A stretch of 64,000 bases of DNA from Podochytrium sp. JEL0797 (Eukaryota > Chytridiomycota > Chytridiomycetes > Chytridiales > Chytriomycetaceae). The notes beneath the pieces were generated by a model. The model saw only the letters and a program-made list of their open reading frames with translations, was not told where the DNA came from and did no database searches. The stretch spans positions 33,641 through 97,640 of the forward strand of contig JADGJG010000016.1 of the NCBI GenBank assembly GCA_027596195.1, read 5' to 3'. The first letter of the stretch is position 1; every line of letters begins with the position of its first letter. This document shows, piece by piece, positions 1-64,000 of this stretch. Made by a program: the position numbers and the translations under genes.

Positions 1-668
1 GACGCTGAGTGTGAACTTTCTTGGAGTTGTCTCTTTCCCGTGTTTGATAATCCATAACTGTTGCCCAAATTGAAGTCCGAATCGCGATGTACAAATTCGC
101 ATGTGGTTTCAACTAAACCGCTTTTTTCCGCCTTAATTTGCTGCGCATATGGAGGCAACGCTTCTTGTTTGATAGGCACTCCCGATAGTTCACTGTCATT
201 GGACCCCGTACAATTTTTCTGCGCGGACTGATGAAAATCCCAGTGAGATGGACCCATTTCATCGACCCGTTCCATATTCTGGAAAGCCGTAAAACTCGGA
301 TCCAAATCCGGGCTGTGAATATTCGTCCCGGGACTCAATTCTGGACCCGAAAACGCGTTCGTTTCGGAATTGTCAACTTCCATTCCGATTGGACCCACCA
401 TTTCCTCATCGCCATAATCGGAAGCTTTGTCATCCATACCCAGCTCTGAAGGGGAATATTCTGTTGCGAGGTCGTCTACCTCCAAATCCATATATCCATC
501 CGCGGACGCGACTACTTGGACTGGTGGGTTGAGTTGGTTCCAACCGTTGAGCACACATGGAAAGTGCTGCGCAGGTGGGTCATGTATAATTGACGATTTG
601 TCTGCTGCAACGGAAGGCGACGCTGCCTTTGATGTTGGTTGTTGAGTGACGACGCGAGACTGAAGCAT
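1..668 (-). CDS. Partial gene for an acidic, serine/proline-rich protein, cut by window edge
   Basis: An open frame runs without a stop from an ATG at 668 to the left window edge (222 codons plus 2 nt), so only the N-terminal part is present. The protein is rich in Asp/Glu, Ser and Pro. It carries two lysine motifs of the SUMO-acceptor type (IKQE near residue 167 and IKAE near residue 178). No folded domain is recognisable. Acidic, disordered N-termini with such motifs are common in transcription regulators, and the neighbouring zinc-finger genes carry a similar KIEP motif, but a regulatory role is only inference. An intron or DNA-binding domain could lie beyond the edge. Confidence 0.6.
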   Translation of the reverse strand, partial: MLQSRVVTQQPTSKAASPSVAADKSSIIHDPPAQHFPCVLNGWNQLNPPVQVVASADGYMDLEVDDLATEYSPSELGMDDKASDYGDEEMVGPIGMEVDNSETNAFSGPELSPGTNIHSPDLDPSFTAFQNMERVDEMGPSHWDFHQSAQKNCTGSNDSELSGVPIKQEALPPYAQQIKAEKSGLVETTCEFVHRDSDFNLGNSYGLSNTGKRQLQESSHSA

Positions 669-803
669 TTTTTTCGTGTTTTATTTTGTCGCGTGGTCGA
701 GGATTTACAGAAACGCGTTTTCTTTTTTTTCTCTTTTTTTGAAAGAATTTGAAAACTGAAAAGTATCATCGGCCCCACTAACTTCTGAATAAAAAACAGA
801 CAT

Positions 804-1016
804 TTATATTCTATTCATTCTCCTTTTTAACAACTGCTGCTCCTTCCTGATCAACGCGTCCCTCATAAACAGCCGCCCCCCAAACGACCCACAATTGTTT
901 GGCTGTTGCCTTGGAATCGGGGCGAGTGCAAACCATGCTTTACAAAACATGCAACGTAAGTCTCTGTCATGCGTCTTGGAATGCGTTTTGAACTGTGAAT
1001 AAAAATTAAAACACAT
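804..1016 (-). pseudogene. Possible C2H2 zinc-finger relic
   Basis: A 70-codon frame contains FKTHSKTH followed by a linker-like DRDLRC and CMFC. This resembles the end of one C2H2 finger (HxxxH), a degraded TGEKPF linker and the CxxC of the next finger. The remaining finger residues are missing. It lies just downstream of an intact finger gene on the same strand and may be its eroded 3' duplicate. The match is short, so chance is possible. Confidence 0.3.
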
Positions 1017-1029
1017 CCACTTCTTTACT

Positions 1030-1701
1030 TCATTTCATTTTGCACGTTCGCTCATGCGTCGTCACATGACACGATTGTGAGCTTCGATATTCGCAATACT
1101 TGCAGCCATAGGGCTTCACTCCCGTGTGAGTACTCATATGCACTCGGAGGGAGCTTGCCACTGTGCAAGAATATTCACACTCGGAGCATTGGAATGGTTT
1201 CGCTCCCGCGTGAGTACGCATGTGCCTGAGAAGATGACTAGACTCCTTGCAAGCGAATTCGCACTCGGAGCATTTGAATGGCTTCTCTCCTGTGTGTATC
1301 CGCCTGTGGGTTCGGAGGTGGTTCGATTGCCGACACGAATATTCGCATTGGTCACACTTGAACGGCTTTTCGCCACTGTGAATGCGCTTGTGGATTTTGA
1401 GGACTGACGGGGCTGCACACGCGTATTCGCATTGGTCGCATTTGTGGGGTTTCTCGCCCGAGTGCATTCGTTGATGTCTTTTCATGTTTCCACGGTCAAT
1501 GGTCGAGTAGGAGCAGTCGAAGCATGTGAAGAGAGGTGCGGCAGTGGCAGGAGCCTCAAAGGGCACTGGAGGAGAAGTTGCGGGGTCGCCGGGTTCGATT
1601 TTTGCCGCAATGGCATCGCCGTGACAGGCAAGAGGGGATCCCGATGGAGTGCCCAGGGTAGGATCCAAGTGAGGCGACGAACGAAGCATGGCCTGAGGCA
1701 T
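1030..1701 (-). CDS. C2H2 zinc-finger protein, family A, six fingers, truncated N-terminus
   Basis: Encodes about 223 aa from the first in-frame ATG at 1701. An N-terminal linker contains the KIEP motif shared by family A, followed by six consecutive C2H2 fingers joined by (S/T)GEKP-type linkers. The last finger ends HxxxxC (C2HC) before a basic KMK tail. A role as a nuclear DNA- or RNA-binding protein is expected from the family. Its closest relative in the window is the gene at 27149-27904. Alignment shows that this copy has lost the ancestral start codon: 1835-1837 reads GTA where the other has ATG, and stops follow. The frame stays open upstream to about 1764 without an ATG, so an alternative start or upstream exon is possible. 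Confidence 0.7.
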   Translation of the reverse strand: MPQAMLRSSPHLDPTLGTPSGSPLACHGDAIAAKIEPGDPATSPPVPFEAPATAAPLFTCFDCSYSTIDRGNMKRHQRMHSGEKPHKCDQCEYACAAPSVLKIHKRIHSGEKPFKCDQCEYSCRQSNHLRTHRRIHTGEKPFKCSECEFACKESSHLLRHMRTHAGAKPFQCSECEYSCTVASSLRVHMSTHTGVKPYGCKYCEYRSSQSCHVTTHERTCKMK

Positions 1702-2218
1702 GGCGAGAGGCGAGGGCAGGGAGATCACGGCCTTGGGAGATTTCGATGAAATTTTTCGGCTCAAGCGTCTGTTATTAAAAAATGAATAGGTTCCCTCCGC
1801 TCAGGTTTTACACAAAGAAATGAGAGCTGCTGGGTACGCTGACGCGTGAGAACTGTGATGGGGGAAGTATCGCGCGCATTTCGATTTTCGGAGCAATCAA
1901 GAAAACGCGTATTCCAAAATCGGAATCGAATTCGCGCTTCACACGGATTTCTTGGTCTGATTGGTGTCGTGTTCCTTAATGGACTCTGTCAATTCCAAAG
2001 AACTTTTGATTTGCAAACAAAGTTTATTTTGCATGAGAAACAAAGAGAAACGAATGAATGAGGTCTACTGCGCAAGACTGTACTGATGGATTCAATGCTA
2101 TTTGGTACATACACACAGCATTGCAAAACAAAAGAGAGAAAGAAATAGCAACACGCAGCAGAAACAAAAAATATCCCATAAAGGCAGCAGCCCGCGCAAC
2201 CCAGTTTTCCTCCATGCC

Positions 2219-3445
2219 TCACGTGATCACCAAATCCGACTTGCGTCCCGGCAACAACTCGTCCTTGTACGCGTCGTAGACTCTCTGCAACTCCGCAATG
2301 TACAGCTTCTGGTACTTTTTCAAGTCCTCCTCCGTCGGTTTCTCAATCACGGGCAAATCAATCGGTTTCCCCGTCACCACAATAATCGGCCTGCGATGCG
2401 GCATGATCCCGTAATCATACGTGAAAATGCCGCGGCCGTGGAACAACACGGGACTGAAGGACGCGAAATCTTTGAACATGGTCTGGAACTTGCGCACGGC
2501 GGATCCTTTCGGGTTCGGCACTTGATCCCAAATATCGTTTTCGCCGAACGCAAAGGTGGGGACGAGACTGGCGCCATGCATCAACGCGAGCTTGATGAAT
2601 CCGAGACGCGTTTTGAGAATGAGCTTGTTCGTGTTGGGTTGGGCTTCCATGGCTTCGGCGGCGCCTCCAATCACGAGGGCGAGGGAGCTCCCAGCGGGGC
2701 CAGAGAGGACGCTTTGGATGCTCGTTTTGTCGGCCGACGCAATGTTCATGGCGAGGAGAACGTCGCGGAAGATGGGGATTACGAAGTTGGAGTCGAGGGT
2801 GAGGAGGCGGATGTTGAGGCCTTTGAAGATGGTGCTGATGTTGCAGGCTTCGGTGCCAAAGGCGGTGAAGGCTCCGAGGGAGAGGATTCTGTTGAGGAAT
2901 TTCGAACTTGGGAATAAGCACGCAAATCGCAAGCAGAATAGAATAACAGCTCTTACCCGTGCGGATGATACCCAAACACATATTTCTTGGTTGGATCCAA
3001 ATCAACCGTCTTTCGCAGACTGATTGGGAAAAAGTCCCTGAACCAAATCCACATCGACAGACTGCGCACCCATTGGTTCCGGCGGCCACCAGTCCGGTGA
3101 CCTTTGTCCTGGAGGATCCAGAGGAGGTATACAAGGGCGATGGATCGTGTCTAAACAAGGGTGGTCTAATTAGGGTTTCTGTTGCTCGTGTTGCGAAACT
3201 GCGAAGATAGCAACTCACGACATAGGACTGAAGCAGCATTTCGAGGAAGATGAACAGAGCCAGTGGGACAAGGATCATCCAGAAGGCAACCTGTTTGAAT
3301 CGATTCGAGTGAGACTTCGAATCAAACCAATCTCCCTTGGAAAGTTAAAACTCACAGCTGCTGTTTGCCTTCGTCGTGGGAACGGAACACTGAGCGGTGC
3401 GAACTTGGGCATCGAAGGGAGCGAGGGAATCCGTTTCATGGCCAT
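2219..3445 (-). CDS. DGAT2: DGAT2-family acyltransferase (diacylglycerol O-acyltransferase 2-like)
   Basis: Four exons (3445-3356, 3290-3219, 3150-2957, 2888-2219) give 341 aa, the usual DGAT2 size. Splice joins keep phase throughout. An N-terminal hydrophobic hairpin is encoded by exons 2-3. It is followed by WIWFRDFFPI and the FGYHPHG block holding the HPHG catalytic signature, which is split by intron 3. Further on are IGGAAEA, the FGENDIWDQ block and a C-terminal LYIAELQ helix. Family members transfer acyl groups from acyl-CoA to diacylglycerol (or mono-acylglycerol or wax alcohols) in the ER and lipid droplets. Acceptor specificity cannot be read from sequence. It lies directly upstream of, and on the same strand as, a zinc-finger gene. 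That arrangement recurs in this window. Confidence 0.93.
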
Positions 3446-4114
3446 TGTGGTTTTGGGGATTGTTTGGTTCGTGAGATCTTTTTGGCAATTTTTGGGATCA
3501 AGCCGCAAAAGGAGGGAAGGATTCGAAACAAGCACATGGGGTGGTTGATTGCTTGTCAATCCGTTACGAGCGATTACACAAATTAACGCAATATCTGGGC
3601 TTATTGTGCAAATACAACTGCCGCAGCGCGCAACCGCTTCCCGCAGGCTGAAAACAGACTGGAATCACCTCGACTGGAATGACAGGCGCCCAACGTCTCC
3701 ACTCGATCGGGGGTCTTCAAGTTCGACAGGTGAGAACACGCGAATTCCCACGCGAAGTAATTGTAGAGAATTTCTTGGGCGCGGCAGCGCATTTGTAAAA
3801 GGAGACTGCCAAACATGGTGAAGTATTGAAAGGACGCTTGTGGTCTTATCTCCATCGAATTTCCGATTCCTCAACGACGCGTGTCAGGAAGATACTTCAC
3901 TGAGTTCAAGAAACTGTCTCATCTTTTCCGCTATCGGATTATCTTGAGCAGAGAATTCTAACGCGTAAAAAAATACTGAGTCGAGAATATGTGGATGCTG
4001 GTGCTGTCGCTTGCGTGTTAACACTGCATTAATTTGGCTGGATTCTTTTCAAATCGAAGAATCCCCCGTAAAACCTGAAGTGTCGCCTCAAAAAATCGAA
4101 CTCGAAATTCGCAA
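3446..4114. other. Intergenic region without a recognisable gene
   Basis: Spacer between two divergent genes (DGAT2 start at 3445 on minus, C2H2 start at 4115 on plus), so it should hold both promoters. Two ACGCGT hexamers lie near 3880 and 3960. Short open frames here have no family resemblance. Confidence 0.5.
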
Positions 4115-5067
4115 ATGGATCCTGCCCCGTTGATTGCCGGCCCCCGCCGTACCACGAGGGGAACCGCACCAACCGAACCATCCGCTTCCACAGCCCCAGC
4201 GTACTCCTACCCCAGCACACTCACCTTCTTCCGCGGTGGCAATCAATCAACCACTGACGGCACAAGCACGGCCAATGACACGACCAGAAAGGTCCAAGGC
4301 AAGACGGACAATTCCCCCATCGAATGTCTCCAATGCGCCAAGGTCTTTCGCACAAAGGGGGTGAGTTGCTGCCCTGTTTGGGTTTCATGATTCGGATGCT
4401 TCCCGCCGTGTCACATCTCCTCAAAAATCCAAAAATTATGACACGCCCGCCTCTCCCTTCCCCTCCTCCGAATCCCTCTCAACTCACCCGAATAATGCCC
4501 AACCAGTCCCTCAAAAAGCACCTCGCACGAAACGACCACCGCACCGCCGACTCCCCACCCATGCCCTTCCCCTGCCTCTCCTGCCCACGCGCCTTCCTCC
4601 TCAAATGCCAACTCACCCAACACGCTTTAATCCACACGGGAATCAAACCTCACGCGTGTCGACACTGTCCCGCTTCTTTTGTGCGGAACGCGGATCGGAC
4701 TAAGCATGAGAGGAAGCATACGGGTGTGCAGCCGTATGCGTGTGGAGATTGTGAGAAGACTTTTACGCGGGTGGATGTGTTGAGGACTCATGAGAGGGGG
4801 TGTGAGGGGGGGAGTGTGTGTGGGGAGTGTGGAGAGCGGTTTGCTAAGAAGGCGGGGTTGGTGAAGCATCAGAATGCGGTTCATGAGAATATTGAGGGGG
4901 AGAAGAAAAGAGCTGAAAGTGTTGTTGAAGCTGACGAGTATGGATTGGTCGACAATGCAGCGATGGAGCTAGAGGACAAGGAAGCAACGGAGGTAGAGGA
5001 AGAGGGTGGGGAGGGTGAGGAGATGGAGGTGAACGGGAAGGACGCGGAAACGCAAGTGGATGGATAA
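4115..5067 (+). CDS. C2H2 zinc-finger protein with acidic C-terminal tail
   Basis: Two exons (4115-4360 and 4507-5067, phase 0, donor GTGAGT, acceptor CCAG) give 268 aa. The intron falls inside the first finger, and splicing restores its Cys2 and His2 halves. Five fingers follow one another (about residues 70-210). The fourth ends in Cys instead of the last His. The tail (about 210-268) is strongly acidic (repeated EEE/EVEEEGGEGEE), a typical activation or protein-interaction segment. Its linkers and finger residues differ from the two expanded finger families nearby, so it looks like an older, single-copy regulator. Targets are unknown. Confidence 0.85.
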
Positions 5068-5332
5068 GGCCATCTAAAATAGAGAGCATGTTATATATTT
5101 TGAAGCAATTATGAAGCGTCGCGCGGCACCCTGCAACGAAAAAGCTGGTTTCAATAGCCGCGATTTCACGTGAAAACTGAAGAATAGTTGGTGACCGTTT
5201 CGACCTTCAATGGAAACGGTTGTCTCTTGGACTTTTTATGAGGGGGACTCGAGGTGGGCTCGAGGGGACACCGGGGAGCCAGGGGGGGAAGGAGCAATGC
5301 CAGCCCAACTTAATGCTCAAACAAATATTCTT

Positions 5333-5937
5333 TTACTTGGCAACTGCATGCCACCGTTCATGCGTCTTAAAGCTTGACGGATCTGAAAAAGCGAAACCAC
5401 AAAAGCTGCATTGATATGGTTTCTCTCCGGTATGGATCCGCCTGTGTTTCTTCAAGTTCGATGAGGTCGAGCACGAGTAGTCGCAGGAACTGCAATTGCA
5501 CGGTTTCTCGCCAGTATGGACCCTTTCGTGGTTCTTCAAATTATGCTGGTGCGCACGTGCAAAATCGCAAAAGCAGCATTGGTATGGTTTCTCGCCGGTA
5601 TGGATCCTCTCGTGACTAGTAATCGCAGAAGCTGCATTTGAAGGTTTTTCGTCGGTGAGGATCCTCTGGTTACGCTTCAAGCTTGACGAATCCGAACGAC
5701 GAATTCGCAGAAGGATGGAAATGGCTTTGCGAAATCGCAGAAGGTGGTATGAGTCCTCTCTTGCCTTTCCAAGTCCTCGTCCTTCATGACAGGGTGTTGG
5801 CAGAAACGGCACGCGGATGGTGGGACGAGTAGAGCTGGTGCCACATCTGGTTGTACATCGAGGAACAAATCAATGCCAGCAACGTCGAAGCATTCTTGCA
5901 GTGATTGGCTGGCAGCAAAGTAGTCGATTGTGTCCAT
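5333..5937 (-). pseudogene. Broken C2H2 zinc-finger gene, family B
   Basis: The ATG at 5937 starts the family-B N-terminal signature (MDTIDYFAASQSLQECFDVAG), followed by one CxxC finger. The frame shifts near 5700. The next finger has also lost its cysteines through a small indel (NAASAIT in place of CSFCDY). The last three fingers (to 5333) are intact and end in the family-B tail HERWHAVAK. At least one uncorrected frameshift makes this a pseudogene, unless a cryptic intron removes the damaged segment. No convincing splice pair was found. Relatives lie at 9710-10188 and 49926-50273. Confidence 0.75.
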
Positions 5938-6322
5938 TCGGTTTGGTTGTTTCTTACTTTCTATTATAGGCAACCGGTGGGAATCTCGGACTCGCTCGGT
6001 CTCTCGCTATGAGGAGGCGAAGTCAAGTTAGAGTATTTGCAACCGCATGACGCTGTTCCTCTTCAAGCTTGACGGATGCGAATTAGCGTTTTTGAATGCA
6101 ACTTCACCGACCCGGTCACCCGATTTCTCCTACCCCCGAGGATTCTTCAAGAGCCAGCTCAAATTATAAGACGTGCCAGGCACCTCATAAATCGAACAAT
6201 AAAGAAAAGAAAGAGTTTTTATAGCCGATGAAGTCAAGGAGGGGAAACGGGAAAAGAGGCCCAAGTGTGTACCAAGCAAAAAGTTCCCCGCCGAATCTGA
6301 TATCGCAATCCGCAACCTCAAC
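5938..6322. other. Intergenic region, nothing recognised
   Basis: Spacer between the start of a minus-strand finger pseudogene and a plus-strand P450 gene. It presumably carries the P450 promoter. No clear TATA element or coding resemblance was seen. Confidence 0.4.
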
Positions 6323-8153
6323 ATGCTCCTCGAGACACTCCACACGCATATCGATCAAGCTGCTTCGTATTTTGGCACCAGTCCGCGCAACTTGCTCCTC
6401 TTGACTGCGCTCGTTGCTTCATCCACGCTGGCGTTCGGTTTAATTTATCCCCGAAAGCGCAAAGGACGCAAGATCCCCGGACCCAAGGGATACCCGGTGA
6501 TCGGATCGATGGTGGACTTGGCGAGGTGCTCGGTATATTCATGTTTTCGAAACTCTTCCTGACTGGTCGTTGTGCTTTCGCCTGTCAGGTTTTCTGCGAG
6601 CGGAAAACAGCATGAATATTTCAAGCTGCTTCACGAGGAGCACGGCGAAACTGTTCTCGTCAATGTCGTGGGAGTGTGAGTTTCAATGCTCAAGAATCAT
6701 CATCGCTGATACAACTTGATTCTGACAGGAATCTGGTCCTTACGCACGATCCCAATTTGATCCACACCGCGCTGACAGACACAGCCAAATTCTTCCGTGA
6801 CGATTTCTTTACAAAGGCCACGGTCGGAATCGCCGACAACGCGTTGTTCGTGATGCCTTCGGGGGATCTCTGGAAACGCCACCGAAAGTATTTGCAGCCG
6901 GCGTTTGCACCGCCTCAGTTGCGTTATGCGGCGCGCGTCTCGACGGAGGAGATAAATGGTCTGATGGATTATTGGGCTGCGAAACTCGCGGGAGCAGGGG
7001 AGCCGCTCGAAATTGAATTGTACTCGGAGTTCACCAACCTTACGCTGGATATCATGTGCGATTCATTTGACTTGATTTGCTTCCACTGAGTTATCACTGA
7101 CTCATTGGAATTTCGTAGCGGCCGTGTCGCGTTTTCGTACAATTTCGCAGCTGTTGAAAATCACCACGCCGGAAATGACACTGAAGGGCATTTGATTTTG
7201 GAGGACGTTGCCATTATGATTCAACAGGTAGGGTTTGTAAAAGCGTATTTGAATCTTCTCATAACCACTCAATGTGGACAGCGTCTGGCGTACCTTCCAT
7301 TCATGTGGTCTTGGGCTGGAATCTCCAACGGATCCCCTCGCGTCAAAAAATATCGCGCGTATATTGCAGGCATCTTTGGAGACATTCTTGCTGCCAAGAA
7401 GGAGGCCAACAAGGTCGCGGGCCACCAGGATCTTTTGGACCGTTTGCTGAGTGTTGATTTAGAGGACAAGCAAAAGTTTTCGGACGAGGAGATTATGGGA
7501 GAAATTATGGCTTTCTTTTTCGCAGGGCACGAGTTGAGTATTCCATACTTAAATGCCTGGTAACATGTCGTTCGCTGACCTATTCTGTGTGCAGAACCAC
7601 GGCCAATTCCCTCACATTCATTGCAATGGAGCTCTCGCGCAACCCCGCCGTTCAATCAAAACTCAAACTCGAAATCCTCACACTTCTCAGCAAATTCAGC
7701 ACATCTTCTCCTCTCACGATGGAGCAACTCAACGAGTTCAAATTCCTCGACCAAGTCATCAAGGAAACTCAGCGTCGTCATGCTGTTGTTGGGATTCTCG
7801 CTCGAAACTCTGTTTCGGAATACGAACACGACGGATTCCTCTTTCCGGCCAACACTCCCTTCCTGTTGCACGTGCGTGGTGTTCACATGGACCCGAAATT
7901 GTGGCACAACCCTGAAGAGTGGAACCCGGACCGCTGGAACGAGCCGATTGCACCGAACGCGTTTATCCCATTCGGAGAGGGACCCATGAACTGTATTGGT
8001 CAAAAGATGGCTGTGATTGAGATGAAGGTTGTGATTATTCAGATTTTGAGCAAGTTTTCGATGCGGTTTGTGGAGGAGCAGCAGTTGGATTTCGTGACGG
8101 CTACTACGTATGGGTTGAACAAGGGAATGCGCGTCAAGCTGTCATTGGATTGA
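6323..8153 (+). CDS. Cytochrome P450 monooxygenase
   Basis: Six exons (6323-6525, 6589-6675, 6729-7055, 7119-7227, 7282-7532, 7595-8153) join in phase to 511 aa. An N-terminal membrane anchor (about residues 23-42, LLLLTALVASSTLAFGLIY) precedes the proline-rich hinge IPGPKGYP. The I-helix oxygen-binding motif AGHETT (about 323-328) is created only by splicing intron 5. The K-helix ExxR is ETQR (about 383-386), and the haem loop FGEGPMNCIG places the thiolate at about Cys459. The usual Arg or His two residues before that Cys is replaced by Met. An ER-bound monooxygenase using NADPH-P450 reductase is expected. The substrate is unknown; the general look resembles fatty-acid-hydroxylating families. 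Introns use GTGCTC, GTGCGA and GTTGAG donors as well as GTGAGT and GTAGGG. Confidence 0.92.
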
Positions 8154-8514
8154 TGCCTCATTCCCTTTCATTCTTTCCTACTGTCGTTCCGTAAAACATA
8201 AAGCTTTTGATTTGTTATTATTTGAGTGGATTCGCCAAGCAAGTTTCTCTCGAAAACTTCCGACGCGTCATGATTTGGTGGCATCCGCTTTGAGCCGCTT
8301 GACAGCTCACGTTCGCAAATCCACTGGAAGCAAATTCACGACCACTTTTCCTGACGATCCACACGGTATCAATCAATGGGTGCCAACTATAATTCACATT
8401 GGTCCTAGTGTCTGCGTTTCATCGGTTCACTGATCAAAATCTCAGAAACGCCTGGGCTCGGTTTTGTCATTCTGACAACTCGTGGGCTCCGCAAAAACAA
8501 CAAAAAATCCAACC
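8154..8514. other. Intergenic region between P450 and DGAT2-like gene
   Basis: Contains the 3' end of the P450 and the promoter of the downstream acyltransferase. One ACGCGT is present at about 8268. No further gene was seen. Confidence 0.4.
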
Positions 8515-9534
8515 ATGAAATCGCTTGAGCTCGCAGCCATCTCGCTGTGGCTCCTGCTGCCTTTTCTGTCATTGGGCTTTCTGGTCTTTATGCTCTGGGC
8601 ATCGCTGTTGGTGAGTGCTCATGCGTTGTGAATTGCACTGCTTGGTGCTTAACCAACAACATCGCCCCAACCAAACACCCCCTATCACCAGACTCGCACG
8701 ATTACTCTCATCTACATGGCCTATTGCTTTCTCAACAACTCCCACGAAACTGGCGGCCGCAGATCTCCCTTCCTCCGCAACCTCCCGCACCACAAATACA
8801 TTGCGTCGTATTTCCCGCTGTCTCTCCACACAACCGCCATTATTCCCAAATCCAAGAAACCATACATCTTTGGATACCACCCGCACGGTGTCATGGGCCT
8901 CGGTGCCGTCCTCACGTTTGGATCCAACGCTCTCCAAATCGATCAGATTCTCGAAGGCGTCGAAATCTGCCCGGCCACACTCGACGCGAATTTCTACGTT
9001 CCCGTGCTTAAGGATATGCTGCTGAGTCAAGGATTCATTAGTGCGAGTAAAAAGAGTCTGTTTGCCGCGTTGGGACAGGGCAAGAGTGTGATGCTGGCAG
9101 TTGGGGGAGCCCAAGAAGCCATCTTTGCGAAACCGGGAGTGAATCATTTGGTTCTCAAGGATCGCAAGGGGTTTGTCAAGATTGCGCTTCAAACGGGTGC
9201 CAATTTGGTTCCCGTGTTTGCGTTTGGCGAAAATGATATCTGGGATCAAGTCGACAACAGTGAAGGTAGAATCGTGCGCGCGTTTCAGTTGGGTGTCAAG
9301 AGGTGGACCAAAGTGTCGCCCGTGTTGTTTTATGGAAGGTTCGGGCCCGTGCCGTATCGGAGGCCCGTGAAAGTCGTGGTTGGGGCGCCCATTGAGGTTC
9401 CCAAGGTGGAGAATCCTAGTTTGGAGGTGGTTTCGGAGTATCATGTGTTGTATTTGAAGGAGTTGGAAAAGCTGTATCAGCAGCATAAGCAAGAGTTTTT
9501 GCCGCATCGGGTGTCGGAGTTGGTGATTGCGTGA
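8515..9534 (+). CDS. DGAT2: DGAT2-family acyltransferase, second paralogue
   Basis: Two exons (8515-8610 and 8692-9534, phase 0) encode 312 aa. The single intron splits the N-terminal hydrophobic hairpin (LLLPFLSLGFLVFMLWASLL | TRTITLIYMAY). Family blocks follow: FGYHPHGVMGLGA with the HPHG signature, VGGAQEA, FAFGENDIWDQ and PYRRPVKVVVGAPI. It has two fewer introns than the paralogue at 2219-3445 and is clearly diverged from it. The degraded DGAT2 fragments elsewhere resemble this copy most where they can be compared, so it is a likely parent of the dispersed relics. It is followed on the same strand by a family-B zinc-finger pseudogene 175 bp away. Confidence 0.92.
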
Positions 9535-9709
9535 ATACAAAATATAATTCGATTTTCTGAATGCGACCTTTCTGGTCTCCCAAAAATGCAGAAGTTGCAG
9601 CCTCAAAATCTCCATATACTCTCGCAGCGTCTACGCTTGAATATTGCATGCCTTAATTTTCGTCTTCCTTCCGGGAAATTTATTGGAACCTGCTGCCAAA
9701 AAATTGTGA

Positions 9710-10188
<479 letters not shown>

Positions 10189-10274
10189 GACTTAATCAAC
10201 ACGCGTCCGAAAACGCGCCTGTCCGAGAGGGGGGCATCACAAATGGCGATTTCCAACTCTATATATTTATAACT

Positions 10275-13200
10275 CTACATCTTATTCATCATCTCATACA
10301 TTTCCTCCGACAACACCACATTCCCCTTCCGATCCACCGAGGCTCCACAACTCACAACCCTCCGTGGAACCACCACCTCCTCGTCCCCACAAATCTCCCG
10401 CACAACACTCTGCGTGACGGCTTGCGATCTGGATTCCGGGATCCACACCTTGAGTTTCTTGAATCCGTCTTTTGGGTGGGCAAAGAGGTTTTCAGGGAGG
10501 GAAGGGAGGTTGGAGGTGGTCGGGGTGTGGGAGGTGGGTGTGGGGACGGCGGAGGCCGCGACGACGAGGCCTGGGAAGAAGAAGGTGATTAGGGTGGAGT
10601 ATTTGGATGTGTCTTGGCCTGGGAGCAGGAAAGCGATGGATTTGGAGAGTGAGGTGGTGAAGGTGTTGCTGGTTGTCGTGGAGGGTGGAGGTGGAGAGAC
10701 GGAGGGAGGCATATGCGCGTCAGTGAGTGGGGTGATGGGTTCGGCGGGGGTTGGGGTCGTGAGGGTGACGTTTGGGTCGGTGTGGTCATTTTCGTCGTGG
10801 TCCGGAACGCGCGTGTGGGGTCTTGTGAAGACTTTGGCGAAATGGTGTTGGAGGGTTTCGTCGGTTCGGAATGGGGTGGTGGGATTCGAGGGGATTGTGA
10901 TGCCTTCCATGTCGAGGATGGTCTTCACGGGGATGCTGTCGATAACAGAGATGAAGGACAGTGCTTGGGAGTAGGACCAGAGGGTTATGGCGATCACGAC
11001 GAGCATGAGTCCGGTGATGGGGAAGTTGAGGTTGATGGAGAACAGAGATGTAATCATGAATTCTTTGTACGTGGATTAGAGGTTGGATCGAAATGGGGAC
11101 ACGTGGGAGATGGCTCACCCATTATGAAAAGGCCGGCAAACATGTGCTTGGCAGCAACAAACAAGAACTTGCCGCCCGTCTCGTGTTTGATTCTGTAGAC
11201 ATACTGAAACTGATATAGGTACACCGCGTAGTAGAAGCCGAAATAAACAGTTGCAAAGCACGACACGATTGGCGCAATAACACAAAAAATGAGCCCAATG
11301 CTCGCAGAGATTCCATGCGCTCCCATATCGGCGGCATAACGCCACTGAGGAGGTTTCGTCGAGGCGAACAGAGTCCGGGGAGTTTTGCCAAACAGCCAGG
11401 CGTTGATTGGGTTCAGAATCAAGCTCGCGATTCGCAGGATTTCGCCGGAAGGACGCGTCTGGGTATCAAAAAGCAAAAATCGGTCAGATCTCGCGAGAGT
11501 AGGAAATCCACGCTCACCATTCCCGTGACCAAGAGATATTGAACGAAAAAGTTGGCACTCTGTGGAATCGAAATCCCCAAAATGCGGATGATGGATTCGG
11601 GATTGTCTTTGATTTCGGTGATGCTCGTGAGGAGAGACGTTCCCACAATGTTCACAAACACGATATTGCAGAGTTGGAACACGAAAAACTGCGCAAACAC
11701 ATCTTGCTCCATTTTCGTTTTGAGCGGAGACCCAGAGTGAACGGCGAGGAACCTCAAGATTGGAGGGACGAGTTGGATCAAACCGGCGATAATTATGGGT
11801 GGGAGGATACCGCCAATCACTTGCGCGAGACGTGGATTGTAGATGACGAAATCGTGCACAAATCCAATGAATGATCCGATGTTGTCGAGATTGGCAAAGG
11901 CCAGTGTGGATGTGACTGTTTGTTTTTGAAGTTCGTCAGAAAGAAAAACGCACTCACTTCCAAACAAAGGCACTTACCAATGGCAGCCCAGAAGAGGGTG
12001 AGAAATACCAAGATCGCTTTCGCCGCGAGAGAACGCCACTGCCGTGCGAAATAATTCATCTAACGATTCGCAAGCCAAAACAAGTCAGCAGAATTTCCTT
12101 CAATCGAAAATAAGACAGTTAATCACTCACACCAGAGGTCTCCCAAACAACATCACTGTCGGCAACGCCTTGAATGCATTCCGACATGACGGCGGGGGCA
12201 TCGTGAATCGTTGCTCGAGCCACCAAACTTGCTTGGAACGGCTTTCGAAACACAATAAATGCCGTCGAGCTCGCCACCATCGCCGCTTTCGCCGCGTCAT
12301 CCATTCCGAGATTCTCGCGCGTTTTCGAAATCTCCTCCCGCGCTTTTCGAAACTGCATACTGTAATGGGCGATGGCATCCGTCTTTTTTCCGTACAATGG
12401 AGGGTCGCGAAATCGAGGGCGTTGATTTTCAAAGAATTCGGGGTGAGTATCGGGCAGCGGTTGTTTGCGAGCGGCTTTGGAAAAGAAACTCGCGACGGCG
12501 ACTTCCAAGTTGTTTCTGGCCTTGATTTCGTTCGAGACATGTTTCGATAGTTTGTGCGGAACACTCGCAGACAGAATCACGGCTTCGACGCTGTCGGGGC
12601 AGATTCGGTCGAAGATGCCTGCAGAGAACCGCGTATTCAGAAACACTGGAAAACGAAAGAGATCCAACGACGGCACATACATTTCAACGCGTCTTCATTT
12701 CTCCACTCCCGCGGAACATCACGCGCCATCAAAGTTCTCGCCGCTAGGGCCTGCGATTGCGAAGGGGAGGTTTGGAAGCTTTGTCTCAATCGGGCGGTTT
12801 GGCTGATCAATCGAAAGATGGCGTAGACAGTGATGGTGCACACATAGACAGTGAAGAAGAAATGGGCCCACAGTTTGTCTTGGTTCTGGACATTCCCGAT
12901 GGTAAGAATATTCATGCCCGAAAGGCCTCCGCCGCCAGTAATATTGATGGGCAAGAGAAGAATTGCAGCCGGAATCGCGATGGCGAGGAACAGAATGGTC
13001 ACCGTGCGCGTATAGAAAATGGCGGCGAAAGCTGAAGTGGAGATGAGTGGAAGTGGAGATTTGAAATTTTCAAGAGCGCTCACCATCGTGGCCGCACCGC
13101 TCCAGCAGCTCCTTATCGTTCGTTTTGAGGAGCAGAAAAACAGAAACAAACGACTTGTTGAGTTCCGCGGGCCGTTTTGAGGCAGGAAGCGCAGAAACTC

Positions 13201-13381
13201 GTGGTTGATAAGTCAGCGGAAACAGCGGCCGCAGAACAACAAACGCCAGCAGGAATCCCACCGCAAGCAACACATTCGCGCCAAGTGCGGCCTGGAAATT
13301 GGGGAACGATGAATCGATTGGCGTGGGTCCAGTCGCAGGGAGAGTGGACTCCGTTGGCTTGATTCCGGTCGTCGACTCCAT
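10275..13381 (-). CDS. CSC1: CSC1/OSCA-type (DUF221) osmosensitive cation channel
   Basis: Seven exons (13381-13084, 13031-12681, 12645-12131, 12059-11978, 11915-11518, 11458-11119, 11062-10275) join in phase to 923 aa. The order matches the family: an extracellular N-terminus and first TM (ALGANVLLAVGFLLAF), two further early TMs, and a cytosolic RRM-like region beginning MARDVPREWRNEDALK. The RSN1-type 7-TM core follows (AAKAILVFLTLFWAAI, QVIGGILPPIIIAGLIQLVPP, FVFQLCNIVFVNIVGTSLL and others). The C-terminal cytosolic tail is low-complexity and Pro/Ser/Thr-rich. Members form calcium-permeable channels gated by hyperosmotic or mechanical stress in the plasma membrane or endomembranes. Intron 1 uses a GTGAGC donor. 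Confidence 0.9.
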
Positions 13382-13548
13382 TTGTTTGCGGCGAAAAAAG
13401 GGTTCGAATAATAATGATTGGAATTGCACGTGGAAAATCATCAATTAACCATATACTGCTACTTACCGTTGCTTCTTATAACTCAACGCCTTATTCACCA
13501 GCACTCGTTCCTCAAACGCTTCCTCTCTCAAATGCAACCACCTCACCC

Positions 13549-13720
13549 ACACGCGCGAGAAACACTCCAATGCCTCGAATGCGACTTGTTAACGGCGTAT
13601 TTATGCGACATCATGTATCGCGTGCAGGCATATGGGGGAGATGCGGTACAAATGCAACCGATGGCGTATCCGAACGCGTTCACATGAGAACGGGATGCAT
13701 TCAGAGGAGGGTGTGGTGGA
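13549..13720 (+). pseudogene. Zinc-finger relic
   Basis: Two frames preserve CLEC, then GEMRYKCNRWRIRTRSHENG, which reads like a decayed linker plus finger (GEKPYKCxxCxxxTRSH). Frames are shifted relative to each other and no complete finger remains. It lies immediately upstream of a DGAT2 fragment on the same strand, as at three other sites. Confidence 0.4.
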
Positions 13721-13727
13721 TTAATTG

Positions 13728-14021
13728 GCTGCTGGTGGGAAACCAGACGTTGAATATTAGTTATTCCTCTGATATCCCGTGTTTTGCGCTTGGCGAAAAC
13801 GATATGTGGGACCAAATCGGGAACAACGAAGGTGGAATCGTGCGCGCGTTGAACGTCCAAATTTTCTCCCGTACGTTGTTGTTTTTGGAAAGATTGGACC
13901 CGCGCGCTAATTAAGGTTCCCAAGGTTGAGAATCCGAGTTTGCAAGAAGCTGCGGGGTATCATGTGTTATGCGAGGGAATTGGAAAAGAATGAATGATGT
14001 TCTGAGTTGGTGATGGCATGA
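13728..14021 (+). pseudogene. DGAT2 C-terminal fragment
   Basis: Recognisable blocks follow the order of the DGAT2 gene at 8515-9534: LLVGNQT (VGGAQEA), FALGENDMWDQIGNNEGGIVRA, then after a stop KVPKVENPSLQE, and finally the terminal ELVMA followed by TGA at 14019-14021 in a third frame. Frames change at least twice and the HPHG half is absent. It cannot be functional. Confidence 0.85.
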
Positions 14022-14426
14022 ATAAAGTGTTCACAGCGAATGGCTCCCTGATTGGAAAACTATCCGTCCCTCTTTTTAAAATGTCGCCGATTCATGAGGC
14101 TTGTATAATATTTAGAGTGCGCAAAGTCGGACTCAATGAAACTACGGTCCATCGACGATAACCAACACGTCATTTTGCGCGGAGGTCCTCCAGCACCACC
14201 TGATGGCCTCGCAAGACTGTAACAAGCCTCCTAGCTGTGGCGCTGTGACACCGCTGCGCGTATAAACGTATTTTTAAAGATTTTTCTTTCCTGTCGAAGT
14301 CTCTGGGAGAATTCATCGAAATAATTGAATGGAATACTTCTGCCGCCCGAGGGGTCAAGTGTGGTTCGCAATCGTTGTCGGTTTGAACCCTTCCATGAAA
14401 AAGAAACAACGAAACAGAATGGATTG
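14022..14426. other. Intergenic, nothing recognised
   Basis: Separates a DGAT2 relic from a short finger-gene relic. No gene-like signal was seen; probably degraded duplicate sequence. Confidence 0.35.
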
Positions 14427-14523
14427 ATTCTACAGCTTACTTCGATGACCGCCAATCCCTGCAAGAATGCTGCGACGTTGTTGGCATTTCGCTTCCGTTA
14501 AATGGAAAGAAGATTAACTTGTA
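14427..14523 (+). pseudogene. Relic of family-B zinc-finger N-terminal domain
   Basis: A short frame reads IDSTAYFDDRQSLQECCDVVG and stops soon after. It matches the N-terminal signature of the family-B finger genes (TIDYFAASQSLQECFDVAG at 5937 and DTFAADQSLQKHCDIAG at 9710). No fingers follow. It is a truncated duplicate of only the 5' end of the coding region. Confidence 0.7.
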
Positions 14524-14604
14524 GAACAAACGCTTGAAATTAAACTCTTTAATTATTGCGAAGAGAAACGCATGCAAACAGACCAATACATTACACAAGT
14601 CCCG

Positions 14605-16440
14605 CTACTTTAACATCACCTCCAACTCCTCCACAACCTTCATAATCCTTCTCCGAGGCAAAAACGCGTCCATCCCCAAACAACTCTTCAAATCCTCCAT
14701 CGTCAACGACATCAATACGTCCCCGTCGACTCCCTCGGTAACAAACTTTTCCGCCACATCCAACGAAATGCCCGCAACGCGGTGCATTAGGGACGCCACT
14801 TCGGAAGCGGTCCATTGTGCAGGGTCTAGAGCGAGGTGTAGCAATGTGAGGGTTTCTTCCAACGACTCGGTTGGGTCGATGGGAGCAAGGTTGGGCGATT
14901 CGTTGGTTCCGGGGATAGAGCCCATGATGGACCGGAACGAGCGTGAGGGGGTGAGCAAAGCAGGGCTGGTTGTTGTGCTTCCGTACGCGCTATCGGTGGA
15001 GAATGGAACGGAATTCATGTCGAGCTGGAGGTGTCCCATCCTCGAGTAAATCGTGTCGTGCAAGTCTCTCTGGCCTGTGCGGCGGGGACTCAAGCTAGGG
15101 GAAATGGGGGAGTAGTTGTTGGGGTTCGTGGTTGTGGGGGAATGGTGGTGACGTTGCTCTTCGTTGGTGCTGTTGGAGCTCGAGTCTAATCGCAGTGAAG
15201 ACATGGAGGATGTGTAGCGAACTTGTTGGTATGCCTGTTGGTCGCGTGGAGACGCTCTTGGCGACAAGCTGGGGGACATTGGAGAGGACGCATCGTTGTC
15301 GGAAAACGGTGGAAGGACCGTTAATGGCACGTGAAGAGTGATGTTGGGAGTTTCCGAATTATCGCAAATGATTTGGACTTGGAATCGGGTCTTGATTTGA
15401 ATCAACGGGCTGTCGAGCGAGGCTTGGGCAATGCTTGGGTCAATGAAGAGGACCAGCTTTCGCTGGAGAGGCGCTTCTCCGTAGTTGATTTGCAGTAACG
15501 AAAAGGTCTCGTTGAATTCAGATAAAGGACGCGGGAGTCTGAAGGTGGATTCACGATTTTGCGCGCCAATATAGCGGATTTCCGTCCTTTTTGAGAAAAT
15601 AGAATTCAGCTCAAGCAAACGCAGAAAGAAATATAAAAAACAATTAACAATACCTGATCGAAACATGAATCATGCGCAGCTTGATATTCTGCGGCGTCGA
15701 GAAAACAGAAAGCTCGGCCGTCACTTGCTCCCCGGCATGAAACGTTCGCGACGGAACGAACAAATTGCAGCCGCATTTTTCTTGGGTGGGCGGGACCTCG
15801 TGTTTGAACACGGATGGAGTCATGGCCAGCTTTTGGATTCCGTTGTTGGGCACAAACACCGCGACGGGCACCTCCACTTCGTGCGAGGGGGTTGAAAAGA
15901 GGCCTTCCTGCCACGTGAGGATCGCCTTGATCACGTAACGAATGCATCCTCCGTGGCTCTCGTAACTTGGATACATGCCGTTGGAGGGAAGCTTGAACTC
16001 GAACGGAAACTTGCTCCACGCCTGTCAACAATGGGCTCGCGTCAGATCATTCTCACAGATTCACAACAAAGCGGGAACATACATCCACTTGGGCCGATTG
16101 GAAATCAGGCACGTCCAATCCTCGAATGAAAAAAGTCTTAGCGTGTTTGTTCGGGTTGTCAGCCCCATTCGAGGTGATGAGTTTCCCGCCATGCGTCCAA
16201 CGGGTATGAGTTCGGCCAATCAACTCAAGTTTGAGCGTGGCAGCCTGAGAATGGGTTTCAGCATGCAAATGGGCGTTGATCACTCCCGTATTTGTCAATT
16301 GTCACCTTCAGTGGCTTTCCAAGCTTGACAGCTATGGTTCCAGTGAGTGGCGACGCATATCCCCAACCACTGAACGCAATGATGGAGGACCCGATCCCGG
16401 AGGACCTGCCCGATCCGGTGATTTGCAACTCGGCAGCCAT
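14605..16440 (-). CDS. Arrestin-like protein with C-terminal SAM domain
   Basis: Four exons (16440-16306, 16244-16083, 16021-15654, 15586-14605) join in phase to 548 aa. Residues about 20-150 match the arrestin N-lobe pattern (LTGTIAVKLGKPLKAATLKLELIG, FPFEFKLPS). About 150-290 match the C-lobe (VPVAVFVPNNGIQK, FHAGEQVTAELSV, LRMIHVSIRR). A Ser/Pro-rich disordered stretch follows, with SPSLSPR occurring twice. The last about 69 residues form a SAM domain (WTASEVASLM...LTMEDLKSCLGM). Alpha-arrestins act as cargo adaptors in trafficking of membrane proteins, and SAM domains oligomerise. Pairing the two suggests a scaffolded or polymerising trafficking adaptor, which is inference. Intron 1 (GTGACA donor, CTCAG acceptor) is needed to restore the N-lobe strand. 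Confidence 0.85.
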
Positions 16441-16544
16441 GGATTTTTTTGGCTTTTTTGAGGCACGCGCCCTCCTCGCAATTTAATCATATTTCTAATT
16501 TTTCGAATGTCACATGGAACTGAGCACGCGATCTGTGTGCAAAT

Positions 16545-16790
16545 TTGATACCTCCTTTCCGACGCAGGCTGTGCGCGACTCTCGCGATGGGGCCTTGATT
16601 TGACTATTCAATTGCTCTCAAAAATCGAGGTACCACTTATTTGGTAATTTTGAGCGTCATTAATGCTCAGGAAAGTAGTGTGTTGCTGAATATTCGCAGA
16701 ATCAACACTGGAACGCGCGTCAGAAAAAATCCTTTCGATGCGGCGGTTTCAAGATCCCGTTACGATCATAACATTACAGGAGGCTGAAAA
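16545..16790. repeat. Duplicated non-coding block, copy 1 (upstream of permease 1)
   Basis: Shares, in order, several near-identical words with 21740-22035: ATGGGGCCTT, GCTCTCAAAAATCGAGG, ATTCGCAGAATC, TGGAACGC and GATGCGGCGGT. One copy precedes the first permease and the other follows the second. The permease duplication therefore seems to have included this upstream DNA, with the remainder of a third unit lost. No coding frame is conserved. Confidence 0.65.
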
Positions 16791-16948
16791 AATTTGCGCA
16801 TTACTTCAATGAAAGGGCAACGAATATATACAACGGAATACGAGTGTGAATGTCAGGGTGAGTGCAGGAAGCATGCTGCGCCAATGAAATTTTTCCAGAG
16901 ATCGACTTGAACTGGACACTGACAAACGGAGGGAGTGAAACTCAAAAA

Positions 16949-17058
16949 GATGTGGAGTCAGAAAATCAAACTACAAAGCAGGGGGAATGAACTCTTTTTT
17001 TGGCTGTGTTAGTAAATAATAAAAAATATATGGACGCCACTCAAAATGTATATAAATA
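16949..17058 (+). promoter_or_regulatory. Permease 1 promoter: conserved block and TATA box
   Basis: A block at 16949-16973 (GATGTGG, one variable base, then GTCAGAAAATCAAAC) is shared almost exactly with 19263-19287 upstream of permease 2, although the surrounding spacers have diverged. A second shared block GACGCCACTCA is followed by TATATAAATAG at about 17049-17058, 40-45 nt before the ATG. Preservation against a diverged background suggests transcription-factor sites, possibly for nitrogen or amino-acid control. The factor is unknown. Confidence 0.65.
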
Positions 17059-17094
17059 GTGCAGCACCTTCCCAGAAAGAGACTCAAACCCATT

Positions 17095-19022
17095 ATGAGC
17101 GATATCTTGAAAAACGACCTTGCCAACCCCAATCCAGTCCTCCACACGGCTCCCGACGGCGGAAAGCTGCACCGAAAGCTCGAAAGCAGACACCTCGAAA
17201 TGATCGCCATCGGCGGCACCATCGGAACTGGATTGCTTTTGCGTTCCGGCGGAGCCATTGCGGTTGCCGGTCCACTCGGCGCGTTGATTTGTTTTGCGAT
17301 GGTTGGATTCCAAGTGTTTGGTGTCGCCAGTTCGATCGGTGAAATGGCAACCCTGCTTCCTGTCGAAGGTGCATTTTCTGCCATGCCGACACGCTTCGTA
17401 AACCCAGCGTTTGGTTTCGCTTGCGGGTGGAACTACTGGACCAATGTGAGCCTGATCGTGTTATATTTCTCCACTAGTGTCGCTAACCACATATATTTCT
17501 AGTGGGCCTTGACATTCCCCGCAGAGATGGCTGGAATTGCTTCCCTCATGACATATTGTGAGTTCTGTTTCAACTGCTGTGTATGTTTGCGTGTTTCTAA
17601 ACGATTTATAGGGATTCCAACCTCTGTTTGTCCCACCTGGGTGTGGAGTCTTGTCTACATGGTGCCCGTTGTTGGCCTCAACATGTTCCCAGTCAGCGGG
17701 TGAGTTTTGGTTGTGTAACGCGTAAACGTGTCAACTAATATTCTGACACAAAAATACTTTTCTCAAGGTTCGGCGAAGTCGAATTTTACTTGTCCATGAC
17801 CAAGATTATTGCTGTCACCCTATTTTTGATCATCAGTGCCTGTGTTTGGTTTGGTGCCGGAACAGGAACAGGGCCAATCTGGTTCAAGGTACCGTATTCT
17901 TGAATCACTATGCGTCCGAACTAAACCCATGCTGTTTTTTATATTTAGAACTGGTCCCCCGCTGTCGTAGGAGAAACTCCCTTCAACCAGTTTGTCAACA
18001 TTGCCGGTGCCTTCACCACCGCCGCCTTTTCCTACGGAGGTACCGAGTTGATTGGAATCACGGCCGGTGAGGCTGCCAACCCCAGAAAATCCGTCCCCAA
18101 GGCCATCAACGGTACCATCTACCGTATCTTCTTCTTCTACCTCTGTTCCCTCTTCTTTGTCGGAGTCCTGCTTCACTCAAGCGACCCTGTGCTCCGCTCC
18201 AAGTCGATCAAAACTTCTCCGTTCGTGTGGGTGTACAATCAAGTCGGAATCAACTTTGCTGCGGATGCAATGAACGCCGTCATCATTATCGCAGTCACCT
18301 CAGCTGCCAACTCTGCGATTTACGCTTGTGCCAGAACTTTGATGCGTCTCGCCGAGGAAGGTTCGGCTCCGAAATTCCTTGGGAAGGTTGATTCGCGTGG
18401 AGTTCCCATGATTTCTGTGATGGTGAGTTTTATTTCATTAAAAAAAATCGGTTTCTCTTTGGCTAACTCTGTGTTTATAAAGGTTGTCGCCGGGTTCGGT
18501 TTGGTCGCAGTCGGCGCCGCCTTCGCTGCCGGTCCCAACGGCGCGGGACTTGTTTTCGATTTCCTCTCTGGTGTTATCTCCTACGGAATCATGGCAGCCT
18601 GGATGATGATGAGCATCACCCACGTCCGCTTCCGCGCAGGCTACGTCGCGCAAGGGTACAAAATCGAGGATTTGCCCTACGTTGCACCGTTCTTCCCATA
18701 CACGCAGTACCTCTCCATCACGATCGGAACGTTCACCGCTGGTTGTTTGTTGTTGAGTGCGTTCTACTCGGCTGGGAGAGCCGACTTTTACAATCTCACT
18801 TGGTTTATGACCAATTCGTGGGCGTATTGCGGGGTCCCGATCGTTATTCTCTTGTTCCTCGGCCATGCCACATTCAAGAGTGGGTTCGCGTTGGTCAGAC
18901 TCGAGGATATGGACTTTGAGACGGGGAAGTACATTGAATCTGCGGAAGATATTGCAGCGAATTTGATCGCTGAAGAGAAGGGGGGCGTATTCAAGAGGAT
19001 TGGGAAGGTGTTCAAAAAGTGA
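17095..19022 (+). CDS. Amino-acid permease 1 (fungal YAT/APC family)
   Basis: Six exons (17095-17445, 17503-17557, 17612-17699, 17768-17888, 17949-18422, 18483-19022) join in phase to 542 aa. The cytosolic N-terminus leads into RHLEMIAIGGTIGTGLLLRSG, the substrate-binding TM1 loop of amino-acid permeases. TM2, a Trp-rich TM3-4 region and the family core AAFSYGGTELIGITAGEAANPRKSVP then follow. About 12 hydrophobic segments end in a short basic tail (FKRIGKVFKK). This is a plasma-membrane H+/amino-acid symporter by family. Substrate range is not readable. It forms a tandem pair with 19468-21403, with identical exon structure and a 257-bp identical tract across exons 1-2 and intron 1. A polyadenylation-like AATAAA lies just after the stop. 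Confidence 0.93.
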
Positions 19023-19262
19023 TAGAGTTGTAACAAAATAAATGGGTTCTCTTTCTTTAATTTTTCTTCCTATTATTCCTGCTCTGCCCAATATGGCACC
19101 CCAGATGGTGCAGGTCTCGTCTGCAAAATGAACTTTGCAGTGCGAGTGTGCCGATGCCGAAATGAAATTTCTTTGCAATCACTTTTCTAGAAATTGACTC
19201 TTAATGATAAACAGAGGAAGTGTGCCTCGAAGCGAGCGAGTAAGAATAAGGCTTTACTTGCC

Positions 19263-19434
19263 GATGTGGCGTCAGAAAATCAAACAAGAACGTAGGGTGG
19301 CGCCGTAGTTAGTAATATGCTCGAGGCGGCTATTGGGCGGCTATCTAACGAGATCAAGTGGTATCAAAATTTTTTCCACCGGAAATTGATGAAAAAAAAT
19401 GGAATATCGACGCCACTCATGGATATAAATAGCG
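19263..19434 (+). promoter_or_regulatory. Permease 2 promoter: conserved block and TATA box
   Basis: Block 19263-19287 matches the permease 1 element (GTCAGAAAATCAAAC core). GACGCCACTCA plus GATATAAATAGCGCC follow, with the TATA-like sequence about 40 nt upstream of the ATG at 19468. The conserved block is about 205 nt upstream of the start here and 146 nt in permease 1, so spacing is flexible. Confidence 0.65.
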
Positions 19435-19467
19435 CCGCCCCCTCCCACAATAAGACTCAAACCCATC

Positions 19468-21403
19468 ATGAGCGACGTATTCAAAACCGACCTTCCCAAC
19501 CCCAATCCAGTCCTCCACACGGCTCCCGACGGCGGAAAGCTGCACAGGAAGCTCGAAAGCAGACACCTCGAGATGATTGCAATCGGAGGAACTATCGGAA
19601 CTGGACTGCTTCTGCGTTCTGGTGGTGCGATCGCGAGTGCTGGTCCCATTGGAGCGTTGATTTGTTTCGCGATGGTTGGATTCCAAGTGTTTGGTGTCGC
19701 CAGTTCGATCGGTGAAATGGCAACCCTGCTTCCTGTCGAAGGTGCATTTTCTGCCATGCCGACACGCTTCGTAAACCCAGCGTTTGGTTTCGCTTGCGGG
19801 TGGAACTACTGGACCAATGTGAGCCTGATCGTGTTATATTTCTCCACTAGTGTCGCTAACCACATATATTTCTAGTGGGCCTTGACATTCCCCGCAGAGA
19901 TGGCTGGAATTGCTTCCCTCATGACGTATTGTGAGTTTCGTTTCAACCTCATGTCGCGGCTTTCGCATGTTGATGAACGATTTATAGGGATTCCAACCAC
20001 TTCTTGTCCCACCTGGGTGTGGAGTCTTGTCTACATGGTACCCGTTGTTGGCCTCAACCTGTTCCCGGTCAATGGGTGAGTTTTCATTGAGCAACGCGTG
20101 AACCTGTCAACCGATTTTGACAAAAAAAATATTCTCAAGGTTCGGTGAAGTCGAGTTTTACATGTCCATGATCAAGATTGTGGCTGTCGTCATCTTTTTG
20201 ATTGTCAGCGCCTGCGTGTGGTTTGGTGCCGGCACAGGAACGGGTCCGCTTTGGTTCAAGGTACCGTTTTCCCTCGTCCGAACCAAACCCTTTCTGACCG
20301 GAATTGCAACTATAGAATTATAATCCTGCTGTCGTCGGAGACACCTCCTTTGACCAGTTTGTCAACATTGCCGGCGCCTTCACCACGGCCGCCTTCTCCT
20401 ACGGAGGTACCGAATTGATTGGAATCACGGCTGGTGAAGCGGCCAACCCTCGAAAATCCGTCCCCAAAGCCATCAACGGGACGATCTACCGTATCTTTAT
20501 TTTTTACCTCGGTTCCCTCTTCTTTGTCGGAGTCCTGCTTCACTCGAGTGACCCAGTCCTTCTGTCCTCATCCATCAAAACTTCTCCGTTCGTGTGGGTG
20601 TACAATCAAGTCGGAATCTCCTTTGCTGCGGATGCAATGAACGCCGTCATTATTATCGCAGTCACTTCGGCTGCCAATTCCTCGATTTACGCATGTGCCA
20701 GAACTTTGTTGCGTCTCGCCGAGGAAGGTTCGGCTCCCAAATTCCTTGGGAGGGTGGATTCGCGCGGAGTTCCCCTTGTTTCTGTTATGGTAAGTGTTTC
20801 TCTTTGTTATAATCTCAAGAAAGTCGTGTTGCAATTTGGCTAACTTCGCGTTCAAAAAAGGTTTGTGCTGGATTCGGTTTGGTCGCAGTCGTCGCCGCCT
20901 ATGCCGCCGGCCCCAATGGCGCGGGTCTTGTTTTCGACTGGCTCTCTGGTGTTATTTCGTATGGAATCATGGCCGCCTGGATGATGATGCTCATCACCCA
21001 CCTCCGCTTCCGCGCCGGATACGTCGCGCAAGGCTACAAGATTGAGGATTTGCCCTACATCGCACCCTTCTTCCCATACACACAGTACATTTCCATTGCC
21101 ATCGGAGCGTTCACCGCGGGTTGTTTGTTCTTGAGCGCGTTCTACTCGGCTGGGAAAGTCGACTTTTACGACATTCACTGGTGGATGACCAACTCGTGGG
21201 CATATTGTGGAGTTCCTATCGTTCTGCTCTGTTTCCTTGGTCATGGAACGTTCAAGAGTGGGTTCGCACTGGTCAGATACGAGGATATGGATTTTGAGAC
21301 GGGGAAGTACATTGAGTCTGCGGAAGATATTGCAGCAAATTTGGTTGCTGAAGAAAAGGGAAGTGTGTTTAAAAGGATTGGGAAGAATTTTCAAAAGAAC
21401 TAA
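19468..21403 (+). CDS. Amino-acid permease 2 (tandem paralogue)
   Basis: Six exons with the same phases as permease 1 (19468-19818, 19876-19930, 19988-20075, 20140-20260, 20316-20789, 20861-21403) give 543 aa. The same APC/YAT blocks are present: IGGTIGTGLLLRSGG, FSYGGTELIGITAGEAANP, and a C-terminal DMDFETGKYIESAEDIAAN before a basic end. Protein differences from permease 1 cluster outside the identical tract, for example the NPAVVGD/SPAVVGE segment and the SISFAAD/GINFAAD region. The two copies may therefore differ in substrate or regulation. A plasma-membrane location is expected. AATAAA occurs just after the TAA. Confidence 0.93.
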
Positions 21404-21739
21404 GTTGTAAATAAAAGAAAGTTATGTTTTAACATTTCTTTTCGCATTGAGGTAGTAGCGCGGCTTTAACGCGTTCCTGAACAAGAACTGAGAACAGCTC
21501 TTCTAATTCATGGGTTTTTCTGCTGCTTCGACCACAAATCCAAGCAAACTCTCATTTGCTAAAGTAGGCGAGAAGTGTTCTGCTGTCTGTTGGGGGGAAG
21601 AACTCTGTTTAGATTTGTTAAAGGAACAATCCAACTTGCAACACAATAAAAATAAGAAAGAAATAACTTATCCCATTCTCCACCACTTCAACCCATCAAC
21701 ATTCGACGTCTGGATTCTTCCTTCGCCACGTGCTTACTC

Positions 21740-22035
21740 TTCATCGAGAATCTCGTCTAGACTCTTGCAATGGGGCCTTCATTTGACACTAACCGCTCTC
21801 AAAAATCGAGGCACGCAACTTATTAGGTGGTTTCGAGCGACAGCTATGGTTCGGGAAAGCATTGTGATGGCCTTCGCTTTTCTACCGGTTTAGGCTAAAT
21901 ATTCGCAGAATCGACGCTGGAACGCATGTCAAACTTTACCCTTTGATGGGCTACTTCCCTGCTATAGAATAGCAAGAAATCAAAGTTTGATTTGGTGAAG
22001 CATCTTTAGATGCGGCGGTATCGGGATAGGATTTT
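21740..22035. repeat. Duplicated non-coding block, copy 2 (downstream of permease 2)
   Basis: Counterpart of 16545-16790, with the same ordered words and additional inserted sequence (about 60 nt) between the TGGAACGC and GATGCGGCGGT words. By its relation to copy 1 it would be the upstream region of a permease, but no permease follows. The minus-strand finger pseudogene begins here instead. It is best read as the remnant of a third tandem unit. Confidence 0.55.
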
Positions 22036-22152
22036 TATTTTTTGTTGTAAAAATCGAAATCAACTTTATTGGAATGTGTTTCTATGTTTGACAGGTTTGG
22101 ACGCGACGTGGCTATTTTTTTAATGGAGGTGGTCCAAGGATACTTTGCGCTT

Positions 22153-22820
22153 TCATGAATCCCGCTTCTTGCATGTGTAATCACACTCGGAACATTTAAA
22201 GATTTTCTCTCCCGTGTGTTTAAGCATACCTATGTCTTCAGAGTGTGGCTGAAGTCCCGCATGTATATTCACATGTGTAACATTTGATTGGATTCTCTCC
22301 TGTATGTGTACGTATGTGCCTTACAAGGTTTGCTTTGTGTCGGCATGCATATTCACACTCGGAGCATTTGAATGGCTTCTCTCCCATGTGTATTCGAATG
22401 TGAGTTTTAAGAGTAAGAAAACTCGCGTTGGTCACACTTGAATGGCTTTTCACCACTGTCAATGCGCTTGTGGATTTTGAGTGCATTCGGAGCCGCGCAC
22501 ACATACTCGCATTGGTCACATTGGAACGGCTTTTCGCCCAAATGTGTTCGTTGATGATCTGTCATATGATCTCGGCGAGTTGTAGAGTACGAGCAGGTGA
22601 AGCATGTGAAACAATCGAAGTGTACCGGAGGGGTCGGCGGGTTCGATCTTGGGCGTAATGGCGTCAGTGTGACAACGAGGAAGCTGGATCCATCGTCCCG
22701 AGACATGAGAATGTATCCCGACGGCGTGTCGAGCTGTGCGTCCACACGAGGAGCTGAAGGAGGCATGGTGAGAGGCGAGTGGCTGGAGATCATGGCCGGC
22801 AGACGTTGTAGACCGTTCAT
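22153..22820 (-). pseudogene. Broken C2H2 zinc-finger gene, family A
   Basis: The N-terminal part resembles the intact family-A genes (SPLTMPPSAP, DTPSG, NPPTPPVHFD, then FTCFTCSYSTTRRDHM as finger 1). Finger 2 is intact. Finger 3 has lost a cysteine (CDQREF) and the preceding linker His (RIDSGEKP), then ends in a stop. Fingers continue in a second frame to an IKCYTCEY finger. A further one (FKCSECDYTCKKRDS) lies in a third frame, ending at 22153. Substitutions plus frameshifts make this a pseudogene. Confidence 0.8.
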
Positions 22821-23407
22821 GCATATGTATGTTCCTGCCGATAACGCGGCTGCTAAAATCCTTGAAGCTGGTGGAAGCACGTCGAGAGTTTTCAGGAAAT
22901 AATTGTCAGGCAGTTACGCCCCACAAAACGCATTTCAATTTAATCGATATGCGTCAATGTATCAACGTTTCATGGCCCATCAATACTCAAATATTCCCGC
23001 GTATTTTTAATCCACCTTCCTTCACCTTTTCTCTGATTCCCCATTCAAAACGTGTCCCCACAACACTTGCCATCACCATAATACAAACCCTACAACACCG
23101 CCTACACAAATTGATCGGGATACTTGCCACACACTCGCCAGTACACAGAGTTACCGTTCGCGTTCATGTGAATTCCGCGGCAGAATACTAACAAGGGAAA
23201 GAGAGAAAATTTCGATAACCAATACGTTCGTTTAACACGGCATCAAATTATACACTCTTCTTAACTCTTTCGAAGCTTCAAAATGAAGGCGAAGGGCTCT
23301 TGATTGAAGCTTCACAGTGGAGGACCTTACGTGGAGATTCGAAACCAAAAAGTTTCCATCTTGCCAGCCAATGCACAACACATCACATCACTCCACCGGC
23401 ACCACCA
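22821..23407. other. Intergenic region upstream of HECT ligase
   Basis: No gene-like frame has family resemblance. It should contain the promoter of the plus-strand HECT ligase and the eroded 5' flank of the finger pseudogene. Confidence 0.4.
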
Positions 23408-26400
23408 ATGTTCCCAGCCACCACCGCATCGACTCTGATGGAATGCAATATGAGCAGCGAGTGCGGCAGTGAGTATCTCTCACTCACTTGTGACAAGTAT
23501 TCACTCGACCAGACTTTTCCGCCAGCTTTCCACGGGCTGTGGCGCACCCAACTGTCCCTCTTCGCACTGCGCTTCGAACCCCTCCGTTCCTCGCCTCGCT
23601 TCGCAGGCCGCCGCAATTGCCTCAATTCAACTGGCCAAACGAACAAAGAAAATCAACACCTCCTGCCTCCCATTCAACCCCACAAACCAACCTCAATCTC
23701 CGTTTCTCGAATCGCTCCTCAAAGCCATCCCATCCACACAACCCCGAACAACCGTCGACACCGATGCCATTCCTTCGAAACCCGATCCTGTGACTCCCGC
23801 CGACCCACCCGCTTCCTCCGTGATGGATATTGGTCGAAAGGGTATTAAAGCATTGAGTCGTATTGGATCCGAAGCGACCGCGAGTCTGGGTTCGCGTGCG
23901 AAATCACTGCTCGATTTGCCGAGTCTATTTTCGGCTTCCATGGTGCTGCCCGCGTTTTCGGGGGCGGCAGACGCGTCAGGGGCAGCTGTGGCTGTGTCGG
24001 AGGATCTTCCCGGGAGTGCGTGTCCATCACCGTCGATGCGGTCGAGTCAGAATGTGGGTGGGAAAACTGTGTTCAAGACTGCGTCGAATTTGTCGTTGTT
24101 TGAGGAGCGGGACGTGCAGGTGCTTTCGGATCGATTGGACCTGTTGACGATTCAGGCGGTGGTTTTGAAGAAGGATGTTGTGGCGGATTCGAATGCGTTG
24201 GGGTTGGATGTGATGCCTGTGGAGGAAAACGACGAAATTCCGAGAGTCGTGTTGAGTTTGCTCAAGACTGTCAAGACTGTGTTTTCGAGTCAGGATGCGT
24301 TGGGCAAGAGCTTTCTTGTAAGGATTCCGCAACTCGAACTGTTGGAACAGGTTTTTAACGCGTGTCGTGGGTATTTTTCGAATAGACTCCCGGATTCAAC
24401 ACCAACTCAAGTCACCTTGGCATCGATCTGCCTTCATTACGGGAGTCATTCAATATTCTGTTGGAAACGGAGCCCAAGGAACGGTTTCACGATACGCTGT
24501 TGAGTGCGTTTGAGATTCTCGTGTCGTCGATTCAGTTGAATTCGAAACGGTACCAAACTGGATCTCCGCGGTTGCTTCGCCTGTTTATCATTTTGTTGGA
24601 GGTTGGTTCCTTCAAAAACCGTTAGTGTGCGAATCCGAGATTTAGACTGACCGATGAAAACGTCCCAATCCAGAACCCATTCCTCACCGACCCGGTCGGC
24701 AACTCGCGTCTCCTCACCAAAACCTGCACCCTCCTCGGCACACTCTCTCCCAAATCCCGCCACCTCCTTGCCCAATGGCTCTCCACCTATGACCCCGCGC
24801 ACTTTCTCCGCATCATGCAACCCTTTGTCCAATACCTCGACGCCCACTTCTCAGCCACACAGCGGCCCGATGCGACCCTGATTGCGTGTATACAAACTCT
24901 GGCGCTGTTCAACAAAGCCAACGGAATCGCACAACCACTGCCGCTGGTCCCGCTCGCACACTTTTACAACAACACCGTGGCAGGAAAACTCAACTTCAAA
25001 GACGAATACAAACTCTGGAAATCCATTTCCCCCCCTCAAAGCACCGACTCCTCCGCCTCCACCGGCATCAACCTCACCACCACCGCACCCACCCAATTCA
25101 GCTACTTCCAACACCCTTACCTCCTCGACCCCGTCTCAAAAACGCGAATCTTGCATATAGATGCGATGGCGCAAATGTCACTTGAGTATGAAGACGCGGT
25201 TGTGCATCAGGCGATTGTGATTCACGCGCAGCGGTTTTTGGAGGGGGGTAGTGGGGTTGTGAAGGAGTTGGAGGAGGGGTTGAAGAGGCAGACGAATCCA
25301 TATTTGGTGTTGGAGGTGAGAAGGGAGGAGTTGGTGAAGGATGTGTTGGATCAGGTAAAATTGTTTTTATGCGCCCAAAAGCTCTCGCTCTCACAAACAA
25401 GCTGAACACGTACCACGACGCGTTTTTTAGCTCCACCAAAAAACCACTGTCCTCAAAAAACCACTCAAAGTAAAATTCGTCGGCGGCGGCGAACAAGGCA
25501 TGGACCAAGGCGGAGTCCAAAAAGAATTCTTCCAAATCCTCATTCATCAACTCATGGACCCCACGTTTGGCATGTTCTCGTACGATCCCGAGACGCGCAC
25601 GAGTTGGATCAATCCGGCCAGTTTGGAGCCTGAGCGGCAGTTTGAACTCGTTGGTGTGATTTTGGGGTTGGCGTTGTATAATGGGGTTATTTTGGGGTGT
25701 CAGTTTGCGGGGGTCGTGTATAAAAAGTTGGTTGGGGAGAAGGTTGGGTTGGAGGATTTGAAGGCGTCGTTTCCGGAGTTGGGCAAAGGGTTGGAAATGC
25801 TGTTGCAGTGGGATGAAGAAAGTGGCGGGACGGTCGAGGACGTGTTTTGCAGGTCGTTTGAGATTGAGTATGAAGTCTGGGGGCGCGTCAAGAGTTTTGA
25901 GTTGGTACAGGGCGGGAGGGGGGTTCCTGTCACGAGTGTGAATCGGAAAGAGTATGTTGAGTTGTACGTGAATCATTTTTGTGGGGAGAGTGTGGGGAGG
26001 CAGTTTGCGGCGTTTCGGAGGGGATTTTGGAGGGTTTGTGGGGGGGATACTTTGAAGGTGACGCGTTTTTTTGTTTCTCGTTCTGATTTTAGGAATGTGG
26101 TTTGCTTATTCGTATCGGCATGTGTAGATGTGTCGCGCGGAGGAGCTCGAGCTCTTGATTTGTGGGACCAATGAACTCGATTTCAAGGAGCTCGAAGCTG
26201 GGGCGGGGTACGACGACGGATACGACGTGAACCACCCAGTGATCAAGTAACGACCTTCCGCCCTCTTTTCCTTCCTTTATCTTGACTTCCTAACGGTTCC
26301 AAAAACAACAGAAACTTTTGGTCAATTGCCCACGCCATGTCGCACGACCACAAAAAGCAACTCCTCAATTTCGTCACGGCCTCTGACCGCGTCCCACTCA

Positions 26401-26576
26401 AAGGACTCGGAAACCTCGTGTTTGTGATTCAACGTAATGGACCGGACACGGATCGACTCCCGACCGCGTTGACGTGTTTCGGGCGGTTGTTGTTGCCCGA
26501 GTATGAGACGAGGGAGAAGTTGGAGAATCGGTTGGTTACGGCGATTGAGAATGCGAAGGGGTTTGGGTTGATTTGA
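23408..26576 (+). CDS. UBE3A: HECT E3 ubiquitin ligase with AZUL domain (UBE3A type)
   Basis: The N-terminus holds an AZUL zinc-binding domain: FRQLSTGCGAPNCPSSHC, then an Ala-rich helix and a last Cys (NTSC), as in UBE3A. The C-terminus is a complete HECT domain: GGGEQGMDQGGVQKEFF, GVILGLALYNG, EELELLICGTNELDFKELE, and catalytic Cys in LPTALTCF, ending AKGFGLI. Supported exon edges are 24370 | 24412-24601 | 24674-25354 | 25431-26057 | 26128-26246 | 26312-26576. The 24371-24411 intron is only 41 nt. The first exon is less sure: an ATG at 23408 needs a short intron before about 23500 to reach the AZUL frame. It transfers ubiquitin from E2 through the HECT cysteine. Partners are unknown. Confidence 0.87.
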
Positions 26577-26737
26577 AGCGCGGTGGGGGGGGGGATGCCT
26601 CGGATTTTGTTTTATAAATATGTAGTACGGAGGGCGGAGGTTTGACGAGTTTGAAACAGATTTGTATTGTGTCCAGTTCCCGTGACTAGAAGTGGAGCCA
26701 AGCAATACTGGAGAAATTGTTCAGATCAATATTCTTT

Positions 26738-26790
26738 TATTTTGCAATTGCATGGCGCCGTTCATGATACTCCAAGCCCCCCAGCTGTGC
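26738..26790 (-). pseudogene. Relic of a family-B zinc-finger C-terminus
   Basis: On the minus strand a short frame reads GLEYHERRHAIAK followed by TAA. This matches the terminal HERRHAVAK tail of the family-B genes (for example 49926-50273). Nothing else of the gene remains. Confidence 0.6.
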
Positions 26791-27148
26791 AGATATGAGT
26801 TCATATCTTCAAGTTCCTGTCTCCGACATTTTACACTCCCTCCCAGTTTTTCTACGAATTTGGTTCCACGTCCCTTTCCGCAGGTAAACCAATAAAAGGC
26901 ATTCCACTCCCGTAATAATCTATGAAAATCCCCTAGTCAGAGTTTAAATCACGATTAAGAATCGGTGTTGCTAGGATTGCTCAGTGAGTAACGCAAACTG
27001 CGCTGTTCGACGCTATTTGGTACGCGAAAAACCACCTACATGTCGCCGATTTTGGTGAATTTTCGCGAACAATCCAGGAATCCACCATTTTGGAATGGAG
27101 GATTCGGACGAATCCTTATTCCCTAAAACAATTTGTAAATTGCATTCT
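26791..27148. other. Intergenic, nothing recognised
   Basis: Downstream flank of the family-A gene at 27149 and of the HECT gene. No coding resemblance was seen. Confidence 0.35.
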
Positions 27149-27904
27149 TTATTTCATTTTGCACGTTCGCTCATGTACCTTCAAATTACACGAAAGTGAG
27201 CATCGATATTCGCAATACTTGCAGCCATAGGGCTTCTCGCCCGAGTGTTTCCGCATGTGCACTTGGAGGTCACTCGACGTCGTACAAGTAAACTCACACT
27301 GGGAGCATTTGAACGGCTTCTCGCCCAAGTGTCTCCGCATGTGCACTCTGAGGTTACTCGAGCGTACGCAAGAATATTTACATTGTGAGCATTTGAATGG
27401 TTTTTCACCACTGTGGATGCGCATGTGGCTTTTAAGAGTGGACGACTCCGCGCAGGCATACGCGCATTGGTCACATTGGAACGGCTTCTCGCCCGAGTGA
27501 GTTCGTTGATGGTTTGTCATGCTGCTTCGCTTGGATGTTGAGTAGGAGCAGATGAAGCATGTGAATCGAGGAGCGGCAGTGGCAGAAGCCTCGAAGTGCA
27601 CCGGAGACGAAGTTGCGGGGTCGGCGGGTTCGATTTTTGGCGCAATGGCATCTTGACAGGTATGGACGCTGGATTCGTTGCGAGGCACGGCAGAGAAACT
27701 TGACGGGGTACCGACTAACGGATTAAAGCGAGGTGACGAACGAAGCATGGCCCGAGGCATGGCAAGAGTTGAGCGAGGGGAGCTCTGGGCCACGTTAGGA
27801 TTCAATGAAATTTTTCGCAACAACCCTGTCTCAGCACTGTTGGAAATCGAAGATGAAGAGGTGTCGCTCACGTTATGCGCGACAAATTGAGAGTCGCCGG
27901 CCAT
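27149..27904 (-). CDS. C2H2 zinc-finger protein, family A, five fingers, intact
   Basis: A single 251-aa frame from an ATG at 27904. Residues 1-110 are Ser/Thr/Pro-rich and include the family motif KIEPADPATSSPVHFEA, whose IxKxE core resembles a SUMO site. Five C2H2 fingers follow (FTCFICSYS, FQCDQCAYA, FKCSQCKYS, FKCSQCEFT, YGCKYCEYR) with SGEKPF or LGEKPF linkers. The last finger ends HxxxxC and is followed by KMK. This is the best-preserved family-A member and shows the original start context (CAGCATGGCC) that the copy at 1030-1701 has lost. It is probably a nuclear sequence-specific DNA-binding protein. Targets are unknown. Confidence 0.82.
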   Translation of the reverse strand: MAGDSQFVAHNVSDTSSSSISNSAETGLLRKISLNPNVAQSSPRSTLAMPRAMLRSSPRFNPLVGTPSSFSAVPRNESSVHTCQDAIAPKIEPADPATSSPVHFEASATAAPRFTCFICSYSTSKRSSMTNHQRTHSGEKPFQCDQCAYACAESSTLKSHMRIHSGEKPFKCSQCKYSCVRSSNLRVHMRRHLGEKPFKCSQCEFTCTTSSDLQVHMRKHSGEKPYGCKYCEYRCSLSCNLKVHERTCKMK

Positions 27905-28265
27905 GCTGATGCGTCAGAACTGTGATGGGGAGATAATTGTCAAAAGTTAACGCGTTTTCCCGAGAACCCTCACTACTACCATTCACGAGCAAAGCATGGA
28001 CGGATATGGAACCTTTAGCCGGTGGTTGTTTTGTCAGCGACTGTGTCGACCGCGAGTTGGAAATGCCTGTAGAACATGTCCTTTGAGTGATGAAGCCGCG
28101 TCATCGTCAATCAATCCCCTTCTCTCCGACTCTCGAGATGCTCCCGATGCTACAACATTCAATCTATCGCAGCTAAAATTGTCGAAATATTAATCTTTCT
28201 TTTCCAACACCACCGAGGCAGGTTTACAGACCCGCTTCATACTCGAGCGATTCAACAGCACATCA

Positions 28266-28312
28266 GCGTCAAACGCGACGGCATTAAACGCGACCGCATC
28301 CAACGCGTCCGC
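28266..28312. repeat. Cluster of degenerate ACGCG repeats
   Basis: Three near-tandem units AAACGCGACGGCATT / AAACGCGACCGCATCC / AACGCGTCCGCG occur within about 45 bp. The core is related to the ACGCGT hexamer that is over-represented across the window. It lies about 100 bp upstream of a TATA-like element (GGTATAAATAGG, 28414-28425). Confidence 0.55.
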
Positions 28313-28408
28313 GCCAAGCTTGCCAACGCTCCTTAAAACGCACCCATTTTCAACGTGTGTGGAGAAGGGTCATGTGCCCCAGCGGAGTTCTGGGCCAGAG
28401 GGTCCCGG

Positions 28409-28574
28409 AAAAGGTATAAATAGGTGGTAATTTGGCGCGCGTAGAAGCAGTCTGTCATATCTTCTTGACTGCTGTCTCCGGCACCAGGTGCGTAGTATAG
28501 TGTTAAGGGAGGTGTAGAATTTGTTTATTAAACAGTCTGGCATATCTTCTTGGACTGCTGTCGCCAGCACCAGC
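28409..28574 (+). repeat. TATA-like element followed by two copies of a hairpin-forming repeat
   Basis: GGTATAAATAGG at about 28414-28425 is followed by two direct repeats of about 40 bp (28446-28487 and 28531-28573). Both contain CAGTCTG, CATATCTTCTTG, ACTGCTGTC and GCACCAG. In copy 1, AGCAGTC and GACTGCT can pair around a 14-nt loop. In copy 2 the stem is CAGTC/GACTG. No open frame explains it. It may be a short structured transcript, but expression is unproven. Confidence 0.5.
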
Positions 28575-28719
28575 CCTCATACAACGTGCCGTCTTCGAAC
28601 TACGCGAATGCTTCAATTGTTTCAATTGCGCCCGCTTTCCGAGTCCAACGCCGATTCTCTGTGATGGGCAAGTATCCACGCGTTTAATTTTGCAAACATA
28701 CTATTTAATTTTTTATTCC

Positions 28720-30847
28720 TCACGCGCCCCACCCCGCATGCACCGCCGTAACTAACTCGGCATTATAATCCTGACTCAACTCCCATATCATTGTTCCCCC
28801 CAGCCCCGAACTCTTGGCCCACGCGGCCTTGGCCTTTATGGACACGGGATCATCGTACGAGATAAAGCTCGGCAAGCCGCGGAAGTTGCTAGCAGTCTGC
28901 ACAGTCGGACTCTGCGCAAACTCAAAATACTCCCGCGTCCATCCATTTCCAGCTTCCACCGGAGAACTCGGAAGCGGAGGCATCGTCTGCCCCGCTGCAC
29001 CCCGTAAGTTCAAGTACATCCACACTCCAGAGTTGTAACACAACTTGCAAGGGTCACAAAACTGCGTCACGTCGAGAACGTCACCCACAGGCCCTGCGCA
29101 TGCTGAATTGAGGCCTGTGACTGCGTCCTTGGTGGATCCCTGACAGAGCTGGTAGAGTCCGTTGTTGGTGGTGGATGGAACGGTCCAGGAGCGTCCGTAG
29201 AAGGCGAGTCCGTTCGTGAGTTTGGAGGGAGATGCGCCGGCTTTCACCCAAAGCGCAACCGCGGCTGATTGGGAGAGAGGAACAGGGTATGCAGCATTGT
29301 TTTGAGAAGGTTGTTGCGGGTCCGACGGGCCGGGAGAATTCAACGGTGAATTGAAGTCAGAATACGCGTCCCAAGATCCATAGAAATCATACGACATGAT
29401 TTGCGCGTAGTTGATGGATTTCATGTATTGCGGGATGTAGCTGACGCCCGTGGCGGGGTCGGCGTAGTGGGAAGTTATGGCGCTCACGGCGATGGAGATG
29501 GAACGTGTGGGGCCGAGTTCGGTGCGGAGGGCAGAGAGAAGGTTGGCGTAATTTGCGGCGTCGGAGGTGGAGACGGTGTTGCAAGTGATTCCGCTGCCGC
29601 CTGGGTATTCCCACTGCAAGAAACAGATGAGCACAAATTTGAAAACCGGGACAGAGGGAAAGATTAACTCACATCAAGATCCACACCGTCGAAACCCATG
29701 GTGTCCAAAAAGGTGTGCACGTTCTTGACAAATGCTTGGGTCAACGAAGCCGAAGCAGCAACGGTCGAGAAGTGCTGGGATCCAGACCAACCACCGATCG
29801 AAACAATGGCCTTCAAGTTCGGGTACTTGATACGCTGGGCCGTGAAAATTCTCATCCAGTTGAGATCCGCGTTAGTGTCGAACGATTGGAGGGCTCCAGT
29901 GGCATCGACATTGACTGTTGACAAATGAGAGTGATTAGAATCTATCGGGAAAGAACAAATCGTCTTCCACGACGTACCGAACGCGTAATTGATGGCCGTG
30001 AATCCAGTAAGGTCAATCTTGTCAATACTGTTCTGCTTCCTGGTGTACGGAGACCACTGCGTCCAATATCCAATCACACCCGGCGTCGTAAACGGTCTGA
30101 AAGTGAACCCACTTCCACCACAAGGACCTTGCAGAGTCCATCCAGTTCCACCTCCAGCAGCGGGAGGCCCTGCGGCGCCTTGGTACGCGACAATGTAGTT
30201 GTTGCCCGCGTAAGAAACGAGGTTTGCAGTGTTGTAGGGGATGTTGGCGAAGGGGGTGGCGGTCCAGTTGGGGTAACAGTCTGGGAGGGTAGTGTCGGTG
30301 GAGGTGTTTGCGATGGGTGTGGCGATGGGAATGATTAGAGTCGCTTGGGGGACAGCGGGGGGCGGTGCAGCCTCAGTTTTCGGACCAGGAACTGGAGCGA
30401 CACTATTGGAGGGATTGATGGCGACGGAGGGCGGTGCTACTGGTGCAGCAGAATTCGAGGTTGCTGCCGCAAAAGCGGTCACGGCAGGAGCAGGTATCTG
30501 CATGCGTACAGTCAGAATTTGAATTCGTTGCCTTGCCAAAACAAGTAAATAAATACCAGTGTCCGTGCATCAGTATTCAAAGCTTCGCTGGTATCACTAA
30601 ACGTGGCGCTAGTCACATCTGGCACACCCATTCCCGCAGGCGCCGCATCTGGCATACATCCGACGTATCCCTCCGTGGTACAAGTGGTGCCACTCGAACA
30701 CGTCTCCATAGGAACCCAGTTGAGGTCGTAACTAGTTCCATACGCGCATTGTTGAAGCGTCGAACCAGAGCATTGGTACGCGCCGAAGGTAGTGCAGCTT
30801 TGAGCGAGGGAGGTGGTGGCGAGAGTTGTCAATGCAAGGAGTTTCAT
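28720..30847 (-). CDS. GH18 chitinase 1 with CBM19-like and CBM5/12 modules
   Basis: Four exons (30847-30557, 30497-29978, 29914-29673, 29613-28720) give 648 aa. A signal peptide (about 1-15, ending SLAQ) is followed by a Cys-rich CBM19-like module (FGAYQCSGS...). A Pro/Ala-rich linker leads to a CBM5/12 module (CYPNWTATPF...GWTLQGPC). The GH18 domain carries SIGGWSGSQHF, the catalytic DGVDLDWE and MSYDFYGSWD, ending in MIWELSQDYNAEL. The catalytic motif is split by intron 3 between DGVDLD and WEYP. It is expected to be secreted and to hydrolyse chitin with substrate-assisted retention. Unlike chitinases 3 and 4 it has a single CBM5/12. It lies head-to-tail with chitinase 2, which starts upstream. 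Confidence 0.93.
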
Positions 30848-31166
30848 GTTTTGGAGGGGGATATTCGAGGGGGAAAGCCACCAGCAATTGTATTCTTATA
30901 ATGTCAATAATTTCATTCCACGAAATATCTCGCGTGTCTTTCGTGTCTTTTGTTTACCCCCACACGCGAAATGAGATTTTGCGCCACGGTTTTTGCCACT
31001 TTACGGGATGATTGAAGTGTGGATACATCGATCAGAGCGAACTCCCCTATATCAAACTACCTCGATTTCACACCTTTTTATCGCGAGTTTATTCTACTCT
31101 TCACTCCCAAAATTCAAATTCATAGACACCAAAAACAAATTCTCCACTCGAGCCTCACCCCAAAAC
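30848..31166. other. Spacer between tandem chitinases 1 and 2
   Basis: Holds the promoter of chitinase 1 (minus strand) and the 3' end of chitinase 2. A TATA-like TTATAAGAATAC on the minus strand lies about 45 nt before the chitinase 1 ATG. Confidence 0.45.
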
Positions 31167-33214
31167 CTAAGCGCCCCACCCGGCATGAACAGCCGCCACC
31201 AACTCGGCATTATAATCCTGACTCAATTCCCAAATCATGGTGCCCCCCAATCCCACACTCTTGGCCCACGCGGCTTTCGCCTGAATCGAAACAGGATCAT
31301 CATACGAGATGAAGCTTGGAGTCGTGCGGTAATTGCTCGCCGTGTAGAGAGTCGGGGATTGGGCAAAGTTGAAGTACTCACGCGACCATCCGTTCCCGGC
31401 CGTCGTGGCTCCACCAGTGAGAGGAGCACTTTGTTGGCTACCGGCTCCACGCATGTTGAGGTACATCCACACTCCCGAGTTGTAACACGTGTTGCAAGGG
31501 TCACACCACTGCGTCACGTCCAAGTAATCACCAACCGTTCCTGGACAGGAAGTGTAGTTCCCTGTGGTGGCGTCGAGGGTGGATCCTTGGCAGAGCTGGT
31601 AGAGACCGTTGTTGGGGCCCTTGTTGGCGACGGCCCAGGAGCGGCCGTAGAACGCGAGTCCGTTTGTGAGTTGGGAGGGGGAGGCGCCTGCCGCGACCCA
31701 GGCGTTGAAAGCAGCGACTTGAGACAAAGGCTGGGAATATCCAACGTTGTTTTGGGAGGGCTCCTGCGGGTCCGACGCGGAGGGGGTGTTCAAGGGGGAG
31801 TTGAAGTCCGAGTAAGCGTCCCAGGATCCGTAAAAGTCGTACGACATGATTTGGGCGTAGTTGATGTACTTCATGTATTGAGAGATGTAGTTGACGCCCG
31901 TGGATTTCTGGGTGTAGTGCTCGGTTTCGGCGGAAACGGCGATGGAGATGGAGCGGGTGGGGCCGAGTTCGGTGCGGAGGGCGGAGAGGAGGGTGACAAA
32001 GTTGGCAGCGTCGGAGGGGGAGACGGTGTTGCAGGTGATTCCGCCGCCGCCTGGGTATTCCCACTGGGAGGGGGGAGGAGGGAAAAAATGCGTGAGTATA
32101 ATGATTTGAAGCGGCGACGAAATAACTCACATCAAGATCCACACCATCGAAACCCATGGTGTCCAACAAGTTGTGCACATTCTTGACAAACGTCTGCGTC
32201 AACGAGGCGGAAGCAGCAACGGTCGAGAAGTATTTGGATCCCGACCAACCACCAATCGAAACAACAGCTCTCAAGTTCGGGTACTTGAGGCGCTGGGCAG
32301 TGAACGTTCTCATCCAGTTGATGTCCGCGTTCGAGTCAAACGTTTGGAGGGTTCCAGAGGCATCGACGTTGACTAGTGGGTGCGAGTTCTCAGGAAACGA
32401 TGCATGTTGGGAAAGGGAAAAAAAATGGTCGAGACTCACCAAACGCGTAGTTAATCGCGTTGAATCCAGAAAGATTAATCTGATCAATACTGTTCTGCTT
32501 TCTGCTGTATGGCGACCATTGCGTCCAGTACCCAATGATACCGGGAGTCGTGAAAGGGCGGAACGTGAATCCGTTGCCAGAGCAAGGACCCTGCAAATTC
32601 CACCCGCTACCAGCACCAGCGTTAGGGGGTCCAGCAGCACCTTGGTACGTAACGAGCCAGTTTTGTCCGTTGTAGGAGACTTGGTCGCCGCCCTTGTAGG
32701 CGATGCCTGCGAATGGAGTGGCGGTCCAGTTGGGGTAGCAGGCTGGGCCGGTGGTGGATGCGGCGGTGGTGGTGGCTGGAGTTGCGGCGGCAGTGGTGGT
32801 GGGAACGACGTTGCTTGTGGCGGTCTGTCAAAAGAGAAATCACGCGTGAGTTAGCTTCAGTTTGATTCTTTCCCAAGGTGGTGTATAACGTACCATTCCA
32901 TTCGCGGTAGTTGCAGCCTTGGTGGTGGCGGAAGTCTTGACTACAGCAGTTGTCTTGACCACTGCACTTGTGGTGGTTGACTTGACGCCACCCGCCGTGG
33001 TGACAGGTGGAGATCCGGCAATACAGCCAATGTATCCAGCGGTGGTGCACACAGTGCCCGTGGAACACGTCTGGGCAGTCGTCCACGCGAGCACGTTTCC
33101 AGCACCATACGCACACTGTTGCAGAGTGGTGGATCCAGAACACTGGTACGCGCCAAAAGTGCACTGGGCGTCGACTGCCGAGGCAACAAGGAGGGAAAGC
33201 AAGGCCAACTTCAT
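31167..33214 (-). CDS. GH18 chitinase 2 with CBM19-like and CBM5/12 modules
   Basis: Four exons (33214-32894, 32824-32440, 32372-32131, 32063-31167) give 614 aa with the same intron phases as the other three chitinases. The order is signal peptide (MKLALLSLLVASAVDAQ), CBM19-like Cys-rich module, Val/Thr/Lys-rich linker, CBM5/12 (CYPNWTATPFAG...), and a GH18 domain. Its substrate-site residues are slightly divergent (SGSKYF, SEYH-side changes such as AETEHYTQKS), while DGVDLD|WEYP is retained. It is expected to be secreted and active on chitin. Minus-strand GCTATAAGAGC lies upstream as a probable TATA box. It is the most diverged of the four copies in the catalytic domain. Confidence 0.93.
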
Positions 33215-33746
33215 TTGGATGATTGATTGCTGAAAATGGGAATAGAAGAGAAGGGCGTGCTCTTATAGCAAACCCAGTGGCTTTCGCTTGGCTTCTCCGT
33301 CACGCGCAAATCCACGTGCGCTGGTGCCACTCGAACTCAACAATCGTTTTCAAGCCGTGCAGCTAGGGTGCAGATGAAACTCAAACAGAAATGCTGCACT
33401 TTCCATATCTTCCCGAAACTATCCCACACCCCTTAATCACGGCAATGGCATCGTGTTGTGGCCGGCAAGGAACGCAATGCTTGCACTTTGAGTGACCAAG
33501 CTTTCGAAATCCAAATGCATCACGTTGGAGATCACAAGGAGCTTTCTGGCCAAGCACGTGGCAAGCGAGATGGATCCGTCCAAGCGCCGTGGAGGTGGAT
33601 GTTTACACCGTCACGCGAGCGAATCGGGACTTCCTCACCTCTCCTAAACCCATGGAACGTAACAAAACAAAGAATTCTTTTTGACATAGTTTTTATTTGG
33701 AGCATGAAAACCCCTTAACGCAAAAGATATACAAAGGGGAGCACAT
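33215..33746. other. Intergenic region between chitinase 2 and GAPDH
   Basis: Contains the chitinase 2 promoter and the 3' end of GAPDH. No gene-like frame was seen. Confidence 0.4.
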
Positions 33747-34960
<1,214 letters not shown>

Positions 34961-35703
34961 TTTTGAAATGTTTTTGGGGCGAAAGCGAAAATACGGCGGC
35001 GCTTTTTGTATTTTTTTTGGCACGTTTCGATAACGAGTCATAACGATGACTCATTCACACTTCACTGCCTTTCTTCACAACGAGGATTGCAATCACCCCT
35101 TGTACGAGAAATACAATGCACAGATCTCTGATCTCTTTGTGCCACATCAGGAAAAGATGGTCGGGAATTTCCGGGATCACCCGATGCGAGAAAAAAAGCC
35201 GCAATCCGATTCGGCGAAACGCGAGATGGGTGTGGAATATTGTGGGATCGTCAAGAACCGTGCGCAGAATTTATCCGGCTCTCTTTGGGAAGGCAAGATA
35301 ACAGAAGCCAAGCGTCTGCGCCACAAAAGCCACGTCGCAATGTGTTCTCTAACGCGTCAGTCACTTCGAGTCAGTTTGATTGGCGGCGGAAACGAGGAGC
35401 CTGATGGAAACTTGGTCTTTTTTCCTTCCCTTCCAACTCAACGCGATATCTGCAAAAGGAGACTCAACTCCCAGAGAAAATGATTTGACTCACAATCACG
35501 ATGGTGACAATTTCAGACGATTTCGAATACTTCTTTTGCACCTGCAGTGCGAAACCCCTGCCCATCTTCGAAACCCGTGCCCTCAATTAAAACGATTTTC
35601 TGGAGCCAAATCGGGGCCAGAAAAAAAACGCGCCATTGTCTTTTCTTCGGCGTTTCTGCAGCACCCTTCCATCGAACATTTCCACAACAGCCCCCGTTCT
35701 CCA
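34961..35703. other. Divergent promoter region between GAPDH and LRRC56
   Basis: The two flanking genes are transcribed away from this 740-bp segment, so it should contain both promoters. An ATG-initiated 145-codon frame (35046-35483) has no family resemblance and is not accepted as a gene. Confidence 0.45.
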
Positions 35704-37317
35704 ATGATTCTATACAATGACACCATCAACCCACAAGTCAACACGGCCAACGATCAGCTCGCTGAGCTCGTGGACGGATACTTGTCACCTTCGAAATTGG
35801 TACGCGCTGTCCAAGTTCACACAAACCGTCCTTCTAAATATGAAAGCACGATATCTACTTTGATTTCCGATAGAAAGAGCTCTCTGGATGTGAAGATCTC
35901 GACCACGTCACGAGTTTGGTGCTCAAAGTAGACACTCGAACCACCTCAATTTCAACCATCGGTAAATACGCGACCTTTCCACTCTCGAAACAAAACGCGT
36001 TTTTGAAATATTACGGCTAGGAAAACTATTACCCTCTCTCGAACAGTTCAAACTCAACAACAGTTATATACCCTCGATTCGGTAAAACCCGCGATCCATG
36101 TTCCGCACCGCCCCGCCCCCCCCCCCCCTCACCCGCATATTCACAAAATATTCACTTCAGCGACCTCGGAACTGGATACCACACCCTCACAATCCTCTGG
36201 CTCGCCCGCTGCAACCTCACCGAAACCGACGGCATCTCCTCCTCCTGCACGTCCCTCCGCGAACTTTACCTCGCCAACAACGAAATCACAGACATCTCGT
36301 CTATTGGAATGCTCGAATCACTCCAAGTGCTGGACCTCGAAGGGAACCGGATCGAAGATGTGGGGATGGTGGAGGAGTTGGCGCTTTGTCAGGGGTTGGT
36401 GGAGCTTACTTTGGTGGGGAATCCTGTGGAGAGGGGGGAGGTTGGGGAGGGGGATGAGGTTTCGTGGGGGAGTGATGCGGGGGTTTTGGGGGAGGGGAGG
36501 AAGGAGTGGAGGGCGTGGGTGTGGAGTGTGTTGCCGAATTTGTGTGTGTTGGATGATGAGGAATTGAGCGCGGAATGTGAGTGTTTGAACTTGCGGAGGG
36601 TTGAGGTGGTTTTTTGACTTTTGCACTTTGAAGTCGATCCCGAATCCGCTGCCATCCCCGCGAAGCCGCAACAACCAAAACGACCCGTCACTTCCTTTGG
36701 ACACTCTTCCTCACTAAAAATCAACTCCATCGTCGACGATAATGATTTCAGCAGTGACTTGACTTTCGGTAACGAAACCCCATGGCGACACCACGCCTTC
36801 TAAAACTCGAATTCGACAAAATTAAAAAGGAAACAACGGCGCAACCATGGCCGGAAACCCAATCCTCTTCCTCCGCTCGCGTCGCGGCCGTTCCGAATCC
36901 GCCAAGCACCAAAAACACACCCCTGGCCCCCTTCTCTCCACCTTCTTTTCCAACCTCTCCAACACATCCACGATCCCAACTTACTCCGCCTTCAGACAAC
37001 CCCCTGAACTCATTTCAATCACGAAACTCTCTGATTCCGTTACAAACCCCATGCACACGGACACGTCACGATCACACCCACCTGATTCGAAATCCCACCC
37101 TACAACGCGACATTTGCGTGGAGGCAGACGAATCCACTTGACACCCACAGTTCCCATCGAATCTCAGATATCTCCCTTGAAACCCGCGCCACCGGTTCCA
37201 CTGACCGTGCGTCCACCGGGAGTTGGTGGGGCTGCAACCGTGTTTCGAAGGCGGAGAGAGTTTGTGCGCACTTTGAAGCCGTTGGATGTGAAAGTGGGAG
37301 TTGGAACAACGGAATGA
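35704..37317 (+). CDS. LRRC56: LRRC56/ODA8-like leucine-rich repeat protein
   Basis: Six exons (35704-35799, 35874-35961, 36021-36081, 36161-36576, 36634-36768, 36830-37317) join in phase to 427 aa. The order matches LRRC56: YLSPSKLKELSGCEDL and VTSLVLKVDTRTTS, then a short exon FKLNNSYIPSIR. The leucine-rich repeats follow (TILWLARCNL, LRELYLANNEITDIS, LQVLDLEGNRIEDVG, LVELTLVGNPV) with an LRR cap ending LPNLCVLDDEE. The late block AGNPILFLRSRRGR corresponds to the conserved GNP...LRxRR motif. LRRC56/ODA8 acts with intraflagellar transport to help assemble or deliver outer dynein arms in motile flagella. Its presence points to a flagellated life stage. The intron before exon 4 contains a 14-C run. 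Confidence 0.88.
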
Positions 37318-37477
37318 AAATAAAAATTAAATGGGGAGATAAATATTCGATGCCGTGCAGAAGGAATCTCTGGCAAAATTCTTGCTGTCGTACGGCAACC
37401 TTCCTAAATCGATGCGGGCTCTAGTGTTAGCAAAACGAGACCTGGGAACCTAATGTCAAAAAAAAATCAGCCACCAA

Positions 37478-37856
37478 ATGGTGACGGCTGATCAACACAC
37501 GTGCCACCATCAAGAAGTTCCCGTGCAGCTACTGCCCTTCCGCTTTCACGCGCAGGCCAGACTTGAAGCAGCACGAGAGGATCCACACCGGCGAGAAACC
37601 ATACAACTGCAGCTTCTGTGCTTACAAATGTGCGCGACAAGATGGTCTCAAGAGACATGAGATGATTGATACGTGCGAGACGCCGTACCAATGCAGATTC
37701 TGCGACTACTTGTTCACAAGCTATGGTACTCACAAGGATCATGAGCGCGCGCATACGGGCGAGAAGCCGCACAAATGCGGGGTTTGTGATTTCTGTTGGG
37801 GAATGTGAAGAGGCATGTGCTGCGTCATCATACAGGTGGGAAATAAAGCAAGATTT
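37478..37856 (+). pseudogene. Broken C2H2 zinc-finger gene, family B-like
   Basis: Four finger units are visible (FPCSYCPSAF, YNCSFCAYK, YQCRFCDYL, HKCGVCDFC). There is no ATG in the finger frame. The second His of finger 2 has become Asp (HEMID) and its linker reads TCETPY instead of TGEKPF. A TGA cuts the last finger, whose remaining KRHVLRHH continues in another frame and ends in GK. The ATG-led frame at 37491 is out of phase with the fingers. It is considered non-functional. Confidence 0.75.
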
Positions 37857-38763
37857 AATTTGATCTAACATTGCTGCAAGCGTCGCTCAGCTCCATTTCG
37901 AGTCTGACAGGTGTCTGACATGTTTGACAGGAATCCCGCCAATATTTCTCAGCACACAAATAATATTGCCCGCGAGATTCTCCCTCGGAACAAGTCCGAG
38001 AAACCACCGCAATGCCGAGACGGTTACCTCGATGAGTAGACGAATCAAAATAAACGCGAATTAAAAGAGACGGCTCTCTGAGCACATTAGGTTTTGTCTC
38101 GTGTTAGGAAATCAAAGTATATATAAGTAATACGTTCATGGGACTTTTGAAAATGAGCTTCGATATTATACTTGCATCCATACGGCTTTTCTCCCGTGTG
38201 AGTTCGTGTATGTCTTTTGAGGGTGCTCGATCTCCACAATAATCGTTGCCGGCCTTTTGGTTTTGCCATTTGTGTTGTACAGCACACGCATGATTGGAAC
38301 AAAGGATAACTGGCAGGAGGAGGCCACCGCCAATAAATGCGTTTTCTTTAGTCGAATTAAAAGCCCCTCCCTTTTCGGAGAAATGCATTTTTAATATGCC
38401 TCCAGAAACTTTCTCAAAAATTTTAATGTAAAAAGCACAGCCCTTGTGTTTGTCTTCTTTGCGAATTAGTCACGCGTATATCTGGGTCAAAAGATCAGCA
38501 CGCAGGCCAGGCCTGTGTGGCTCATAACATGATGTGTCACCTGCTTTGACATTTGCTGGGCTTGCTCGGAGAGCCACCCACCAGCCTCCCAAATTGAAAG
38601 CGCAATTTGACCCCCTCTTTCGACTACTCAATGATGTGCAGGTAAAAGGAATTTTCAATAACATTACGTGTGGCAAACAAACGATCCATAATGTCCACGA
38701 GAACGAGCCTCGATTTAATCAAAAACAATTTTTTTTTGCGTTTCCATTCCGGGTCGTCCCATG
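37857..38763. other. Intergenic region with one zinc-finger relic
   Basis: Apart from the minus-strand finger relic at 38157-38260, nothing gene-like is seen. The right part leads into the chitinase 3 promoter. Confidence 0.4.
38157..38260 (-). pseudogene. Family-A zinc-finger relic
   Basis: The minus strand reads SSTLKRHTRTHTGEKPYGCKY, which equals the end of one finger, a perfect linker and the YGCKYCEY start of the terminal family-A finger, but with CEY missing. The rest is lost. Confidence 0.55.
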
Positions 38764-38805
38764 ACTTGTCATGTGACCGGGACAGCCACCCTTTCCGGTA
38801 TAAAG
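38764..38805 (+). promoter_or_regulatory. Chitinase 3 proximal promoter element and TATA box
   Basis: TGACTTGTCATGTG, then CGGGACAGCCACC, then GGTATAAAG lie 40-80 nt upstream of the ATG. The same ordered words (TGACATGTCATGTG, CGGAATAGCCAC, GGTATAAAT) occur upstream of chitinase 4 at 44848-44894 on the minus strand. Both promoters also share CCCCTCAAC just before the start. The CATGTG core resembles an E-box. Co-regulation of the pair is inferred. Confidence 0.65.
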
Positions 38806-38842
38806 TCCAACGGCTTTCCCTCGATCCCCCTCAACACTCAAC

Positions 38843-41207
38843 ATGAAAGTCCTCCTGATCACCACCCTCGCTTCCACGGCTCTCGCACAGAGCTGCTCCT
38901 TTGGAGCATACCAGTGCTCTGGATCCACGACTCTGCAGCAGTGTTCGTACGGAACTGGAAACGTGCTCTCTTGGGCGAATGTCCAGACCTGTTCCACTGG
39001 CACCGTGTGTTCCACTTCTGGATACATTGGCTGTGTTGCCGGATCTGCGCCAGCGACCACGGCGGGACCCGCACCGGCCACCACCGCCACTTCCGCAGCG
39101 GCAAAGCCAACCACCACCGCAGCAGCACCTGTCACCACAGCACCAGCACCCGCGACCACCGCCGCTGCCTCCGCTGGCTCTGGAACCCCATGCGCTGCAC
39201 CTTTCGTCTCGGGAACCGCGTACAACGGAGGTGCCCAGGTCTCCTTCAACAATGTCAACTACGTTGCTAAGGTGGGTTTTAATCCATGTGAATTATCCGA
39301 TTCTATTCGTTAACGCGTTTTCGTAGTGGTGGGAATCCGGCACTGTGACTCCCGACCAGGCTGGTGACGGCGGATGGTCCTCCCAAGGCGCGTGTGGCTC
39401 TGCTCCCGCCAAGACCAGTGCCACTACTACCCCCGTTGTCGCGACCACTGCGACCACTGCTGCCGTGGTCCCCACAACTTCCGCTGCAGTAGTCCCCACC
39501 ACCGCTGCTGCCACTTCAGCTGCTGCCACCACCGCTGCCATTAAAACCTCCCCCGCTGTCACAAGTGCTGCCCCAGCCACTTCTGCCACCACTGCCGCCG
39601 CGCCAGCCACTACCACGGCCGCGGCAACCACCGGTCCTGCCTGTTACCCCAACTACACTGCCACTCCTTTTGCTGGAATTACCTACAAGAGTGGCGACCA
39701 GGTCTCCTACAACGGACAGAACTGGGTCGTGACCTACCAAGGCGCTGCTGGACCTCCCAACGCCGGAGCTGGAACCGGATGGACTCTTCAGGGACCTTGC
39801 TCCGGAAACGGATTCACTTTCCGTCCATTCACAACTCCTGGTGTGATTGGATACTGGACTCAATGGTCGCCGTACAGCAGAAAGCAGAACAGCATTGACC
39901 AAATCGATCTTTCTGGATTCACCGGAATCAACTACGCTTTTGGTAAGTCTTGGGATGGGTGATTTCTCTGCTGCATTCGTTTTCTTACCCCGATCATTTC
40001 ACCCAATAGTTAACGTCGATGCCACTGGAACCCTCCAAACGTTTGACTCGAACGCGGACCTGAACTGGATGAGAACCTTCACTGCCCAGCGTGTCAAGTA
40101 CCCGAACTTGAAGGCCATTGTTTCGATCGGTGGTTGGTCTGGATCCCAGCACTTCTCGACCGTTGCTGCTTCGGCTTCGTTGACGCAGGCGTTCGTCAAG
40201 AACGTGCACACCTTTTTGGACACCATGGGTTTCGACGGTGTGGATCTTGATGTGAGTTTGATTCTCCTTTCCTCCGCGCTTTTCAAAATATCATACTCAT
40301 CCGTCTCTTCCAGTGGGAATACCCAGGCGGCAGCGGAATCTCTTGCAACGCCGTCTCCACCTCCGATGCCGCCAACCTTGTGAACCTCGTCTCTGCTCTC
40401 CGCACCGAGCTCGGACCCACGCGTTCCATCTCCCTCGCTGTCTCTGCCGAAACCTCCCACTACGCTGACCCCGCCACCGGCGTCAGCTACATCCCGCAAA
40501 TCATGAAATACGTCAACTACGCGCAACTCATGTCGTACGACTTCTACGGATCCTGGGACGCTTACTCGGACTTCAACTCCCCCTTGAACGCGCCTGGACC
40601 ATCGGACCCGCAGCAACCTTCCCAAAACAACGTGGGATACCCCGTCCCACTCTCTCAAGCTGCCGCCGTTGCTCTTTGGACGAAAGCCGGCGCCTTGCCC
40701 TCCCAACTCACCAACGGACTCGCCTTCTACGGCCGCTCATGGAGCGTCCCATCCACCACGAACAACGGTCTCTACCAGCTCTGCCAAGGATCCACGCAAG
40801 ACCCCAAGACTGGCCTCTACTCTGCTTGCACGGGACCCGTGGGTGACTTCCTCGACATTACCCAATGGTGTGACCCTTGCAAGACGTGTTACAACTCTGG
40901 AGTGTGGATGTACTTGAACATGCGTGGTGCTGCTGGACAGCAGAGCCCGCCTCTCCCGTCCTCCGCAACCGCTGCTGGGAACGGATGGACGCGTCAGTAC
41001 TTTGACTTTGCGCAGTCCCCTACCGTGCAGACTGCCAGCAACTACCGTGGAGTGCCCAGTTTCATCTCATACGATGACCCCGTGTCGATTAAGGCCAAGG
41101 CTGCGTGGGCCAAGAGCTCTGGGTTGGGTGGAACCATGATTTGGGAGTTGAGTCAGGATTATAATGCTGAGTTGGTGACTGCTGTTCGTGCTGGATGGGG
41201 TGCGTGA
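38843..41207 (+). CDS. GH18 chitinase 3 with CBM19-like and two CBM5/12 modules
   Basis: Four exons (38843-39271, 39327-39942, 40010-40251, 40314-41207) give 726 aa, the largest of the four. Signal peptide (to ALAQ), then CBM19-like Cys-rich module, then a Thr/Pro/Ala-rich linker. A first CBM5/12 (CAAPFVSGTAYNGG...VAK|WWESGT, split by intron 1) is followed by a second long Thr/Ala-rich linker and a second CBM5/12 (CYPNYTATPF...LQGPC). The GH18 domain carries SIGGWSGSQHF, DGVDLD|WEYP and MSYDFYGSWD. The linkers are likely O-glycosylated. It is expected to be secreted and to bind crystalline chitin through several modules. It forms an inverted pair with chitinase 4, with about 150 bp of identical sequence in exon 1. 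Confidence 0.94.
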
Positions 41208-41320
41208 AGGAGAGGAAGGGTGAATAGAGTGCTTTCGTTTGATATAAATAATAAATTGCTTTTTGTATAACGCGTGTGCGGAGATGAGCCGTTAGTCGGC
41301 AGGGGCTTTCTCGAGTTAAA

Positions 41321-41460
41321 GCCTGCAAAATCAACACCGTTTTCAAAGGTCTCAACATACGCCTTCTCACTCACAAATTCATCAAACTCACACGGAACCA
41401 ACCTAATCCCACAAGGTTCGCGCTTGGCGAAAACGATAAAAAGGATACGCGGTGCACAAG
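41321..41460 (+). pseudogene. DGAT2 internal fragment in frame with a zinc finger
   Basis: Reads ACKINTVFKGLNIRLLT (DGAT2 gene 1 has ACNISTIFKGLNIRLLT), then after an internal deletion RFALGENDKKD (FAFGENDIWDQ). The same frame stays open to 41635 and passes directly into a family-A finger (RFNCPYLTH...MTRHQRTHSDEKPFEC). About half of the DGAT2 domain is missing, so it is not an enzyme. No ATG opens the frame. Confidence 0.75.
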
Positions 41461-41514
41461 TTTCAAGACCAATGGGCTAACCATTTTTGACGGGTTCTCT
41501 AATGCGAGGCTCGC

Positions 41515-42069
41515 TTCTCGTTTCAACTGCCCCTATTTGACACATTACCGGCGTGACATGACCAGGCATCAACGAACTCACTCGGACGAGAAACCATTCG
41601 AATGTGAGCGAGTATGCATGCGCGGAGGCTTTTAAACTCAAACTCCGCATGCACATTCACAGTGGGGAGAAACCATTCAAATGCCCCGAGTGTGAATAAA
41701 ATTGCAGGGCCTCGAGTACCCTCAAAGTCCATATGCGTGCTCACTCGGGAAAGTTGCCGTACAAATGCACGGGGTGTAAATATGCGAGCAAGCAATCGGG
41801 TAACCTCAAATTGCACATACTGGGAGAGAGAATTGAGTGTGAATATGCATGCAGGGGCTCGGGTGGCCTGGAAACACACGAGAGAGGAACCGTTCAAATG
41901 CTCCGAATGTGATAAGTGCAGCGGAATCAAGTGCCATCAGAAGACGCATGCGGAAGCACATGGGAGAGAAGCCATATGCTTGCAAGCATTGCGAATATCG
42001 AACCGCCAAAACTTTGCATTTACAAAGGCATGAGAAAGTATGCAAACAGAAAAAAGAACAAACAAATTG
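41515..42069 (+). pseudogene. Broken C2H2 zinc-finger gene, family A
   Basis: Begins with the family-A first finger (RFNCPYLTHYRRDMTRHQRTH), then frames change several times. HSGEKPFKCPECE is followed by a stop, then TLKVHMRAHSGKLPYKC, an internally deleted finger, EPFKCSECDKCSG, and finally KPYACKHCEYRTAKTLHLQRHEKVC with a basic end. The terminal finger with HxxxxC matches the intact family-A genes. Multiple lesions make this a pseudogene. Confidence 0.85.
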
Positions 42070-42512
42070 AACATTTGAGGAGATTGTTACAAAGCTGTAT
42101 ACGCCTGATGAAAATTGCTGAAGTTTGGAAAGTTCACGGCATAAATATTACTGCAGCTTAAAAATCCAGAAACCATCAGAATGCAGAAACGGAGGTTGAG
42201 CGGCGCAAGAACTCTTCAATTCCCTAATGCTGCAACATTTGAAACACCATCACCCGACGCGCGAAGAATCGATAGCGTCTCTCTCCGGAAATTCTTCACG
42301 TAAATACATTCTCCGAACCTCAAACGTGTCGTGTGAAAATCCAAAGGCAGTGGGCGGCCGCGGGGGGGGGTCCCAACTTCGGATCGAAAGGAAACACCGA
42401 ACCCAATACCCACGTTCTCTCTCCATCACGAGCAATCACGTATATTCATTTTATTTTCTAAAAATCTTATCATTTCACCTTCCATACCAAATTAATATCT
42501 ACGTTCCCCAAT
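42070..42512. other. Intergenic spacer in the centre of the inverted chitinase pair
   Basis: Lies between a finger pseudogene and the 3' end of chitinase 4. An 8-G run occurs at about 42362. No gene was seen. Confidence 0.4.
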
Positions 42513-44817
42513 TCACGCATTCCACCCGGCATTAACAGCCGTAACCATCTCCCCATTAAAGTCCTGACTCAACTCCCAAATCATAGTTCCACCCAGACCC
42601 AACTTCTTGGCCCAAGCCGCCTTCGCCTTGATCGACACGGGGTCATCGTACGAGATAAAGCTTGGCACTCCACGGTAGTTGCTGGTCGTGTGCACGGTCG
42701 GAGATTCAGCAAAGTCATAGTACTTTCTCGTCCATCCGTTTCCAGCGACAGTCGGGGACGAGCCAGGGAGCGGCGCATTCGTTTGTCCAGCGGCTCCACG
42801 CATGTTGTGGTACATCCACACACCCGAGTTGTAACACGTCTTGCAAGGGTCACACCACTCGGTGATGTCGAGGAAATCACCCACGGGTCCCTTACACGAT
42901 GAGTAGAGTCCCGTTTTGGGGTCAAGCGTGGATCCTTGGCAGAGTTCGTACAACCCGTTGTTTTTGGTGGATGGAACCGTCCAAGAGCGTCCGTAGAAAC
43001 CGAGGCCGTTCGTGAGTTGGGAGGGCTTGGCACCCGCTTTGAGCCAGAGATCAACGGCGGACGCTTGAGAGAGCGCAACGGGGTATCCGTTGTTGTTTTG
43101 CGCGGGCTGTTGTGGGTCCAACGGGCCAGGGGAGTTCAAGGGGGAGTTGAAGTCCGCGAAGGCGTTCCAAGCGCCGTAGAAGTCGTAGGACATGATTTGG
43201 ACGTAGTCGAGGTATTTCATGTATTCTGGGATGTAGCTGACTTTAGTGACTGGGTCGGCGTAGAAGGAGGTGAGCGCGCTGGAGGCGATCGAGATGGAAC
43301 GCGTGGGACCGAGCTCAGTGCGGAGGGCAGCGAGCATTTTGACGAGGTTGGCGGCGTCGGAGGGGGAGACGGCATTGCAAGAGACGCCGCCGCCGCTTGG
43401 GTATTCCCACTGAATGAAGTGGTTAGAAAAAAGAGCAATGGGTTGCAAATCAAATTCAACTTACATCAAGATCCGCACCGTCGAAACCCATGGTGTCCAA
43501 AAAAGTGTGCACGTTCTTGGCAAACGTCTGCGTCAAAGAAGCCGAAGCAGCGACGGTAGAGAAGTGTTGGGATCCAGACCAACCACCGATCGAAACAATG
43601 GCCTTCAAGTTCGGGTATTTGAGGCGCTGGGCCGTGAAGGTTCTCATCCAGTTCAGGTCCGCGTTGTCGTCAAACGTGCGGAGGGTTCCAGTGGCGTCGA
43701 GATTGACTATTAGAAAATTATTGGGGTCAGAAAAACTAAACGGAAAAGAAATTACAGATCCCATGACGTACCAAACGCGTAATTGATGGCAGTGAATCCA
43801 CTGAGGTCAATCTTGTCAATACTGTTCTGCTTCCTGCTGTATGGCGACCATTGTGCCCAGTATCCAATCACTCCCGGGGTCGTGAATGGACGGAAAGTGA
43901 ATCCGTTGCCAGAGCAAGGTCCCTGAAGAGTCCATCCGGTTCCAGATCCGGCGTTGGGAGGTCCACGAGCACCTTGGTATGCGACGACCCAGTTTTGCCC
44001 GTTGTAGGAGACCAGGTCACCGCCGTTGTATGGGATATTGGCGAAGGGGGTGGCGGTCCAGTTGGGGTAGCAGGCGGGGCCGGTAGTAGCAGCAGCAGTG
44101 GTGGTGGCTGGAGCCGCAGCTGAGGTGGGGACCACGACAGCGGTGGTGGGGACTACACCAGCGGAGGTAGGGACCACGGCAGTGGTGCTGGGAACCACGG
44201 CAGCAGTGGTCGCGACAACGGGGGCAGTAGTGGCACTGGTCTTGGCGGGAGCAGAGCCACAGGCACCTTGGGAGGACCAGCCGCCATCACCGGCCTGGTC
44301 GGGAGTCACGGTTCCGGATTGCCACCACTGGAAAGAAAACGCGTCAACGAATTGAATTGGATAATTCAAAAAGAGAATGAAGACCCACCTTGGCAACATA
44401 GTTGACTCCGTTGAAGGAGACCTGGGCACCTCCGCTGTACGATGTTCCCGAGACGAAAGGTGCGGCACATGGGGCTCCAGAGCCAGAGGAGGCAGCGGCG
44501 GTGGTAGCGGGTGCTGGTGCTGTGGTGACAGGTGCTGCTGCGGTGGTGGTTGGCTTTGCCGCTGCGGAAGTGGCGGTGGTGGCCGGTGCGGGTCCCGCCG
44601 TGGTCGCTGGCGCAGATCCGGCAACACAGCCAATGTATCCAGAAGTGGAACACACGGTACCAGTAGAACACGTCAATGCGGTCGTCCAGGCGAGGACGTT
44701 TCCAGGGCCATACGCGCACTGTTGCAGAGTAGTGGATCCAGAGCACTGGTATGCTCCAAAGGAGCAGCTCTGTGCAAGAGCGGTGGTGGCCAGAGTGGTA
44801 ATCAGGAGGAATTTCAT
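42513..44817 (-). CDS. GH18 chitinase 4 with CBM19-like and two CBM5/12 modules
   Basis: Four exons (44817-44389, 44327-43772, 43706-43465, 43409-42513) give 707 aa. The architecture is as in chitinase 3: signal peptide, CBM19-like module, linker, split CBM5/12, a second Thr/Val/Pro linker (shorter than in chitinase 3), CBM5/12 and GH18 with DGADLD|WEYP. The catalytic motif has Ala where the other three have Val (DGADLD), which leaves the acid/base Glu and Asp residues intact. Exon 1 has exactly the same length (429 nt) as in chitinase 3, and about 150 bp are identical. It is expected to be secreted and chitinolytic. Transcribed towards chitinase 3. Confidence 0.94.
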
Positions 44818-44847
44818 GTTGAGGGGGAACGATGGAAACTGAGTGCA

Positions 44848-44894
44848 ATTTATACCAAGCCTGTGGCTATTCCGAACCACATGACATGTCAGGA
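44848..44894 (-). promoter_or_regulatory. Chitinase 4 proximal promoter element and TATA box
   Basis: Minus-strand words TGACATGTCATGTG, CGGAATAGCCAC and GGTATAAAT stand in the same order as upstream of chitinase 3 (38764-38805), while surrounding sequence has diverged. A second copy of the TGACATATCGTGTGACCG and GCCACCCTTCGCG words lies farther upstream (about 44945-44980), suggesting a duplicated site. Confidence 0.6.
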
Positions 44895-44980
44895 GGAAGC
44901 TTTCCGTTTCATCTTTTTGTATCAATGAATTTGAACTTTTAGCGCGAAGGGTGGCGGTTTCGGTCACACGATATGTCAGG

Positions 44981-45715
44981 TGGAAGAATTTCTGACTTTT
45001 GTATCAAAGGATTTGATCCTGAAGCTATTTTAAAGCTTGGTTGAACTGTGGTATCAAACTCATAGCCGAGACCCTTGGCCAACCCTTGGCTGGCGTTCCA
45101 TCTGAAATTCAATTTCGAACATTGCGAGAGGATTTTTTGTTGCCAGCCTTAAATCTGTGAGTAGGGTGGTAGTAGTAGTGATGGCGAATGGTGGTGATGG
45201 TGTGAGTTGTTGGGGGTGGGTTGGAGAAGGGGAGCGATGTGGACTGCTGGCTGAAGGTGCTTTGTTTGAGGTGTTGCTGAATTCTGAAGGCTGGAACGCT
45301 CAATTCATTGCAAAACTCTTTCAAATATCAACCACTTCTCTCCCACTTCTCGCCCGTTGGCTTTTATCCTTGTGCTGGAGGGGAGGCAAACATGAATATA
45401 TTCCACCGCACTAGCAATCGCACAGCGTGACCCGCAAGCTTAAACTAGCTATTTTACAAAAAGGTATCTATTTGCAAAAAAAGCATGCTCAAATAGAAGC
45501 AAACAGCGCGTGTCCGTTGACCGGGAAGTTATGAGCTTGCGCCAGATTGGGCGGTCGATTGTTGCAATTCAAGCGTACTTCTTTCCAACATATATTCACA
45601 ATGAAACCCTCAATCTTCCCACCACCCACCTCTTCTTTCCGTAACGATTACGGATCGCGTTGACTTGGTTTTTTTTTTTTTTTTTTGCCGCTGTCAAAAA
45701 CCACTTCGATTCCAA
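44981..45715. other. Intergenic region between chitinase 4 and DBP7
   Basis: Nothing coding was recognised. A 17-T run lies at about 45669-45686, close to the DBP7 start. Confidence 0.4.
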
Positions 45716-46919
45716 ATGGGCGACGAACTCCAAATGAACTTTGCGGTTCCGACGACCGGTGGAGCAGCGTCGATTGCGCTGCCCAACGTGAAGGGCAGCT
45801 GGAAGAAGAAGCGCATTGTGACCAAGATTGCGAAACACAAGGCAACAAAGTTTGGTTCTTCGTCCAAAGAGACCCAACCCACGGTCTCCAAAGACTCCTC
45901 CGCTGATCCTCCGCCTGCGAAGCCAATCGTCAAAGTCATCAATCCAACCAACCGAACCACCTTCTCCACTCCCAAACCGCAACACGCACCTGTCAAACCC
46001 AAATCCGCCTATGTCACCTCGTTATTCTCGGGAAACCCTTCCATCGACGAAATCGCGTCAGCAACTCCTTCTGAACCCATCCCAGACGTCAAACAAACCT
46101 CCAACGCGCTGCAAACGACGCAGCAACTCACCGACACGACCACCTTCAAGGGACTCGGTCTCCATCCCTTGTTGATCCAGCATTTGGAGTCCAAATTGAA
46201 CGTCACGGTGCCCACACGCATTCAGCAGGCGACTCTTGCAGCTCTTGTGTCGCAAGGTTCTCACAAGGATTGCATGGTTCAGGCGCAGACGGGAAGTGGA
46301 AAGACGTTGGCGTACTTGTTGCCGATTGTGCACAAGTTGATTGAAGCCGAAACTGCGATGGCGAAGGAGGGTGATAAGGTGAGATCGGCATATGAATATT
46401 TCAGATGTGATTTCGCGTTACTAAAAACAAAACACCCAGGCCGCCCTCAACCGAACCCTCGGAACCCTCGCAATCGTGCTGGCACCCACACGCGAACTGG
46501 CCAAACAAATCAACACAGTGCTCGAACAACTCCTGATGTATTCCAAAACCGCGTCCATGGCCGCTTCCAATGCCACCGACGATTCCGCCGCCACGACAAC
46601 TGTCGCAAGTCTCGAAGACGACTCGGACGCCAAAGATACCACCACCCCCAAATCGTCCCGCAAACACTGGATCGTGCCCGGTCTCGTGGTTGGTGGAGAC
46701 AAGAAGAAATCCGAGAAGGCGCGTTTGCGGAAAGGTTGCACGATCCTAGTCAGCACGCCGGGCCGTTTGATTGATCACTTGAAAACTACGCAGTCGTTTG
46801 AATTGGGAAATTTGAGGTGGCTCGTGTTGGATGAGGCGGATCGGTTCTTGGAGCTTGGGTTTGAGGGTGCGTCTGGTCGCCTTGTTGTTGTCGTTACTAT
46901 GGGGGGGGGGGGGGGGGGG

Positions 46920-46961
<42 letters not shown>

Positions 46962-48763
46962 GGGGTGGGGTTGTTGTTTTGTTTCCGCCCCCACCCCCCC
47001 CCCCCCCCCCAATTCCAGAAACTCTTCGCGAACTGTTGCACATCATTGACCAAAAACGCACTGCCTGCATGGCCGCCAACAAACGCCTCTCAACACCCGC
47101 TTGCTGGCCCACTCACAAACAAATCCTCCTCACCTCGGCAACCATCAAAGGCAACGTTGCGCGGCTCGCGGAAACATCTCTCAAGAACCCGTTGTTCATC
47201 AAAGCAGCAGCCGAGGAGGAAGCCGTGAAGGAGACAGAAGTGGACGGTGGATTCGAGATGGCCAAGAAGGCGTCGAAGGGACGCGATTTTATCGTCAAGA
47301 AGGAGGAGGTGGTTGAGAGCGACGAGGAGGACGGGGATGACGATTTTTGGAACGAGCAGGACAAGATTCAGCGTCGCAAGCAGCGTGAGGAGGCAGCGGC
47401 GGCGGAGGAAGCGGCCGAGGACGATGAGGAGGAGCAAGACGAGATGGTGGAAGTCGCGACCACTTCGATTCCCGATTCCGAACACCAAGAACTCTTCACG
47501 GTCCCGCAACAACTCAAACAAACTTACATTCTCGTTCCGGCCAAGCTGCGCCTGGTTACCCTTGTGGCTGTGATTCGACAACTCTGCGCACTTCCGGGGA
47601 CCTTCAAGGCCATTCTGTTCACGGACACGTGCGATTCGGTCGATTTCTTGCACCATGTCCTCGCGAACGGACACCGCGGCCCCACGCGCGACGAAGCTGA
47701 AGACGCTGCCAACAACCCCACCCCCGCCGTCAAAAAGGAAGCGAAACCCGTCAAACCCAAACCAACCCCGAAAAAGACGGACGACCCCACCACCGCTGCA
47801 ACAGAACCCCCCTCAGAACCAACCAACCCCCTTCTCCCCCCCTCCAACGACACCCTCCCTCCCTCCGGCCTCCAATCCCCGCTCTTCCCCGCTTGCAACA
47901 TTTACAAACTTCACGGCAACCTTCCCCAAAAAGTGCGTGACGTGGCTTATAAAGGGTTCCGTGCGCCTCACGCGTCTCTCCTCATTTGCACGGACGTGGC
48001 AGCACGTGGGTTGGATCTTCCGGATGTTTCGTGTGTGATTCAGTATGATATGCCGTCGGATGTGACGGACTATGTGCATCGGATTGGGCGGACTGCAAGG
48101 CTCGGGAGGGAGGGAAGTGCAGTCAGTTTGCTTTTGCCGAGTGAAGTTGGGTATGTGGATTTGCTTGCGAGGAGGGGGGTGGTGGTTGTGCCGCAGGAGG
48201 GGATGAAAGTGTTGAAGAGTTTGGTTGGGGCGCCTGTTGGGGGGGAAGAGAAGGAAGGCAAGAAGGGGAAAGGGAAGGAGAAGAAGAAGGGGTTGGAGGA
48301 TTGGGCGACGGATGTGCAGATGATGTTTGAGCGGTTTGTGGTTGCGGATGAGAGGGTATATTTGGCTTTTTCTGTTCGTGTGATGGTGTGTTTTTTGCTG
48401 ATTGCGTTTTTTTTTCTTGCACAGAATCTCGAACTCGCTCGCAGCGCCTTCCGCTCGCACGTCCGCGCCTACACGACTCACGTCTCCTCTGAAAAGTCCC
48501 TCTTCAACATCAAAAACCTGCACCTCGGCCACGTGGCCAAATCGTTTGCACTCCGCGACGCACCTGGCATGTCGATGGGAGCTGCTGTCGCGAGCGCGAA
48601 TTACGCGCCGAAGGGGAAGGTGGGGAGGAAGGCTGTTGCGCCCAATTTGAAGAAGCGGGCGTATCAGTTGCAGAGTATTGGGGCTTCGGCTTCGGAGTTT
48701 GGGGATGGGGGGGTGCAGAATTTGGTTGGTGGGACGAGGAAGAAGGTACGGGTTTATCATTGA
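45716..48763 (+). CDS. DBP7: DEAD-box RNA helicase DBP7/DDX31-like
   Basis: Four exons (45716-46378, 46440-46866, 47019-48355, 48425-48763) give 921 aa. The basic N-terminus is followed by a Q-motif region ([24 protein letters not shown]) and Walker [34 protein letters not shown] and TSAT come next. An acidic insert precedes the second RecA domain ([20 protein letters not shown]). The end block [17 protein letters not shown] is characteristic of Dbp7. It acts in early assembly of the large ribosomal subunit in the nucleolus. Intron 2 (46867-47018) contains a G homopolymer and a facing C tract. Intron 3 (48356-48424) is 69 nt and would stay in frame if retained, but encodes a hydrophobic insert. 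GTATAT/TGCACAG signals support splicing. Confidence 0.92.
46900..47010. repeat. Poly-G tract and poly-C tract within DBP7 intron 2
   Basis: Twenty G, one C, forty G, then TGGGGTGGGG (46900-46970) are followed about 15-20 nt later by a C-rich run with seventeen consecutive C (46994-47010). The two tracts are complementary and lie just upstream of the splice acceptor. Either a real hypervariable homopolymer or an assembly artefact is possible; length cannot be trusted. Confidence 0.85.
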
Positions 48764-49154
48764 GAGGATGGGGTCTTTGGATTTGGTGTGCATTTTTGGA
48801 AGAATACAAGCGATACGGAAGAATTTTTTGAATTTATTTTTTGGTTTGTCCGCTCTCATCACGCGTCCGAAACCGAAGATCTCGTCCGAAAACTCACTCA
48901 TTTTTATTTCCGTGCCGGGCTTGCGCTTGAGGCTTTTCTCGTCTCGAGACTAGACCTAGGCGCCAAACGCCATTGGAGGGAGGATGGGGCGCCGAATGTG
49001 AAGAAGCGAGCATCCATTGCTGACTACGGAAGTGTCGTCTTATGCATTTGGGGATGGCGAAAGAGATTTCCAACATGAGATTTACATCGTGTATTCTGAA
49101 AGACATCGCGATGACACAGAAATCTGGCCCATCCCCTAAAAGAACGCGCCCCAT
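48764..49154 (+). pseudogene. Relic duplicate of the DBP7 3' end
   Basis: 48950-49075 repeats the DBP7 tail: GCGCCAAACG and GGGAGGATG, then GAATGTGAAGAAGCGAGC, then TTTGGGGATGG, matching GCGCCGAAGG, GGGAGGAAG, CAATTTGAAGAAGCGGGC and TTTGGGGATGG at 48605-48715. The translation keeps APNVKKRA against APNLKKRA before diverging. It seems to be a partial tandem duplicate immediately 3' of the gene. The rest of the interval holds nothing recognisable. Confidence 0.65.
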
Positions 49155-49588
49155 CATGGACGTGACGCATCACCAGAAGCCATTACAATGCAATTTATGC
49201 GATTTCGCATGCTAGAAACATTGCAACCGCTTACCAAAGCACTTTTAAGAATCATGAGAGGAAGCATACCGGCGACAATCCTTTCCCGTGCAGCTTCTGC
49301 GATCTCTCTTGCACAAACCATTCTGATTTGAAGGTGCTCGAGAGGACTCATACCGGCGAGAAACCCTTCCATTGCTGCTTCTGCGACTTTGTATGTGCGC
49401 GACAGTCTATTTTGAAGAATCGCGAGATGATCCATACTGGCGAGAAGCCTTTCCAATGTTGTGGTCTCAAGAATCACGAGAAAATCCATACCGGAGAGAA
49501 ACCATTTCAATGCAGCTTTTGTCCTTTCGCTTGTTCCCTGTCGTCAAGCTTGAAGAAACATGAATGGCGCCGCCATGCATATAAATAA
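49155..49588 (+). pseudogene. Broken C2H2 zinc-finger gene, family B
   Basis: Begins KPLQCNLCDFAC followed by a stop. Three fingers follow in a new frame (FPCSFCDLS, FHCCFCDFV, and one in which the middle is deleted: FQCCGLKNHEKIH). The final finger FQCSFCPFACSLSSSLKKHEWRRH ends in AYK. In finger 3 one His has become Arg (KNREMIH). The internal deletion removes the second cysteine and finger core, so the gene is considered broken, although the last 87 codons remain open. Confidence 0.75.
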
Positions 49589-49640
49589 TCAAAATACGCG
49601 CGGGTAAAAAATTACCTAGCTGCTTGCCCTCAACTCAAAC

Positions 49641-49815
49641 AAAGTGACTCCCGCGTTTCTTTATAGAAGGCTTGGACCCTTGCCGTATTGGAGACCTGAG
49701 AATGTCGTGGTTGGGGCGCTGGTTGAGGTTCACACGGTTGAAAATCCGAGTTTGGAAGTGTTTGTGGAGTATCAAGTGTTGCATTCGAAGGAATTGGAAA
49801 ACTTAGTTTCCGCAA
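49641..49815 (+). pseudogene. DGAT2 C-terminal fragment in frame with zinc fingers
   Basis: Reads VTPAFLYRRLGPLPYWRP, ENVVVGALVEV, VENPSLEVFVEYQVL, SKELENL, matching the end of the DGAT2 gene at 8515-9534 (VSPVLFYGRFGPVPYRRP, KVVVGAPIEV, VENPSLEVVSEYHVL, LKELEKL). The frame remains open through a 35-codon bridge into the finger gene at 49926. No ATG precedes it in frame, so translation probably starts later. Confidence 0.85.
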
Positions 49816-49925
49816 CCAGACACGAAACTACTATTTTTCTGGGACCTTCCCCCCCCTCCCTAGTCCAAAACTTGATTGCCCGCCCAAATTTCAAAAAATT
49901 GGCTCCCAGTTGCTGGAGTGCCATC

Positions 49926-50273
49926 ATGACGAAGAAGTTACAATGCAGTTTCTGCGAGTACTCTTGCACACAGTCATCAAGCCTGAAGCGTCACGAGAGG
50001 ATCCATACCGGCGAGAAACCGTTCCAATGCAGATTCTGCGACTCCTGTTTCTCGCAGTTATCGAGCCTGAGGACTCACAAGAGGATCCATACCGCTGAGA
50101 AGTCATTCCAATGCAGCTTCTGCGAGTACACCTGCAAACGAAAAACGAATCTGCCCATTCACGAGAGGATCCATACCGGCGAGAAACCATTCGAATGCGG
50201 CTCTTGTGATTTTTCTTGTTCATATTTGTCGAGCTTGAAGAGGCATGAACGGCGTCATGCAGTTGCTAAATAA
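49926..50273 (+). CDS. C2H2 zinc-finger protein, family B, four fingers
   Basis: An ATG at 49926 opens a 115-aa protein consisting almost only of four C2H2 fingers (LQCSFCEYS, FQCRFCDSC, FQCSFCEYT, FECGSCDFS) with TGEKPF linkers, one degraded to TAEKSF, and the family-B tail HERRHAVAK. The N-terminal FAA...AG domain of the family is absent; its place is taken by the in-frame DGAT2 remnant upstream. All zinc ligands are present. It could be a functional short finger protein or a decaying fragment that has not yet met a stop. Confidence 0.6.
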   Translation: MTKKLQCSFCEYSCTQSSSLKRHERIHTGEKPFQCRFCDSCFSQLSSLRTHKRIHTAEKSFQCSFCEYTCKRKTNLPIHERIHTGEKPFECGSCDFSCSYLSSLKRHERRHAVAK

Positions 50274-50599
50274 ATGAAGATTTCTTTCCAATTTTTCATC
50301 TCCGGACTAAAGCATTGCTTCGCTTGACTTCGAGTCACGCGTGAACTACCCAGAGGATAGAACTGTCAAAATTATGACCTCAACCACAAACCATCCCAAA
50401 TGGATCCCAACTCGGAGGGACAAATTGAACAAACAAAAGGATTCACGCCCGAATGCGAGCATGCGTCTTTTGGGGAACTGGCAAATCGTATTTGTTAGGT
50501 GGCAAAGGCAGGAAAGAACCCCTGGTCGAGACCCTGGCGGGACTTTGGGTTTCGTCCCGCCGGGGTCCGGAAGAAAAGTTTCATCAAAACATCCCTTAA
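50274..50599. other. Intergenic, nothing recognised
   Basis: Flank between two finger loci. One ACGCGT lies at 50338. Confidence 0.35.
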
Positions 50600-51030
50600 G
50601 TAAATACTCTCCCATCTATGCCGCCTCTGTCGGTGTCAAAAATGGATGCCGCCCTCCGGAACGCGTCCGGTGCCCCCCCCCATGTCTCGTAACGATGCAT
50701 GATGCATCCCGTCACGGTGATACCATTGCGCCCAAAATTGAACCAGCCGACCCGGCAGCTTCCTCTTCGGCACATTTCGAAGCTCCTCCAACTACTACAG
50801 CTCGTTTCACATGCTTCTACTACTCATACTCAACATCGGAGCGACAGTTAAGCACAAAAAATTTTCACCCCCGGAAACCAAGGGGTTAACAAATCCCTTG
50901 GGCTAGAAACCATTCAAATGCTCCGAGTGCGAGTACGCGAGCGCGGAGTCATTCAACCTTAAAATTCACATGCGCATTCACACGTGAGAGAAGCCATTCA
51001 AATGCTCCGACTGAAATCGACCTCCATCCG
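50600..51030 (+). pseudogene. Broken C2H2 zinc-finger gene, family A
   Basis: The family linker is clear (DTIAPKIEPADPAASSSAHFEAPP, where the intact gene has DAIAPKIEPADPATSSPVHFEA), followed by RFTCFYYSYSTSERQ. The first CxxC is damaged (CFYY). A stop follows; later fragments give KPFKCSECEYASAESFNLKIHMRIHT with a TGA at the linker. Fingers 2 and 4-5 are gone. It is followed directly by a DGAT2 fragment. Confidence 0.8.
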
Positions 51031-51059
51031 AGTGCACACGTCGAGACACACAAAGGCGG

Positions 51060-51116
51060 GTGACTCCGGCCGTATCGGAGGCCCGTAAAAGTTTTGGTTG
51101 GGGCGCCGATTACGAA
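51060..51116 (+). pseudogene. Short DGAT2 fragment
   Basis: PYRRPVKVLVGAPI is retained from the DGAT2 C-terminal half (PYRRPVKVVVGAPI at about 9350-9395), preceded by the GTGACTCC word also present at the fragment boundary at 49643. Nothing more of the gene is visible. Confidence 0.75.
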
Positions 51117-52054
51117 TTACTGCCTTGACAAATCCGAACAATCTGGGCGTACACCTATACTTAAGGCCTGTGACTTCAACCGAGGGCAAAACTGCGGATT
51201 GCGCGGGAGGTATGAAACAATTAGCAACTGCCCTACCCCAAATGGACTCCTCGGGGATATTCGATCAGACTCGTTGCTCGAATCAAACAAAAGATCCGAA
51301 GAATCTCTTCCCACTACAAATAGCTTTATACTGAATCTATCCAGAGTCCGTTTGGGCGTAAGCCCGTTGCGTTATGGCTCGCAAAGAGTGATTATTTGGA
51401 GCTCACGCAAAAATGAAGTTTTTTTAAATCGGACAAGTGGAATCGATAGAGCCTTCTTACTTCTTTGACATACTAAAACTTCAACTATATATAGTGAGTG
51501 TTGGTCCGGTGCCGATGCGATTATGTTTTGCGCAAGACCTGGTGAAAATTTGCAATCACCAGCTCTATTGCCATCCCCCTGCTCAAATGCGGCATTTAAC
51601 ACAGTGGCTGGAGAAACACCCACTGGATTCTTTATGAAAATTCCTGTCTTGTTTGGGTGAAAGGCGCGAATTCAAGGAAAATGCGACATATTTTCATGCG
51701 CGGGTAGCTTTAAAAGGACACGTGATGATGTGAAGATGCAGAAGGCTGCAGAAGTGCGGAGCATGGCGACACGAAGGGGAATCGCGTGCGCGATCCGGTG
51801 CCTTGAATATGCATCGATTACAGCAACTTCAGAATATTCGAAGGGTGATCGATTTTACTTGGCTTCAATCAATCGTTGCAGATCACGCGATTATCCCATC
51901 ATTCGGGACGGAGAATATGCAATCCTGGTCAAGTTTGCAATTCGAATTTCGCGTCCGGGTTCGCGCCGCGTAAGTGATTGAAGAATCTCTCTGCGTCTTC
52001 CGATTGATGCGAACGCGTCGGAGTTCACAACAAATATTTCTTTCAGGTAGGGTT
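51117..52054. other. Intergenic region without recognised gene
   Basis: Short frames lack family resemblance. The right part (about 51880-52050) resembles 52900-53045 in ordered words (TCTGCG..TTCC, GAACGCGTC, CAGGTAGGGTTT), which marks it as the 3' flank of the tandem finger-gene duplication. Confidence 0.45.
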
Positions 52055-52083
52055 TTATGTGTGTTTTTTGACGACGTGTATCT

Positions 52084-52791
52084 TCAAGGATTGCGCAAAG
52101 CTAAATGCTGATGGGCAAAATGAACAAACAGCTTCTCGCCAGAATGCGAGCGTTCGTGCGCCTTGAGGTGTCGCTTTGTCGCAGTCGCATGATCACACTG
52201 CGAGCATTTGAAAGGTTTCGAGTGCGATCGTTCGTGTGAGTGGAGAAGTCCGAGCGTGGCTCCGGCGTATTCGCACTGCGAGCATTGGAACGGTTTCTCG
52301 AACGAGTGCGTCGCTTCGTGTTGCCTCAAATTCCATGCACGCGCAGTTCGAAACTCGCATTCAGTGCAGGCGAACGGCATCTCGCCAGAATGGTTCGCCT
52401 CGTGCATCTTTAAAGTGTTGTGGTTTGCGGAGGTATAGTCGCAGAAACTGCATTGGAATGGCTTGTCGCTGGCGTGCGCTCTCTCGTGGATGTTCAAATT
52501 ATACGGGTACTTAGTGGTGAATTCGCAGAACGAGCATTTGAGGGCCTCTTTGGCAAAAAGGACGGATGAGTCTAGACCGGCAGCTTCGCAGGTTTCTAGA
52601 AGGGCTTTGTGGGCGGCGAAATCTCTGTCGAATTGGGCGACGTCGGCCGACAGCATGGTTTGTTCTGACGTTTTTTTCCCTTCCCATGCAGCTTCAGGAA
52701 ACGGAGGACCATTGGACCGGTTACTTTGAATGGCGTCATGCGGCTGGAAAATAAAATACGAATATGAATTTACTCTCTTACTCAGTACCAT
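52084..52791 (-). CDS. C2H2 zinc-finger protein, family B tandem copy 1, frameshifted last finger
   Basis: A 235-aa frame. The family N-terminal domain (LSADVAQFDRDFAAHKALLE, CEAAGLDSSVLFAKEALKC) is followed by five intact C2H2 fingers. The sixth begins GEKLFVHFAHQ. Shifting the frame restores CSFCPSAFSFAQSLKIHVVKKHT with a stop at 52055-52057, matching the last finger of the paralogue at 53052. An indel near 52126-52135 therefore removed the last finger. It lacks one finger relative to the paralogue. The start at 52791 is uncertain; the Met at 52656 aligns with MIAADV of the paralogue. Probably still makes a five-finger protein. Confidence 0.7.
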   Translation of the reverse strand: MVLSKRVNSYSYFIFQPHDAIQSNRSNGPPFPEAAWEGKKTSEQTMLSADVAQFDRDFAAHKALLETCEAAGLDSSVLFAKEALKCSFCEFTTKYPYNLNIHERAHASDKPFQCSFCDYTSANHNTLKMHEANHSGEMPFACTECEFRTARAWNLRQHEATHSFEKPFQCSQCEYAGATLGLLHSHERSHSKPFKCSQCDHATATKRHLKAHERSHSGEKLFVHFAHQHLALRNP

Positions 52792-53051
52792 TTGTGTAGA
52801 TGCTAAGGCCCAGAACGGCTGGAATAGTGAATAAAGATAGGGTGTTGTGATAAAGAACGCGCTTTTGAAACGATGCCATTATTCACAGATATGCCATTAT
52901 ACTCATCTAAGTGGTCATTGCGGATAACGTGATTTTCAGACAAGTTATAATGCGAATTTCCTCGATGCGTGAACCTCCTCTGCGACTTCCAATTGTTCAG
53001 AAGTATGAACGCGTCAAAAACACAAAATAAATATATATTTCAAGGTAGGGT

Positions 53052-53816
53052 TTATTCTGCGTGTTTTTTGGCTACGTGTCTCTTCAAGGACGCCGAATGG
53101 GCGAACACAGATGGACACAACGAACAAGTAAACGGCTTCTCGCCAGAATGAGAATGTTCATGCGACTTGAGTTGTTCCTTTCTCGAGCACGAATAATCGC
53201 AATGAGAGCATTTGAAAGGTTTCGAGTGCGATCGCTCGTGTGAGTGGAGACTAGTGAGATTGGCTCCCGCGTATTCGCACTGCGAGCATTGGAACGGCTT
53301 CTCCACCGCGTGGGTTGCCTCGTGGCGCTTCAAACGGTCGATACGAGCAGTTCGGTACTCGCAGAAAGCACACGCCAATGGCTTATCAGCCGAGTGCGTC
53401 GCTTCGTGTTGCTTCCAATGCGCTTTGTGCGCAGTCCCAAACTCGCAATAACGGCAATTGAACGGCTTATTGTCAGAATGGTTCACTTCGTGCAGCTTTA
53501 ACCTGTACGGGTTTGCGGTGGTAAAGTCGCAGACACTGCATTGGAATGGCTTCTCTCCGGTGTGTGATCTTTCGTGAATCTCCAACCAACGACCGTCCTT
53601 GGTGCTGAAATCGCAGGTGCCGCATTTGAGAGCCTCTTTCTCGAAGAGGACGGACGAGTCGAGGCCGGCAACGTCACAGGTTTCCAGAAGTGATTTGTGG
53701 GCCGCGAAAGCCTGTTCGAATTCGGTAACGTCGGCTGCAATCATGATGGGGTTGACGTTTTTTTTTGGCTTCTTTTGGATGAGCGCGTTTCTTGGAGACT
53801 TCTTGCGCATCTTCAT
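53052..53816 (-). CDS. C2H2 zinc-finger protein, family B tandem copy 2, seven fingers
   Basis: 254 aa from the ATG at 53816. A basic start (MKMRKKSPRNALIQKKPKK) could serve as a nuclear localisation signal. Residues about 25-65 form the family-B domain (FEQAFAAHKSLLETCDVAG, LDSSVLFEKEALKC). Seven fingers follow, the last ending HVAKKH. A continuous TGEKPF/THSADKP-type linker series suggests tandem DNA binding. It is the most complete family-B member and a tandem duplicate of 52084-52791 (about 970 bp apart), including shared 3' flanks. Function unknown; nuclear regulation is expected from the fold. Confidence 0.82.
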   Translation of the reverse strand: MKMRKKSPRNALIQKKPKKNVNPIMIAADVTEFEQAFAAHKSLLETCDVAGLDSSVLFEKEALKCGTCDFSTKDGRWLEIHERSHTGEKPFQCSVCDFTTANPYRLKLHEVNHSDNKPFNCRYCEFGTAHKAHWKQHEATHSADKPLACAFCEYRTARIDRLKRHEATHAVEKPFQCSQCEYAGANLTSLHSHERSHSKPFKCSHCDYSCSRKEQLKSHEHSHSGEKPFTCSLCPSVFAHSASLKRHVAKKHAE

Positions 53817-53877
53817 GTTGGCTCTTCTCCCCACCAATATTCTAAGAATTTATTTATTATATTTTCGAAGGAACTTC

Positions 53878-54960
53878 TTAAAAAAAGGAGAATAGCGCAG
53901 CCCGGACTTCTGGCTGGAAAGCCAGAACGAGAGGAGTCCAAACTGAGTCCAGGAGAGGCAAGATTGCCAAACTAGAAATAAGGCTGTCGGACAAGTTGGC
54001 GTAGAAGTCATTGCTGCCAAGCGTGACACCAAACAGGCAAAGGATGGTTGGAAAATACCAAGCCACAAGTCCGATACTGAGGAGGAGGCATCTCGTAAGT
54101 ACAGCCCTGATTTTGATTTTGCATTAGTTCTCTGGTATTTGTGAATCAGTGTTCCAGTGTTTGATTTGTCCGTGATGCGCACCTTTGAATGTTCTGGTTT
54201 CCAATAGCCTCCCAAGGTGATTCGTCGATTTTCACTTCGATTGAGAATTCCCGGGAAATGCAGACATAGGAGTCGTAATAAAGAAAACAAATTAACACAA
54301 TTGTGAGAGGAAAATAAGCCAATCCCAAGACAAAGAGAGCTTTTTCAGCTGGTTTCATCAGACAGAAAACATTATCTGCATCCCAAGAGCACGGGCGAGC
54401 GAAAGGAAGGAAAAGCCAGTCGACGCCATCTGACTACCATTTTGAGTTAAAGGCTGTGATACAATTAAAGGGGAATAGGTCACCTCGGTGACGAAACTCG
54501 CGATGAAGAATGCGGATGTGCCAACGGCGGAACCAAACACGATCACAACGGCGCGTCGACTTGATCTCATATTATATCGGACAAGGCAGTGTCTGTCCAA
54601 GGCGAGTAAAAGATTTCCAGCAAAGAGAGCCGTGAGGAACAGGTACACGATTGCCGCGTACAAATGTCCGGGAGACGTGTCAGCAAGAAATCCGTCGCCC
54701 CACACACTCTCGGTGTAGCTAATAATCCAAATCTCATTCAATACAGCGCCCAAGATGCCGAGGGCGATAGAGGCAACGACAATCACGACGATGGCAGTTC
54801 CAATGTTGGATGATTGGCGGACCAATGTCGTCCAGTTTGAAAGGATCACAAGCAAGAGAATTGCGTTCAGCAAAGCTCCGAAGGCGGATACTCCGGCAGC
54901 GATGTGGTCTATAAGACGGAACTCTGGATGGAGGGGAGGGTTGGTGGTGTTCTTGTTCAT
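53878..54960 (-). CDS. Seven-transmembrane receptor-like protein (class A GPCR-like)
   Basis: Three exons (54960-54393, 54348-54183, 54106-53878) join in phase to 320 aa with seven hydrophobic segments. TM1 is IAAGVSAFGALLNAILLLVIL, TM2 TAIVVIVVASIALGILGAVL, TM3 YAAIVYLFLTALFAGNLLLA followed by LDRHCLVRY, TM4 AVVIVFGSAVGTSAFFIASF, TM5 ALFVLGLAYFPLTIVLICFL, TM6 CLLLSIGLVAWYFPTILCLF and TM7 LISSLAILPLLDSVWTPLVLAF. The DRH after TM3 mimics the DRY motif, WYFP in TM6 mimics CWxP, and LDSxxxP in TM7 mimics the N/DPxxY region. Probably plasma-membrane G-protein signalling; the ligand is unknown. Introns of 44 and 76 nt carry branch-like CTGAT and CTAAT. Confidence 0.72.
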
Positions 54961-55149
54961 GTTTTTTTAATTCATTCATTACAGGGTTTACGCCGCGTTT
55001 CTCTCCTTTTCTCTCTTCTATTGAGTAATCCAAAGTTCATCTTAAAATCGCTTTGGGCCACAAACCACTCTGCTTGCACTTGTCAGACGATTTCTGTTCT
55101 CTCAAACAACTGCGAGACACAAATACAACGGTTCTTTACTATGTACAAT

Positions 55150-56216
55150 TCATGCCAACACCTCGTTAACCAATACATCATGAAACTTTTCAAACTCCTG
55201 TTCAAACAGCGCGTGTCCGCATCCCGTGAAATTGATGAGCTTCCCGCCCGTGAGGGCGGCCAATTGTTGCGAATTTGACGGGCTCACAACCTGCAAGAGC
55301 ATGTGTGAGTATAAAAGAGAAAGTAGGCGAATCCACAAACTAACCTTGTCCTGTTTCCCACACAACACAAAAACGCGCGACTTATTCCCAACCTCCCTCA
55401 AATCGGCTGACGTCAAACGGTGCGTCGATGCCGCCAGTTTCTGTGCCTTTCGTCCCTCGGGTGTCTGTCTCGGCTTGTCCGCGCTCCGCTCCATAGAGTA
55501 TTTGACAATGAATTCCTGATTTGTGGCAAACTCGGTCGTCCATGTCGGCGACTGCTTCAACCAGTTGGCAGGGAATCCCATCTTTGTGGAGGTCTTGACA
55601 CTGTTTTCGAGAGTTTTCTTTGCGAGGCCGAATTGGACTTGTGCGAAATACGCGGTGGTGGATTGACAGTCTTTGGCGGAGGAGTTGATCAACGCGATGC
55701 CCCGAAATCGACCCGCGGATGCTGTTAGGACGAGATGTTGGGCAATCATTCCACCCATGGCGTGTCTGGGGGTAATATTGAGTGGGGCGGCGGGAAAGGT
55801 AATGAAACCGCAAGCTCACCCAACGACCCAGACGTCCTTCTGCCAGCCAATGTAACTCAGTAATAGTAAGATGTTGTCGGCCAAATCCTCCATTGTGAAT
55901 TCGTGCTTCCAAGTTGAATCGCCGGCGCCGGGGAGGTCGAAGACGCACACTTCGATATCAGGATCGCTAGGTCGGGAGACGGGTGAGAACTTTAAACCGC
56001 AATGGTGAGAATTGCTGATAGGTACCTTTTAAGGCTTTCGATAGCGAGTCCCCACATCCGACATGTCTCTCCGATACCAGGGATCAAGAGCAGTTTCTTG
56101 GGAGCAGTTTCGAGACCATGCAACTCGAAATAGAGGCTCGAGTGGGGCGCGACTTCGACTTGAGATGCGACGCGCGGTTCGTGGACAAACGCAAATCTTG
56201 GGGATGCAGCTGGCAT
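55150..56216 (-). CDS. Alpha/beta-hydrolase fold protein lacking the nucleophile serine
   Basis: Four exons (56216-56026, 55966-55820, 55765-55345, 55290-55150) join in phase to 299 aa; an ATG at 56306 could add 30 basic residues. Fold markers: LLLIPGIGETCRMW (oxyanion HG-like strand), FDLPGAGDST, the elbow VVGHAMGG, CGKQDK with the acid, and the late GCGH with the histidine. The elbow normally reads GxSxG. Here the codon is GCC (Ala), formed in the exon after a clean splice. With acid and His kept but Ser lost, ordinary esterase or lipase chemistry is unlikely. It may be a pseudo-enzyme, a binding protein or a non-hydrolytic family member. It is divergent from the reductase gene. Confidence 0.83.
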
Positions 56217-56726
56217 TTTTTTGACTTTTGATTTTGTAAAACGGCGGGTTCGCTTTGTTTTGTTGGTGACATTCTTGGCGTGACTGATTTTGACCCCCTT
56301 GGCCAAAAAGGTTCGATTTGTGAATCAAAACAACCCAGCATTCATCCCATTCAAGAAGAAGGTATGAATACCAAATCGATATCAAACGCATTTCCCCCAT
56401 TGTACATCGTTTGCCGGGGCTGTTCGAACGGCGCACTACAACGCGTATTTGTGCAATTTATAGGGAATAATCTAGCGGCACCCAAAACGCTGAAAGGCGT
56501 GGGCCCCAAAGGTGGCTGGGAGAGGGTCAAGGTTTCTTTTTCTCATCAAACGGGGCCTCCTTGTGCATCAATTCAAATTCTGACCCACATCCAATCGGGA
56601 CCGTGCTTCGGTCAAGACTTTTCTTCTGCGAAAGAAAGATCAAAATTCCGAATCAATTCAAATCCAAAATCCGGAATGAATAAATAAAGTTTCAGGCGAA
56701 CCCAAAAAAAGAAACAAATATTCCCA
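56217..56726. other. Divergent promoter region
   Basis: Separates the divergent hydrolase and reductase genes. It contains an ACGCGT at about 56443 and AT-rich sequence before the reductase ATG. No further gene was seen. Confidence 0.4.
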
Positions 56727-57830
56727 ATGACCACCCTCAAGGCTGTAGTCTCCTCCAAATCAATGACCACCATCAAGGCTATTGTTATCAAAGCTGCCGG
56801 AGACGCCCAAATCGCATCGGTCCCCGCGCCAACTCTGAGGGATGACTACATCCTCGTGCAACCGAAAGCCGTTGCCATCAACCCGACCGACTGGAAACAC
56901 GTCGATTACCTCTCCTCCGCTGGCGCACGTGTCGGGTGCGACTTTGCTGGGATCGTGACGGCGGTCGGGTCAAAGGTAACCATCGGTCTCCAGAAGGGCG
57001 ATCGAGTGTGGGGTGTTGTACATGGCTCGAACGCGAGTAACCACGAGGACGGCGCGTTTGGCGAAATCATCACGGCCAAGGGGGATATTGTGAGCAAGAT
57101 TCCGGACAACCTGTCGTTTGAGGAGGCTTCCTCGCTTGGTGTGGGTGTGTTTACAGTGGGACAGGGGTTGTATCAGACGCTCGGGTTGCCGATGCCTTCT
57201 GCCACGGATTCCGCGCCAGCAGCCAGCAGCAAAATTCAGGTGTTGATTTACGGTGGATCCACGGCAACAGGTGCACTTGCGATCCAGTACGCGAAACTGT
57301 CTGGTTTACACGTCATCACGACCGCGTCGCCACGCAACTTTGAATACGTCAAGTCGCTTGGGGCAGACAAGATTTTCGACTACAACTCGCCCAATGCCGC
57401 GGCAGAAATCCGCGCGTACTCCAACAACGACATCCATCACGTTTTTGACTGTTTCTCCGAGGGAATCTCGATCCCCATCTGCGCAGGAGCCATGTCCTCG
57501 GAGGGTGGGGTGTACAGCAACCTGCTGGCTGTTGAGCCGTCTCTTCTCACCGCCATCAACGCAAAGATTGTGGTTAAGAACACGCTCGTGTACACAGTCG
57601 CGGGCGATATGTTCAAGTTTGGTCCAGACACGATCCCTGCGGCTCCCGCCGACTTTGAGTTTGCCAAGACGTTTGCGGTGCTGAGTAACGCGTTGTTGGC
57701 GCAGGGAAAGGTTAAGGTGCATACTGTTTCTGTGAATGAGACAGGTGATGGGGTGGAAGGAGTGTTGAAGGGGATGCAGTTTATGCGGGAGGGGAAAGTG
57801 AGTGGCAAGAAGTTGGTGTATACTTTGTAA
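56727..57830 (+). CDS. Medium-chain dehydrogenase/reductase (enoyl-reductase-like, zinc-free)
   Basis: An intronless 367-aa frame. The GroES-like N-domain contains VAINPTDWKH, GCDFAGIVTAVG and KGDRVWGVVHG. The Rossmann part contains VLIYGGSTATGALAIQYAK and the ASPRNFEYVKSLGADKIFDY region typical of NADPH-using fungal enoyl reductases and zinc-free alcohol-dehydrogenase-like proteins. Catalytic and structural zinc cysteines are not seen. It likely reduces an activated double bond with NADPH in the cytosol; the substrate is unknown. The N-terminus repeats MTT(L/I)KA twice. The second Met (56763) aligns with the start of the inverted pseudogene copy at 62556-63511 and is an alternative start. 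AATAAA follows the stop. Confidence 0.9.
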   Translation: MTTLKAVVSSKSMTTIKAIVIKAAGDAQIASVPAPTLRDDYILVQPKAVAINPTDWKHVDYLSSAGARVGCDFAGIVTAVGSKVTIGLQKGDRVWGVVHGSNASNHEDGAFGEIITAKGDIVSKIPDNLSFEEASSLGVGVFTVGQGLYQTLGLPMPSATDSAPAASSKIQVLIYGGSTATGALAIQYAKLSGLHVITTASPRNFEYVKSLGADKIFDYNSPNAAAEIRAYSNNDIHHVFDCFSEGISIPICAGAMSSEGGVYSNLLAVEPSLLTAINAKIVVKNTLVYTVAGDMFKFGPDTIPAAPADFEFAKTFAVLSNALLAQGKVKVHTVSVNETGDGVEGVLKGMQFMREGKVSGKKLVYTL

Positions 57831-58235
57831 TAAATTTGAAGATATGTGCTTTCTTGGATCGCGGCGGGGTTGGCGGCGGTCTTACGCGCGTCGTTTTATA
57901 TCCACAGCATTCTCCTTCAACAACCAAAATGAGGACCCAAAGCGCCCTTTCTCAAAACGCGTCGTTTGACACCAGCCCCCGCCCCCACGTTTGCGTTTGG
58001 CGACCCCGATTCTCGGAATAGTTGGGTTTTGGGGCAATGGCGAGCGCCGCACGCCGTCGAAATCGATGACAAATCTCTTTTGGTGTGGGACGCGTCCGTA
58101 TTCTCCGCGTCTTGGCGCGATTTGATCGCTACCTTTCCCAGCCTGTATGGGTCCACCAGCTGTTTTCCTTGCATTTCGACCCTCCCGAATAGATGTTTCT
58201 TTTTTTGTTTTTTTTTCACCACTTCGAAACCAAAA
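57831..58235. other. Intergenic region between reductase and PRP43
   Basis: Contains two ACGCGT hexamers (about 57957 and 58091) and a T-rich stretch before the PRP43 ATG. No gene was seen. Confidence 0.4.
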
Positions 58236-60781
<2,546 letters not shown>

Positions 60782-61275
60782 TTTGGGGTTTGGATGTGGG
60801 GTTCGGGTTTTTTTGTCGGCGAGAGTGAGTGTCGACGGGTGCAGGGTTTCTTTTTTTCCTTCTTGATTCTACATTAAAAATTGATACGTGTGGCTGTCCT
60901 GAACTTTTGACCAATCGATGCATATATGAATTATTGAAATTCCATCACCCGGCCCTTCTTCAAATCACCAAGGCAATTCAAGGTATCTTCCGTCGGTTTA
61001 CTTTCGAGGTTGACCCTGCGGGAGAGGGTTTGATAGACATTCCAAAACTATGGATCTTACTGAATGTAATTTTGAAGGTCTCATACGACACCTTTTCTCG
61101 TTTTATGCGAATCCGTTCCCCCTGAAAATGCTGATTCAATTCTCCAATCTTCTCATATCAATATCGAAAGAAAGAGGGAAGGTTTTGGAGGGACCGGGTT
61201 GTTTCACACTTATGTTGTTTGAACGAAAAAAAGGTTGGGAATTTGTGGCGTATTTGATTCTGTTGCTCAGCTGAA

Positions 61276-61346
61276 GGGGCTTTCCAACAACAGCACGATG
61301 GAGTGGTTTCGAACAGCCGAAAATCGTCGAGGTAACGTATTTAAAG
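61276..61346. repeat. Short dispersed repeat, copy 1
   Basis: See the partner at 62111-62181. Ordered identical words with about 70 percent estimated identity by eye; nature unknown. Confidence 0.45.
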
Positions 61347-62110
61347 TCTGCTTTTTCTGCTCCATCTGTTTGTTCTAAATTGTCTTTAGGACGGTCATTA
61401 TGGAGCAACTGGCCAAGGAATTTGTCCTCTCCAATGCTCAATTCCCATGTCGTTCTTTTGAGTTGTTGCTGCCAAGAAGCAAAAGGACAAAGTCATTCAA
61501 AACGTGACTTATCACGAAAGAAAGACGGCTTTGAAGAAGGTGGCGTCCTGCGATAAGAAACCAAAAATGTGGAACAGATCGTAATTAAAAATATATCCTT
61601 CTTTGTGACCCATTACAAACTCAACCCGTCCTCCTCAACCCTACCCTCGACTTCAACATCGTTATCGAATATTCACACGAACGTAGCGGAGTACCTGGAT
61701 TGGGAGCAAACGACATTCAACGAGCAAGATTCAATAAATATGAGACTCCAACCCCTTTGGATGCATCATGCAGGCTGCCATCTAACACGCTGCTGGCCAA
61801 CCTGCTGCAGGAGCACAAGCCGCTGACCAATATACTGGACAGTCTGCTGCTGGCCCACGTTATCCATCCCTCATGGAGTCAATACACACACCCAACCATT
61901 CTGTTCGTGTGTCGAAATGAACGCCAACGAGGCAAATCTCGACCCTAATATAGAGATTGATCACCATCAGGGCAACCCTTCTCCAGCACAAATCGACAAG
62001 ATGGATCTCTTTACGGTCGCACTGTGCCTCACATTCTCTAAACCGGAGAGGAGTAGCCCAACCTAAGGCGAAAGTTCAACGAACCAAGGCGGATTTTGCT
62101 ACACTGCAAT

Positions 62111-62181
62111 TGAATGCTTTCAAACAGCAGCAGGATGGAGTATCTTAGATCAGTCAAAATCGCAGAGGTTTACGTATTTAA
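62111..62181. repeat. Short dispersed repeat, copy 2
   Basis: Partner of 61276-61346, in the same orientation, about 835 bp apart. The upstream context also shows a CTGCAATTGAATG / CTCAGCTGAAGG resemblance of uncertain value. Confidence 0.45.
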
Positions 62182-62555
62182 GTATGGTTTTATGGAGCTC
62201 GAGAGTGTGAATTGATCGAAATGCAAACGCTTTCGCAACTTTTTCTCCTATTTATATTTCTCAAGTTTTAGTTTCGACGTGGTTCACTACTTAGAAAGGA
62301 GATAGAGGGATTTGGGATCGGGGTCGCCTTACGCAAACGCGGAGGGTCGGGTGTTATGAACCACCGCGAGCTAAATGACGCGTTTTAAGAAAGATGGGGA
62401 TGCGGACGCTTTGGATGCTCGATTGAAATGGGTTAAATAGAATGCCGGACGCGCGCAAGCCGACCGCCTACGACCCCGGCGAGATCCAGGAAAGAACAGA
62501 AGCGGCCCGCATTGCCCAGATTGAATACACATACATCAAATTGCTTTATTCCATA

Positions 62556-63511
62556 TTACCAAGTATACACCAACTTCTTGCCACTCACTTTTCCCTCCCG
62601 CATAAACTGCATCCCCTTCAACACTCCTTCCAACCCATCTCCCGTCTCATTCACAGAAACCGTGTGCACCTTGACCTTTCCCTGCGCCAGCAACGCGTTG
62701 CTCAGCACCGCAAACGTCTTGGCAAACTCAAAGTCGGTAGGAGCCGCGGGGATCGTGGCTGGACCAAACGTGAACGTCTCACCCACGACCGTGTATGCGA
62801 GCGTGCTCTTGACCTCGATTTTTGCGTTGATGGTGGAGAGAAGAGACGCGTTGATGCCCAGCAGGTTGCTATACACCCCTTTTCTGTGGACATGGCTCCC
62901 GCGCATATGGGGATCGAGATTCCCTCAGAGAAACAGTCAAACACATGCTTGATTCCGTTGTTGGAGTAAGCGCGGATTTCTGCAGCGACGTTGGGCGAGT
63001 TGTAGTCGAAAACCTTATCCGCGCCAAGCGACTTGATGTATTCAAAGTTGCGTGGCGATGCGGTTATTCGCGTACTGAATCGCAGGCGCACCTGTTGTTG
63101 TAGACCCACCGTAAATCAACACTTGGATTTTTCTGTTGGCTGCTGGCGCAGAATCCGTGGCAGAAGGCATCGGCAGCCCAAGAGACTGGTACAACCCCTG
63201 TCCCACCGTAAACACGCCCACACCAAGCGAGGACGCCTCCTCAAACGACAGGTTGTCGGGAATCTTGCTGACAATATCCCCCTTGGCTGTGATGACTTCA
63301 CCAAACGCGCCGTCCTCGTGGTTGATAGCGTTGGAGCCATGCACAACTCCCCATACGCGGTCGCCCTTCTGGAGTGTTTCCAGTCGGTGGGGTTGATTGC
63401 AACGGCTTTCGGTTGCACGAGGATGTAGTCATCCCTCAGTGTCGGCACGGGGACCGACGCGATTTGGGCGTCTCCGGCAGCTTTGATAACGATGGCTTTG
63501 ATGGTGGTCAT
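62556..63511 (-). pseudogene. Inverted, decayed copy of the medium-chain reductase gene
   Basis: Near-identical in long stretches to 56763-57830 on the opposite strand (IKAIVIKAAGDAQIASVP, NHEDGAFGE, DIVSKIPDNLSFEEASSLG, KVKVHTVSVNETGDG). It is disabled by an 88-bp deletion after DWKH (between GGAAACAC and TCCAGAAGG), a deletion of about 26 bp after IQYA, and a small deletion after GAMS. All shift the frame. It is a recent inverted duplicate about 5.5 kb from its parent. Confidence 0.92.
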
Positions 63512-63942
63512 TGATTTTGAGGAACGTTTTGTTGTGGCGAAAATCCGATTTTGATATGATTTGAAATCGTGTATGTCTTATGTCCATAAAGGGATCGGCA
63601 CCAGTCGAGAAACACGCGCCAAAATTGGGGTGAGCTTTAACCACTCTATAGCTAGAAGCGCGGAAGGTGGCACTTGTATTAAAAGTGATAGGAAGGATAA
63701 TTAATGTTGTAGAAGAGTGTGTTGAAGGCGTCAATCTGATGCCTAAAATTGTTTTACGATTCAAGGGGATCGAGGAGAAGAAAGCTTTTCCATCACCCGC
63801 CCTCGGAAAGAATGGACAGCCTGTTGACAGCCAGCAAATCACCATTTTCATTAAAAAATGCTCTTGTCCCTTACCAGTTTCCTTGCCGTTACTGCCGCAA
63901 CCACCCAAGCAACCACAACGGGGAAATGTTTAAATGTTTATT

Positions 63943-63944
<2 letters not shown>
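63512..63944. other. Terminal intergenic sequence, nothing recognised
   Basis: A short 88-codon frame at 63667-63933 lacks family resemblance. The region ends in the homopolymer. Confidence 0.35.

Positions 63945-64000
<56 letters not shown>
63945..64000. repeat. Terminal G homopolymer
   Basis: About 56 consecutive G run to the window edge. It could be a contig-end artefact, a scaffold gap filled by low-quality sequence or a genuine G tract. It is not a telomere-type repeat such as TTAGGG. Confidence 0.9.

Follow-up and report, generated by a model that had tools for sequence, protein, structure and literature searches.

Mammalian clusters of C2H2 zinc-finger genes, including the KRAB-ZNF clusters, evolve by birth and death through tandem and block duplication, according to the parts consulted of two papers (PMC2443715, PMC11952569), and lineage-specific poly-zinc-finger expansions have variable DNA-contact residues, according to the part consulted of a third (PMC2604467). 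The window analysed here, a stretch of 64,000 nucleotides from Podochytrium sp. JEL0797, resembles the mammalian clusters, as those excerpts portray them, in its clustered C2H2 genes, its local or block duplication, its partial duplicates and its pseudogenes. It differs from them, on the same excerpts, in its chytrid host and in that a metabolic neighbour, DGAT2, underwent copying and breakage together with the fingers. In addition, and unlike in KRAB-ZNF genes, the Pfam scan (E up to 1) detected no KRAB domain in the C2H2 gene beside the DGAT2 gene D1. Related genes stand side by side in this stretch, both intact and broken and with collinear duplicated flanks, as in a birth-and-death cluster, and we consider it likely that the stretch is a cluster of C2H2 zinc-finger genes that duplicate locally and decay, and that a small DGAT2 array is interspersed among them. 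Among the matches listed, judged by titles and the beginnings of abstracts, no paper pointing to a DGAT2/C2H2 unit was found, and none was seen that describes a chytrid cluster of this kind.

The contig (C68; 97,640 bp) carries 28 finger clusters when the two arrays around the DGAT2 scrap F3 are counted as one, and of the 125 matches that the C2H2 protein beside D1 has in the whole genome, 39 (counted by eye) are on this contig. The many similar fingers have a unit of 84 bp, and the C2H2 genes and arrays fall into two subfamilies, A-type and B-type; the PF00096 profile search scored 150 of 428 candidates. When the C2H2 protein beside D1 was used as a query, the named sequences among the best 120 of 4661 matches were mostly from animals and included no named chytrid, while many of the 120 carried no name, and its leader region had no match at E 0.001 among 72 candidates. 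Helix positions -1, 2, 3 and 6 were the most variable finger positions on the contig, based on 71 fingers chosen by pattern, with individual reading frames unchecked. In 44 finger pairs of at least 70% identity, pN/pS was 0.93 at the contact positions and 0.42 elsewhere, while all 1275 pairs gave 0.90 and 0.60, respectively, with synonymous sites near saturation (pS 0.75). The variability of these positions is like that in the poly-zinc-finger expansions, as far as the excerpt of PMC2604467 describes them, but the contact value of the close pairs is unlike them in that it does not exceed 1. No tRNAs were reported by a scan run with the bacterial-code setting.

Two DGAT2 genes, D1 and D2, lie in the window, and two further ones, U1 and U2, lie on the same contig just outside it. 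These four and the DGAT2 gene on contig C107 exceed the curated cut-off of DAGAT (PF03982), as expected of the DGAT2 family, and the four degenerate scraps inside the finger cluster go beyond what that family describes. The two open blocks of D1 suggest one intron, and no protein record for D1 was present among the 120 matches listed. The annotated D2 protein (P0001) begins in an upstream exon, ahead of the main open block. The dN/dS-like ratio among intact DGAT2 pairs ranged from 0.15 to 0.51, and pN was well below pS when D1 was compared with U1 and with U2. All four genes (U1, U2, D1, D2) have the look of normal enzymes under constraint, and no function is implied by the pairing of DGAT2 with C2H2 sequences.

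Table 1. DGAT2 and C2H2 features of the window (positions count from its first letter).
Feature	Position	Strand	Evidence
A-type C2H2 gene 3' of D1, leader and 5 or 6 fingers	1030..1800	-	Pfam zf-C2H2/zf-H2C2_2, 5 stretches
D1, DGAT2 gene type 1	2222..3180	-	tblastn and Pfam DAGAT
B-type C2H2 gene with leader, unpaired	5319..5955	-	blastn and leader match
D2, DGAT2 gene type 2, main open block	8653..9531	+	Pfam DAGAT E 1.1e-82
B-type C2H2 gene 3' of D2, fingers preceded by leader 9710-9835	9710..10188	+	finger matches, leader match
Degenerate finger remnant, A-like, directly 5' of F1	13525..13708	+	local alignment
F1, DGAT2 scrap from D2 3' part, internal deletion	about 13764..13988	+	tblastn, DNA match, parentage
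B-type C2H2 leader without fingers, D2-B order, 3' of F1	14423..14503	+	tblastn 27 aa, 56%
F2, DGAT2 scrap from D1	41318..41383	+	52/65 bases identical to D1
A-type finger array 3' of F2, in-frame stop	41525..42037	+	finger matches
B-type finger array B1, ends about 30 bp 5' of F3	49223..49588	+	finger matches
F3, DGAT2 scrap from D2 3' end	49618..49826	+	75% of 199 columns (150/199) vs D2
B-type finger array B2, 3' of F3	49932..50273	+	finger matches, Pfam
A-type C2H2 remnant 5' of F4, leader and broken fingers	50517..51061	+	DNA matches
F4, 46-bp DGAT2 scrap from D2, joined to broken A array	51066..51111	+	47 columns, 89% (42/47) vs D2

Deletions and stops disrupt the copies (Table 1), and DNA comparison identified D2 as the parent of F1, F3 and F4. 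Every one of these three lacks the 5' part of D2 and keeps the 3' part, with DNA matches beginning at about residues 186, 212 and 232, respectively; a weak tblastn alignment extends F1 back to residue 143, but that part overlaps the finger remnant. The earlier note had held that each fragment retains a different portion of the enzyme, which is true of F2 against the rest but not among the three D2 scraps. F3 shares one open frame with the four fingers 3' of it, and this frame matched DAGAT with an E value of 0.00096 and 18.6 bits, under the cut-off of 22. The F1 frame also scored under the cut-off, and the Pfam scan gave no DAGAT match for the F2 and F4 frames. The dN/dS-like ratio of F3 against D2 (0.43) lies between the extremes of the intact pairs, so F3 shows no sign of relaxed constraint.

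All six DGAT2 genes and fragments described earlier were found again at their places and strands, and in every case C2H2 sequence of the same orientation lies no more than 0.7 kb away. Beyond these six loci the association does not extend: the nearest C2H2 sequences of U1 and U2 are on the opposite strand, with the nearest same-strand clusters 5.5 and 6.7 kb away, and no finger cluster was found in a stretch of 10 kb around the single DGAT2 locus on C107 or in one of 9 kb around the two on C166, which are in several pieces with a stop. Conversely, the C2H2-rich contigs C137, C545, C234 and C523 gave no DGAT2 match.

The C2H2 neighbours themselves are in different states of preservation. The finger cluster of the gene beside D1 spans 1045-1530 with 6 matches. 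The B-type gene 3' of D2 appears degenerate, with a stop in a finger and leader pieces in two frames, and tblastn detected no DGAT2 scrap beside the unpaired B-type gene. F1 does have C2H2 sequence next to it, as previously proposed, but downstream only the leader remains with no finger left, and its fingers are the degenerate ones upstream (local alignment score 218 versus a maximum of 123 in 60 shuffles). The leader DNA at F1 matched the D2 side over 60 bp at 78% and C68:39512-39595 over 88 bp at 80%, so that it matches the unpaired B-type gene over a longer stretch than the D2 side. For array B2 at F3, the B-type gene of D2 and the unpaired one tied at 154 bits each. The array of D1 was only the fifth-ranked match of the F2 array, so array similarity does not support F2 as a clean copy of D1 with its A-type neighbour. 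The partner of F4 is A-type and upstream of the scrap, while that of D2 is B-type and downstream. Identity among the C2H2 partners is no higher than about 61-77%, and sister relations among them are therefore blurred.

We then compared the flanks of D2 with those of its scraps. F1 repeats the 3' part of D2, the spacer and the B-type leader: D2 42850-43111 and leader 43367-43426 are collinear with 47415-47628 and 48080-48136 (C68 coordinates), and the 3' flank of F1 aligned with the 3' flank and leader of D2 at a score of 272, where 200 shuffles reached at most 211. F3 repeats the D2-B order and the B subfamily, and D2 42927-43124 with C2H2 43488-43828 is collinear with 83258-83456 and 83572-83913 (C68 coordinates). 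Fingers also stand directly upstream of all three D2 scraps, but are absent upstream of D2, where none was detected within 260 bp (score 94, shuffle maximum 112) and no finger cluster down to C68:39281. Upstream of F2 there were no clear fingers (score 103 versus a shuffle maximum of 102), and scores at shuffle level were likewise obtained upstream of U1 and for three control stretches. The shuffles for the F1 flank and the module edges preserve base composition only, while those of the upstream-finger test shuffle 2-mers. Judged from these alignments, duplication of a linked D2/B-type C2H2 pair is clearly indicated at F1 and is consistent with F3 in order and subfamily; the case for pair duplication at F2 is weak, and F4 does not fit a duplication of the D2-B pair. 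The proposal of a segmental duplication of a DGAT2/finger pair thus survives for F1 and F3, but since the F2 array is not the closest relative of that of D1, and the F4 partner belongs to the other subfamily, co-duplication is not shown at F2 and F4.

We suggest that the pattern probably arose as sequences were duplicated locally and then decayed, DGAT2 hitchhiking with C2H2 sequences; we infer the recombination part of this explanation. Homology supports that D2, its 3' spacer and the B-type leader were copied to F1, and that the 3' end of D2 with B-type fingers stands in D2-B order at F3. Unequal or non-allelic recombination, or template switching, may have used the similar 84-bp fingers as substrates, and tandem duplication with one break in D2 and another behind a C2H2 gene would yield junctions of a finger array with the 3' part of D2. 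DGAT2 would then have been copied only because it adjoins a C2H2 gene. In line with local duplication, C68 also carries whole-gene duplicates of other families, namely two permease genes at 85%, four chitinase genes and two alcohol dehydrogenase genes. C68 has 370 stop-to-stop ORFs of at least 100 aa, and the 293 that do not overlap finger clusters were compared with the contig (E 1e-4); other single-copy genes were not seen to have left scraps beside C2H2 sequences, as a fully generic process might have done.

It is unlikely that the pattern is pure coincidence, with a contig so rich in C2H2 sequences that any gene adjoins one and with DGAT2 scraps that arose independently. At a density of 28 clusters in 97.6 kb, loci placed at random already have a same-strand neighbour within 1 kb in 2.0 of 8 cases. 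The nearest C2H2 sequence was on the same strand at 6 of 8 loci versus about 4.0 expected, which is not significant (P 0.14 to 0.16), the strand rule fails at U1 and U2, and F2 and F4 do not have the sister arrays expected as their partners, all of which speak for coincidence. Against it, same-strand C2H2 sequence within 1 kb was found at 5 of all eight DGAT2 loci when only fingers were counted (mean 1.8 in random placement, P 0.019) and at 6 of 8 when the F1 leader was included (mean 2.0, P 0.003), although these P values are generous because the DGAT2 copies are not independent, and F1 shares spacer and leader, and F3 order and subfamily, with D2. Since same-strand adjacency stays modestly above random placement, we disfavour chance from local C2H2 density; the closeness beyond local density that had been supposed holds within 1 kb on the same strand, but not for the strand of the nearest C2H2 sequence.

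The earlier note had also offered a mobile or recombination unit carrying both genes, which would have defined ends and insert the pair at new sites, and the constant relative orientation in which the pair recurs is what one would expect of it. We find it extremely unlikely: the edges differ in every copy rather than being shared; at 7 module edges, no direct or inverted match, as a candidate for terminal repeats or target-site duplications, was longer than the shuffle range allows (P 0.15 to 0.97); 18 distinct ORFs selected from 245 contained no transposase, integrase or reverse-transcriptase domain; and in the genome search all detected scraps were on C68 and none on other contigs. A unit with DGAT2 and C2H2 was rejected as constant ends, repeats, ORF domains and unlinked copies were all missing where tested. 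It is also very unlikely that D2 and its B-type neighbour are an enzyme and its regulator whose linkage is selected for and which were amplified to raise dosage. The D2-then-B order is repeated at F1 and F3 as this would predict, but the extra copies are broken, B-type genes exist without DGAT2, and the B-type gene of D2 itself carries stops. Local duplication and decay with hitchhiking of DGAT2 would explain the odd-looking DGAT2/C2H2 pattern without a new mobile element.

More tentatively, and with considerable doubt, the stretch might be an animal-like, fast-evolving chytrid cluster whose finger arrays are recombination hot spots that repeatedly duplicate, break and fuse any neighbouring gene, here DGAT2. 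On this reading they would have produced three junctions of a finger array with DGAT2, and even the open frame in which a DGAT2 remnant is continued by four fingers. If it were true, a fungus would offer, in compact form, an example of the duplication and break-up familiar from vertebrate zinc-finger clusters.

The window forms the terminal 64,000 bases of the 97,640-bp contig JADGJG010000016.1 (C68; window position plus 33,640 equals C68 position), in an assembly of 24.4 Mb and 995 contigs. C68 carries four DGAT2 copies with open domain blocks, two in the window (D1 and D2) and two just outside it (U1 and U2), and four DGAT2 scraps (F1 to F4). U1, U2 and D2 correspond to protein records P0008, P0009 and P0001, the last at 100% identity, and no record for D1 was found among the 120 matches listed. 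When the genome was searched, DGAT2 was found off C68 only at one locus on contig C107 and two loci on contig C166, together with two weak matches (C986, E 0.02; C706, E 0.9); the C166 loci were in several pieces, with a stop. The main blocks of U1, U2 and D1 share ~70% identity, and D2 and the C107 gene 52%. Because pN (0.16-0.40) was below pS (0.47-0.74) in all six pairs among U1, U2, D1 and D2, these copies look constrained.

Features of C68 considered in this analysis (window positions unless marked C68)
Feature	Position	Strand	Remark
U1	C68:26941-27882	+	DGAT2, open domain block
U2	C68:30575-31503	+	DGAT2, open domain block
D1	C68:35862-36820	-	DGAT2, open domain block
D2	C68:42293-43171	+	DGAT2, open domain block
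F1	13764-13988	+	DGAT2 scrap
F2	41318-41383	+	DGAT2 scrap
F3	49618-49826	+	DGAT2 scrap
F4	51066-51111	+	DGAT2 scrap
Example C2H2 arrays	1030-1800, 22147-22610, 27164-27565, 52076-53627		contact-position variability
Amino-acid-permease-like tandem pair	17021-19042, 19394-21420		85% over 2 kb; named by sequence reading
Chitinase-like, four copies, two groups, partly inverted	28720-33262, 38804-45003		75-80% identity; named by sequence reading
Alcohol-dehydrogenase-like inverted pair	56751-57832, 62554-63523		DNA 86-93%; named by sequence reading

In local alignments, the closest full copy was D2 for F1, F3 and F4 and D1 for F2. Since the DNA matches begin near D2 residues 186 (F1), 212 (F3) and 232 (F4), all three scraps retain the 3' portion of a single gene and overlap there, and the earlier note's statement that the fragments keep different parts of the enzyme holds for F2 only. 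Near 41417, by F2, a short FALGEND-like stretch was noticed by eye only. The F3 versus D2 dN/dS-like ratio (0.43) lies within the range of intact pairs (0.15-0.51) and shows no relaxed constraint, so decay is argued solely from truncation and frame breaks.

Two C2H2 subfamilies are involved, the A-type beside D1, with many members, and the B-type 3' of D2, with five arrays and three close leaders (the region before the fingers) on C68. Weaker leader matches precede the arrays at 52076-53627. F3 and the following B-type array match D2 and its following B gene with order and strand conserved. The F1 region matches D2 together with the spacer 3' of D2 and the leader of the B gene, and the B fingers are lost there. 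Aligned without the DGAT2 part, spacer plus leader score 272, whereas 200 shuffles reach no more than 211. A genome-wide B-leader search gave four rows: the query, two pieces of the D2-side leader and a weak match at C68:13253-13474 (E 0.32). The F1 leader was too weak for this search, yet it was seen in a further leader comparison. In DNA comparisons it matches an unpaired B gene (5319-5955, minus strand) over 88 bp at 80% and the D2-side leader over a shorter 60 bp at 78%. The partner array of F2 belongs to D1's subfamily, but D1's array ranks only fifth among its matches, and the partner of F4 belongs to the other subfamily and lies upstream of the scrap. Based on these comparisons, the segmental duplication of a linked DGAT2/finger pair proposed earlier is supported for two of the four scraps, best for F1; the case is weak for F2, and F4 does not fit.

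Finger sequence lies directly upstream of F1 (a degenerate A-like stretch ending ~56 bp before; 218 versus a shuffle maximum of 123), F3 (a B-type array ending ~30 bp before) and F4 (a broken A array ending ~4 bp before). Upstream of F2 fingers were at shuffle level only (103 versus 102), as they were upstream of U1 and in three control stretches. Over the 260 bp preceding the D2 block no fingers were found (94 versus a shuffle maximum of 112), and the local-finger HMM detected no finger cluster upstream of D2 as far as C68:39281. The F3 scrap shares one open frame (49620-50273) with the four C2H2 fingers that follow it, although a finger-only product is at least as likely because the translation has a methionine just ahead of them.

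The HMM, built from 104 local fingers, identified 28 finger clusters along C68 but no cluster in the fetched stretches of C166 (9 kb) and C107 (10 kb). Six of the eight DGAT2 loci have C2H2 sequence on their own strand no more than 1 kb away if the F1 leader is included, against a mean of 2.0 under random placement and strand with these 28 clusters (P 0.003); with fingers only it is five of eight (mean 1.8, P 0.019). The DGAT2 copies are not independent of one another. Leaving out F4, 1.2 kb from F3, gave 5/7 with the leader included (P 0.013). The same-strand pairing noted at six places stands within the window (6/6, leader included, P 0.0003, among related copies), but U1 and U2 break the strand rule just outside, and the nearest cluster was on the same strand at six of eight loci (mean about 4.0, P 0.14 to 0.16).

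A mobile unit carrying both genes, the other proposal of the earlier note, is not borne out. The copy edges are unlike one another, and the longest direct or inverted matches at seven module edges fell inside the shuffled range (P 0.15 to 0.97). In Pfam scans of 18 distinct ORFs (9 + 10 entries, one in both) selected from 245 listed, the domains above the cut-off were DGAT2, C2H2, P450, RSN1 channel and SAM, and neither a transposase nor an integrase nor a reverse transcriptase was detected. Other C68 families also show local duplicates, namely permeases, chitinases and alcohol dehydrogenases; the second alcohol-dehydrogenase-like copy is apparently split over several frames. The pattern is best read as duplication and decay taking place locally within a C2H2 cluster, in which DGAT2 would be carried along because it is positioned between C2H2 genes. 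The fingers themselves may provide the homology, which fits the C2H2 sequence flanking F1 and F3 on both sides. Mammalian C2H2 clusters are described as growing through tandem duplication and the duplication of blocks, pseudogenes included (PMC2443715), and as showing partial duplications (PMC11952569).

The assembly is fragmented and likely contains allelic or overlapping contigs, because C68:1-1344 matches the start of contig C137 in reverse complement at 97.9% identity and C137 shares a 3.4-kb stretch with contig C545 at 99.3%; this suggests that the three may be separated alleles of, or overlapping contigs from, a single larger C2H2 locus. Two stretches, 46901-46970 (within a helicase-like gene region) and 63945-64000 (the very end of the contig), are long G-rich or poly-G runs and appear to be artefacts of sequencing or assembly.

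In chytrids, C2H2 factors are reportedly commoner than Zn-cluster factors (PMC5415576). When the D1-side C2H2 protein was searched against the whole genome, C68 accounted for 39 of the 125 matches, tallied by eye. The A-type leader region (1525-1800, minus strand) had no match at E 0.001 among 72 candidates. An orphan A-type leader without nearby fingers at C68:18341-18428, outside the window, parallels the orphan B leader at F1. Among 71 C68 fingers picked by pattern, entropy was highest at helix positions -1, 2, 6 and 3 (3.66, 3.51, 3.36 and 3.28 bits; next position 3.16). At these positions pN/pS was 0.93, against 0.42 elsewhere, in 44 finger pairs of at least 70% identity, and 0.90 against 0.60 in all 1275 pairs. 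The DNA-contact positions are thus the most variable and the rest more constrained, a pattern resembling that described for vertebrate poly-ZF genes (PMC2604467), with contact-position pN/pS on C68 not above 1.
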